Below, piece after piece: positions 1-64,000 of a DNA stretch of 64,000 nucleotides. Position 1 is the stretch's first letter. Every line of letters begins with the position of its first letter. Made by a program: the position numbers and the translations under genes. The notes beneath the pieces are model-generated. The model did not search any database. It saw nothing but the letters and a program-made list of their open reading frames with translations, and had not been told where the DNA came from. Origin of the DNA: Loxodes magnus (taxonomy: Eukaryota; Ciliophora; Karyorelictea; Loxodida; Loxodidae); assembly GCA_946699065.1 (NCBI GenBank), contig CAMPDV010002120.1, positions 1 through 64,000 of the forward strand. Reading direction: 5' to 3'.

Positions 1-1240
1 ATAAGTTTAAAAAGATATATTTATATACAATAAGCTTAGCTAGACTTTTAGTAAAGGCTTATAATTACACTAAAGTAATTCTAAATTTAAGTTCATATTT
101 TCTATTATAGGTAAATATTTAAATGCTAAACTTAGTTATATAAATAAAATGTTTCAGCACTCAACAGTATCTGCAAAGCTACTTAGATCTTTTAAAATAA
201 GTTTATTTAAGGTTATAAAAATAAAGCTGTTCTGCTAACTAATGCTTTTTAATTGTTACTTATATTTACCTCACTACATAAGCATTAGCTTATTAAAATT
301 AGATACCATTAAATTATAAAATGATGCCTTCATAGTTTAGTTATTAATGACCTATCTAAGATTTATTTGACTCTTTGGATAGTAATTCTAATTAAGAGAT
401 TTTAAGATAATTTAGTCGAAAAACAGAGTGTAATAAGTAGTTGACTTGAAAGGTTTTTGATAGTAGTGAGACATAAGAAAGAGATGAATACTAATAAGTA
501 ATGAATAATAAGGATTCTATTAAATAAGCTAAATGAATAGTCTTTCTTAATTAAATAAATAGGTAAAAATATATTAAAAGTATAAATATTTCTCATTATA
601 GATTAGCTAAACCTAGCATAATAAATTAATACTAGGAACAAGATAAATATGCAGGTAAAAGTAAAGATAAGACTATAGTACTAGAAAATTAATAATTAAA
701 TATCCTTAAATAATAGTAAACAATAAGTGCTTATAGAGTAAACAAACTATTTTATAACCTTTAAATTAATGCTAAAACTTATTTATTATTTCCTAAATAT
801 AACTATAAATAAGTATTTTCATTAGTGCAATGTGGAAATAAATAAAACATAAAAGTACCAAATTAAATTATAATTAAAACTATTAATTTTTGCTATTTAG
901 TTTACAACTATCAGTCTTTGTTGCTTGTATAAAATATCTTATTTAAATACTAATTAATAAATACAGAATTTCTATTATAATAAACAAATAAAGTATTACT
1001 AAATTATCTAATATTACAAATTACTTAAAATTATTACTACTCCAATTATTAAAAAGAAAGGAAAGTTATATCTTCATATAAAAAATAGATAGGCTATAGC
1101 ATAAAACTACCTTAATTAATATTAAGAAATATAAATAGAAAATACATTTATAGCAATAAAATTGTTTAACTAAATAATTAAAGCATACAGTATATCCTAA
1201 TACATTTTAAAATACACAGAAATTTATATTTTTTAGTCTT
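1..1240. other. AT-rich stretch, no gene recognised
   Basis: Very AT-rich sequence with no domain and no reading supported by a paralogue. The same stretch in copy B (52317-53551) carries single-base indels scattered in all frames, which fits non-coding DNA upstream of the TPR gene. Confidence 0.5.
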
Positions 1241-2812
1241 ATGTTAAAAATGCAAGAAGTTGATCAATATAATCGAAAAGGGAATTGTTTATTAAAACTA
1301 GGAAAGTTTCTTGAAGCAAATGAATGCTTTGAAATAGCTATTGCATTAAATCCTAATTAGGCAGCTGCATATCATAATAAAGGACAAGTACTGGAAAAAC
1401 TAGGTAAATATAATGAAGCTATCTAAAGTTTCGATATAACACTTAAACTTGGTTCTACTGATTCAAAATCCTAAAATTTTTCTCTCTCTAAGCAAGGAAA
1501 ACATCTTGAATCTATCTAGTGCCTTAACAAAACTATCTAGCTTGATCCTTAGTTTACGGAAGTATATTAACGAAAAGGTCTGGAGCATCAATCTTACAAT
1601 CAGAATAAAGAAGCACTTGATTGGTTTAATTAAGCACTTTAATTTAATAAAAATGTAGAAATTCCCTAAGCTAGAGATATTATTTTACCTGCCTAAGTAA
1701 AAAATAAAATAGGTATAGAAGATATTTGACAATTCTTGATATAAAATGGTGGTAGTATAGATAGCTAATCTCAATTAAGAATATGAAACTACAAAGATTT
1801 AGTTCCTAATAGTAAATTTCTAAATACTTTATAAGTATTAGCTAAGGATTAATTTGGAACTATCTATTTTATTTCTATCAATAGATCTAATTATGCACTT
1901 AAAGTATTTACCTAATAAAGTGATCAGCAGAAACTAATAGATTAGTTCTATTTAGAATGCTAAGAACTTTTATATATAAGCAATTAAAGAGTTTAAAGAC
2001 TAGTAGGAGTTGCTATTGATACTTAAGAGTAATTAAATTACTAATTTTGTATTTTACTAGACTTTTAGTGTAATTGAACTTTATTCTAAATAATCCAGAC
2101 AAAGTAGTTATTTAAAGATAGTTAAAAACAATCTGCTACAAGATATTATTACAAACTTAATTTACTTAGCTAAATAGCAGAAGCTTTAAAGGTACTTCAC
2201 TCTAGAAACTTAATACATAAAGAACTAAAATCTCTAAATATTCTATTAGATAATGAAGACTCCCCAAAGATACTAATTTTTGGATTATTCGATAATAATA
2301 ACTGATTAACTAATATAGAATAAAGAGGATTACATTAGTGGATGGCACCCGAGCAGTTTGAAAAGAAAATTACCTAAAAGAGTGATATCTGATCTTTAGG
2401 TTGTATAGGAGTTGAGATATTCAATGAAGAAATACTTTATCCTAATATAAATGAATAAGAATAACTAAAATAAATAGTCTATATTAATAAAATGATTCCT
2501 ATGTTTTCAAACGAAATACTATAAGAATCTGAATTTACTGATCTATTCTACAGATGTCTAGCTTATGACTAGAACATTAGACCAAATATTGATATTTTTA
2601 TAAGTTAGATAGAAAGATTAAAGCAAAAGTGAAATCCTTAAAGGTTAGATAGAGATATAAGTTAGTAGTGATATAATAAAGGGATATAGGAAGAAATTGA
2701 TTATAGCAAGTAATATTAAAAGTAAGATTAGTAGAGCAGATAAGAATTAGGAATGCTAGAGACAAAATTTGAGAATTAGAAGTTAAGTGAAAGTAAAGAG
2801 AAGAAGAGTTGA
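1241..2812 (+). CDS. TPR / TKL-like pseudokinase, short-TPR form (copy A)
   Basis: Reads as one frame of 523 residues with TAA/TAG as Gln and TGA as Trp. Residues about 1-140 hold two clear TPRs and degenerate ones, starting with the family N-terminus (YNRKGN after M-L-K-M). A linker (VPNSKFLN) leads to a kinase domain with the lysine in YALKVF, then NLIHKELKSLNILLD, GLHQWMAPE and KSDIWSLGCIGVEIF. The catalytic Asp of HRD is Glu (HKE) and DFG is replaced by FGLFD, so phosphotransfer is doubtful and a scaffold role is inferred. The TGA at 2810-2812 matches the end of the family's conserved tail. ATG 1241 fits the family start. The copy B homologue has one more TPR but has lost this ATG. Confidence 0.8.
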
Positions 2813-3167
2813 AGAGTGAAACTTTTTGAATATTATAATATTATAATATAAAATTATAAATTATTTAAAAATATATCATTAACAAGCAAAAGCTAATTAT
2901 ATTCAAATTACTACTTTACTTTGCTTAAAATCTGTCATTTCGACTAAGCAAGAATTAATTATAAAGTTAAGATTCAATAATAAGTAATTCATAGTTACTT
3001 TATCTACCAATTTAATATCTCATTTTAATAAAAAATATCTCTATAAAGCTATATATTTTATCTCACTCCATCATCTTTCCTTTATTAGTTTAAAATTATT
3101 TAATGATTAATAATCCTGAAATAAATAGTATTATTACATTATTTTCTATTTATTTAAACTGGGAAAA
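2813..3167. other. Intergenic spacer
   Basis: AT-rich spacer between the pseudokinase gene and the coiled-coil gene. It contains no recognisable element. Copy B carries several small indels here. Confidence 0.4.
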
Positions 3168-4720
3168 ATGGAATCAATCTATAGAAATGCCAAAAGGTAG
3201 TTCTTATTTTAGATCATTGTACTGGATTTAAAACTCAGCTTAGCTTACAGGTATGGTGATAGTTATTAACTAAATATTGATAATCTAGTTCTAGTTTTTA
3301 TTTCTAACCTCTTCATTATAATCATTTAGAACTTGCTTATGAACCCATTTACTATGATTTAGGTCCACTTAGTTTAAGTCTTTTGATTAGGTATATTAAA
3401 GCTTTTAGGATAAACTTTATAAGTTTCAAAGAAGGGAAACTTATCATCTCATCTTTGAATTCATAAAAGTTAATTAGCTTTACCTTCTTATTTGCGTTTT
3501 TCAGATGATTGCTCTAATATAAAAATTAAAGAAGCATAATCTTATTTTAAGTTACTAGAGAAAAAGCAGGCATAAAAAAAGTATCAAGAGTCTTCTTCTC
3601 CCCACTTACAAAACTAATAAAGAACCTAATAACTAGAATAAACACCTCCTAAAGTAATAAAAATAAAGGAATCTAATATAATAACAGGAAAAGAACTTCC
3701 ATCAAAGATAGTTAAAAAGGAAATAAATATTTAACAGTTAGTATTTGAAATATCCAATCTCTAGGAAGAGATTAAAGTGCTTAAGCAGGAAAATTAAGAA
3801 CTAAGAAACTTATTATAGCTTGGATAAGATAACTTAGAGAGATTAGAATTATTAATTAAGAAAGGGAACTACAAGCATATTGGAACATTTAAACTGAACA
3901 TAGATAAGAAACAGCAAGGCTTGGAAATATTGTATAAAAACAAGAGTTGGAGTTTATTAAGCAAAAAAATATTAGCACAAACATAACTAATTAGACAAAT
4001 TAGATGGAATTAGAATAAAAAGATTTTATAAATCGAAAATCAATCAGGTAAGTAAGGAAGAAATGCTATTACTGTAAGAGTAAGTGACATTTGTACAAGA
4101 ATTGCTAAAAATTTTAGAATTTCAAGAAAAAATTTTGGCGTAAAGAATAAGAAAAATACTAGAGGCTCTATTACAACTAGCATGAAGATATTTACAGAAG
4201 AAAATGATGTGAAGTACCTTTTGAAATAAAAAGAACAAGAAACAAAGAAACTGAGAAGACCTTAGTGAAGATAATTTCATTAGAAAGTCTAGAATGATGA
4301 GAAGTATTGCTGATAAAACAACTTATTTTAAACGGTGTCCAGATTGGCACTGTTGAACATTTTAATTTAATTATCATTAGAAGAAAGGGAGTTTTGATTT
4401 TAATACTAAGGAATATTCTAAAGAAGCTTCTAACTACTAAAAAGACATGCTCTAATATAGGACTTATTTAAAAGCATTTTAGTGAAATATAGATTTTTTA
4501 AACTAGCTTCTAATATACTAAGTTTATCACAGCAAAGGATTAACTATAACCATAATAATAAAAATTAGAAAACTTAATATTATTTCATTTCTTACTTGCT
4601 AATAAACTTAAAAAAGCATTTAGTTCAATATATTAAAGAGTATTCATTAAGGATAAAACTGAATCAGCCATAAAGTACTGTGATAAAAATAGATTATAGC
4701 TAATTATTTTGAATTAAGAG
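3168..4720 (+). pseudogene. Coiled-coil protein gene, frameshifted (copy A)
   Basis: From ATG 3168 one frame runs 366 residues to TGA 4266-4268. The middle is a convincing heptad coiled coil (EISNLQEEIKVLKQENQEL) preceded by K/Q-rich sequence and followed by basic sequence. Comparison with copy B (55572 on) shows one-base differences near 3520 and 4153-4156, where copy B keeps another frame, and near 4266, where copy A keeps the better one. Past 4268 a Cys/His/Trp-containing stretch (FKRCPDWHCW) reads well in a third frame to about 4.6 kb. The ancestral protein was therefore probably longer than either copy now encodes. The first about 130 codons resemble the head of the P1 relative at 50158, which suggests a mosaic. 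No family recognised. Confidence 0.4.
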
Positions 4721-4825
4721 CAAAAATGATAAATCTAAATAGTTTGAATCTTAGTAATTATAGTTCTGAATGCTAATCTAACTTCATTTAATAAATACTT
4801 AAATACTTATATATAAACCTTAAAA

Positions 4826-6806
4826 ATGTCAGAAGCTGATTAGTGTAATCGAAAAGGGATGTAATTAGTCAAGCAAGGGGAACTACCTGAAGCTATCAGC
4901 TACTTTAATATAGCTATTGAAATAAATCCATACTTAGGATCTGCCTACAATAATAAAGGTTATGCACTAGATTAATTAGGTAATTACGATGAAGCTTTAA
5001 AGTGCTACGATATAGCTCTTAGACTAAATTCTAGAAAGGCAAATTTCCATAACAATAAAGGACTTACACTGAAAAAGATAAGAAAATATAAAGAAGCTAT
5101 ATAGAGCTATGATAAAGCTATTTAAATAGATTCTAATTATACAGCCGCCTATACTAATAAAGGATTTGCTTTAATTTAACTTGAAAAATACAATGAAGCT
5201 ATTATATGTTATGATTAAGCTCTTAAACAAAATTCTAGTGATGTAAATGTCCATAATAATAAAGGTTATGCTTTGTAAATGTTAGGTAGATATACTGAAG
5301 CTTTATAGAGCTATGATTTAGCTCTAAGATTAAATTCTAGTAATGTATTTGTATACTACAATAAAGGAGATACTTTGATTTTATTAGGTAGATACAATGA
5401 AGCCATTGAAATTTTAAAACTAAGCTATTAAAATTGATTCTTCTTTTTCAGGATTATATTAACTTAAAGGTCTCTCACTCTTTAAAATAGGAAATCACCT
5501 TGAAGCTATCTAATGCCTTAACTATGCTATCTAGCTTAATCCTAATTAAGCAAAAGCTTGATATAACAAAGGTTTAGTTCATTAGGCTTTGAATGAGAAT
5601 CAAGAAGCACTATAATATTTCACTTAGGCACATTAACTAGATCCTAAATTAGAAATTCCTCAAATAAGAATTATTAACGTAGAAGCCTAAGTAAAAAATG
5701 AAATATCAATAGAAGATATTTGATAGTTACTATAATAAAATGGTGCTAGTGTAGATAGCAGATCTAGTTTAAGAATATGAAACTATATAGATTTAGTTCC
5801 AAGTTCTCAGTTTCTAAGCAACTTATAAAAATTAGCTTAAGATTAATATGGAGCTTTTTATTTTGGTTCTATTGATGGATCTTATTATGCATTAAAAGTA
5901 TTTAACTAAAAAGAAGATCTGCAAAAAACTATTGATTAGTTCTACTTAGAATGTAAAGAACTTTTATCACTAAACAGCTTAAGAGTTTTATAACTTAAGG
6001 GAGTTGTTATTGATACTTAAGAATAAGGAAATTACAACTTTTGTCTTTTATTGGACTTTTAGGTTAAAGGAAGCTTGTTCTAATAAATTTAGACAAAGTA
6101 ACTATTCAAAGAAAGTCAATAAGGATCTAATACGAAATTTTATAGGAAATTATGCTTACTTAGTTAAATAGCAGAAGGCTTAATGGCTATTCACTCTAGA
6201 AACTTAATCCACAAAGAAATGAAATCTATTAATATTCTATTAGATAATGATTACTAGCCTAAAATAGTAATTTTTGGATTATTCGATAGTACTAACTGAC
6301 TAACAACATTAGAACTAAGAGGCTTTCATTAATGAATGGCACCAGAATAATTTGAAAAGTAGGTTACCTAAAAGAGTGATATCTGATCTTTAGGTTGTAT
6401 CGGAGTGGAAATATTCAATGAAGAAATACTTTATCCAAATATAAATGAATAAGAATAGCTAAAATAAATAGTTTATATTAGTAAAATAATTCCTTAGTTT
6501 TCAAGCGAAATATTATAAGAACCTGAATTAACTGATCTTTTCTACAGATGCTTAGCTTATGACTAGAACATTAGACCAAATATTGATATCTTTGTAAGTT
6601 AGGTAGAAAGATTAAAACAAAAGTGAAACCCATAAAGATAATAAGAAGCTATAACTTAATAGGGTTAGAATAAAGGGATAAAGGAAGAAGAAGGATTTAA
6701 AAAATAATATTAAAGTCAAGAGTAGTAGAGAGCATCAGCAGAAGGGTTACAAGAGATATAGTTTGAGAATTTGAAGATAAGTGAAATTGAAGAGAAGAAT
6801 AGCTGA
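4826..6806 (+). pseudogene. TPR / TKL-like pseudokinase with one frameshift (copy A)
   Basis: Starts at ATG 4826 with the family N-terminus (MSEADQCNRKG). About eight TPRs follow (units such as YNEAIICYDQALKQNSS), then a linker and a kinase domain with YALKVF, NLIHKEMKSINILLD, GFHQWMAPE and KSDIWSLGCIGVEIF. HKE replaces HRD and FGLFD replaces DFG, so it is predicted to be catalytically impaired. The span is 1981 bases, not a multiple of three. One extra A near 5416-5419 breaks the frame, where copy B has the intact reading (ILNQAIKID). The rest is open to TGA 6804-6806, after the conserved family tail. It is either a recent pseudogene or an intact gene with an assembly error in an A run. Confidence 0.75.
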
Positions 6807-7310
6807 TAAATAAAGTTGTTTGAGGATGATATTATTAAATCTTATTAAATAATTTGCTGTCTTAAGTAATAAAACTATAAAAGTATGCATTATCTACATT
6901 AATATATGGTATGATTATTTTACTAAAAGAATTACAAATAAAGTGAAATAAACATTTCTACTATTTTTATTCCTAAGATCAGCTTCTTATTAGATTTTCA
7001 TGATATCGTTTAAATAACTTTTTATGGGAAAAAATGAATCATAACATAAATTGTATATATATGATAACTAAAATACTTAAAAGACATTAAGATAGTTCCT
7101 TTCCAATTAATTTCTATATAGAAGTCTATTTAATAAAGAGACTTTCAGTATCTATTTTCGGGTTAATTGAAAAAGAAAGAAACTGAAATGAGTAATATAT
7201 GATTAACCATAAAAATTAGTCTTATCAGTCTTTTAGTAGTTTCAGTACTATTAATTTGAACTAGATTCGTATTTATATCAACTTACCTAGATAAAGGTAT
7301 AGTTCTTTTC
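6807..7310. other. Spacer, no gene recognised
   Basis: AT-rich spacer of about 500 bases between the pseudokinase gene and the TPR remnant. Nothing in it could be tied to a domain or a paralogue. Confidence 0.4.
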
Positions 7311-8140
7311 GGACTTGATTAATATGAAGAAGCCCCAAAATGCTGCAATAAATGTATCTAATTGGATCCTAATTTTGTTGAAATATATATTTAAAGAATA
7401 ATATTCTAGTAAAGTAAAAAATCTAAGAAACCATAGAATGCTCTAATATAGCTAATAATGTAGATACTAAAAAAATATAAACCTGATTTATTAAAGGAAA
7501 AGCTCTTTGTGAAATCAATTAATACAAAGAAGCAGTTTAAAGCTTTAGTTGTGAAATTGAACTTGACTAAAATCATGCTTAAGCTCATGTACTTAAAGAA
7601 GTTGCTCTTATTGGAATAGAAAAGAAAGCAGAAGCTGTTGAATAGATTAACGAGTTCATTTTACTAGATCCTCATCTAAACTCATATTATGAAAGGATTG
7701 CATCTTCTCAGTTTAGAAAAGAAAGAAGAATCTATTAAAAATTATAATAAAGCTATAAAAAGTAATCCTAACAACGAAGAAGCTTTATTTTGGAAAGGAA
7801 TTATACTTTAAGAATTAGAATAGTAGGAAGAAGCTATCCAATGCTACAATATGGTTAAGTGATTTGATTCTAATTTTGTTGATTCGTAATTTTAGAATGG
7901 ATTAGCTTTTTTAAAATTCGTAGATATTGAGAAGAAAATGAATGCTAGAACTTAGTATTTGATTCTAATTTAAAGCAATTTCAGTCTATCAAAGAAAGTA
8001 ATTTTTGTTTATCAGAAAAGCAAGAAGAAGATTTAGTAAAATTGTTGAACTAATCTGGTCCTAATTATATAAAGGCATGTATTATCAAGTAAGTTGCTCT
8101 TTGCTATTTATAAAAGAATCTCTTAAATATTTAAGCATGA
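7311..8140 (+). pseudogene. TPR-repeat gene remnant (plus strand, copy A)
   Basis: TPR-like units read on the plus strand in pieces: QYEEAPKCCNKCIQLDPNFV, then in another frame LCEINQYKEAVQSFSCEIEL, then KEESIKNYNKAIKSNPNNEE. Copy A lacks five bases near 7670 that copy B retains (59.8-60.5 kb copy reads LLDLNFIQTH there), while copy B lacks one base later in EEAIQCYN. Frames change at least twice, no kinase domain follows, and no start was found. It looks like a decayed TPR gene of the same broad family. It ends tail-to-tail with, and overlaps by about 56 bases, the minus-strand TPR remnant. Confidence 0.55.
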
Positions 8141-8740
8141 TTATTGAATTTATAGGTTCTTTTTATTTTTCTAGCTCAATCAACGCATATCCATTATTAT
8201 TATAGTATATTGCCTTATTATTTTCCAATTTAATAGTTGTCTCAAAGCACTATATAGCTTGGATCTAATTTAATAGCCTTATTATAGATCTGTATAGCTT
8301 CTTCTATTTTGCATGATTTTTAAAGTGCATCTGCCCTATTACTATAGTAAATGGCTTTATTAGGTTATATTCCAATAGCTTTTTCATATCTTTATATAAA
8401 TTTGTTGCATTAGTCCTATTTATAAAGTAAATATCCTGTCTTATTATAATAATTTGAATTCCCAGACTATAGTTAAATAGCTTAGTCATAACTCTGTATA
8501 GTTTGGTCATATTTGTTTAGCCTGTAAAAAGTATCTCCTTGATTATTATGATATATTGGTTCACTAGGATCTTCATTAATAGGTTGGTTAAATTTGTGAA
8601 TTGCTTGAGTATAGTTAGTTTATTTGTATAACTATATTCCTTGATAATTTTTGAAGCAGGTCCGATTTTGTGAATTATAGCAATTAGGTTTAAGATTAAA
8701 GACTTAGAGATGATTAATTAGTTATAGGTTTAATTAGTAA
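8085..8740 (-). pseudogene. TPR-repeat gene remnant (minus strand, copy A)
   Basis: On the minus strand from about 8740 down, TPR units read cleanly: NYTQAIHKFNQPINEDPSEP, LNKYDQTIQSYDQAIQLQ, and SCKIEEAIQIYNKAIKLDPS. The frame then jumps at about 8255 with loss of part of a unit, continuing as QAIQCFETTIKLENNKAIYY and ending at a TGA at 8087-8085. The same jump is present in copy B (60489-61144), so it predates the duplication. No kinase domain and no convincing start codon. It is most likely a TPR-only pseudogene. Confidence 0.55.
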
Positions 8741-9804
8741 TAATTAAGTAATCTTATATCTTTATTTCTATTTTAACTTTTAAACTCTTTAGTGATTCTT
8801 CATTTGAACTAATTACTCTTAATAAGAAAGCTAATAAGCTGGCTATTTAATAAGAATAGTTCTAAATTAATGAATTAAGGAGTAAAATTGTATAGATTAC
8901 TTCTAGAGATATATTAGTTGAGTGTTATAATAGAACTAGAATAGCTAGAATTTGATTAATAGAAGTATTAATGATAGTATACAAATTAGTATCTTAGTTA
9001 TATTTTATATTACATCTATATAGACTAGTTATATGTACTTGGATAGTTACTTTATATATCCATTTACTAGTCTAATAATTAGAAAATTATTTAATTTCTT
9101 ATTTAGAGACTTCATTTTTAAATATTGGTAAATGATTCTAATATTTTATGTTTTTGGTACTTTAATAAGCATTAAGTATCTCTTTAATATTTTGGATTAA
9201 TTAGTTTATTCCTATATTTTTTAACTGCTTACCTTATTTTCATTTAGAGTTTTCCTTTAATATGAAAGCTTTTGATCACTTTAGTTCAAATTTTAGTTCA
9301 AAATAATTTCATCTGATTTAGACTCTTAATCTGTCTCTTTAAACATAAATTAAAAATATTGAAATTTAAATAGTTTTAAAAAGTAGCTGTCTATTGCAGA
9401 GAATCAAATTAGATGCCATCTTTCTGAAACTCTTAGCCTCTAAATTTAAATCTGAATAGATCTAATAATTATGCTTGAATTTAGATTAGACTAACTCCTA
9501 TAAGTCTGTAAAATAAATTTAAATAGACAGTATGTATTAATTTAGTTTTTATAGCTAAGAATATATCAATATTATTGGTTAACTTTACCTTTCATTCAAT
9601 TTACTTTCCTTTAATGCAATAACTCTTTTAATATATCATTATAAACCATCTTTACCTTAAGTATCTTAAACTAATTATTTATTAGAATCTCTAAGATCAG
9701 TTTATTTACCATTGCTCCCTATTTATAACTGAAAAATAGGAATAATAAAAGCAAAATCTTAATTCAGACTGATTTTATTAAATTTAAAGGAATAACACTG
9801 TAAA
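8741..9804. other. AT-rich spacer of about 1 kb
   Basis: No domain and no supported reading on either strand. Indels between copies A and B fall freely here. It lies upstream of both the minus-strand TPR remnant and the plus-strand P1 gene, so it should hold their control regions, but no motif was recognised. Confidence 0.4.
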
Positions 9805-11556
9805 ATGTTGAAAGACGAACTGAGTTTATTCAATAGTTTAGCAAAGTTGTAGGATTAGAACCTAAATTTACTAATTCTTATTTCTGCCCTAAAATAAGCA
9901 CTTAAATAATTGAATAGAAATGCTGAGGCAATCTTTAACTTTAACCAAGATATCTTATTTATATCCTTTTAAGAGTTTAGACCTTTAGCTAGAAACATTT
10001 GTACTGATATATTTAGGAAAAATCAAGAATCAGTTATGAATTTTAGCAAACCTATTTAACTTTTCCAAAATAAATAGCTTATTTATAGCCCTAAAAGCTT
10101 AACCAAAAATAAAGATTAAATATAAAAGCAATAGAAAAGCTTGCTTTATTTTAAGCAGATTATTTGCAAGCTATATAAGTTTAGAATACTATCAAACATT
10201 ATATGGATTCTAGACCTTTCTTAATTTGCAGATCTATTCTCAAGAGTACAAGTAAAGAACCAAATTCTTATTTATAGTTCCTAGAATATCCTCTCTTAAA
10301 TTTTAAAATACTCCTTTCTGAAAAAACCATATGAATGTTCAGTCCTTCATCTAAGAAGAAGGAAAAGTGATAAAACTGGGATGATTTATCAATAGCAAGT
10401 TCGATTTTACTAGTTAGTAGTCATTCGAAAATAAAAAATGAAAATATTAGTAAAGTTATTCTAAGGTAGTTAATGCTTTTTTCCATTCCTCACGAGACAA
10501 ACTTAAATGTAAATAGTTTGATTTACTTGATATGCAACAAGGGTACATTCCTATGGTCTATGTAGTAATATTTAGAAGATAAAAATTATAATAAAAGTAA
10601 GATTTAATAAAAAGCAATTAGATGAGAACTTAATTTTACTAGTCAGTGATATAAAAGGATTGGAATCAAGTATATTACTTATTTTATTGATGGAAGCTGT
10701 CCTTCAGATTAAATAATTACAGATTTTCTAAAATCTGCAGAGATAGAATTTTATAAATAAAGAAGTAACTCACTTTAAAGCAGCTTAAGTAGAGCCTGAA
10801 CTTTAATACCATTATTTATTATGAAATATTACAAACTTACAGCTGGAACTTCTAGAATGAACCCAATATGCAGACCAAGATTCATTTTATGTTACTAGTA
10901 ATAGTTTTTAATCACAAGAATATTATAAAATAGAGCTATTTTAGTAAAGTATTTCTTTGGAATAACAGTAAACTTTTATTTTTTTAATCGAATTTAACTT
11001 AAATAAGAAGCTGACTAATATCAGATTAGAACATAAGAGATTTAGCTGAAGAGAATTAATCACCATGGAAAATTACGAAAACTATTTAAAGGCTGAGAAG
11101 AGAATAATTTCACAATATCGAGACTATGGTTAAGCAGAAAGACTAATTTAGGATATAAAGAAATAATAAATTTCTAACTTGCCTGTTAAATACAACCCAG
11201 AAAGATTAAGTTTTTCTATAGTAATAGAAATACCAAAGGATAGTGAATAGTGCTAATCTAAAGAAATATACACTATGATCTATAGCTTAGACCTGTATAA
11301 AGATTAATTACAAAATAAAAAACAATTTTTTCTAGCATTCACAGTCTAATTTGCTCGTATCTTAGAGAAAATTTCCTAACTTTAATATTAAAAGGTGACT
11401 GTAATTTCAGAAAAAGAACTTTGTAAGCAAATATTCTTAAGTTACAACTCTCAGTCAAAGACGAATCAAGAAAATGTTGCATTAAAAATACGAAACTCTA
11501 AAAATACAGAATGTCGAGCTTTAGTCTAGAACAAAATGGCAAGAAAAGACTTATGA
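9805..11556 (+). CDS. Multi-copy unrecognised protein P1 (copy A, best-preserved)
   Basis: One frame of 583 residues from ATG 9805 (MLKDELSLFNSLAKL) to TGA 11554-11556. The frame is supported by relatives elsewhere in the window. The block NKQLIY..K.L.KNK plus KLY..RILPNIIWI recurs at 44.8 kb and 24.3 kb, and QLVV[IL]R.QKM.IL recurs at 44.4 and 24.0 kb. In one aligned stretch, differences from the 23-24 kb copy fall mostly on third codon positions of this frame. Near residue 435 it reads IISQYRDYGQAERLI, followed about 30 residues later by RLSFSIVIE. That recalls the YRDG strand of PIWI domains, but the match is weak and no full catalytic set was placed. The 3' end overlaps the convergent P2 gene by about 90 bases. 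Function unknown. Confidence 0.45.
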
Positions 11557-13244
11557 TGGAAACTCCTGAGATTTCCCAAATTATCTAACTAGATAGATAC
11601 TCACGTTCATTCTAAACCTAGGACTATTTCTGTACTTCATTTTCTTCTATTCTTTGTCATCTCTCATTTTAATTTAATTATTTCAGTATTATATAGTTAA
11701 ACCACTTATAATCATTCAATAACTAAATTTGAATTAATAGCTACCTTTTTTCATTTTGCTATATTCAAGTATTATCTTATAATTAGATATTATTTAGGCA
11801 TATTTTTATGAAGAATTCATTACTCTCAGTTAAATGAGATTTTATTTTCCTTTCTATATTAATGTTTTCATTTATTTGCCTTTCTTAAACCTTCGATCTC
11901 TCTTAATTTTCTTAGGATTTATAAAAATCTTTTCAACTACTTCCTATTTTGTGATTTTATCTAATTTCTGCTCAGAAACTTTTATTCTTTCTTCATGCTT
12001 TCCTTTTTTTCTAAATTATAATTCAGAAATTCTTTTTGTTGCTACTATTTTTCTTAAACATTAATAGCACTTTATGGCTTTGTCTAATCTCTCTTATGCT
12101 TCAAAAGTAAAACTCAAGTTTCATTAATAAATCTTCATAGTAATTTGCCTATTTGCTAAAGGTTAAGTACTTACTTCTTTTTATTTAGATTATATTTTCT
12201 TTAATCTCTTTGATATTGCTTTAATTAGAACTTCTTAAAAAATCGAGACTAAAAGGTATTTAATTTATGATAATCTGCAGTGGATATAGATTTTACTTCT
12301 TTTAAGTGTCCTTTAACAATTATATCATTTAAGACTAGTTCTATATCTAATATGCTAAGGTCAAACTGTCTATTTTTACTTATTCTTTCTGTGATTACTT
12401 TTAGATAAGATTTAACTAAGCTTTTATAATAAGTATTTATTTCACATTCTAAGGAGGCTTTGTCTTCCTCATCAATTTTTAATTTAATTTCATAGATTGA
12501 TTATATAAAAAAGAGACTGCAGAACTGTTCAAAGTATTCTAATATGAATCTCTTTGCTCTAATTAGTCTTTTATTGATTGGGGCAACTATTTCTTATTAT
12601 TTACTAAGAGGCCTTGTTTTAAGTCTATTATAGTCTTAGGAGTGTTCTCAGAAAACGTATTTTAATTTCTTGATTAAATAAAGCTAACTTAACTCTTAAA
12701 TTCTTTGTTTGATTTCTAATCAGAGTGAGATTTATCAGTAATAACCTCTAATAATCCCTTATATTTCTTGGCTTGTTTATTAGTTTCTCTTTTTTAATAA
12801 GAGTCTAAAATTTCTAATGATCCAATCTTTCTTCATATTAGCTTGTTCGCAAAAATTAGATATTTTTCTCTTTCTTGATCATTGTTTTATGTCTACCTTA
12901 TAAATCTTCTCATCCTTTAGCGTAGTTTTTCAGTTATTGATTGATCGATCTAAAAGACAATGTCAAGTTAAACTCTCTAGATAGTATAAATTTGCTGGTA
13001 TTGCTGGTCTTAGACTTAGCAGAAGCATTTGAATAGATAATTTATGCTCTTCCTCTTCTAAAATCCTTTTTATGCTTATTATTATTTTTTTTGGACTAAG
13101 TTATAAGGTTAGATTAAATATAGTTAATCTTTAATACTTATGAGAGGTTAATTAAATCTAGCTTAGTATTTGAATGGTTCTTTAATTTAATTCTAGCAGA
13201 TATTAATTTAATAGAAGTAAACTGTAATATTAGACATTTTATTA
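11466..13244 (-). CDS. Unrecognised protein P2, convergent with P1
   Basis: On the minus strand one frame runs from about 13.24 kb down to TGA 11468-11466, roughly 590 codons. It has protein-like composition (for example SLRPAIPANLYYLES, ILDIELVLNDIIVKGHLKEV). The C-terminal half is independently supported by a relative on the plus strand at 22.4-23.1 kb. Both read NKISF[NK]WEQWIL, KWKK, IN.NLVIE.LQ.VQ, TKNRRK and WTWV, with several TGA codons as conserved Trp. No in-frame ATG was found at the expected start, so the 5' end is open and may lie further upstream or after an intron. The tail overlaps the 3' end of P1. Family and function not recognised. Confidence 0.45.
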
Positions 13245-13624
13245 TTAAGCTTTTAGATTTTACTTTCCCTTGTGTATAAAATTTAACTCTATTCTATTTG
13301 AGCTAACTAGTACTAGACATCCTATCCTAAACACTTAAAATAGATTTTTCTTTGTAATACCTTCTTGCCTTTTTAAGTTAAAGTCTATACAATAAGTTGT
13401 AATTTAGAGATAAAATATTCTTTTCTTTACTCTTCTATGTAATCATTTAGCCTCTTTACTTTCCTTACTTCTGATACTTATTTAAGTTATGTAGATATAT
13501 ATTCTAGGACTTTTACTCCTTTAATTGATGGATAGAGTGTATTTGGCTTATATTTTATAGAGAACCAACTTAAACATATCTATATAGACTAATAGTAAGG
13601 AGTGCATATATAGCTTACCAAAGT
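13245..13624. other. Divergent intergenic region
   Basis: About 380 bases between the minus-strand P2 gene and the plus-strand gene at 13625. It is the likely shared promoter region for the two. No motif is recognised, and P2 may extend into its right part. Confidence 0.35.
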
Positions 13625-15325
13625 ATGGCTGAGAAGAGTTTATTATTTTACTATACTAATCCTAATCTAACTCTACTTGAAAAAGATGAAGAGACTCAAA
13701 GCAAGGTAAGCGAAATCTATTAATTCATTTAAGATTCTTATTAAAGCTTAATGTATAGCTATTAAGGAAGAGCTGAAGAGTATAATATCTAATAACTATA
13801 TCATTCAGCTAAAAAGTTCTATTTGTGGTTTTTAAAATCTTACTTCTCATTTTATTCTAAACTTAATTAAATTGCCAAGTTAATGCACTTAATTATATAG
13901 AAGATATAATAAGATAGCTTTTAAATGGAACTTTATCTGTCATTTATTGAGTAAATAAGCTCAAATTCCTTCTAAGGTGTTAATAACACTTCTTATCATC
14001 CTAATATTTCATTCTCTTGAAAAATCTTTTAATAGATTAAGTGATAATCTTCTAACTGTAAATTGAGAAAGAATAAACCAATAACAAATTTTGAGAAAGT
14101 GTTTGACTTTATTATAAACTAGAAATTAAAATGTCCTTAGGATTAATTAATTTACTATCTATTATAATACTGAGATCTGGAAGATTTAAAGTTACTTAAT
14201 TAGATTAAAAAATATTTCCTTTCTTTTAGAAAAACATTTCAAAGACTAAAAAATAAATCATCACAGCTATCTTTAAGATTACTCATTTCAACGAAAAATT
14301 TCATTAACAGAAACAGAAAAATTAAGAAATTTAGTCTGTCTAAACATCTCAAAAGATAGTTTTATAAATAAATTACTCTTCTATCTTCAAGGATTTAATA
14401 ACTTATGAATCATTCCTAAATATAAACTAGACTTTTCAGCCGTATGAGCCAGGAATAATATTATAGCTTCTTTATTTCTACAACTTGATCTTTCTCTTCT
14501 ATCCTGCATTTTTCTGGCTACTATGAAAAGTAAATAAAAACATTACACAGCTTTTTTAAGATATTACCTTAGGTTTTTAGCTTGAAAAGAAATAGGATTG
14601 TAATAAAAGTCCTATCACTATACTACAACAAGAAATAATGAAGACCTAGAAAATCTGCTAAGTCTGTAATAATATATAGAGGAATGTTGTAAGTATAAAG
14701 TAGCATTAAAAAGATATTCTAAGATATTAGTTCTCTTAAGCTATAATAATATAATCTTAAGCAATTATATAACTATAAATAAACCTATTAGTATATATCA
14801 AAACTATATTGCTAAAATAATTATTCATTCAATTATATATCTTCTATTATTTCTATTTCTAGTTAAGATACCAAAAATTTAATAACTTTGCTTGATTGAA
14901 GATGCATCAAGAAATAATATAAGTGCTATAGATTCTCAGTTTTAAAAAGGATTAACTATTCTAATTTAAGAAGCTAGGAATCTTCATATGAAGATACCAA
15001 TATTGATTAATCTAAGCTTAAATAATAATTTACTTCATAGTTAAATATTGAGGTAAGTAAATTTAATTCCTCCAAAAAGAGCCATTTAAAGCTAAATCCA
15101 AGAACTAGATTATCATTAAGTTTTTTAACTTAAATTAAAATAGAACATTTGAATTTATTTTACTCATTTGATTAAATTTATTTAAATAAACTAAATGCTT
15201 AATTATTAAGTTACTCTAAGAATCATAACTTTTGCTTTATAATAATTGTGAGTTCCTACAAGCTCCTTTCATTTTATACATATCATTTAATTTTTAATAA
15301 CCTATGTTTAATAATTAATAAATGA
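13625..15325 (+). CDS. Unrecognised 566-residue protein
   Basis: An uninterrupted frame from ATG 13625 (MAEKSLLFYYTNPNLTLLEK) to TGA 15323-15325, using TAA/TAG as Gln and six or more internal TGA as Trp (for example FSWKIF, QYWDLED, TTWSFSS). Composition is that of a soluble, K/Q/S/L-rich ciliate protein. The middle (residues about 170-300) is rich in leucine and basic residues in a leucine-repeat-like spacing. I recognise no domain and no paralogue in the window, so the call rests on length, a good start and protein-like sequence. It converges on the TPR kinase gene at 15837-18121, with about 510 bases between the stops. The true stop might lie at an earlier TGA. Confidence 0.5.
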
Positions 15326-15836
15326 ACGAATCACTCTTTTTATATATCTTATAGAAAATAAGTTTCTAATAACTTATTTCTGATTTGTGCTTAATTGGAA
15401 TCTCATTAAATGAATGATCTTTAATACTCTAAAATGGAATGCAATTGTAAATTCTAAGATTGAATCTAAATAGTTAGACTTATTAGATTAAGCTTGATAT
15501 TAAAAAATAGCATTACTCTTTATTAATTTTCTTTTTATTTTCTAGCTATAGGCTATAGATAAGGAAATAGCCTCTATTATTTTGCATATATGAAGTATAA
15601 CTTAAGTTTGTGAAGCTAAACTTAAAGATGATAAATATTAAGCATCTTATCATATACCCATTATTATCATCATTTGTAAAAGGCACTTTTAACCTCAAAA
15701 AATATAAAAAACCTTAAATTTAATTAATTAGTATTAAAACAAGCAGGTATTATTAATTTCTATCATTATGAAGATTATAATTTTTACTATCTAATTTTTT
15801 TTAAATAATACTTAAAATAAGCCGCAATGATTAATA
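15326..15836. other. Convergent intergenic spacer
   Basis: Spacer between two convergent genes. AT-rich, with no recognisable element. It should contain the 3' ends of both transcripts. Confidence 0.35.
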
Positions 15837-18121
15837 TCAAATATTCTATTTTCCTTTTTCATTCTTCTTATTCGAATTTTGTCTTTCATACTATTCATTT
15901 ACATCCTTCATATTCTCTTTCTCTTCCATTGTTGACTACTGAGAAGACTCCATATTATAAGCTTAATCTTCTGTTTTATTCTCCAACTACTAGAAGTTTT
16001 CCTACTACACCTAATTGATATTCTACTCTTCTCTTCTAGATATCTTGCGTGAAATTCCCGCCTATTCATTTTGCTAAGCTTATTGAAGTTGCTCTTTTTA
16101 TTAGTTTTAGCTCTTCCACTTTTTTTTAATTTAATCTACTTATTTTCTAAAGCTATAAATATCTGGTCTTTTGGACTAATCATAGCTAAAGCATTAAAGC
16201 AATAGATGAGCTAATTCTGGTACTTAAGTTAACTCATTTGAAAACGAGGGGATTTTATTATCCACGCAAATAGGTTTCGTGAATTATACCAAATTATTTA
16301 AGTCTGGAAATGGTAAACGCTCATTGAAAATTTCTACTGCTATACAAGCAAGAGATCATATATCACTTTTCTAACTCACTTTGTTATTAAAATCTCAGGA
16401 GCCATTTATTAAAGAGATCCTCTAGCTTTTAATGTAGAAGTGACGTTAGCTTCACTAACTATTTCAAAGTCTGCAATTTTTGGAGAATCACTATCATCTA
16501 ACAAAACATTCTAAGATTTAAGATCTCTATGAACTAAATTTTTGGAATGAATAGCTTGTACACCTTCAGCAATTTAGCAAAGCAAATTTAGTTTGCTGAA
16601 AAACTTTATTGGGGATTCTTTTGACCAATCACAAAGTAATTGTTTATTTTATATTATTTTGAATAAGCTTCCCTTAGATATATAGTCAGTTAAGAGACAA
16701 AATGCATAATTTCCTTATTCTGAAGCATCAATAGAGACTCCTGTAATTCTTAGAACTCTTTGATTATTCACCGATAATAAAGCTTTGCATTCTAGATAAA
16801 AATTGTCTAATAGCTTTAGTAAATCTTCTTATGAGTTCAATTTTTTAAGAGCGTATTTTTATCCTTCTATCTTTATAAGATAAACAATACTATATCCACC
16901 TTTATCTAAGATTTTCAGTTTAGATTAAAATTATTAATTAGGAATTAAATCTTTGTAATTTTAGATTCGTATTTGAGATCTTATGTCCTATCCAGCTTCA
17001 TTTTGTTTTAAAAGCTATCAGATATCATCTAAAGTTACTTGCTAAGAGTTTTATAATTTTTTATTTATTTCAATTATTTAAGGAATTGAAAGCTTAGAAT
17101 CAAGTTATTTAGCCTTGTTATAACTTTCAAGAGCTTCTCTATATTAGCCTAGAATTTGCAAAGCAACACCTTTACTATAAAAGAGTTTAGCATTTATGGG
17201 CTCAAGTTATATAGCTATATTATAGCAGTCTATTGCTTCTTAGTATCTCTTCAAACTGTTTAAAGAGTTTCCTTTGTTAACATGCGCATAGACTAAAGCT
17301 GAATCAAGTTGAATCGCTATGTTATAACAGTCTATCGCTTCTTAATATCTTTATAAGCCGTTCAGAGAATCTCCTTTATTAACATGCGCATAGACTAAAG
17401 TAGAATCTAGTTGGATAGCTAACGTTAAGCAGTTTATCGCATCTACATATCTTCCCAAATTGTTCAATGAGTCTCCTTTATTGCTATATATAACAGCCTT
17501 ATTTGGATAAAGCTATATAGCTATATTAAAGCATTCTATAGCTTTTTAGTATTATTCCAATTTGTTATGAGAGTTGCCTTTGTTATATTATTCATAAGCA
17601 TAATTCGAATCAAGTTTGATAGCTATATTAAAACACTCTATTGCTTCTATGTATTTCTCCAAGATATTAAGAGAAATTCCTTTGCTACAGTGTGCAATAG
17701 AGTCTTTAGCATCAAGTTTGATTGCTAAATTATAGCATTCTATGGCTTCTGTATATCTTCCCAATTTTCTTAGAGTATCCCCTTTGTTATTATATAAAAT
17801 TGGCCTATTTTTATCAAGTTTGATAGCTTTATTATAGCAATCTAATGCTTCTTAATATTTTTGCAATCTTCCCAAAGAGTTACCTTTGTTGCTATATGCA
17901 GCAGCAATATTTGGATCAAGTTAAATAGCTATATTAAAGCATTCTATAGCTTCTTAGTATTTCCCCAAATGATTAAGGGCGATCCCTTTGCTACATCTAG
18001 CAAAAGCATTCTTTGGAGCAAGTTAAATAGCTATGTGATAACTGTCTACTGCCTGTTAGTAATTGCTCTAAATATGAAGAGCGATTGCTTGGCTAATTTG
18101 GAAGTGGACTTTTTGAGACAT
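15837..18121 (-). pseudogene. TPR / TKL-like protein kinase with intact HRD, one frameshift
   Basis: Starts at ATG 18121-18119 (MSQKVHFQISQAIALH). It carries about ten TPRs (units such as KYQEAIECFNIAIQLDPN), a linker (VTLDDIWQLLKQNEAG) and a kinase domain. The domain shows the glycine loop ILDKGGYSIVYLI, the lysine in YALKKL, NLVHRDLKSQNVLLDD and KIADFEIV (DFE instead of DFG), then QQMAPEI, SDIWSLACIAVEIF and RPDIYSF. Unlike its relatives here it keeps HRD with the catalytic Asp, so it may phosphorylate substrates. The span is 2285 bases. A single missing base near 16375-16384, just after MAPEILITK, shifts the frame, and everything else is consistent to TGA 15839-15837. The C-terminal tail is Q/E/N-rich and unlike the tail of the pseudokinase group. 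The missing base is either a real lesion or an assembly error. Confidence 0.8.
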
Positions 18122-18699
18122 ATTGATAGTGAATAGTAAATAATGGAATATAGTTATATGATTATAGTATAAATGGTAGTTACTTAGATTAGATATGATA
18201 TTGATTATGAAGAGTTGGTATGATAATGAAGGGATAATTAAATTAGTTAATGTAATAAGGTTTATTTGGTAGTCTAATTTGGAAATTAAAGTATGATAAA
18301 TCTAATTCTTAATTAGATTATATGCTTCTATCATTCTAACTTTGGACCTCAATGTTTAGATAGGTATTAATTGATTTAGTAAGGTTAGTTTGGATTTAAA
18401 TAGGTAATTTAAAGCTACTGAGTTATATTAAAAGAGGGGAAATATTGATCTGGCTTATATACGTAAGGATATAGGTTTAGCTATACTGTTGGTAGGCTTA
18501 AAATATAGTTTGATGTTAATACAAAAGACTTTTGATTTATACCTATTAAGAGTAATTATCTAGCTAAATCTTAAGTTACTTATTAATATCTTAAAATAAA
18601 GCTTATTAAATCAGAACTTTTAACTTACTAAATATTAGTCTATTTATACAAATCCTTAAATATATGCTATTTATTACTTACCTAATATTTAAGTCACTA
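18122..18699. other. AT-rich spacer
   Basis: About 580 bases upstream of the minus-strand TPR kinase gene, with no gene recognised. It presumably includes that gene's promoter. Confidence 0.35.
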
Positions 18700-20330
18700 A
18701 GGCTAATGCCATATCATTGCTTAATCCTGCACAATATCCAACTGTTTAACAAATTACATCATTTCTATACTTCAAATTAGATACATTACCTATAAGATCT
18801 TAGAGATACTACAAAATTTACATTCTAGATAAATATTCCAAGCTAGTTACTGGCTTTTTCCAATCCTTATGATCTAGATTGTGTAAGTTACTCGATATAC
18901 AATAATAGATGAGGATGTAATTTTACTATATAGCAATTTAAAAGGAATATAATAAAACTTAATTACTTTTATTTTGCTAATGGAAGCTACCCTTAAGACT
19001 AATTAATGACAGATTTTAAGACTACAGAGAACTAAATTTTTATAATTAAAGAAGTAACTAACTGTTAAGAAGCTTGGATTGGAATTAAATCACAAATATT
19101 TACTATCAACATTTCAAAATCTACAGATTAAGTCTTAGTAGGATAAATTACAACCAGAGCTCTATCTATTTTATGCTATTATCATTTTTCACTCATAAGT
19201 GCATTATTAAATACAGTCATTGGGATAACCTTTGGGTATACCAGTCAAGTTCTCTTCGTAGAAAGAAAAACAAAATGCTTAAAACTTCTAAGATTTATCA
19301 GAGCAAACTTATTAGCAGGAGAAGACAAAAAAACTTAACTTCTGAGCAGAAATCTAATACATAATATAAAGACTATTATTAAACGGAAAGACTAATTAAA
19401 GCAAAAGAAATAGCAAACTTGAAGGTTGCCTGCTAAGTAACGTCCAGAATTAAACTTTTCCTTAGTAATAGCAAGGAGTGCCTATTTAAAGAAGTGATAT
19501 TACAAGCTATAAATTAGATCCTATGCACATTAAAATAAGATATAAAATAAAGTGCAGATTTAGTAACAATCACCACACAATTTACCAGCAGCTTAGAGAA
19601 AAAATTATGAATATTAAATTAAAGATTGTCTAAAAATCCAGAAAAAGGCCTTTATAAACTAAATAATTTAAGTTTTAGCCAAAGAAAGTAAACTAAGAAA
19701 AGCACGAATTAAAAATACTGAATTAAGAACATACAAGCTGCAAATAACATTTCTAGAGCAAAAAATTATAGAAAAAAGTATAAGCTTTGAATTTACCTTG
19801 ATAACCCAAATAATCTATATCAGAAAGTTCAAAATTTTATCTTTTAACTCCATCAATAAGATTAGAGATAGTTTAAAAAGCATAGAAGCAAATTAAAAGT
19901 ATTAAATTTGACTATTAGTAAAACTATGCTTAAAACTAAGAAAATCTTAATAAGGTATTTATTTTGATTGGTTGTGCCAAACAAAATTTAAGTTGATAAA
20001 ATTCTTCCAGAAGCATAAGACATTCTATTAAGAACTTTAAGCGATTAATAGAAGTATGTAAAATTCAGTATAATCAATATCTTTATACACAGCAGAAATT
20101 ATAGTCCTACTTAACTAAATACAAAAATTAAAGCTGAAAGCATTAATAAATTTTTATAAAGAGTTCTGAAAAAGAAATCTAATAAGCTAAGTCTTTTATA
20201 TATAATTAAATCAGGCAAATAACCTAAACATTATACAAGGAATATCAATCTTTTAAAACTTCTCTTTCAAAATAGATGCCTAATTGTTATAAGTTTTCAC
20301 TATATATGAATCAATAACTTAATTACTTTT
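18700..20330 (+). pseudogene. P1-family remnant (plus)
   Basis: DNA-level similarity to the P1 gene at 9805 begins around 18.7-18.85 kb (the stretch equivalent to 10.46-10.55 kb) and continues to about 19.85 kb. Phrases such as KDYYQTERLIK align with YRDYGQAERLI of P1. Many indels break every frame. Beyond the part shared with P1, 19.9-20.33 kb resembles 51.7-52.1 kb (SRN.S.TQ....ES pattern), so this subfamily had an additional C-terminal part. It is a decayed copy, with no usable start. Confidence 0.4.
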
Positions 20331-21240
20331 CTATAAATATTAGCTTTCTCATTTTTACTTGGTTTGAAGGAAGATTATTTATACAAATCTCCTTCATTTA
20401 ATAAAGAGTAGTAACTAAGCATCATTAAGCTGTTTAGAAGATATAAGAATTATAAAAATTAATGTTTGCAGTTGAATCATAAAGTTATGGATAAATCACT
20501 ACTTAAGTATATCTTTATAAAAAGAGCTCTTCATAGTATTAGTATTACCAAAACTAAAATAAAGACAGTTTAATCCAATATATGCTCATCCATAATAGAT
20601 ATCACTTGTGATATTATTATATTGCAGAGCTTAAGAAGATAAAAAGTCTTAATAGGCTTAGAAGGAATGAAATATGTATATAGAGTAATTAGTTTACTAC
20701 TATTTTCATCACTGTATCTTCTAAAAAGCTTAATAAAATAATTATTTTTTACTTTAAATTCTATCTCACTGATTTTAATTAAACATTACGAGACTTTTTG
20801 TCTTATATCATTTCCTAGTCTAAACCAGTATAACTGGTTGCGAGGAAGATACCTATTCCGGATGTCAAGCTGGTTTAAACTAAGATGAACTTAATGATAG
20901 TGAGAAAGTTTTAGTAACTTAACTAAAAGTATATTAAAGACATACTAGTAATGTTTCTATTTGAAGATGATATATTTAAATAGTTGTATTGGTTTGATTA
21001 TTCTTATATTTGGATAATATTGATTACACTGTTAAAAAGTGTAAATGTAAAACTAGAATCTCAAATATCTTACCTATTATATACAAGTGATAGCATTTTA
21101 GAATAGAAGTTTAATCATCTATCATTATAACTTAAATATGTTATTAGCTTAGAATTATGATGTACAGTAGTTTTAATGTTTTATATGCTTTATTTATAGT
21201 TAATTAGGTTTTCATTTAGTTACAACTTAATCTTTTATTT
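20331..21240. other. Region without recognised gene
   Basis: About 900 bases of AT-rich sequence. The only distinct structure is the 65-base inverted repeat at 20817-20881. Confidence 0.35.
20817..20881. other. 65-base inverted repeat / hairpin
   Basis: Arms AGTCTAAACCAG (20817-20828) and CTGGTTTAAACT (20870-20881) pair over 12 positions with one G-T type mismatch. The inner part offers a competing short stem (ACCAG with the nearer CTGGT) and a small GGAA/TTCC stem. It is more GC-rich than its surroundings. It does not fold as a tRNA cloverleaf. It could be a retroelement 3' structure, a terminator-like signal or a small RNA. Confidence 0.4.
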
Positions 21241-22330
21241 ATGACTTCAAATATCATTAGTCAGTATAATCGTACTTATTATTGTAGATTATTTATCCTA
21301 GTGTAACTTCTTGGTATATCCATAAACATAAGAGAAAACATATAATATAGTTCCAAATTAACCGCAGTTACTACATTTTTTCACTAATATACAGCAACTT
21401 TATTTATCAACTCAGATAGTGGCTTTTCAAATGCTAAATCCTTTAGCTTTAGACTACCCTCAAATTACAATCTCTTATCCCATTATTCGAAGACCTTTTT
21501 AATGTAGATGAGGATTTGCAATAAATAAAATCCTTCGTTTTGGACTAAAATTTAATTTCTGATATTTCACTAAGAATTTTTAAAGCATTATGTGACAAAA
21601 AAAACAAGAAGCTTCATTTTTAAATCTAGAGATGATAAGAGATAAAACTTTAAAATGCTTAATAGAAGGAGCTAATTATACTAAGAAACACTTTACTCAT
21701 AACATTCCCCACTTTTCTATATTTATATACAAAAAACATTCCCAGAAGTACAAGAGTGCTCTATAGTGTTAACTTCAATGCTTTTAAATCAATCTTTCTT
21801 GTCCATACTTAGAAAATAAAAAAGAAGGAGAAGAGTTTATGGAGAGAATCCTTAAATCATTAAATAAAACGACAGATGGGGAGTATAAAATAAAAAAATA
21901 TCCTGTTATCATTAAAATTACTCCAAATTACTGAAACTCTGAGATCATCATAAATTTTGCTAAAGAAGGGGAACTTAAGTTGTTACTTTGACTTTCAATT
22001 CCAGAATTATAAGATAATTTGCCCTTTGGAATTTAATTTTGAGGATAACTGAAGAATGTCCTTTTACTATGGCAGAGTATCAGTAAAAATGTAGTGATAT
22101 TTGGCATTAAGAAAATACTCTGATGTAGTAAAATGTATTCTTGATATTGGTATTTTTGAAAATAAAGGAATGTCAATATAGATAATGCTGTTAAATAATA
22201 AACTATGGAGCAAAAACATTATAGATTTGTACTTTTGTTTATAAAAAGGATTTTTCAACAGTGCTCTATGACCTTAAAACAAGTCTGTGACATATATTTA
22301 TCTTTTGAATTACAAACATTTGTTGAGAAG
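21241..22330 (+). pseudogene. P3-family remnant (plus)
   Basis: Related at DNA level to the P3 gene at 43085-43969. Shared readings include FAKEGE near the start and KLWSK[NS]IIDL[YF]F plus GFFN[SG]AL towards 22.2 kb. The left part (from ATG 21241) reads as plausible protein only in pieces of different frames, for example LEMIRDKTLKCLIEGANYTK around 21.6 kb. It is followed directly on the same strand by a P2 relative. No domain was recognised. Frame changes suggest decay. Confidence 0.35.
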
Positions 22331-22379
22331 GGAAGGTTAAATAATGATAAGAATTTCTAACTAAGCAATATAAAAAAGA

Positions 22380-23110
22380 ATAAGACAATAAACTTAATAA
22401 AATAAGTAAGTGCTTACTCTTTAATAGATAGGTAAAACTAGTTTGAAAATTTATTAGTAAAACTTTAGTTTGACTCTTAAATAATAAGAAAAAATAGAGA
22501 AATCAGTAAAATGCTATAAATTTTAAGAAGCATAATAGGAATAAAAACTAGTTATGAACTATAATTGAGTAAAAAATTGAAGAGCAACAAAATAATAATA
22601 GTTTTTGAGTAGAAAACTAGATATAATCTCAAATAGGAAGTAATTGAAATATTTAAAATAAACTCTATGAAAATTAGGAGAGGTTGAAGGTTTAAGAAAG
22701 ACATATGATTTTATACTAAATAAAGAAAGGAGAATAAAATTTCATTCAAATGAGAGTAATGGATTCTCTTTTAAAATATGACTAAATAAGTTTTCTATAA
22801 GATAATAGATTTAGTAAGAAAATGAAAAAAAGGTAGAACAATAAATTAAAATTTAGTTATTGAGCAATTATAAATAGTTTAAGCTAAATAATGCTGAATA
22901 AACGAATTCGAATGAGAGGTAACCAAGAATAGAAGAAAATAAACTAAAGAGATAGTTCTAGATCTAGGATGAACGTGAGTATTTATCTAGTGAGATTATT
23001 TAGGTTATCTCAAGAGTTTCCAGTGTAAATCTTTTCTTGCATTTTTGTTCTAGATTGGTATTCTACAATCAGTATTTTAATGTAGGATTTTCTTGATCCG
23101 TCTTTGACTG
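22380..23110 (+). pseudogene. P2-family copy, 3' part (plus)
   Basis: Homologue of the C-terminal half of P2 (11466-13244, minus). It reads S-N-R-K-Q-L-K, EVEGLRK, ENKISFKWEQWIL, KWKK, INQNLVIEQLQIVQ, VTKNRRK and GWTWVFIQW, with TGA as Trp at the same places as P2. One base too many near 22.73 kb breaks the frame between EVEGLRK and ENKISF. The 5' half of P2 is missing or unrecognisable. As at 9.8-13.2 kb, it is convergent with a P1 copy, here in inverted orientation. Confidence 0.45.
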
Positions 23111-24700
23111 AGAGGCCTAGTTTGAGAAACCTTACTTTGCTTATAAAGTTCGTTTTCTGAATTTGCAATCAATTTTTTAATATTAATATCGGTAAATTAT
23201 TTTCTTAAATGCAAGTAAATTACGTGATAATTGGTGGAAAAATTGCTCTTGACCTTGAAACTAAATTTTATATCGGTCTAAGCAATAGAACATAGTTTTC
23301 ACGTCTTTAAATTAATATTGCTCATCATTTTTTGATCTTTCTACTGTATAAGAAAGTTTAATCTTGTTGAGCTGTATTTAGGAGGCAAGAAAGAAATTTA
23401 CTATTTCTTTTTATTCTTAATTAGTCTTTCTGTTTAACCATAGTCTCTATATATCATGATATTAGTTTAATATTCAGTACTTAAATAATTTTTGCAACTG
23501 CTAAGAACCTAAAATGAATCTTGATCTACATATTTGAATTCTTTCTAGAGGCTGCAGATGAAATTTGTAATGCTTCATAAGAAAGCATGCTATTAAATTT
23601 CTGGTTCTACTTAAGCTGCTTTAGAGTAAGTTACTTTTAAATTAGAAAATTATCTTTCTGTAGATTTTAGCAGATCTGCTATTAATTAATCTGAAGTACA
23701 GCCCCCATCAATAAAATAAGTAATATACTTGATTCCATTCCTTTTATATCACTAATCAACGAAATTATGTTCTCATCAAATTGCTTTTTTTTGTCTTATT
23801 CTTATTCTAACTTCTATCTTCTTAAATATCACTACCTAGGCCTTAAGAATGTACCTTTGTTGAATATCAAGCAAATCACACTATTTACATCTAAGTTTTT
23901 TTCGTGAGGAATGGATAAAACGTTAACTACATTAGAATAATTTTGCTAATATTTCCATTTTCTAATTTCGTAGAATAACTAGCTGGTTAAAACGAATATG
24001 ATATTGATAAGCTATTCCAGCTTTAATGATTTTCCCACTTCTTAGATACAATGAAGGACTGAACATTTATATTTCTCTTTTAAAAAGGAGGATCTTTGAA
24101 ATATAAAAGAGGAAACTCTAGAAACTTAAAATAAGAATATGCTTCTTTAATTGTACTCTTGAGAACAATCGCATGAAAAAGGACAAACTAAGAAAGCTCT
24201 TTGATTATATCCTAAGCATATATAGCTTCAGAATTGTCTGCTTAAATAAGGCAAGCTTCTCTATAGCTTTTATATATTTATTTTGGTTAAGCTATTTAAA
24301 ATAATAAATAAGTTATTTATTTAGAAAACTTATCTTTCATAAGAAAAACTTTATCTTTATATGTTCATTAATAATCAATGATAGCTTAGAGAGATAGTAA
24401 GTGATACTTTCTTGAGATTAGAAAAGAAAATTAGTTATAATGATCTTTTATAAATTCTTGCACTTATAAATGTATAGATTTAGCTAATATAATGTAGAAT
24501 AATTAGAGTTTGATTTAATGGTTATAGACTGTATTATTATTATGCTTATAGAGAAATACTATTTTTTATTTAATTTAATAGTTGAATATCAATCATTAAC
24601 TCTAGATACTTTCCTTTTATTTAACTAATTTAATAAAGAACTACTAAATTTAAACTTTAGTGCATATATAGGTAATTAGGAGTATCCATTAACTAGTTAA
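23000..24700 (-). pseudogene. P1-family copy (minus)
   Basis: The minus strand matches P1 (9805-11556) over most of its length: NKQLIYYFKQLN and FKQTILKLYMLRI near 24.3 kb, RFNQLVILRNQKMEILAKL near 24.0 kb, VTYSKAAQVEPEIQ near 23.65 kb, YRDYGQTERLI near 23.45 kb and NARKDLHWKLLRQPK near 23.02 kb. One-base indels relative to P1 break the frame (for example near 23.65 kb), so it is probably a pseudogene. It overlaps tail-to-tail with the P2 relative at 22.4-23.1 kb, which reproduces the P1/P2 arrangement seen at 9.8-13.2 kb. Confidence 0.5.
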
Positions 24701-24902
24701 TAAGCAAATAATTAATTTAGATAGAAATTATCCCTATAAGCTAAGACACTTACTTTAGGTTTTAAATGTAACTTAATTAATATAATACCTTTATAAACTA
24801 CTAAAATAAACAGCATTTCAAGGACATTTTTGAAAAGCTTCTTTCCTTCTTGAAATTTGACTAAGAAACTCTTGTGTTTTATAATGGTAGATAGTAAATA
24901 AA

Positions 24903-26513
24903 ACCTATTCAAGTCCTGTTTATAACTGCAAGTGAAACAATTATAAGTGAGGAGAATAGTTCATCAGTGATAGATTAAGTGGCTTTAGAAAAGATTAGAA
25001 ACTAAGCTCTAAAGTCTCTTCCTCAATAATAACAAATAACTTAAAGAAGTTACTATCTTATGAGTTCTTAGACGAACAGGATAAATCCCAATCTTAAAGA
25101 ATTGTAGGTGAAAAGGAATCCCGTAGTCTTAAAAAAGAAACTTAATCCTCTACAGCTGAGCTATCTAGAGTACTTTATAAAGGATAATATATTTAAAGAA
25201 AAATAGAGAGCTTAAGTAGTCTAGTAAAAAGGATTATAAATTGATGGTAAAAACGAGCAACAGAAGTTTGCAAGGAGGAGAATAAAGAATAGACAAGCCA
25301 ATTAAAAGAAAAAACTTTTAAAGGAAAGTAAAGTTTCATAGATTTTAGCATTAACTATTTAAACTCATTTGCCAATAATTTTGAAGCAGAGAATAGCGAG
25401 GTATTTTACATTGCTAAAAAGGTGAAGATAGAACAAAGAATTAAGTAGAGGAAAACTTAATCAAAAGCTAAAAATTAAAAATCAGGAAAGTTAAAGATTA
25501 AAAAGAAACTTTCTAGTCAATTAGCATAATAAGAAAAGTTAACAGCATTCTATATGAAAGCTTTCTATCAACAGATGTACTTGAGGAGATAAGAAGTGAT
25601 GAAAGAATAATTTAAAAGACACAAAGTTAGTATACTGAGAGCTAAGTAATATAAAATTAATTTTAAGTAGATCAGTCTTAGAAAGGTTTTAGCTAGCATA
25701 TAAAGCAAAATAATTTACTTTAGACTTAGTAGAGAGCAAATTAATGTTACCAGAAAGGTTATAATACTTAGAACAAGTATAAGAAGAGATAAAAATTTAA
25801 GAATATGATAAAGTAAAGAAGCTTCAGAAAAAAATGAGGATAAAGAAAAGTCTAAAAACACTGAAAATAATGTTGGTAGGGAAAGAAATGAAGACATAAA
25901 AAGAATGAAGATTGGGAAAAATCTGAATGAAAGCAATGCAAGTATTTAAGCTCAAAACTAGAATTCATTGCAATTCATCGAAGAAGGAAATAGTTAAGAT
26001 GAAGTTTTAGACTAAGACGATTTATAAATTTCAATTAGTGAAAAACCTTGTACGATCAAAATAAATACCCTAGATTTGCTTAGCACAAATGGAGTTCTAA
26101 TTTATATGAAAAATAAAGAAACAGACATAAGATAATCAATCTTCTTTTAGAACTCAAAGGAAAAGATCAGTATGGATAGAAGTGAGCTAATCAATAAATT
26201 CCTCTACAACATAGAATTTTCAGATTAGCAGATAGATTTTATGAAATACAACAGTCATCTTATTTATAAGAATTCTCACAAGATAAACGACAAAAGCCTG
26301 AAGTTCCTAGTATATATCAGAAGCATTTATATAAGATCAATCAGTAAAAAATTCTGATAGTAACACTGTATGAATAAGATCTTATGCTATATTTACAAAG
26401 AGCTTACACAGGTAGTGGACAAAGCTAGAAGAATATTTACGACTACGCAGTAAGAATGCTAGAGTATACAGAAATATTCGACTATAAAGGAATGCCTCTG
26501 CTACGGTCCATGA
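24903..26513 (+). CDS. Unrecognised protein of about 530 residues, 5' end open
   Basis: A single frame runs from about 24.9 kb to TGA 26511-26513 with strikingly protein-like sequence: NNLKKLLSYEFLDEQDKSQS, SFIDFSINYLNSFANNFEAE, KLTAFYMKAFYQQMYLRRQE and, near the end, SELINKFLYNIEFSDQQIDF. A long basic, K/R/Q-rich middle is followed by an acidic, N/E/D-rich stretch (residues about 290-360) and a conserved-looking C-terminus. No in-frame ATG occurs near the 5' end. A frameshift, an intron or an upstream start is possible around 24.88-24.90 kb. No relative occurs in the window and no domain is recognised. Base composition is somewhat less AT-rich than the surroundings. Confidence 0.55.
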
Positions 26514-26841
26514 GCTGATATTTTTTAACAAGTTATGTTAATTTATTATTTACACATCTTAAATGAAAATAAGATACAGCATTTTTAAAATTGGTACTAG
26601 TATATTAAAGTCTACTAATTAGTCTCTTTAATTCTAAGCATAATTAAGTAGTCAAATATAGCTTAAATTAATAAATTGAGGTTTCAAATCTAATTTAAAT
26701 AAGAAGATAGTAGTAGTAATAATTAATAAATAAGATATACAGTTTAAGTAATTAAGTGCTTTACTCTATTAGTTTATTTTTATTTTAAGTTCTCAATAAG
26801 ATTTAATGTTAAGATACAAGGATAGGTTTAAATAGATCATA
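26514..26841. other. Convergent spacer
   Basis: About 330 AT-rich bases between the stops of two convergent genes. Nothing recognised. Confidence 0.35.
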
Positions 26842-27669
26842 TCATTTAACTATAAAATCAATTAAAATTATTATAAATATAAATGCTTGAGTAAACCAAG
26901 TTTTATTTTAGTGTTTTTACTTAAAAGAGTAGCTTTTAGAATTACTCCCTCAATCATATGTCTTAGTAGGGCTAAAGGATGGCTTTTAGATGTTTTCCGT
27001 TCTGATTAGTGATTTCTATTTTTTCATTTCCCAAACATTTTTATCATAGCTTTGTTTCTTTTTTCGATTCTACTACATTAATATAAACGAGAGAGTGTCT
27101 TCATATTCTATTTGGAGTACTGTCAAGATTTAAGACCAATCAAAATAATTTTTTCATGCTTACGCTTCAAAGAAAAATTTCAGCTAATCTAAGCGTAATA
27201 TTTTTGTTACTGCTGGGAAATAACTAGTTTTCCGTCTTTTTTAGAGCTAGATCGAATAATAAATATCAATTCTAACACTGAATTTTAATACTGATAGTCT
27301 TTAATCCCTATACTATAATTGCATTCCTCAATTTAATTAGTAGCTGACCTATCCTTCTAATCTTTCCTTCTCTTAGATTACCTTTTCAATCCAAAAACTC
27401 TTTTCTTTGCTTAGAATTATATTATCTTCTTAGCTGAAAATTCAGTATTTCACTCTTAAAAAAATTAAAGCTTAAATTTTCGTTCTTAGCTGCAACCCTT
27501 CAATCTAAGGGATATTTGAAAGCAAAAGAGTGCTAGAAAAACTGATTTTAACTTACTTAATGGATTATTTGCCTTCTGTGTTCTTAATGGCAACCTCAAG
27601 TATTTTTTCAATTATTATACTTATATATTAGCCTTTTATTTCAGTTTGTATATCTAAATTTACTTATAA
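26842..27669 (-). CDS. Unrecognised protein (minus), 5' end open
   Basis: On the minus strand one frame runs about 276 codons to TGA 26844-26842, or to an earlier TGA at 26952-26950. Readings include IEKILEVAIKNTEGKQSIKQ, EKSFWIEKVIQEKERLEGQV, TVLQIEYEDTLSFILMQQN and YDKNVWEMKKQKSLIRTEN. No in-frame ATG was found upstream, so the start is unplaced. The region is less AT-rich than its neighbours. It is divergent from the gene at 27782, with a short gap, and the pair may share a promoter. Recognised domain: none. Confidence 0.45.
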
Positions 27670-27781
27670 AGCATTTATTTACTGTTATAATTAAGAAAAG
27701 ATAGAGTTAAAATGCTAGATTAAGACTTATTATTTTATTGAGTATCAAGTAGAGCTTTGATAACAACACTTCTTGTTGGGT

Positions 27782-28678
27782 ATGGTCAGGATCTATTTTC
27801 TAGCCTACGTGTGATTGACAAGAGAGTAGCTAATTAGCTTGCACTGATTGAGATTCCTTGCCAAAAGGCTTGAATACTCCAGCCAAAATTTTCCAGGTGG
27901 ATTTTTCTCGAGTATTTCGGCTTAATATAAGTAGCTATTTCTCAACGCATTTAACCTGATGCTGAACAAAAAAAGATGTTACTAAAAAAGAAATTAGACT
28001 GTCAGGCTTGCTGCTAAGACTCTTCATGAATAAAAAAAAGGAAGATAGTTAAAGCTCTCTAGAAAATACTTTAAAATAGAGCAGCTTGCTCAATTTAATT
28101 GTAGAAAAGAAATAAAAGCACTGTATGCTACGAAGCGACAGTAACTAGAAATCTAGTTTTTATACTACAAAATTGGATTTTATCAAGCCCTCAAAGCTCT
28201 CTTCTGTTTATCTAATAAAGATTTTTGCATGATTAAGATAAAATCATTTCATGTTTTAGCTCAGCTAAGTAGATCGAGACATACGATCTAACCTTCCAAC
28301 TTATGTGCTTGATTTCCTTTCTGCTTAAGTTTTTTCAACTTTTTCGCTCCATGTCTCGTTGCTTTTCTTCATTAGCTATAAAATTTATAAGGTCTAAGTC
28401 TAGTCAAATTTGCTCAAAACGAAATACAAAGCAGAAACTCTTTTAATGAAGATTGTCTTTCAATCTCCAACTAATAACTACTTCTATCATATGGTAATTT
28501 ATGTCTCTCCAATATCGTTGCTAACGAGTAACTAGACGACTTATTCTATAAGGTAAATGATAAGCTTACTAATAGTCTATAAGGCAGTCAAAGCAAAGGC
28601 TTTACTAGAGTCATAATATCTCTCTCTTTCTTTAAATTGCTCTTTATTAGCTTAAAGTCTTTTGATCTTCTAAACTGA
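27782..28678 (+). CDS. Unrecognised protein (plus), about 298 residues
   Basis: From ATG 27782 one frame continues to TGA 28676-28678, with two more TGA codons soon after. Readings include LAKRLEYSSQNFPGGFFSSI, TVRLAAKTLHEQKKGRQLKL and FAQNEIQSRNSFNEDCLSIS. Upstream in-frame sequence is also protein-like, so the true start may be earlier. A hydrophobic run near residues 160-185 (LCAWFPFCLSFFNFFAPCLV) could be a membrane segment. It is divergent from the minus gene at 26842-27669. No family is recognised, and the call rests on composition and frame length only. Confidence 0.4.
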
Positions 28679-29299
28679 GGAGATTGCTGATGATCTTTTA
28701 GGGTTTTTAGAGTTATAATTAGAAGAATGAAACTTACATCTATTCTTTCATTGTATCTAAGTAATTAATCTCATTATCCTGCTGTTTCTTCCTTAATAAA
28801 ACTAAAACATTAAGTATACAAGAAAAACAATCTGCGGTCAAAATAGCCTTAAAGATAGTAACAGTAGCTTGTTAAAATCTTAGATTAACAACTACTTAAA
28901 ACTAAAGAATGGCAGCTAAGAATCAAAACACTTCTATATTAACCTTTAATAAGCGTTATCGATGATATTAGCACTAGCTTTAAAAATAAAGCATTTTTAA
29001 ATATAATTAAATATAGAGAATAAGGTATTATAGAAGCAGCCTAAACTAGCTTAAGGGTATTTAATAGCTTTTATAACTTAAGGGACTTTATTTAATTAAA
29101 TATATAGGTCAAACAAAAGCTATGGAAAATAAGTAATATTAGCATATAACTTATGAAAATGACATGCTGTAATGATGATAAATTTTAAATGTTAAAGAGT
29201 GTTTTGAAAAGCTATAGGGAGTAAGAATGTACATCTTAAGAGTTGTATCTATAAGCAAAAATTACTTTGCTTGCTTTATAAATATAAGCAAACTTAGAG
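28679..29299. other. Spacer before the satellite array
   Basis: AT-rich sequence grading into the satellite array. No gene recognised. Confidence 0.35.
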
Positions 29300-32200
29300 G
29301 CATTTCATTTGATATTTAGATTAAGTTTTGAGAGGTGAGTTAAGAAATATAAGTATTTACTTTAGATAATTTTGAAGAAGCGAAGAGTTAATCTTGTTAT
29401 AAAATTAAGTCTGAATAATGAAACTAGCAAAAGAATTAATGCTTGAAAGTTTAACCTCTAGATAGAACTAGTTCTAGAGTAGAGTTTGGACTATTTTTAA
29501 AAAAAAAGCTGAAAAATGAAACTAGCTAAAGAAATGAAAGGCTTGAAAAGTAAAACAAAAGGAAAAAGACTGCTCTTCTTAAGATCTTGATTTAGTACTG
29601 AAAACAAGTCTGAGTAATGATATTAGATAAGAAATAAGTCTTGAAAGTTAAACGTAAGGGTAAAACTCGTTCTAATTGCAGTTTGATCTAGTTCTATAAA
29701 TGAGTCTGAAATAGCAAGCTAGCAAAAGACTTTATCCTTGAAATTTTAGCCTTGAGACAAAATTTAGTTCTACTTCAGAGTTTTATCTAGTTTTAAAAAT
29801 TAGGTCTGAGTAGGGAAACAAGAAAAAATACTTAAATTTTGAAAGCTTAACTTAAATGAAAGCCTCTTTCTACTGTAAAGCTTTATCTAATTCTAAAAGT
29901 TAGGTCTGAGTATCTAAATTAGGAGAAAATCTAAGGCTTTTAAGTGTATTCTAAAGAAAAAAAATCAGTTTAATTTAAAGCTTGATTCTGTTATAAAAAT
30001 AAGTAGAGTTACTAGCAAAAGAATTAAACTTTGAAGGTTAAACCTAAGGAAAAACTTCGTTCTAATGTAAAACTTGATCTAATTCTAGAATAAGACTGAG
30101 TAAAGAAACAATTAGATTAAATAAAAAGGATTGAAATTTAAACGTGGAGGTAAAACTAAGATCTGCTTGAAAGCTTGATCTAGTTCTATAAATAAGTCTG
30201 ACTATCGATAATAGACGATATATAAAGGCTTGAAAGTAAAACTTTTCTCCGACTAACTTGAGAACTTGAAACCAAGTCTGAGTATCGAAAAGAGCCTAAT
30301 CGTGGAGGCTCAAAAGTTAAACCTTGAATTAAAACTGCGCTCTACTAAAGAACTCGATTTGTTTCCTTAATCACAAGTCTGAGTATAGAAAATAGATGTT
30401 GAAATATGACTTGAAAGAAAACTTTGAGATCAAATTAAGATTTGTTTGGAAGTTTGATCTAGTTCTGAAAATAAGTCTGAGTATAAATATCAAAAAATAA
30501 AAAAAGACCTAAATCTTGAAGTTCAACTAGTTCAACTTAAGAACTTGATCTAGTCCTGGAACTAAGTTTGGAAAAAACAAGTCTATCAGTAAAAAAGATT
30601 GAAAACTAAACTTTAAAGTAAAGCTCAGTATAACTATATCTTAGAAGCAAGCTCTGAAAGAAAGTCCGAATATAGAAACTAGTCGGAAATCTCAAAGGTT
30701 TTGAAGTAGAAAATTAAAGTATAACGAAGATTGAAAGTGAAATAGTTCGAAAAGCAAGTTTAAGTATCGAGAAAAGCCAAAATTTAAAAAGCTGAACCTT
30801 GAATTATCCTCAAATTAATAAAAAGATTGATCTAGTTATAAAATCAAGACTGAGAATAAATAAAGCTAAAAAAATAAAAAATGAAAGAAGAACTTTGAGT
30901 TAAGATTCCGTTATAATTGAGATCTCATATTAAGTCAGAGTTACGATAAAGCTGAAGAACTTAAATACTTAAAGCTGAACTTTGAGCTTAGATTCCGTTA
31001 TAGTTTAGAGTCAATCTCTTAAAATAAGTCTGAGAAGCGATAAGTCGGAAGTACTTAAAGAAGGAATGAAGAAAATTGATTTTAAACTTAGTTGAACTTG
31101 TGAACTTTGTCTTGTTATCAAAACAAATCCGAGAAACGATAAAGCGGAAATACAAAAAACTTGGAGTAGAACTACGAGTTAAGTCTCCGTTCTACTTAAG
31201 AGCTCTATTCTATCTATCATATAAGTCTAATTAGGAATAAAGCTAAAGAACTTAAAAGACTGTTAGAAGAATTTTAAGTTTAGAATACTAAAAACTTAAT
31301 AGCTCGTTTCTTGTTTCTAAAATCAAATCTGAAAAGCGAAAAAACTGGAGAACTTAAAGAATGATAGATAAATTTCGGCTTTTAACTTCGATGAAGTTTA
31401 GGAACTCTGTCTTGTTAACTAAATAAAACTGTAAAGCGATAAATTCAAAATAATTAAATATTTAAAAATAAACTAAGAATCAAGTTTCAGTTCTGATCTT
31501 GTGCTCTGTTCTAGATCGCATATCAAGTCTGTGAAACAATAGATATGAAGTACTTAAAGATTTGAATTCGAACTATTAGTTAAGTTTCCGTTTTACTCGA
31601 GAGCTCTGTTTATCTATCATATCGATTCTGAGAAATTTAGTATCTGAAGAACTTACAGCCTTATAATGAACCTTGAATTTAGGTTCCGTTATATTGACAG
31701 CTCTGTTATAAATTACATAAAAAGTCTTAGAAGCGGTAAATTTTAAGTATCGCAGGAATGAAAGAAGATTTAGGTGTTTAACTTCGATGAACTTGAGAGT
31801 TCTGTTCTAGATCACATTTAAGGTCGAGAAACTATAAATTTAAGTACTTAAAGACTTGGAGTAGAACAAGGAGTAAAGCATCGGTTCACCTCGAGAGCTC
31901 TGTTATAGATAACATGAGAATTCTTAGATTCAATAAAGCTGAAGTAATTAAAGACTTGGAGTAGATCTAAGAAACAAATCTCGATTATAGTCGTGACTCT
32001 GCTCAAGGCCAAATAGCAGTTCTTATAAGTTACAAATCTGAAGTACTTAAACACTTGCAGAAGAAAAAGAAGTAAAGATAGTTTCAACTCAAGAGATCTT
32101 TATAGTTCTCAAGTCAAATCATAGAAGCGATAAAGGGAAAGCAATTTAAGATTTGGAGTAGAACAAGTAGTCAAGTCTCAATTTAAGTTGAAAATTCTTT

Positions 32201-35200
32201 TCTAGATAACATAATAAGTCTAAGAATCAATAAATCTGAAGTTAATTAAGACTTGGAGTAGAATTAGGAAACAAATCTCGGCTATTGTCGAGAACCTCGT
32301 TTTAGATAACATGTTCAGTCTGAAAAGCCATAATATATGTACTTTTAGAATTTTAGAAGAGCTTCTGTTTTTATTTTTGATGAACCTTAGAACTCAGTTC
32401 TTGATAACGTATCAATCCTTGAAAGCTTAAAAAAGAAATAATCAAAAGGTTAGAGTTGAATTTTGAGGTTAGAACCTTTAACCTTGTGAGCTCTGATCCT
32501 ATCACATAAATATCTGAGAATTCGAAAGAGTTAAATACTTAAAGATTCGAAGTTGAACTACGAATCGAGTCTCCGTTCTACTTGAGAGCTCTGCTCGATT
32601 ATCATAATAAGTCAGAGAATCCATGAGACTGAAGTACTTAAAACTTTGAATTCGAACTTGTAGTTAAGTTTCAATTTTACTCGAGAGCTCTGTTTATCTA
32701 TCATATCGATTCTGAGAAATTTAGTATCTGAAGAACTTACAGAATTAAAATTTAACTTTGAGTTAAGAATTCGTGATACCTGACATCTCTTTAGATAACA
32801 TATAAAATCTTAGAAATCATAAATCTGAAGTATCTAAAGAATGAAAGAAGAATTTAAATATTCAACTTCGATGAACTTGAGAGTTCTGTTCAGATCACAT
32901 TTAAGGTCGAGAAAGTTTTAAAATTAAGTACCCAAAGAATATGAGTATAACAAGAAGTCAAAACTCGATTTAAGTAAAGAGTTCTGTTCCAGATAGCGCA
33001 ATAAGTCTTAGAAACAAAATTATATAGTAATTTGAGACTTGGAGATTAGATAAGTTACAAGTCTCGGTTATAGTCGAGAGCTCTGCTCAAGTCCAAAAAG
33101 CAGTTCTTTAAGATAAAAATCTGAAAGACTTAAGACTAGGAGTTATACGAGGATCTAGACTAGCTTCCACTCGAGAACTATTTATAGTTCTCAAATTATA
33201 TCTTAGAAGAGATAAAGCGGAAGTACTTGAAGACAATGACCTGAAAAAGGAGTTAAGTATCGATTTGATTTGAGAGTTCTGTTCCGGAAAACATTACAAG
33301 TCTGAAAAAAAACAAATCTGAAGTAATTTAAGATTTGGAGATAGATAAGTGCAAGTACGTGACTCTTCTCGTAATCAAATTGCAGTTCTTAGAAGTTCAA
33401 AACAAAATTACTTAACTAATTGCAGAAGAATAGTATCAGAGTACTGTTTCTATCGAGAGCTATTTAAATTTCTTAAATAAAAACTTGGAAGCGAGAATGC
33501 GGAAATTCAAAAAGATCATGAGTATAACAAGGAGTCAAGTATCGATTTAAGTTGAAAGTTCTGTTCCGGAAAACATGACAAATCTGAGATTTAACAAATC
33601 GGAAGTAATTTAAGTCTATGAGATAGATAAGAAAGAAGTTTTGGGCAATTTCGAGAGCTTAGCACTTAATCGAATTGCAGTTCTTTATGACAAAAATTTC
33701 AAATACAAAAAGACTTGGAGTAGTACTAGGTGTCAAGATTCGCTTATAATTTAGATCTATTTATAGTCTCAAATCATATCTTAGAAGCGATAACGCGGAA
33801 GTGTTTTGAGACTATGAGTAGGAAAAGAAGTTAAGTTTCGATTTAAGTTGAGAGTTCTGTTCCATATGGTGCTATATTCTTAGAAACAAATGTTTAATCA
33901 ATTTGAGACTTGAAGATGAATCAAGAAACAAGTCTCGGATATAATCGAGAGCTCTTCTCGTAATCAAATTGCAGTTCTTAGATGCTACAAATATAAAGTG
34001 CTTAAATACTTAGAAAGAACAAGGATCCAAATATAGTTTCAACGCGATAGCTCTTTATATTCCTAAAATTAAATCTTTGATGCGATAAAGCGAATTACTA
34101 TAAATTGGAGTAGAAAAGGAGTCAAGTCTCGATTTAAGTTGAAAGTTCTTTTCAAGCAAAATGACAAGTCTGAGAATCAACAAATCTGAAGTAATTTAAG
34201 ATTTGTAGATAATAAGAAACAAGTTTCGTGCAAAGTCGAGAGCTTTGCACTTAATCGAATTGCACTTCTTAGAAGTTACAAATCTGAAGTACTTAAAGAC
34301 TTGGAGAAAAATAAGAAGTCAAGTATAGTTCCACGCAAAAAAACTTTATAAATACAAAACAAAATCTTAGATACGATAAAGAGGAAATATTTTAAGACTA
34401 AGAGTAGATCAAAATTCAAGTCTTGGTTCTACTCGAAATCTCTTTATAAAACTAAAACCAAATCAAATAAGCGATAAAGCGGAAATACTTTGAGACTTGC
34501 AATAGAAAAAGGAGTTAAGCTTCGATTTTAGTTTTGAGCTCGTCTCTAGATGACATGGCAGTTCTTGGAAGCTTTAAAGCTTAAAACTTACAAGCTTAAA
34601 AATTAACTTTCATTTAGATTCCGTTAAATTCGATAGCTTGTTATGGATTAATATAAAATCTTAGAAACCATAAATCTGAAATAATTTAAGAATGAAAGAA
34701 GTATTTCGGTTTTTTAACTTCGATGAACTAAGAGTTCTGCTCTAGATCACACTTAAGGTAGAGAAGGCTTGTAACATTAAGTACTAAAAGAATATTAGTG
34801 TAACAAGGAGTCAAGACTCGGTTCTACTCGAGAGCTCTGTTCAAGATCAAATGACAATTCTTAGAAACAATAAATCTGTCGTAATTTAAGACTTTGAGTC
34901 GAACTAGAAGTTAAGACTCCGTTTTTCTTAAGAACTAAGTTCTTTTTCTCAAAATTAGTCATAGAAGCGAAAAAGCGGAAGTACTTGTTTACTTAATTTT
35001 TGCTTCGTTCTAAACCATTATACTTGAGTTCTCATAGAAATATTGATAAGCGATAAAGCTAGTTTTCGTATCGTGGAAACTTGAACTTAAAGAAATGAAA
35101 GAATTCTACTTGAAGTTCTTAACTATTTCTCAAAATAAGATTGAGTCTCGATTAAGCTGAAGAACTTAAGAGTATGAAATAGAGCTTAGAGTTAAGAAAA

Positions 35201-35290
35201 TTCTTTTCGTGAGCTCACTTCAATTTCTCAGAAAAAGACCGAGTCGCGATAAAGATAAAAACTTAATAGATGGAAAATAAGATCGAGTTG
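29300..35290. repeat. Degenerate tandem satellite array, about 100-bp units
   Basis: About 6 kb of head-to-tail degenerate units with a period near 95-105 bases, roughly 60 units. The left third is marked by AAGTCTGAG, AACTAGC and TTGATCTAGTTCTA. The right part is marked by GAGAGCTCTGTTCTAGA, GACTTGGAGTAGAA and GCGATAAAGCGGAAG. Unit length is not a constant multiple of three and units carry indels, so coding is unlikely. Divergence grows gradually along the array. Related units form a second small array at 42.24-43.08 kb. Confidence 0.85.
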
Positions 35291-35379
35291 TATAGTCATG
35301 TTTTAGCACTAATAGAATCGTTATGTTTTCCATTATTAGCAAAAGCAAGTCCCTTTTTAGTGGTAGATTTTCTTATCTT

Positions 35380-36560
35380 TGTAATAAATTTAAATTCCCT
35401 TGTCTCAGCAATCATTAGGTTCAACAAATTTTCCTTCATTTTCTAAATTTAATCCTTTATATTAGTAGGCAGTTACATCACTAGGATTTTTCTATATTGC
35501 TTTGCTATTACACTCAACAGAATCATTATTTTTATCTAATTTTTATAACACCTTTTTGTCTTTCTACTACTAAGAAAAAAACTTAAGTTTTCAGAGTAGT
35601 ATTCAGCAGGCAAATTTTTAGTTTGCTTTTTCTTTTACTTAGTTTTTCTACGTAGCATTAGTCTCCAAATCGTGATATAAGTTTTTACTCAGAAGTTAAG
35701 GAATTTTCGTAAGCTTCTCTTTGTAATAAATTGTTTCTACTAAATTTTCTCAAGTTTTAAGCGAAGTTTTGTCAGCTTTGCGTTTTAACAACATAACTGT
35801 ATTCTAAAGAAAATAGTTTAGCGCATCATCTCTATTTACTACTAAAAACTAATGAAAGATACCTAATATAGACCTGGCAGCATATTAAATTAAAAAGCTT
35901 CTTTTGAGCATATTAATGTAAAGTATGATACAAAAGTTGGTGTTGTATTTACTTATTTTTCAGTTTATTACTATAGCTATTTTACTAAGATAAATACATA
36001 TTCTCCGTAATTTTCAGAAAGCCTTGCATCTATAATCTTAAAAAGAAATTCTATAAACAAAACTTTTAAGTAATGATGCTTTATTCCATTCCTTTTATCC
36101 CTGAATAGTAAAATTAGGTTTCCATAGTATTGCTCGTTATTAGTCTTATTGCTATTATAATTCTCTTTTCTTTAATATCACTACATCGTCTTTAGGAGTG
36201 TATATTTCCTACTATAAATAAAGCAACTTACACCATTTAAATCGAAACTAGTCTCATAATGACTATAAAAAGCCATATAATTACTTGGATTATTTTAAAT
36301 AATATTCCATTTTCTATCTTTACAAAAAACTAACGGCTGGACAAATCGAACTTGGAATAGTTAAACAATCCTATTTTTATCAATTTTTTCACTCATTAGA
36401 TACAATATAGAAGCGGAAAATTATACGTATATCCTCAGAAATAAATATCTAATAAATTTAAGAGAGAAGGCTTTGGGAACTTAAAATAGGAGTATAATTT
36501 ATACTTTCCCTTCAGAACAATCACCTTATAATTGCAACTAAGAAGACAAAGCTATTCTTT
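35380..36560 (-). pseudogene. P1-family remnant joined to a TPR fragment (minus)
   Basis: From about 36.56 kb downward the minus strand resembles P1, for example VSNEWKNWQKQDCLTI near 36.4 kb and LPAEYYSENLSFFLSSR near 35.6 kb, the latter equivalent to LPVKYNPERLSFSIV in P1. Frames shift repeatedly. Directly after this, 35.5-35.38 kb reads as one TPR-like unit (ECNSKAIQKNPSDVTAYQYK, then GLNLENEGKF). The join of P1 debris to a TPR unit abuts the right end of the satellite array. It looks like a rearranged fossil. Confidence 0.45.
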
Positions 36561-36695
36561 TTCTATTTCAAGATGTAAGATGAATAAAACTCTAAAGTAT
36601 ATCATCTAAGCTTTAAATAAAACTGTGCATAAGACATTTATTAAGCGAGCAAAAAAAGGATTAAAATGGTTTAAATAAGTTCCTTAATAAGCATA

Positions 36696-37150
36696 ATGCA
36701 TATCTGTAGACTAAGTTGCACTTGAATCCCAGTATAAATGATCTAAATAAAGAATTACCTTTAGCATTTCTATTAATTGATTAATATCAGATTAATAAGA
36801 AGGAAATAATGCTTAATCAATTTTAAGGTAGAAATAAGTGGTTTGAAATACCTGCTAATTAAAAGTGTAAATTATGGTGAAGATTGAAATATAGAGCTTG
36901 ATAAGGATAATCTTTTAATAAATTTAGTTAATAAAGTGCCTGATATAGTAACTTGGGATTAGCTACTGCTTAATCTGAATAATTTAGATAAATTTTGTTT
37001 GATGGAACATAGAGCTTTATGTAAACTAAGTTTAAGCAGTAAAGGATGTTTTAACTTTATTAAATTGGTAAATAAAAATACTCCGTTAAGTTTATAACCA
37101 ACTATTTTATATATAATAGACAATTATATAAGTCTTTTCTTACTATTTTC
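36696..37150 (+). pseudogene. Leucine-rich fragment, unrecognised
   Basis: From ATG 36696 the plus strand reads with protein-like composition for about 150 codons, including KVEISGLKYLLIKSVNYGED, INLVNKVPDIVTWDQLLLNL and CKLSLSSKGCFNFIKLVNKN. Leucine/asparagine spacing is reminiscent of leucine-rich repeats but no repeat consensus is certain. No convincing stop is found before the convergent kinase gene. It may be a fragment or an isolated exon. Confidence 0.3.
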
Positions 37151-37376
37151 AAATACCTTAACTACTTTCTTTTGCTTATAAAATAATAACTCTAATTTAT
37201 CTTCTTTCTATCTAATTATGTCTCAACCTCTTCATTTATTTATCTATTTTATAAAGTTACTATAGAATATTTATTTCAATAAAGTTACAAATACTATAAA
37301 TATAGAAACTTAAATTAGTTTATTAACTTTCATAAAGAACTTATAAAATTATATTGTCTATATAAAGTTTCTCCCT

Positions 37377-40064
37377 TCAACTCTTCTTTTCTTCAATCTC
37401 ATTTATTTTTAAACTTTCAAACTTGAATTCTTATGAGTCTTCCTCTAATAAAAAAACTTAACCTTAACTTTATTATTTTATACTTTATTCTTACTTCATT
37501 TTTTTAGTTTGACCCTACTAACTTATATCTCCATCTTATCTTTATGGATTTCACTTTTATTTTAATCTTTCTATCTAATTTATAAAATAATCTATATCAG
37601 GTCTAATGTTCTGGTCGAAAGCTAAGCATCTGTAAAATAGATCAGTTAATTCAGGTTCTTATAGTATTTCGTTTGAAAACCTAGGAATCATTTTATTAAT
37701 ATAAACTATTTATTTTAGTTATTCTTATTCATTTATATTTGGATAAACCATTTCTTCATTGAATATCTCTATTCCAATACAACCTAAAGATCAGATATCA
37801 CTTTTCATAGTCACATTTCTTTCAAATTATTCAGGAGCCATTCATTGATGTAATCCTCTTTATTCTATTGTTGTTAACCAATGAGTAGAATCGAATAATC
37901 CTAAAATAACTATTTTGGGTTAATATTTCTTATCTAGTAGAATATTTAGAGATTTTAGTTCTTTATGTATTAAGTTTCTAGAGTGAATAGCCTTTAGACC
38001 TTCTGCTATTTAACTAAGTAAATTAAGTTTCTAGTAATATCTTAAAGGAGATCCTATTTTACTTTCTTTGAATAGCTACTTAGTCTAAGTTTATTAGAAT
38101 AAACTACCAAATCACTAAAAATCTGTTAAGAGGCATAAATTGTAACTTCCTTGTTCTTAAGTATCAATAGCAACTCCTGTAAGTCTTTAAACTCTTAAGC
38201 TGTTTATTAATAGAAGTTCTTTACACTCGAAATAGAACTAATCTAATAAAATATGAAGATCAGTATTTTAGTGAAATACTTTAAGAGCATAAGTAGACCC
38301 ATCAATAGTAATAAGATAGACAATTCCATATTAATCTTTAGCTAGTACTTAGTAGTCATCTAGAAATTATATATTAGGAATTAAGATTCTATAGTTCAAT
38401 ATTCTAATTTTAGAATTATTATCATAACCAGCACCATTTTAATATAAAAGCTGTCAAATATGATCTATAGTAATGGAATTTTATTATTATATATCTAAAG
38501 AATCAATATCTATTTAGGGAATTTTAAACTAGGTGTCTAATTTGTTAGCTTCAATAAAACATTAGAGAGATTCAATAGTTTTGTTTAAAGCTTACAAAGA
38601 TAAACCTTTGTAGTAATAAGCTACTGCATAATTTGAATTAAGCTAAATAGCTGTGTTAAGACACTAGATTGCTTCAGAAAAATTATTTAGCTAATAAAGT
38701 GAATAAGCTTTATGTTAGTAAAAGTCTGGAAGAATAGAATTTAGCTGAATAGCTTTGTTAATGCTTTAAATCGCTTCTTAGTATTTCCCTAACTTTTCCA
38801 ATGCTGATCCTTTGTTACCATGTACAGTTGCATTATTAGGGTCTAGTTTAAGAGCTACATCATAGCTCTAAATCGCTTCTTAATCTTTCCCTAACTTTTC
38901 CAATGCCGATCCTTTGTTATTATGTGCAGTTGCATCATTAGGGTCTAGTTTAAGAGCTACATTATAGCTCTAAATCGCTTCTTAGTATTTCCCTAACTTT
39001 TCCAATGCCGATCCTTTGTTATTATGTACAAGTGCACTATTAGGGTCTAGTTTAAGAGCTACATCATAGCTCTAAATAGCTTCTTAGTATTTCCCTAACT
39101 TTTACAACACCGATCCTTTGTTACCATGTACAGTTGCATTATTAGGGTCTAGTTTAAGAGCTACATCATAGCTCTAAATAGCTTCTTAGTATTTCCCTAA
39201 CTTTTCCAATGCTGATCCTTTGTTATTATGTACAGTTGCATTATTAGGGTCTAGTTTAAGAGCTAAATCATAGCTCTAAATAGCTTCTTAGTATTTCCCT
39301 AACTTTTTCAATGCCCATCCTTTGTTACCATGTACAGTTGCATCATTAGGGTCTAGTTTAAGAGCTACATCATAGCTCTAAATAGCTTCTTAGTATTTCC
39401 CTAACTTTTCCAATGCTGATCCTTTGTTATTATGTACAGTTGCATCATTAGGGTCTAGTTTAAGAGCTACATCATAGCTCTAAATCGCTTCTTAGTATTT
39501 CCCTAACTTTTCCAATATCGATCCTTTGTTACCATGTACAGCTGCATTATTAGGGTCTAGTTTAAGAGCTACATCATAGCTCTAAATCGCTTCTTAGTAT
39601 TTCCCTAACTTTTTTAATGCCAATCCTTTGCTATTATGTACAAGTGCACTATTAGGGTCTAGTTTAAGAGCTAAATCATAGCTCTAAATAGCTTCTTAGT
39701 ATTTCCCTAACTATTCCAATACCAATCCTTTGTTACCATGTGCAGTTGCATCATTAGGGTCTAGTTTAAGAGCTACATCATAGCTCTAAATAGCTTCTTA
39801 GTATTTCCCTAACTTTTCCAATGTAAATCCTTTGTTATTATGTGCAGCTGCATTATTAGGGCCTAGTTTAAGAGCTACATCATAGCTCTAAATAGCTTCT
39901 TAGTATTTCCCTAACTTTTCCAATGCTGATCCTTTGTTATTATATACAGCTGCATAATTAGGATCTAATATTAAAGCTATATTGAAATACTCAATAGCTT
40001 AAAGATAATTTCCCTCTTTGAATAATTAGAGTCCTTTTCGATTATACTAAGTTGCTTCTGACAT
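37377..40064 (-). CDS. TPR / TKL-like pseudokinase, long-TPR form (about 15 TPRs)
   Basis: Intact: ATG 40064-40062 to TGA 37379-37377 is 2688 bases, 895 residues, in one frame. The N-terminus is MSEATQYNRKGL. About 500 residues of TPRs follow, of which about 12 consecutive units are nearly identical 102-bp repeats (KYQEAIQSYDVALKLDPN). A linker leads to the kinase domain: YALKVF, HSRNLIHKELKSLNILLD, QWMAPEQFE, SDIWSLGCIGIEIF. HKE replaces HRD and GLFD replaces DFG, so it is predicted inactive. The tail EFKFESLKINEIEEKKS is shared with the other family members. It is the best evidence in the window for the altered code: many TAA/TAG as Gln, TGA as Trp, and TGA as the final stop. Confidence 0.88.
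38757..39960 (-). repeat. Homogenised 102-bp TPR repeat array inside the gene
   Basis: About 12 head-to-tail units of exactly 102 bases (34 codons), differing at only a few positions each. Changes are clustered at the same variable sites (for example GCTGATCC, GCCGATCC, ATCGATCC). The frame is kept throughout. Units at either end of the array are more divergent. This is the pattern of recent unequal exchange or gene conversion within a coding array. Confidence 0.9.
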
Positions 40065-40645
40065 ATTTATAAATGTTAATAGAATGATAATAAGATTTAA
40101 GATTTAATATTTAATAATAATTTAATATTGTTTAAATAATAATAAGGAAGATAGTTACTTTTATGATGTTAATTTCTAAAATAAAGTAGTTAATTTATTA
40201 ATTAAATATTAGCATTTAGTTAATACTTTAACTAAAAGTTAGTTAGTTAATTCTATATATAATAGTTATTATTAGTAGCTATTAAGACTATTTAGTTAAG
40301 ATTATTTATTTATTAATTAGTGTTTATTATTTATATTTGTTAGTAGTAAATAGATATTTAGTTATAATGCTTACTAGATGCTTATTGTTTAAATAACTAA
40401 GTAGGATAATATTAATGCTAGTATCTTTTATATTTAGTGTAAATAAACATTTATTTAAATAATTCTAGATGCTTTATCCATATCCAATAAATAGAAATCA
40501 ATTTATATTTCATTTTTAGATCTCTATGATAGATTTCTTTAATTATTTATGCTTTTGCTATTTAAGCAAGAACTTTATGTGATTATATAAAACATTATAT
40601 TCTATCCTATATTCTTTTTGGATGCAGAAGACTATCTATTACTAT
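40065..40645. other. Extremely AT-rich spacer
   Basis: About 580 bases upstream of the long TPR gene, with many short TTAGTTA/TAATTA-type repeats. No gene recognised. It likely contains the promoter of the TPR gene and the 3' end of the gene at 40646. Confidence 0.4.
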
Positions 40646-41806
40646 TCAAGTGCAGAAAGAAGTTCTAAAATTTTAAAAAGATATCTCAAAGAATACTGAA
40701 AAAATATAATAAACTAACCCTTTTTATTTAACTTATAATAATGTTTCACTTTAATAAAAGAGTTTTTGTATGAAGCTTCTTATTTACTTCAGATACTACA
40801 TTTATATAAGTTTAAGTTTATTAATGTCAGCCTTCTCTTCTCATTTGGTTTCTTATATCTTCTTACTTTTCATCATCGCTTCTAAAGCTTTCTTTTTATT
40901 CTACCTATAGCTCTACCTAATTCGATGTGCTTTATCTAAATATTAATTCTTTTACTATGCAGATTCCAGTGAAAATTTTTAATCCGAAAGTCTTTTTCTG
41001 ATTATTGATTAGAAGTAAACTATTAGTTTAAGTAGATAGTTGTATGTTATTAGTCTTAACTAATTTCTGCCATTAAATTTATCAGAAAAATGTCTAATTA
41101 AGTTCCAAATAGTAGACACATTTGAAGATATGTCTAAAAGTGACTTTTTCTTCACTAATATAGGGATAACTTTTCGCAAGATAATGCTGTAAATGTAAAT
41201 AATTTGAAAACTATAATAATGAATTAGCAACTTAAGTTTGAGATAAATGCTTTTCTATATTTCTTACTAAATTTAGTGTGCTTTATTTCTGGAAATTTCT
41301 AAAGTCCTTCAAGTTAATCTCTGAATATCTATAAGATGTGTATGTCTCTATAGCGTAAAATTGCTTCTTAATAGAATTAGTTTCTTATTTATTCTTCTAT
41401 AAAGTTCTCAATAGAAAGTAAGTTGGAAATCATTATTAGATTCTCATAGTTTTTTCCATAGAACTAAAACATCTTCTTTACTTACTAAAGTATAAAGATT
41501 TTTAGTTCCAATTACATTCAAATAATTTTCTTATGTCCGATTCTGGATAATTCATAGATTCTTTCCGTATTTTAAACTAGAAATGGAAAAAGCGTTTTGG
41601 TATAATGTTTTTAAATGGTATTCATTTCAAGTCTATGTAGCAGGATTCATTAAAAGCATAGATAGGGACTGTAAAGCCTTTCTTTTCAATATATGCATGC
41701 TTTTGTTTATTTTTTCTTTCATACTACATATTCCTTTCATTGCAGTTCAAGAAACTTCCTCATCTCTATATTCAGACTTAAGTAACGTAAACATGCGAAA
41801 AAGCAT
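40646..41806 (-). CDS. Unrecognised 386-residue protein (minus)
   Basis: One frame from ATG 41806-41804 to TGA 40648-40646 (387 codons). Sequence is convincingly protein-like: NLYTLVSKEDVLVLWKKLWE, RHTHLIDIQRLTWRTLEISR, LLDISSNVSTIWNLIRHFSD and KKALEAMMKSKKIQETKWEE. At least seven internal TGA codons read as Trp. An alternative start is ATG 41794 or 41740. The distal C-terminus is less convincing, so an earlier stop is possible. No family recognised and no paralogue in the window. It is separated from the long TPR gene by an AT-rich spacer, on the same strand. Confidence 0.55.
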
Positions 41807-42239
41807 TTAATAGATTCGGAGAGTACACTACTATAATGGCTCAGAGAAATACATTTCAAAATCGATTCTAATAGATTTGAATCCTCTGTTAATTGTAATA
41901 GTTAAATGCAATAAATATAATAAAATTAAGCAAATATAATGGTAACTAAAGTGAAGTTTACTAAATATTAGGAGTTGCTATCAGATTGAAAACTGAATTT
42001 GGTCATTATAAGTGGAGTGAAGAGCTCTAATAGATGCCATATAATAAATAAAAGCCTATTAGAAAAAAGGGAGCTGGGACACCAAAAAAAGGTTTCTAAT
42101 TTAGTTGCTAGCATATCTTAAAGAACTCTACTTATAAATAACTAGGATTGTAATTTATCTCCTCATTTAATTTAATTATTTCCTATTACACTTCTATTTA
42201 CTTTACCTTTTACTTATGATAAATTGACATAGCTTTTGA
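41807..42239. other. Spacer before the second satellite array
   Basis: About 430 bases upstream of the minus-strand gene. Nothing recognised apart from the gradual onset of satellite units. Confidence 0.35.
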
Positions 42240-43084
42240 ACTGAGGGAAGAAAGGCAAACCTTAAGTCGAAATATGATTTTTTTAAAGAACTTGATTTAG
42301 CTCTAAAACTAAGTCTGAGAAATGAAACTAGCTAATAAAAATAGAGACGCGAAAGACTAATATTTAGTTAAAATGTTTGCCTTTAATAATTTGATCTAAT
42401 TCAAAAAAGAGCCTGAATAATAAAACTAGCTTTTGAAATGACAGACGCGAAAAACTAAGTTTAAGTCAAACATTTTTTTAAGAGCTTGATCTAGCTCTAA
42501 AACTGAGTCTGAGTAAGAAAACCTATAATAAAACGAGTGACTTGAGAAAATAACTTTAAGTCAAATTTTTACCTTTAAGAGCTTGATCTAGCTCTAAAAC
42601 TAGGTCTGAATAATGAAATTTATGAATAAATGAGAGATGATAAAGACTAACCCAAATTCGTAACTTGTATCTTTAAGAGTTTTATCTAACTCAAAGAAGA
42701 CTATAAGTACTTAAATGCTCTGAACTGAGGGGTTTGAAAGTTAAACATTAAATTAAAAAAATGTTCATTTAAGAGACTGATCGAGCCTTAAAAATTAATC
42801 TAAGTAATGAAATAAGTTGCTTTAGCTAAATAATTTAAAGTTAAACATGAAGTAAAAAATTGTTCATTTAAGAGCTTTAACGAACTTAAAAAAAATTGAG
42901 TAATGAAATCTGCTGATGAAATGAGAGTTTTTAAAGCTAAGCAGAAAGTAAACACTTGTTTGCTTACTATGTTTAATCTAGTTCTAAAAAATTAGTCTGA
43001 GAAATGAAACTAGCTGTTTTAAATAAAGAGAAAACTAAACCTTAATTTGAAACTCGTTTATTTGAAGAGCTTGATCATCTTGAA
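42240..43084. repeat. Second satellite array, about 97-bp units
   Basis: Eight or nine degenerate units marked by TTGATCTAGCTCTAAAAC, AGTCTGAG and AATGAAACTAGC, spaced about 95-98 bases. Clearly the same family as the left part of the 29.3-35.3 kb array. The array ends directly against the 5'-cut P3 gene. Confidence 0.85.
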
Positions 43085-43969
43085 TTCTGCTAAAGAAGGA
43101 GAAGCTTAAGTAGTTACTTTAACTTAAAATACCAGGATTATAAGATCTTTTACTCTCTGGGATAAAATTTTGCGGAGTTGGAGAAGAAAATCGTTATGCT
43201 AGTGGCAGTGTATAAGAAAAATATTGAGACCTTTGACATTAAGAAAAGGCTCTGGTGTAGTAAATGTATTCCTGATATTTATATTTTTGTAAGCAGAAAA
43301 GTATTCACTGGAGATAATACTCTTGAATTCATAAATTATGGAGTAAAAGCATTATAGATTTGTTCTTCCAATTAAAATTAGGATTTTTCAACGGTGCTCT
43401 ATGATCTTAAAAAAGTATTTGGCACATATTTATCTTTTTATTAAAAGCATCTTGTTGAGAAGGGATGTAATGGTTAGTTCCCTCCAGCAGATTTGAATAA
43501 AATTTAAAGTCTTAAATCTTATGAGGAAAATAAAGAAGTTCCCAAGATGACTGATTTGGCAGGTTCTAAACTAAATATATATCTCCTATCTAAAAAATGA
43601 ATAAAGGATAATTTAAAGTTCCAATAATCAACAGTGATAAATGCTTTAAATGTGGAAGATGTTACCTTATTACCTAGATTCTGGGTATCAGTCAATAAAC
43701 TTTAAAATTTAAAAGTTTTCCTGAAATATTCTAAAAAGAATGTACAAGATGCTTCTAAGCTAAGCTGTATGTCCGCGAAAAATAGAATTGAGTTGGTTCG
43801 AAAAACATTACCATATAAGGCATATAGGGAAGCAGAAGTTGGTTCTGATTATTGAAAATAAGATTTATAGAAATATCCTTCTTGGAAGAAAAATGAAGAC
43901 TTACAGTTAAATCTTAGTATTTTGATATTAAATAAGCATGGCTACTTGTTATTTAAGATAACATTTTGA
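43085..43969 (+). CDS. Unrecognised protein P3, 5'-truncated by the satellite
   Basis: A single frame of about 294 codons runs from the satellite boundary to TGA 43967-43969. Readings include FTGDNTLEFINYGVKALQ, QDFSTVLYDLKKVFGTYLSF, NKEVPKMTDLAGSKLNIYLL and KLSCMSAKNRIELVRKTLPY. It is related to the remnant at 21.24-22.33 kb. No start codon is seen on the left, and the homologous sequence at 21.9 kb extends further upstream. The gene was probably cut when the satellite arrived or expanded. No domain recognised. A P1 remnant lies downstream on the other strand. Confidence 0.45.
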
Positions 43970-44389
43970 TAATATTAGCTTCTTAATTTAAGCATAAGCT
44001 ATTAAGGAATTAAATATATGAATTAAAAGTAGGTAAATTATTGTTTAGGCATATAAAAATAAAGATTGCTTTTAAAATTAAAATTTAATAAAATCTAAAT
44101 AAATTAGGCGGGAAATAAATGTTAATAGTTTTGGTTCAAAAATTAGATAGATATAACTTATATTAATTATTGAAATAATAGAGATAATTAAATATATAGC
44201 TTTTATATATAGTGGTATAAAGAAAATAATCAGCTTAGTTGTATTGAATGTAATAATTCTTAAGTCTTTTAAATTAAGTTTATATCTTATAAAAGTTAAA
44301 GATTTCTTAAAATCTGATTGATATAAATGTTATACTTATTTATTCCTTTGATTAATTGCACTTCAATATTTAAACTTTAATTTTTCCAT
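43970..44389. other. AT-rich spacer
   Basis: About 420 bases between the P3 gene and a convergent P1 remnant. Nothing recognised. Confidence 0.35.
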
Positions 44390-44959
44390 TATAACTACCT
44401 TAGAAAACTTTGCTAATATTTCCATTTTCTAATTTCTTAGAACTACTAGCTAGTCAAATTTAGCTATAGTTCAGTTATTCCAGCTTTATCTCTTTTTCCG
44501 CTCTTAAATACAATGAAGGGCTGAGCATATTTCTCTTTCAGAAAGGAATATCTTTAAAATTGAAGAGAGGAAACTCTAGGAACTTAAAATAAGAATATGC
44601 TTCTTTTTTTATAATCTTAAGAGCAATCACTGTAAAAGGGCAAACTAAGAAAGCTCTGTAATCCATATAATATTTGGTAATATCCTAAGCATATATAGCT
44701 TCCAAATTTGACTTTTAAATAAGGCAAGCTTCTCTATAGCTTTTATATCTTTATTCTTGTTAAGCTCTTTAAAATGATAAATAAGTTATTTACTTTGGAA
44801 AACTTATCTTTCATAAGAAAAGTCTTATTTTTTATTATTTCATTAACTATCTATGAAAGCTTAGAGTGATAGCAAGTGATACTTTCTTGAGATTCTAAAA
44901 GAAAATTTCCTATAATGATCTTTTATCGAGTCTTGCACTTATAAATGTAGAGATTTGCC
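44390..44959 (-). pseudogene. P1-family 5' half (minus)
   Basis: Reads on the minus strand in the same frame as P1: SKQLIYHFKELNKNKDIKAI, QIWKLYMLRILPNIIWITEL, ILILSSQSFLSSILKIF and FDQLVVLRNQKMEILAKF. The match stops at about 44.39 kb, leaving out the C-terminal half. At its 5' side it abuts the retroelement at about 44.96 kb. The conserved reading is what fixes the strand and frame of the whole P1 family. Confidence 0.5.
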
Positions 44960-46830
44960 TAATTTTAGTGCCTGCTCCCCGAGATTATTCAATATAATAA
45001 TAAATTAACTACTGAATGAACTAAAGGAAAAAAGTTGGGATTACAATATAGACTGAAACGGAACAGGGAACAGAAGCAAGATATGTAGGTGCCCTAGCAT
45101 ATGCTGATGATATTGTAGCATTAGTTCATCCAGATTAACTAGAAGATATGACTGATGTACTATAATAATAATCATAACGCTATAATTTATAAATTGTGGA
45201 CAAAACAAAATAAATGATATGAAATGATAATGCATGACAAAATTAAGAGATAATCACAATAAATGGAATAGTAATAGAGAAAGTGAAGGAATTTATTTTT
45301 TGCACCATTGGATACAAGAAAACATTTCATATTCAAAACACCTGGAATCAACAATCTAAGAATGCCAGAAAACCCAAGCATGAATCTTAAGCAAATTAAC
45401 AATTTAGAAAGGAATCACTCCATATAACGCATCTATAATAATAAAATCCTATATAGATCAAATATTTGCTTATGGAAGCGAATGTATTCCATTCATAGAG
45501 GAAGCTATAGGAAACATTTCCCTAAATAAATTGGAAGTCATGCAGCCTAAATCATTAAGAGCTGTAATAGATGGACCTTTCTGCGCATAAAACGAAATCC
45601 TGGAGAATGAACTGCAATTCCTGAAACTACAATACTATATTTTATAACGCATGTTAATGTTCAGAAGAAAATTGCTTCTAAACTAAGAATCAACATTAGA
45701 TGAATGATTATGTCAATTAGCAAAGAGGAATAACTATATATTTGAAACATACTCAAGGAAGGTAATGGAGGCACTTCAGCTCAACGAAGAAATAATAATA
45801 CATGATAACTGAAAAAAAGCAGATGGAAAAATATTGTTAAAAAAAGCGATTAAGTTCCATAATGATACAAACTCCATTACACAAATGTAGAATATGATCA
45901 CCTGCTAAAAATATAGAAGTGAATGAATGGAACAATTCATACAAGGAGTACCAAACTTTCTAATATTCAACAAACACAGAAAACAGGAAATATGCTACTT
46001 ATTTAGACTACGGGCCAAATGTAATGGAGCAGCATAAGCAATGAAAGAAAGAAATCTAATAGAGAATGAAGTATGTTAATTCTGCAATTATAGAAAGGAA
46101 AATGAGATCTATATAATAGAAGATTGCAGATAATGCAAAGAAGAAAGAGAATAGCTAATAGAAAATCTTGCGAACGTAAATATCAGTAATAACTAATAAA
46201 AATAAGCCTTCCTGGACCTCAAACTTGAAGAAATAGTATGAGGAAATTACAAATTCGAAAATCTGATAATAACTCTAAAGTAAATAAAAGAAAAGAAATA
46301 GATTGTTACATTAAAAATGTTCTGAAAGATATATTAGAGAAAAGAAAACTGGGCTATATTTAAAAAATTCTTCCTTATTAAAAAAAAATTGGCAAAACTA
46401 CAGAGTAGGATCCAACGAGCATACTTGAATTTATAATCGGTTATCAAGAGGACAAAAAAATAAAAACTTGATTTAACAGCTTTATAACAATTCTAAGAAA
46501 ATGAGGAAAGGAACTTGAGATACACTAAGAAAAGACTAACAGATAGCTTAACTATCTAAAGACAAATGAAAGAGTTAGAAAAGTAATAGATAGAGAATAG
46601 AATTCTATTGTTTTAAACAGACCTAATGATGGAGATTGACTCTAATACTTCAGATCAGGACATAATGAATCTATTGGAATAAGAATTAGAACAAATGGGT
46701 GAAAATGGGAGGATTCTGGTCAGATAAGATAATTTCCAAGAATACTCTTACTTTTGATCTATCTTAATTTGTGGCTAACCTATCAATGGTGAAACCACAT
46801 AAATAAATAAATTAATAGATTAATTTGATT
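44960..46830 (+). mobile_element. 5'-truncated non-LTR (LINE-type) retrotransposon
   Basis: Starts inside the reverse transcriptase: SPRLFNIIINQLLNELKE (44.976 kb), then in another frame GALAYADDIVALVHPD with the YADD box at 45100-45111. After a further frame change near 45.3 kb comes SYIDQIFAYGSECIPFIEEA, LEVMQPKSLRAVIDGP and ILENELQFLKLQYYILQR. This is the order typical of the region after the RT domain in LINE ORF2. A C-terminal Cys motif follows (CQFCNYRKENEIYIIEDC with CKEER). An acidic tail ends at TGA 46755-46757, followed by a 3' hairpin and a TAAATAAATAAATT tail. Truncation at the 5' end and the frameshifts mean the copy is dead. The code used is the same (TAA/TAG as Gln). Confidence 0.85.
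46771..46798 (+). promoter_or_regulatory. LINE 3'-UTR hairpin
   Basis: Stem GTGG...CCAC enclosing an inner ACC/GGT pair and loop TATCAAT, 14 bases after the last ORF's stop and just before a TAAA-rich tail. Such 3' hairpins serve in known LINEs as the RNA site bound by their own reverse transcriptase. The related structure at 50055-50086 supports the fold. Confidence 0.55.
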
Positions 46831-47171
46831 TAATTAAGTTGTTCTGAATTTAGTTTTGCGATATCATAAAGAGCAATGAATGCACTTAATATAATAAAAA
46901 TGAAAGTGATAATAAAAGTGAGATGGGTTTAAGCATATAGTTAGTATTGTAATTTAAAATAGCTTATTGCAATATAAAAGAATAAGCTATTAATTTATTA
47001 AAAAGCTTTCTTTAGTTAAATATTTTAATAAATGTATGGAAATAATTAGATTAAACTAAAATTACAAAGAAAACTAAGATACTTCTTTAAATCCTTTTCT
47101 TATAAACAAGAAATTAGATTAAATAAATTAACAATCTATAAATTAAATTATTATAAGATACCATTTTCAAA
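46831..47171. other. AT-rich spacer upstream of TPR gene
   Basis: About 340 bases between the retroelement tail and the ATG at 47172. No motif recognised. It should hold the promoter of the TPR gene. Confidence 0.35.
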
Positions 47172-49356
47172 ATGTTAGAAGCTTCTTAGTACATTTAATA
47201 AGGAATCTAATTAGTTAAATAACCAAATTATCAAGAACCATTTTAATATTTTAATATTGCTGTCATATTAGATCCTAATAATGCAGCTGCATATTATAAT
47301 AAAGGATTCACATTGGGAATATTAGGAAAACACAATGAAGCAGTTCAGAACTTTGATTTAAGCCTAAAGTGTAATCCTAAGTATGTAGATGCACTTTATA
47401 ATAAAGGAGTTGCACTGAAAATCTTAGGAAAATTCAATGAAGCAGTTCAGAACTTTGATTTAGCTATTAAACTTGATCCTAATAATGCAGATGAATATCT
47501 ACATAAAGGAGTCGCACTAGAAAAACTAGGAACATTTAATGAATCAATTAAAAACTATGATTTAGCCCTAAAGTGTGATCCTAATAATGTAGCTGCACAT
47601 TATAATAAAGGAGTTGTTCTGTAAGAACTAGGAAAAAATAATGAAGCAAATCAGAGCTATGATTTAGCTATTAAACTTAATCCAAGCAATGCAACTGCGC
47701 ATTTTAATAAAGGAGTCACATTGGAAAAATTAGGAAAATTTATTGAAGCAATTCAGAGCTATGATTTATCTCTTGAACTTGATCCTAACAATGAAGATAC
47801 GCATTATAATAAAGGGATATCTTTGGAAAGTTTAGGAAAACATGATGAAGCAATTCAGAGCTTTAATGTAGCTCTTAAACTTGATCCTAGCCATGTGTAT
47901 GCACATAATAATAAAGGAATCGCACTGGAAAAATTAGGAAAGCCCAATGAAGCAGTTAAAAGCTATAATTTAGCTATTTAATTCGATTCTTCTTTTTCAA
48001 AAGCGTACAAAGAGAAGGGCTTTTTTCTATATATTCTAGGAAATTATCTTGAAGCCATCAAGTACCTTAACAAAGCTATTTAACTTGATCTCAACTATGC
48101 AGAAGCATATTACGACAAAAGTCAAGTTCATAAAGCTTTAAATCAGAACCAAGAAGCACTTGAGAGTTTTATTAAAGCAAAAAAAATTAAATCCTTAACT
48201 GAAAATACCCTAAATAAATAATATAATTTAAGATACATTTGTAGAAAATACTATTACTCTAGATAATATTTGATTTCTTTTAAATTAAAATGGAGCAGGT
48301 TAAGATAGCTAATCTAATATAAGAATATGAAACTATAGAAATTTAGTTCCCAACAATCAGTTTCTAAATGATCTATAAGTATTAGCTAAAGATTAATACG
48401 GAACTACTTATCTAATTACTATCGATGCATCTTTTTATGCTCTTAAGATATTTAACTAATAGAGTGATTAGCAGAAACTAATAGATTAGTTCTATTTCTA
48501 ATGCAAAGAGATACTTTTAATAAACAACTTAAGAGTTTAAAGAATTTTAGGAGTCGCTATTGATACTTAAGACTAAGGAAATTACAACTTTTCCTTGTTA
48601 TTGGATTTTTAGTGCAAAGGAAGCTTGTTCTAGTAAATCTATGCGAAGTAGTTATTCAAAAGCAGTCAAAAATGACCTGATTTAAGATATTATTAAAAAC
48701 TTAATTTACTTAACTAGATAGCAGAAGGTATAAAAGCAATTCACTCTAGAAACTTAATTCACAAAGAATTGAAATCTCTAGATATTCTATTAGACGAAGA
48801 GTATTCCCCAAAGATACTTCTTTTAGGATTATTTGATAATAATAACTAATTAACAAATATAGAATAAAGAGGATTACATTAGTGGATGGCTCCTGAGCAT
48901 TTCGACAAAAATGTGACTATGAAAAGTGATATCTGATCTTTAGGTTGTATTGGAATAGAGATATTCAATGAAGAAATGGTTTATCCAAATATAAATGAAT
49001 AAGAATAACTAAAATAAATAGTTTATATTAATAAAATGATTCCTAGGTTTTCAAACGAAATACTATAAGAACCTGAATTAACTGATCTATTTTACAGATG
49101 CTTAGCTTTCGACCAAAACATTAGACCTGATATAGATTATTTTATAAGTTAGATAGAAAGACTAAAATAAAAGTGAAATCCTTAAAGTTTAGATGGAATT
49201 ATTAGTTAATAGGGCTAGAATGAAGGGATAAAGGAATAAGGTCATAACATAAAATAACTTCCTTAAGAGTAGAAGATTACATCAGAAGGATATCAAGAAA
49301 CAAAGCTTGAGAATTTAAAAATTAATGATATTGAAGAAAGAAAAGTTGAAAAGTGA
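47172..49356 (+). pseudogene. TPR / TKL-like pseudokinase with one frameshift
   Basis: ATG 47172 (MLEASQYIQQGIQL) starts about ten TPRs (units such as KFIEAIQSYDLSLELDPN) reading without a break to about 48.2 kb. One extra base at about 48.21-48.23 kb shifts the frame. The second frame then gives the linker (LDNIWFLLNQNGAG, NLVPNNQFLND) and the kinase domain: NLIHKELKSLDILLDE, GLHQWMAPEHFD, KSDIWSLGCIGIEIF and FDQNIRPDIDYF, to TGA 49354-49356. HKE replaces HRD, the metal-binding Asn is Asp (LKSLD) and DFG is GLFD, so it is the most degenerate active site of the family here. The conserved tail KLENLKINDIEE is kept. Confidence 0.78.
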
Positions 49357-49789
49357 AACTTTTTATAGATGATTTTATATAATTTTAAGCTAGTTATAAA
49401 AAAGTTTATTAAAGAACTAAAGCTTCTATACTTTAAAATATTAGCAGCTTTAGTTAAATAAGTGTTTTTCTATTCAAAAATGTTTGGATATTAATAAAAG
49501 ATTAGCTACTTTATATACTAAATTTAATATTCAAGAATATTAGTAACTATTCTATATTTTAACTTGCATTATTATCTTACCTTTTATAGGTTATCTTAAA
49601 TTTATTATTATTAATATAATATGGTTGATGACTAATGTCAGCTTGACTTCTAAGCTAGCCATTATGAATAAGGTGTACATATCCAAGGAGATAAGCCAAA
49701 CTTATTTATGTTTCTTGTTAGATTAAAAGTTTGATTGATGATATGCTTCCTCCTAGATCTGGATAAAATCTTCTGCTGCCTCATGTCGT
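49357..49789. other. Spacer
   Basis: About 430 AT-rich bases. From about 49.62 kb the composition changes (more GC), possibly the left part of the retroelement fragment that follows. Nothing firm. Confidence 0.3.
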
Positions 49790-50100
49790 ATAACAAGGCA
49801 GAAGATAAAATGGAAGATGTAATACAAAGAGGAGGAATCTGATTTTGGTTTTCTATAACTGGAATCTAATTTAAGAAATTATTTTTTCATTTCAAAAAAG
49901 TCAAGAATTATGATTACATAAGACTTCCCATTTGGAGGAAATTAAGCGTTTCCTGATTGAATCAAAACATCAAAATTAAGACAAGAAATATTAAAGAATA
50001 CATGGGAAATTATTTCTAAATTCAGAGAATACTAATATCTATTTTAAAAATAATTCGCGACTTACCAATCAAAGGTGATGTCACGATTATTAATTAATTA
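49790..50100 (+). mobile_element. 3' fragment of a second LINE-like element
   Basis: The stretch ends with a hairpin of the same design as the LINE at 44.96-46.83 kb and with a TTATTAATTAATTAATT tail. Upstream, an acidic/basic reading (HLEEIKRFLIESKHQNQDKK) could be the end of an ORF, but no RT motif is seen. The assignment rests mainly on the hairpin and tail. Confidence 0.4.
50055..50086 (+). promoter_or_regulatory. LINE-type 3' hairpin, second copy
   Basis: Stem TCGCGAC (50055-50061) with GTCACGA (50080-50086), inner ACC/GGT pair and loop AATCAAA. Compared with 46771-46798, the outer stem bases differ but pairing is kept, while the inner ACC..GGT and the ATCAA loop core are conserved. Confidence 0.5.
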
Positions 50101-50157
50101 ATTTAATTTTATCTTTAAGATTAAGCATATCAAATCATTATTTTCTATTTATTTAAA

Positions 50158-52100
50158 ATGAAAACATATGTATCAATCAATTGAAATAGATAAAGACCAT
50201 TAATATTTAGATAAATTATATTAGATTCCAAGCTCAGCTTAGCCTTAAGATATGTTTTATGCCTATTAATTTAATGTATATAATATAATTTTATTTCAGT
50301 CATTTAGTTGCATTTATTTAGGAGACTAATTATTAATTTTACTAAGATTTTGGTTTAATTAATTTAAGTCCTAAGCTTAGTTATATTAACAGATTAGAGG
50401 AAATATTTATAAGTTTTAGGAAATTTAAATTATTAATCACATATCTTTGAATATGTAGAAAAGAATTAATACTGCCTTATTAATTTGTACATTTAGATGG
50501 TTTTTCTGAAGAGAAAAAGTGAAGTAGTATACTCTTATTTTAAGTTTCTAAAGACTTCTCTCTTAAATTTTATGGATATTTCGTTCAGAGAATGCATGTT
50601 TAATATTTCAGTTCTTCATTGCGTCTAGAAGTGAAAAAATTGATATAGCTTGAATGACTTAACAATTTAAAGTTCAATTTGACATGTTACTGTTATTATG
50701 TAAAAGTAGAAAATAAAGATAAGAACTGGGTTATTTCAAGGGATTTTATTGTTTTTCTAGTTCTTATGAGTTAATTTTGATGTAAATGGTATAAATGATT
50801 CGGTAAGCAATAAATAGTGTACGTTCCTATGGATTATGTAGAGGTATTTAAGAAGATAGAAATTGATATGGTTATAAGAATAAATAAAAGGCAATTAAAT
50901 GTGGTTTAATTTTACTTTTCAAGAAATAAAAAGGAATTAAAAAAGCCTTATTAGTTTTAATTTATTATGACAGCTGTCTTTAAACTAACTAATATAATAC
51001 TTTTTGAAGACTACAAAGAATTAAATTTTTTTAAATAAAGGAGCAATATTTATTCATCTTAAAGCATGAATGAATCTATAAGAGAGAAATATGCCAGGAA
51101 AAGATTACGAAAATACTTTAGTTTCTGAATATAAATTATTATCACTATATGGAAATAATGATTAGACAGAAAAACTAATTAAAGCTATAAAGAAATAGCT
51201 ATTTTCAAACTTTTCTGATAAATAAATTTATAAATTGAGTTTTTACACAACAACAGAAAGATCAAGGGACGTGAGAAGTGCTAGTTTAATTTATTGTATA
51301 TACTACAAGCTATAATTAAGACCGATATCTACATGAAGATCAGCTACAAAATCAAAAACAGCTTTAGTAAAAGTTTTCTTATAATTTGCTAGAAACTTAG
51401 TGAAAGATTCATTATTATTAAAGTCAAAAGCAAAGTTATTTAAATTAGAACTTTAAGCCGAAAGCGATAAATTAAGAAAATCCTGAATTAAGAATGCTAA
51501 ACTAAGAAATATCAGCTATAGAATACTAATCTAGAAGCAAGAAAAGTAAAATTGTATGAAAGCATCTTGAATAAACCCTAATAACCTCATTTAGAATAAA
51601 GAGTTAAATTTATTATTTCTATAAGTAAAGTTAAAACTTTAGTAATATAATTCAAAAAGCATGAGAATAGCTTAAAATTACTAAGGATAGCTAATAGTAA
51701 AATTTTGTTTTCAACTAAGTAAGGTTTTAAGAAGATGATTATAGTGACTAGCTGTAAGAGTAAAGCTTAGGTTAAAAATTTCTTTTATAAGTCCAAAAAT
51801 GTTTAGCAAAGTACTTTACGTGGCTAATAGAAATATAAAGTACAGCCTAGTTGACAACTTTATAAGATCGAAGTAGAAATAATAGTCAAACTTAAGTATA
51901 GGTAAGCATTCAGCCTGAAAGTTTTTAAGAAGCTATTCTAAAGATTCCTGAAAAGTAAATTCAATGAACTAAATCTTATGAATAAATCAATAAGCAAAAT
52001 AAAGTAACTATTATAAAAAGGAGTATCATCCCTTCTAGACTCATCTATCAAAATAGTAGCAAATTTATACAAGAATAGCTAATTATGAATCAATAACCAT
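50158..52100 (+). pseudogene. P1-family copy with extra C-terminal part (plus)
   Basis: The 5' part (from ATG 50158) resembles the head of the gene at 3168: DSKLSLALRY matches DLKLSLAYRY with several synonymous changes. From about 50.5 kb it matches P1: YSYFKFLKTSLLNF, QKWKNW...DLTI.SSI, and ENTL with TEKLIKAIKK near 51.1 kb. From about 51.7 kb it resembles 19.9-20.3 kb, beyond the end of P1. Many frame changes suggest a pseudogene. It shows that the 3.2-kb gene and P1 share sequence at their 5' ends. Confidence 0.4.
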
Positions 52101-53551
52101 TATTTTTCCTAAATATTATAGGAATGGAGCAAGCAGAATGATTTGCAGATAATCTTCATATTATAAGGAGTAATTAAATAAGTTACAATAAAATATTAAT
52201 AGAAATATAATTCACGAAGATAAACTTTAATGATATTCGAAAGAGATATTAATCACTTAGCTTTAGGTTATCTTTTAGTACTTTATGTAAGCATTAATTG
52301 TATTTAAAAGTTATCTATAAGTTTAAAAAGATATATTTATATATAATAAGCTTAGCTAGATTTTTAGTAAAGGCTTATAATTACACTAAAGTAATTCTAA
52401 ATTTAAGTTAATATTTTCTATTATAGGTAAATATTTAAATGCTAAACTTAGTTATATAAATAAAATGTTTCAGCACTCAACAGTATCTGCAAAGCTACTT
52501 AGATCTTTTAAAATAAGTTTATTTAAGGTTATAAAAATAAAGCTGTTCTGCTAACTAATGCTTTTTAATTGTTACTTATATTTACCTCACTACATAAGCA
52601 TTAGCTTATTAAAATTAGATACCATTAAATTATAAAATGATGCCTTCATAGTTTAGTTATTAATGACCTATCTAAGATTTATTTGACTCTTTGGATAGTA
52701 ATTCTAATTAAGAGATTTTAAGATAATTTAGTTGAAAAACAGAGTGTAATTAGTAGTTACTTGAAAGGTTTTTGATAGTAGTGAGACATAAGAAAGAGAT
52801 GAATACTAATAAGTAATGAATAATAAGGATTCTATTAAATAAGCTAAATGAATAGTCTTTCTTAATTAAATAAATAGGTAAAAATATATTAAAAGTATAA
52901 ATATTTCTCATTATAGATTAGCTAAACCTAGCATAATAAATTAATACTAGGAACAAGATAAATATGCAGGTAAAAGTAAAGATAAGACTATAGTACTAGA
53001 AAATTAATAATTAAATATCCTTAAATAATAGTAAACAATAAGTGCTTATAGAGTAAACAAACTATTTATAACCTTTAAATTAATGCTAAAACTTATTTAT
53101 TATTTCCTAAATATAACTATAAATAAGTATTTTCATTAGTGCAATGTGGAAATAAATAAAACATAAAAGTACCAAATTAAATTATAATTAAAACTATTAA
53201 TTTTTGCTATTTAGTTTACAACTATCAGTCTTTGTTGTTTGTATAAAATATCTTATTTAAATACTAATTAATAAATACAGAATTTCTATTATAATAAACA
53301 AATAAAGTATTACTAAATTATCTAATATTACAAATAACTTAAAATTATTACTACTCCAATTATTAAAAAGAAAGGAAAGTTATGTCATATAAAAAATAGA
53401 TAGGCTATAGCATAAAACTACCTTAATTAATATTAAGAAATATAAATAGAAAATACATTTATAGCAATAAAATTGTTTAACTAAATAATTAAAGCATACA
53501 GTATATCCTGGTACATTTTAAAATACACAGAAATTTATATTTTTTAGTATT

Positions 53552-55225
53552 ATATAAAAAACGCAAGAAGTTGATCAATATAATCGAAAAGGGAATTGTT
53601 TATTAAAACTAGGAAAGTTTCTTGAAGCAAATGAATGCTTTGAAATAGCTATTGCATTAAATCCTAATTAGGCAGCTATTTATTATAACAAATGGAAAGC
53701 ATTGGAAAAACTAGGTAAATATAACGAAGCTATTTAGAATTTCGATAAAGCTCTGAACCTAGACCCTAACTTTGCAGCTGCATATTATAATAAAGAACAA
53801 GTACTGGAAAAGCTAGGTAAATATAACGAAGCTATCTAAAGCTATGATTTAACACTTAAACTTGGTTCTACTGATTCAAAATCCTAAAATTTTTCTCTCT
53901 CTAAGCAAGGAAAACATCTTGAATCTATCTAGTGCCTTAACAAAACTATCTAGCTTGATCCTTAGTTTACGGAAGTATATTAACGAAAAGGTCTGGAGCA
54001 TCAATCTTACAATCAGAATAAAGAAGCACTTGATTGGTTTAATTAAGCACTTTAATTTAATAAAAATGTAGAAATTCCCTAAGCTAGAGATATTATTTTA
54101 CCTGCCTAAGTAAAAAATAAAATAGGTATAGAAGATATTTGACAATTCTTGATATAAAATGGTGGTAGTATAGATAGCTAATCTCAATTAAGAATATGAA
54201 ACTACAAAGATTTAGTTCCTAATAGTAAATTTCTAAATACTTTATAAGTATTAGCTAAGGATTAATTTGGAACTATCTATTTTATTTCTATCAATAGATC
54301 TAATTATGCACTTAAAGTATTTACCTAATAAAGTGATCAGCAGAAACTAATAGATTAGTTCTATTTAGAATGCTAAGAACTTTTATATATAAGCAATTAA
54401 AGAGTTTAAAGACTAGTAGGAGTTGCTATTGATACTTAAGAGTAATTAAATTACTAATTTTGTATTTTACTAGACTTTTAGTGTAATTGAACTTTATTCT
54501 AAATAATCCAGACAAAGTAGTTATTTAAAGATAGTTAAAAACAATCTGCTACAAGATATTATTACAAACTTAATTTACTTAGCTAAATACCAGAAGCTTT
54601 AAAGGTACTTCACTCTAGAAACTTAATACATAAAGAACTAAAATCTCTAAATATTCTATTAGATAATGAAGACTCCCCAAAGATACTAATTTTTGGATTA
54701 TTCGATAATAATAACTGATTAACAAATATAGAATAAAGAGGATTACATTAGTGGATGGCACCCGAACAGTTTGAAAAGAGAGTTACTTAAAAGAGTGATA
54801 TCTGATCTTTAGGTTGTATCGGAGTGGAAATATTTAATGAAGGATGACTTTATCCTAATATAAACGAATAAGAATAACTAAGATAAATAGTCTATATTAA
54901 TAAAATGATTCCTATGTTTTCAAACGAAATACTATAAGAATCTGAATTAACTGATCTATTCTACAGATGTCTAGCTTATGACTAGAACATTAGACCAAAT
55001 ATTGATATCTTTGTAAGTTAGATAGAAAGATTAAAACAAAAGTGAAATCCTTAAAGATTAGATAGAGATATAAGTTAGTAATGATATAATAAAGGGATAT
55101 AGGAAGAAATTGATTATAGCAAGTAATATTAAAAGCAAGATTAGTAGAGCAGATAAGAATTAGGAATGCTAGAGACAAAATTTGAGAATTAGAATTTAAG
55201 TGAAAGTAAAGAGAAGAAGAGTTGA
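53552..55225 (+). pseudogene. TPR / pseudokinase, copy B, start codon lost
   Basis: Counterpart of 1241-2812. The frame is open for 558 codons to TGA 55223-55225, 34 codons longer because of one additional 102-bp TPR unit (about 53.68-53.82 kb). Both start codons of copy A are changed here: ATG to ATA at 53552 and ATG to ACG at 53561. No other in-frame ATG lies close by. The kinase part is the same, with HKE in place of HRD. One further change turns EEI into EGW near 54.84 kb. Either translation starts at a non-ATG codon or this copy is silent. Confidence 0.7.
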
Positions 55226-55571
55226 AGAGTGAAACTTTTTGAATATTATAATATAAAATTATAAATTATTTAAAAATATATCATTAGCAAACAAAAGCTA
55301 ATTATATTCAAATTACTACTTTACTTTGCTTAAAATCTGTCATTTCGACTAAGCAAGAATAAATTATAAAGCTAAGATTCAATAATAAATAATTCATAGT
55401 TACTTTATCTACCAATTTAATATCTCACTTTATTAAGAATATCTCTATAAAGCTATATATTTTATCTCACTCCATCATCTTCCCTTTATTAGTTTAAGAT
55501 TATTTAATGATTAATAATCCTGAAATAAATAGTATTATTACATTATTTCCTATTTATTTAAACTTGGGAAA

Positions 55572-57120
55572 ATGGAATCAATCTATAGAAATGCCAAAAG
55601 GTAGTTCTTATTTTAGATCATTGTACTGGATTTAAAACTCAGCTTAGCTTACAGGTATGGTGATAGTTATTAACTAAATATTGATAATCTAGTTCTAGTT
55701 TTTATTTCTAGCCTCTTCATTATAATCATTTAGAACTTGCTTATGAACCCATTTACTATGATTTAGATTCACTTAGTTTAAGTCTTTTGATTAGGTATAT
55801 TAAAGCTTTGAGGATAAACTTTAAAAGTTTCAAAGAAGGGAAACTTATTATCTCATCTTTGAATTCATAAAAGTTAATTAGCTTTACCTTCTTATTTGCG
55901 TTTTTCAGATGATTGCTCTAAATATAAAAATTAAAGAAGCATAATCTTATTTTAAGTTACTAGAGAAAAAGCAGGCATAAAAAAAGTATCAAGAGTCTTC
56001 TTCTCCCCACTTACAAAACTAATAAAGAACCTAATAACTAGAATAAACACCTCCTAAAGTAATAAAAATAAAGGAATCTAATATAATAACAGGAAAAGAA
56101 CTTCCATCAAAGATAGTTAAAAAGGAAATAAATATTTAACAGTTAGTATTTGAAATATCCAATCTCTAGGAAGAGATTAAAGTGCTTAAGCAGGAAAATT
56201 AAGAACTAAGAAACTTATTATAGCTTGGATAAGATAACTTAGAGAGATTAGAATTATTAATTAAGAAAGGGAACTTCAAGCATATTGGAACATTTAAACT
56301 GAACATAGATAAGAAACAGCAAGGCTTGGAAATATTGTATAAAAACAAGAGTTGGAGTTTATTAAGCAAAAAAATATTAGTACAAACATAACTAATTAGA
56401 CAAATTAGATGGAATTAGAATAAAAAGATTTTATAAATCGAAAATCAATCAGGTAAGTAAGGAAGAAATGCTATTACTGTAAGAGTAAGTGACATTTGTA
56501 CAAGAATTGCTAAAAATTTTAGAATTTCAAGAAAAAATTTTGGCGTAAAGAATAAGAAAATACTAGAGGCTCTATTACAACTAGCATGGAGATATTTACA
56601 GAAGAAAATGATGTGAAGTACCTTTTGAAATAAAAAGAACAAGAAACAAAGAAACTGAGAAGACCTTAGTAAGATAATTTCATTAGAAAGTCTAGAATGA
56701 TGAGAAGTATTGCTGATAAAACAACTTATTTTAAACGGTGTCCAGATTGGCACTGTTGAACATTTTAATTTAATTATCATTAGAAGAAAGGGAGTTTTGA
56801 TTTTAATACTAAGGAATATTCTAAAGAAGCTTCTAACTACTAAAAAGACATGCTCTAATATAGGACTTATTTAAAAGCATTTTAGTGAAATATAGATTTT
56901 TTAAACTAGCTTCTAATATACTAAGTTTATCACAGCAAAGGATTAACTATAACCATAATAATAAAAATTAGAAAACTTAATATTATTTCATTTCTTACTT
57001 GCTAATAAACTTAAAAAAGCATTTAGTTCAATATATTAAAGAGTATTCATTAAGGATAAAACTGAATCAGCCATAAAGTACTGTGATAAAAATAGATTAT
57101 AGCTAATTATTTTGAATTAA
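55572..57120 (+). pseudogene. Coiled-coil protein gene, frameshifted (copy B)
   Basis: Counterpart of 3168-4720. Copy B keeps the reading IFEFIKVNQLYLLICVFQMI running without a break into IKEAQSYFKLLEKK, and keeps KNKKILEALLQLAWRYLQKK. It loses one base at about 56.67 kb that copy A retains (DLSEDNF). The two copies therefore each preserve frames the other has lost. Same coiled-coil centre. No recognised family. Confidence 0.4.
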
Positions 57121-57228
57121 GAGCAAAAATGATAAATCTAAATAGTTTGAATCTTAGTAATTATAGTTCTGAATGCTAATCTAACTTCATTTAATAAATA
57201 CTTAAATACTTATATATAAACCTTAAAA

Positions 57229-59207
57229 ATGTCAGAAGCTGATTAGTGTAATCGAAAAGGGATGTAATTAGTCAAGCAAGGGGAACTACCTGAAGCTATC
57301 AGCTACTTTAATATAGCTATTGAAATAAATCCATACTTAGGATCTGCCTACAATAATAAAGGTTATGCACTAGATTAATTAGGTAATTACGATGAAGCTT
57401 TAAAGTGCTACGATATAGCTCTTAGACTAAATTCTAGAAAGGCAAATTTCCATAACAATAAAGGACTTACACTGAAAAAGATAAGAAAATATAAAGAAGC
57501 TATATAGAGCTATGATAAAGCTATTTAAATAGATTCTAATTATACAGCCGCCTATACTAATAAAGGATTTGCTTTAATTTAACTTGAAAAATACAATGAA
57601 GCTATTATATGTTATGATTAAGCTCTTAAACAAAATTCTAGTGATGTAAATGTCCATAATAATAAAGGTTATGCTTTGTAAATGTTAGGTAGATATACTG
57701 AAGCTTTATAGAGCTATGATTTAGCTCTAAGATTAAATTCTAGTAATGTATTTGTATACTACAATAAAGGAGATACTTTGATTTTATTAGGTAGATACAA
57801 TGAAGCCATTGAAATTTTAAACTAAGCTATTAAAATTGATTCTTCTTTTTCAGGATTATATTAACTTAAAGGTCTCTCACTCTTTAAAATAGGAAATCAC
57901 CTTGAAGCTATCTAATGCCTTAACTATGCTATCTAGCTTAATCCTAATTAAGCAAAAGCTTGATATAACAAAGGTTTAGTTCATTAGGCTTTGAATGAGA
58001 ATCAAGAAGCACTATAATATTTCACTTAGGCACATTAACTAGATCCTAAATTAGAAATTCCTCAAATAAGAATTATTAACGTAGAAGCCTAAGTAAAAAA
58101 TGAAATATCAATAGAAGATATTTGATAGTTACTATAATAAAATGGTGCTAGTGTAGATAGCAGATCTAGTTTAAGAATATGAAACTATATAGATTTAGTT
58201 CCAAGTTCTCAGTTTCTAAGCAACTTATAAAAATTAGCTTAAGATTAATATGGAGCTTTTTATTTTGGTTCTATTGATGGATCTTATTATGCATTAAAAG
58301 TATTTAACTAAAAAGAAGATCTGCAAAAAACTATTGATTAGTTCTACTTAGAATGTAAAGAACTTTTATCACTAAACAGCTTAAGAGTTTTATAACTTAA
58401 GGGAGTTGTTATTGATACTTAAGAATAAGGAAATTACAACTTTTGTCTTTTATTGGACTTTTAGGTTAAAGGAAGCTTGTTCTAATAAATTTAGACAAAG
58501 TAACTATTCAAAGAAAGTCAATAAGGATCTAATACGAAATTTTATAGGAAATTATGCTTACTTAGTTAAATAGCAGAAGGCTTAATGGCTATTCACTCTA
58601 GAAACTTAATCCACAAAGAAATGAAATCTATTAATATTCTATTAGATAATGATTACTAGCCTAAAATAGTAATTTTTGGATTATTCGATAGTACTAACTG
58701 ACTAACAACATTAGAACTAAGAGGCTTTCATTAATGAATGGCACCAGAATAATTTGAAAAGTAGGTTACCTAAAAGAGTGATATCTGATCTTTAGGTTGT
58801 ATCGGAGTGGAAATATTCAATGAAGAAATACTTTATCCAAATATAAATGAATAAGAATAGCTAAAATAAATAGTTTATATTAGTAAAATAATTCCTTAGT
58901 TTTCAAGCGAAATATTATAAGAACCTGAATTAACTGATCTTTTCTACAGATGTCTAGCTTTCGACCAGAACATTAGACCAGATATTGAAACTTTTATTCA
59001 ATAGATTGATAAATTTAAATAAAAGTGAAACCCATAAAGATAATAAGAAGCTATAACTTAATAGGGTTAGAATAAAGTGATAAAGGAAGAAGAAGGATTT
59101 AAAAATAATATTAAAGTCAAGAGTAGTAGAGAGCATCAGCAGAAGGGTTGCAAGAAATATAGTTTGAGAATTTGAAGATAAGTGAAATTGAAGAGAAGAA
59201 TAGCTGA
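57229..59207 (+). pseudogene. TPR / pseudokinase, copy B, C-terminal frameshift and conversion patch
   Basis: Counterpart of 4826-6806. Copy B is intact where copy A has its extra A (near 57.82 kb). It lacks one A in the run at 59101-59105, so the conserved tail (FENLKISEIEEKNS in copy A) is out of frame. The span is 1979 bases. Between about 58951 and 59025 it differs from copy A at some twenty positions over about 80 bases, far above the background, and encodes FDQNIRPDIETFIQQIDKFK. This suggests replacement by another paralogue's sequence. HKE and FGLFD as in copy A. Confidence 0.75.
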
Positions 59208-59710
59208 TGAATAAAGTTGTTTGAGGATGATATTATTAAATCTTATTAAATAATTTGCTGTCTTAAGTAATAAAACTATAAAAGTATGCATTATCTACAT
59301 TAATATATGGTATTATTATTTTACTAAAAGAATTACAAATAAAGTGAAATAAACATTTCTACTATTTTTATTCCTAAGATCAGCTTCTTAGTAGATTTTC
59401 ATGATATCGTTTAAATAACTTTTTATGGGAAAAAATGAATCATAACATAAATTGTATATATATGATAACTAAAATACTTAAAAGACATTAAGATAGTTCC
59501 TTTCCAATTAATTTCTATATAGAAGTCTATTTAATAAAGAGACTTTCAGTATCTATTTTCGGGTTAATTGAAAAAGAAAGAAACTGAAATGAGTAATATA
59601 TGATTAATCATAAAATTAGTCTTATCAGTCTTTTAGTAGTTTCAGTACTATTAATTTGAACTAGATTCGTATTTATATCAACTTACCTCGATAAAGGTAT
59701 AGTTCTTTTC

Positions 59711-60544
59711 GGACTTGATTAATATGAAGAAGCCCCAGAATGCTAAAATAAATGTATCTAATTGGATCCTAATTTTGTTGAAATATATATTTAAAGAATA
59801 ATATTCTAGTAAAGTAAAAAATCTAAGAAACCATAGAATGCTCTAATATAGCTAATAATGTAGATCCTAAAAAAATATAAACCTGATTTATTAAAGGAAA
59901 AGCTCTTTGTGAAATCAATTAATACAGAGAAGCAGTTTAAAGCTTTAGTTGTGAAATTGAACTTGACTAAAATCATGCTTAAGCTCATGTACTTAAAGAA
60001 GTTGCTCTTATTGGAATAGAAAAGAAAGCAGAAGCTGTTGAATAGATTGACAAGTTCATTTTACTAGATCTTAATTTCATCTAAACTCATATTATGAAAG
60101 GATTGCATCTTCTCAGTTTAGAAAAGAAAGAAGAATCTATTAAAAATTATAATAAAGCTATAAAAAGTAATCCTAACAACGAAGAAGCTTGATTTTGGAA
60201 AGGAATTATACTTTAAGAATATGAATAGTAGGAAGAGCTATCCAATGTTACAATATGGTTAAGTGATCTGATTCTAATTTTGTTGATTCATAATTTTAGA
60301 ATGAATTAGCTTTTTTAAAATGAGTAGATATTGAGAAGAAAATGAATGCTAGAACTTAGTATTTGATTCTAATTTAAAGCAATTTCAGTCTATCAAAGAA
60401 AGTAATTTTTGTTTATCAGAAAAGCAAGAAGAAGATTTAGTAAAATTGTTGAACTAATCTGGTCCTAATTATATAAAGGCATGTATTATCAAGTAAGTTG
60501 CTCTTTGCTATTTAGAAAAGAATCTCTTAAATATTTAAGCATGA
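59711..60544 (+). pseudogene. TPR-repeat remnant (plus, copy B)
   Basis: Counterpart of 7311-8140. Copy B keeps five bases missing from copy A and so reads LLDLNFIQTHIMKGLHLLSL into KEESIKNYNKAIKSNPNNEE. It has lost a base shortly after (QEELS where copy A has QEEAIQCYN). Overlaps the minus-strand TPR remnant at its 3' end. Confidence 0.5.
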
Positions 60545-61144
60545 TTATTGAATTTATAGGTTCTTTTTATTTTTCTAGCTCAATCAACGCATATCCATTA
60601 TTATTATAGTATATTGCCTTATTATTTTCCAATTTAATAGTTGTCTCAAAGCACTATATAGCTTGGATCTAATTTAATAGCCTTATTATAGATCTGTATA
60701 GCTTCTTCTATTTTGCATGATTTTTAAAGTGCATCTGCCCTATTACTATAGTAAATGGCTTTATTAGGTTATATTCCAATAGCTTTTTCATATCTTTATA
60801 TAAATTTGTTGCATTAGTCCTATTTATAAAGTAAATATCCTGTCTTATTATAATAATTTGAATTCCCAGACTATAGTTAAATAGCTTAGTCATAACTCTG
60901 TATAGTTTGGTCATATTTGTTTAGCCTGTAAAAAGTATCTCCTTGATTATTATGATATATTGGTTCACTAGGATCTTCATTAATAGGTTGGTTAAATTTG
61001 TGAATTGCTTGAGTATAGTTAGTTTATTTGTATAACTATATTCCTTGATAATTTTTGAAGCAGGTCCGATTTTGTGAATTATAGCAATTAGGTTTAAGAT
61101 TAAAGACTTAGAGATGATTAATTAGTTATAGGTTTAATTAGTAA
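60489..61144 (-). pseudogene. TPR-repeat remnant (minus, copy B)
   Basis: Counterpart of 8085-8740, virtually unchanged, including the internal deletion and frame jump after YNKAIKLDPS. That lesion is therefore older than the duplication. Confidence 0.55.
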
Positions 61145-62207
61145 TAATTAAGTAATCTTATATCTTTATTTCTATTTTAACTTTTAAACTCTTTAGTGAT
61201 TCTTCATTTGAACTAATTACTCTTAATAAGAAAGCTAATAAGCTGGCTATTTAATAAGAATAGTTCTAAATTAATGAATTAAGGAGTAAAATTGTATAGA
61301 TTACTTCTAGAGATATATTAGTTGAGTGTTATAATAGAACTAGAATAGCTAGAATTTGATTAATAGAAGTATTAATGATAGTATACAAATTAGTATCTTA
61401 GTTATATTTTATATTACATCTATATAGACTAGTTATATGTACTTGGATAGTTACTTTATATATCCATTTACTAGTCTAATAATTAGAAAATTATTTAATT
61501 TCTTATTTAGAGACTTCATTTTTAAATATTGGTAAATGATTCTAATATTTTATGTTTTTGGTACTTTAATAAGCATTAAGTATCTCTTTAATATTTTGGA
61601 TTAATTAGTTTATTCCTATATTTTTTAACTGCTTACCTTATTTTCATTTAGAGTTTTCCTTTAATATGAAAGCTTTTGATCACTTTAGTTCAAATTTTAG
61701 TTCAAAATAATTTCATCTGATTTAGACTCTTAATCTGTCTCTTTAAACATAAATTAAAAATATTGAAATTTAAATAGTTTTAAAAGTAGCTGTCTATTGC
61801 AGAGAATCAAATTAGATGCCATCTTTCTGAAACTCTTAGCCTCTAAATTTAAATCTGAATAGATCTAATAATTATGCTTGAATTTAGATTAGACTAACTC
61901 CTATAAGTCTGTAAAATAAATTTAAATAGACAGTATGTATTAATTTAGTTTTTATAGCTAAGAATATATCAATATTATTGGTTAACTTTACCTTTCATTC
62001 AATTTACTTTCCTTTAATGCAATAACTCTTTTAATATATCATTATAAACCATCTTTACCTTAAGTATCTTAAACTAATTATTTATTAGAATCTCTAAGAT
62101 CAGTTTATTTACCATTGCTCCCTATTTATAACTGAAAAATAGGAATAATAAAAGCAAAATCTTAATTCAGACTGATTTTATTAAATTTAAAGGAATAACA
62201 CTGTAAA
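61145..62207. other. AT-rich spacer (copy B)
   Basis: Counterpart of 8741-9804. No gene recognised. It differs from copy A by, among others, one A in a run near 61.78 kb. Confidence 0.4.
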
Positions 62208-63957
62208 ATGTTGAAAGACGAACTGAGTTTATTCAATAGTTTAGCAAAGTTGTAGGATTAGAACCTAAATTTACTAATTCTTATTTCTGCCCTAAAATAA
62301 GCACTTAAATAATTGAATAGAAATGCTGAGGCAATCTTTAACTTTAACCAAGATATCTTATTTATATCCTTTTAAGAGTTTAGACCTTTAGCTAGAAACA
62401 TTTGTACTGATATATTTAGGAAAAATCAAGAATCAGTTATGAATTTTAGCAAACCTATTTAACTTTTCCAAAATAAATAGCTTATTTATAGCCCTAAAAG
62501 CTTAACCAAAAATAAAGATTAAATATAAAAGCAATAGAAAAGCTTGCTTTATTTTAAGCAGATTATTTGCAAGCTATATAAGTTTAGAATACTATCAAAC
62601 ATTATATGGATTCTAGACCTTTCTTAATTTGCAGATCTATTCTCAAGAGTACAAGTAAAGAACCAAATTCTTATTTATAGTTCCTAGAATATCCTCTCTT
62701 AAATTTTAAAATACTCCTTTCTGAAAAAACCATATGAATGTTCAGTCCTTCATCTAAGAAGAAGGAAAAGTGATAAAACTGGGATGATTTATCAATAGCA
62801 AGTTCGATTTTACTAGCTAGTAGTCATTCGAAAATAAAAAATGAAAATATTAGTAAAGTTATTCTAAGGTAGTTAATGCTTTTTTCCATTCCTCACGAGA
62901 CAAACTTAAATGTAAATAGTTTGATTTACTTGATATGCAACAAGGGTACATTCCTATGGTCTATGTAGTAATATTTAGAAGATAAAAATTATAATAAAAG
63001 TAAGATTTAATAAAAAGCAATTAGATGAGAACTTAATTTTACTAGTCAGTGATATAAAAGGATTGGAATCAAGTATATTACTTATTTTATTGATGGAAGC
63101 TGTCCTTCAGATTAAATAATTACAGATTTTCTAAAATCTGCAGAGACAGAATTTTATAAATAAAGAAGTAACTCACTTTAAACCAGCTTAGTAGAGCCTG
63201 AACTTTAATACCATTATTTATTATGAAATATTACAAACTTACAGCTGAAGCTTCTAGAATGAATCCAATATGCAGACCAAGATTCATTTTATGTTCCTAG
63301 TAATAGTTTTTAATCACAAGAATATTATAAAATAGAGCTATTTTAGTAAAGTATTTCTTTGGAATAACAGTAAACTTTTATTTTTTTAATCGAATTTAAC
63401 TTAAATAAGAAGCTGACTAATATCAGATTATAACATAAGAGATTTAGCTGAAGAAAATTAATTACCATGGAAAATTACGAAAACTATTTAAATGCGTAGA
63501 AGAGAATAATTTCACAATATCGAGACTATGGTTAAGCAGAAAGACTAATTTAGGATATAAAGAAATAACAAATTTCTAACTTGCCTGTTAAATACAACCC
63601 AGAAAGATTAAGTTTTTCTATAGTAGTAGAAATAACAAAAGATAGTGAATAATGCTAATCTAAAGAAATATACACTATGATCTATAGCTTAGACCTGTAT
63701 AAAGATTAATTACAAAATAAAAAGCAAATTTTCTAGCATTCACAGTTTAATTTGCTTGTATCTTAGAGAAAATTTCCTAACTTTAATATTAAAAGGTGAC
63801 TGTAATTTCAGAAAAAGAATTTTGTAAGCAAATATTCTTAAGTTACAACTCTCAGTCAAAGACGAATCAAGAAAATGTTGCATTAAAAAATACGAAGCTC
63901 TAAAAATACAGAATGTCGAGCTTTAGTCTAGAACAAAATGCAAGAAAAGACTTATGA
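62208..63957 (+). pseudogene. P1, copy B, with several frameshifts
   Basis: Counterpart of 9805-11556. It has one-base differences from copy A near 63.18 kb (one base missing in the AGCTTAGTAG stretch), near 63.73 kb, near 63.89 kb (one base extra) and near 63.94 kb (one base missing). At the first of these the more distant 23-24 kb relative agrees with copy A, so copy B is the altered one. The frame is broken in the last third. Confidence 0.5.
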
Positions 63958-64000
63958 TGGAAACTCCTGAGATTTCCCAAATTATCTAGCTAGATAGATA
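63867..64000 (-). CDS. P2, copy B, 3' end only
   Basis: The last 134 bases of the window correspond to the 3' end of P2 (11466-11599, minus), ending at the equivalent TGA (63869-63867). The gene continues beyond the window, so the duplication includes at least part of P2. Confidence 0.4.

Follow-up and report, generated by a model that had tools for sequence, protein, structure and literature searches.

How are the three standard stop codons read in the genes of the window, the 64,000-base stretch of DNA analysed here? The first-pass annotation had read TAA and TAG as Gln and TGA as Trp, with TGA also serving as the only stop, which is NCBI table 27, and had proposed a karyorelict ciliate similar to Loxodes. 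Table 27 was reportedly found in Loxodes magnus and other karyorelicts by Seah, Singh and Swart in 2022. The window covers bases 1-64,000 of contig C2120, which is 78,969 bases long, and the assembly searched genome-wide had 7,843 contigs and 705,730,643 bases.

With table 11, no stop-to-stop frame of at least 150 amino acids was found across the 64 kb window, which says little alone because the GC content was 23-32% (in 2-kb steps). When TAA and TAG were translated as Gln, 37 frames of at least 300 amino acids appeared in the window; some of them overlapped on opposite strands, therefore open frames alone were no evidence. ARAGORN and Rfam searches of the window gave no matches. A diverged repeat array with spacings of about 98-100 and 295 bp was located at 30876-35200. 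There was also a direct duplication of about 11.6 kb, in which 1-11599 was present again at 52317-64000 with 97.8-98.5% identity, as a true repeat or an assembly overlap, and genes A and B are present twice for this reason.

Five kinds of genes (A-E) were found in the window, all with a kinase-like domain after the TPR repeats:

1250..2812, + strand: gene A, TPR repeats and putative pseudokinase domain read with table 27; terminal TGA 2810-2812, TGA of the SDIW motif 2390-2392
1241, + strand: further in-frame ATG at the start of gene A
2630..2632, + strand: TGA at the Trp of K-W-N-P in gene A; the distinct paralogues B, C and D have TGA there as well
54134..55225, + strand: gene A', the other copy of A, over its putative pseudokinase part; it ends at TGA 55223-55225
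4826..6806, + strand: gene B, TPR and putative pseudokinase; terminal TGA 6804-6806, SDIW TGA 6384-6386
57229..59207, + strand: gene B', the other copy of B; it ends at TGA 59205-59207
37377..40064, - strand: gene C, about 14 TPR units (102-bp tandem) and putative pseudokinase in a single frame; terminal TGA 37377-37379, SDIW TGA 37791-37793
47172..49356, + strand: gene D, TPR and putative pseudokinase; terminal TGA 49354-49356, SDIW TGA 48934-48936
16344..18121, - strand: gene E, TPR and diverged kinase-like domain; SDI-TGA-SLAC with TGA 16356-16358

Pfam gave TPR and/or Pkinase matches in the six submitted stretches of A-E, with E values of 7e-30 and lower. The pseudokinase parts of B, C and D were 68-71% identical to that of A, and changes at third codon positions were more than those at second positions in all six pairs of A-D (57, 32 and 82 changes at the three positions for A/D, over 315 codons). 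Genes B, D and E each changed frame once in the assembly, near 5419, 48190-48230 and 16375, respectively. At this place in gene B, B' showed a one-base difference within a run of A, and for this reason an intron was rejected as the cause of the frame change. Gene B' changed frame elsewhere, and its stretch 58119-59204, read in one frame, failed to align at the start.

Kinases carry the consensus motifs HRDLKxxN and DFG. In the kinase domains of A-D (1721-2812, 5715-6806, 37377-38462 and 48265-49356) these places were occupied by HKELKS or HKEMKS and by FGL or LGL, and from their sequence the four domains look like pseudokinases. Gene E retained HRDLKS and ADFE. The TPR-pseudokinase family was hugely amplified genome-wide (150 matches were scored out of 3,723 candidates), and some contigs repeated the gene layout of the window exactly.

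The Trp of S-D-I-W-S-L-G-C, annotated at first pass as TGA, was indeed TGA in six copies of SD-I-W-SLG (S codon at 2381, 6375, 48925, 54794 and 58777 on the + strand and 37802 on the - strand), and gene E, annotated at 15.8-18.1 kb, had KSDI-TGA-SLAC at 16344-16373 (-). The TGA of K-W-N-P, placed by the same annotation after the kinase domain, was likewise common to the four distinct paralogues A-D, and three TGA columns were shared by all of A-D. TAA and TAG stood where relatives had CAA and CAG, and TGA where relatives had TGG. The codon before MAPE in A, B, C and D was TGG, TGA, TGA and TGG, and the codon just ahead of that one was TAG, TAA, a Gln sense codon and TAG. Among the A-D pairings, TGA was opposite Trp in 52 of 69, TAA opposite Gln in 229 of 309 and TAG opposite Gln in 109 of 141, in an alignment built from table-27 translations, which leans slightly toward table 27. 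In four of the ten TGA columns in A-D a single gene had TGA and the remaining genes had Gly, Cys, Val or Gln, and TAA was opposite Trp in two places (D in the NNNqL column, and E before MAPE).

The pseudokinase part of A-D contained 23 internal TGA against 3 TGG, and 150 TAA/TAG against 24 CAA/CAG. Trp was thus TGA in 23 of 26 codons there, compared with 37 of 124 in 48 kinase domains from the whole assembly, and the TAR share of Gln codons was 86% versus 65%. Fisher's test on TGA:TGG of 23:3 versus 37:87 gave p = 3e-8, which is too small because related genes were pooled.

The Pkinase model scored the pseudokinase part of A at 106.1 bits with table 27, which was the top score among the codes tried. 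TGA as Gly, Arg, X or Cys gave 102.2, 100.7, 100.3 and 98.4 bits, and TAA/TAG as Glu, Lys, X, Tyr or Leu gave 100.1, 98.9, 91.5, 87.9 and 81.0 bits. The TPR repeats did not discriminate. The annotation had placed TAA and TAG on Gln of the TPR consensus KYQEAIQ, and this spelling with TAA and TAG was present in gene C (37.4-40.1 kb). But TPR_1 scored the TPR part of gene C at 439.9 bits with Glu, 417.9 with Gln and 413.8 with Lys, and only Tyr and Leu fell below the E-value used. Glu and Lys fit these repeats as well, therefore KYQEAIQ alone fails to show Gln, and we rejected the TPR repeats as proof of it.

We then used a test in which the code was not assumed. The 48 best of 136 listed kinase domains were aligned as translations in which X replaced the three stop codons, and the score of each codon came from the residues that the other sequences had in its column. 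TAA (n = 221) gave Gln 91.1, Lys 63.0 and Glu 18.0; TAG (n = 115) gave Gln 58.8, Lys 29.3 and Glu 10.9; TGA (n = 28) gave Trp 84.6, with Phe next at 7.7. Of the sense codons, 60 had five columns or more and every one of these returned its standard residue; CGG had fewer than five. One Trp column held TGG in 30 kinases and TGA in 13. It means that the three meanings, Gln for TAA and TAG and Trp for TGA, were recovered without being assumed.

In the H3 gene L056 with TAA and TAG masked, 7 of 10 masked sites were on Gln of solved H3.3. The tails of the core H3 genes L052-L056 (GGKQPRKHLATK) differed from solved H3.3 in having Gln instead of Ala at 15 and His instead of Gln at 19, and the codon of Gln 15 in the five genes was TAG, TAA, CAR, CAR and TAG.

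These data bear on three other readings of the codons inside genes. Table 6 has TAA and TAG as Gln and TGA as stop only, so that the TGAs in the window would be pseudogene lesions or sites of readthrough. The window family could suggest it, with its missing usual kinase motifs, its frame changes and its single-gene TGAs on Gly columns, but three TGA columns were common to all of A-D, and the Trp columns of kinases genome-wide also held TGA. Table 6 is therefore refuted unless all those kinases are dead, and we consider it hardly tenable. The reading of Blastocrithidia type, with TAA and TAG as Glu and TGA as Trp, gains from the higher Glu score in the TPR part of gene C, but Gln was far ahead of Glu for both codons in the masked kinases, Gln scored above Glu in the pseudokinase part of A, and the masked sites of L056 were mainly on Gln; the masked kinases and L056 refute it, and it is even less probable than table 6. 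Finally, non-coding AT-rich DNA could carry stop-like triplets by chance, and with low GC there are many such triplets in any frame, as in the frame counts of A. The Pfam matches to kinase and TPR, the third-position excess of changes in A-D and the genome-wide agreement of codon meanings over the 48 kinase domains refute it, and chance is the least credible of the explanations weighed here.

The codon which ends the genes was read at 90 gene ends in families with fixed C termini: 30 of 31 histone-fold loci, 20 of 96 actin matches chosen to span divergence, 20 of 21 dynein light chain matches (one interior match was omitted), and 20 of the 150 scored members of the window family, several of which were near-identical. 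TGA was present at the family end in 87 of the 90, with L057, L060 and L153 as the exceptions, and none of the 90 ends was a proven TAA or TAG end. In 28 of 30 histone-fold genes TGA was where the nearest relatives in the set end, or at most two codons away, including all five H3 genes ending ...GERT-TGA, all five H2A and all six H2B. All 20 actins had TGA no more than two codons from where the domain ends, for example IVHRKCF-TGA. Nineteen of the 20 dynein light chains reached TGA, 18 of them within two codons; in L143 TGA was at +6 after TAA at +4, and in L153, a weak match, TGA was absent in the 30 codons read. The actin matches included 43 full-length ones of near-equal score (E 1.1e-132 or lower), and many were on a few contigs (C266, C711, C707, C524, C437 and others), which is an amplified actin gene.

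That the window family ends at a TGA just after a conserved tail, as annotated, was confirmed: A, A', B, B' and C ended ...KS-TGA or ...NS-TGA, gene D ended ...VEK-TGA at 49356, and all 20 sampled members had TGA at 0-3 codons. Copies diverged by frame-changing indels just past the family TGA (A versus A', and L158), as expected for an untranslated end, and in recent copies short stretches of similarity continued past it. No TGA occurred in the stretch of 20 codons leading up to the terminal TGA in the 30 histone-fold loci and A-D, although Trp is rare in histones. The last 20 codons of the 29 histone-fold loci besides L060 had 0 TGA, 3 TAA and 6 TAG, which are small counts.

The clearest exception was one H3 variant gene:

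C327:221690-222100: L060, H3 variant

L060 had TAATAATAA at the expected family end, in the context GEKHLTDM-TAA-TAA-TAA, and counting from the first TAA the next in-frame TGA came only 168 codons on. L058, the nearest relative at 82% identity, had TGA at the family end, and L057 had TAA at the same position as L060 with TGA five codons later. The dN/dS of L060 was 0.012-0.042 against five relatives, with synonymous sites near saturation; L060 is strongly constrained and therefore not an old pseudogene. A near-identical second copy was not among the listed matches, the best other one being only 82% identical, and this option was rejected. We also rejected an intron there, since inspection by eye gave no short GT..AG intron that would join the end of L060 to a TGA.

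L060 and L057 are the points in favour of a Condylostoma-like code, table 28, in which each of the three codons is both sense and stop. However, 87 of 90 ends reached TGA and none was provably TAA or TAG, and the available parts of PMC11441545 give UGA as the sole stop; we regard table 28 as very improbable, and the choice of table 27 over table 28 in the first-pass annotation holds. From its sequence, L060 is a candidate UAA-terminated gene, the one clear candidate UAA end in the 90. Possibly UAA retains residual stop activity near mRNA ends, so that a few genes end at UAA, though we think this rather unlikely. A recent stop loss or a base error in L060 is at least as likely. For L. magnus the accessible text of PMC11441545 reports that UGA and UAA, and not UAG, are depleted for about 20 codons before the stop; a weak UAA stop would explain that UAA is depleted there and UAG is not.

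For table 27 with TGA in both roles, UAA, UAG and UGA would be decoded as amino acids by default, a short AT-rich 3' UTR would bring the poly(A) tail close to the true UGA, and eRF1 would outcompete the Trp tRNA only where a UGA lies near this tail. Default decoding, success of eRF1 near poly(A) and short 3' UTRs are described in the accessible portions of PMC11441545 and PMC4967479, and a Loxodes tRNA-Trp(CCA) with a 4-bp anticodon stem in those of PMC13092985 and PMC12005148. In the assembly, tRNA-Trp was absent among the tRNA loci examined, which were Lys and Ala only. One sequence made up most of the best 63 tRNA matches, tRNA-Ala genes lay close by, and tRNA-Lys(TTT) formed tandem arrays at C103:669738-672972, C78:681122-688206 and C158:171420-182004, with periods of about 527 and 1,752 bases. 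Two eRF1 genes were found 35 kb apart, L010 (C196:19713) and L011 (C196:54613). L010 matched solved eRF1 over residues 5-431 and ended DEDFL-TGA. Compared with human eRF1, L010 had E55 to A, T58 to R, S60 to Q and Y125 to F, at positions which we take to be the residues that read stop codons, and the Gln at 60 was itself encoded by TAA.

Taken together, the window is almost certainly from a karyorelict ciliate, most likely the Loxodes magnus macronuclear assembly, read with table 27: UAA and UAG as Gln, and UGA as Trp inside genes and as stop. The karyorelict origin proposed at first pass is supported, because the code found here is the one stated for Loxodes magnus in PMC11441545, whose accessible parts describe a macronuclear assembly of 706 Mbp, table 27 and UGA as the only stop. 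The observed code is correct, but it is already known for Loxodes magnus and karyorelicts, since that paper states it. There is no difference in code from that system, UAA/UAG = Gln and UGA = Trp plus stop being the same; L060 may be a gene in which the stop is not UGA. According to the available text of PMC4967479, Condylostoma magnum (table 28) likewise uses all three codons as sense with at least one also as stop; all three are stops there, while here TGA was found at 87 of 90 ends, with no proven TAA or TAG end. Blastocrithidia, as far as the accessible part of PMC12153298 goes, also has three reassigned stops with one dual, but UAR is Glu and UAA the dual stop there, whereas UAR is Gln and UGA the dual stop here.

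It means that table 27 with context-dependent TGA is needed to read the genes of this assembly, and this was verified from genomic DNA alone. Residual UAA stopping, if true, would place Loxodes between tables 27 and 28, and L060, if real, would offer a case in nature for seeing whether UAA still stops translation in a karyorelict.
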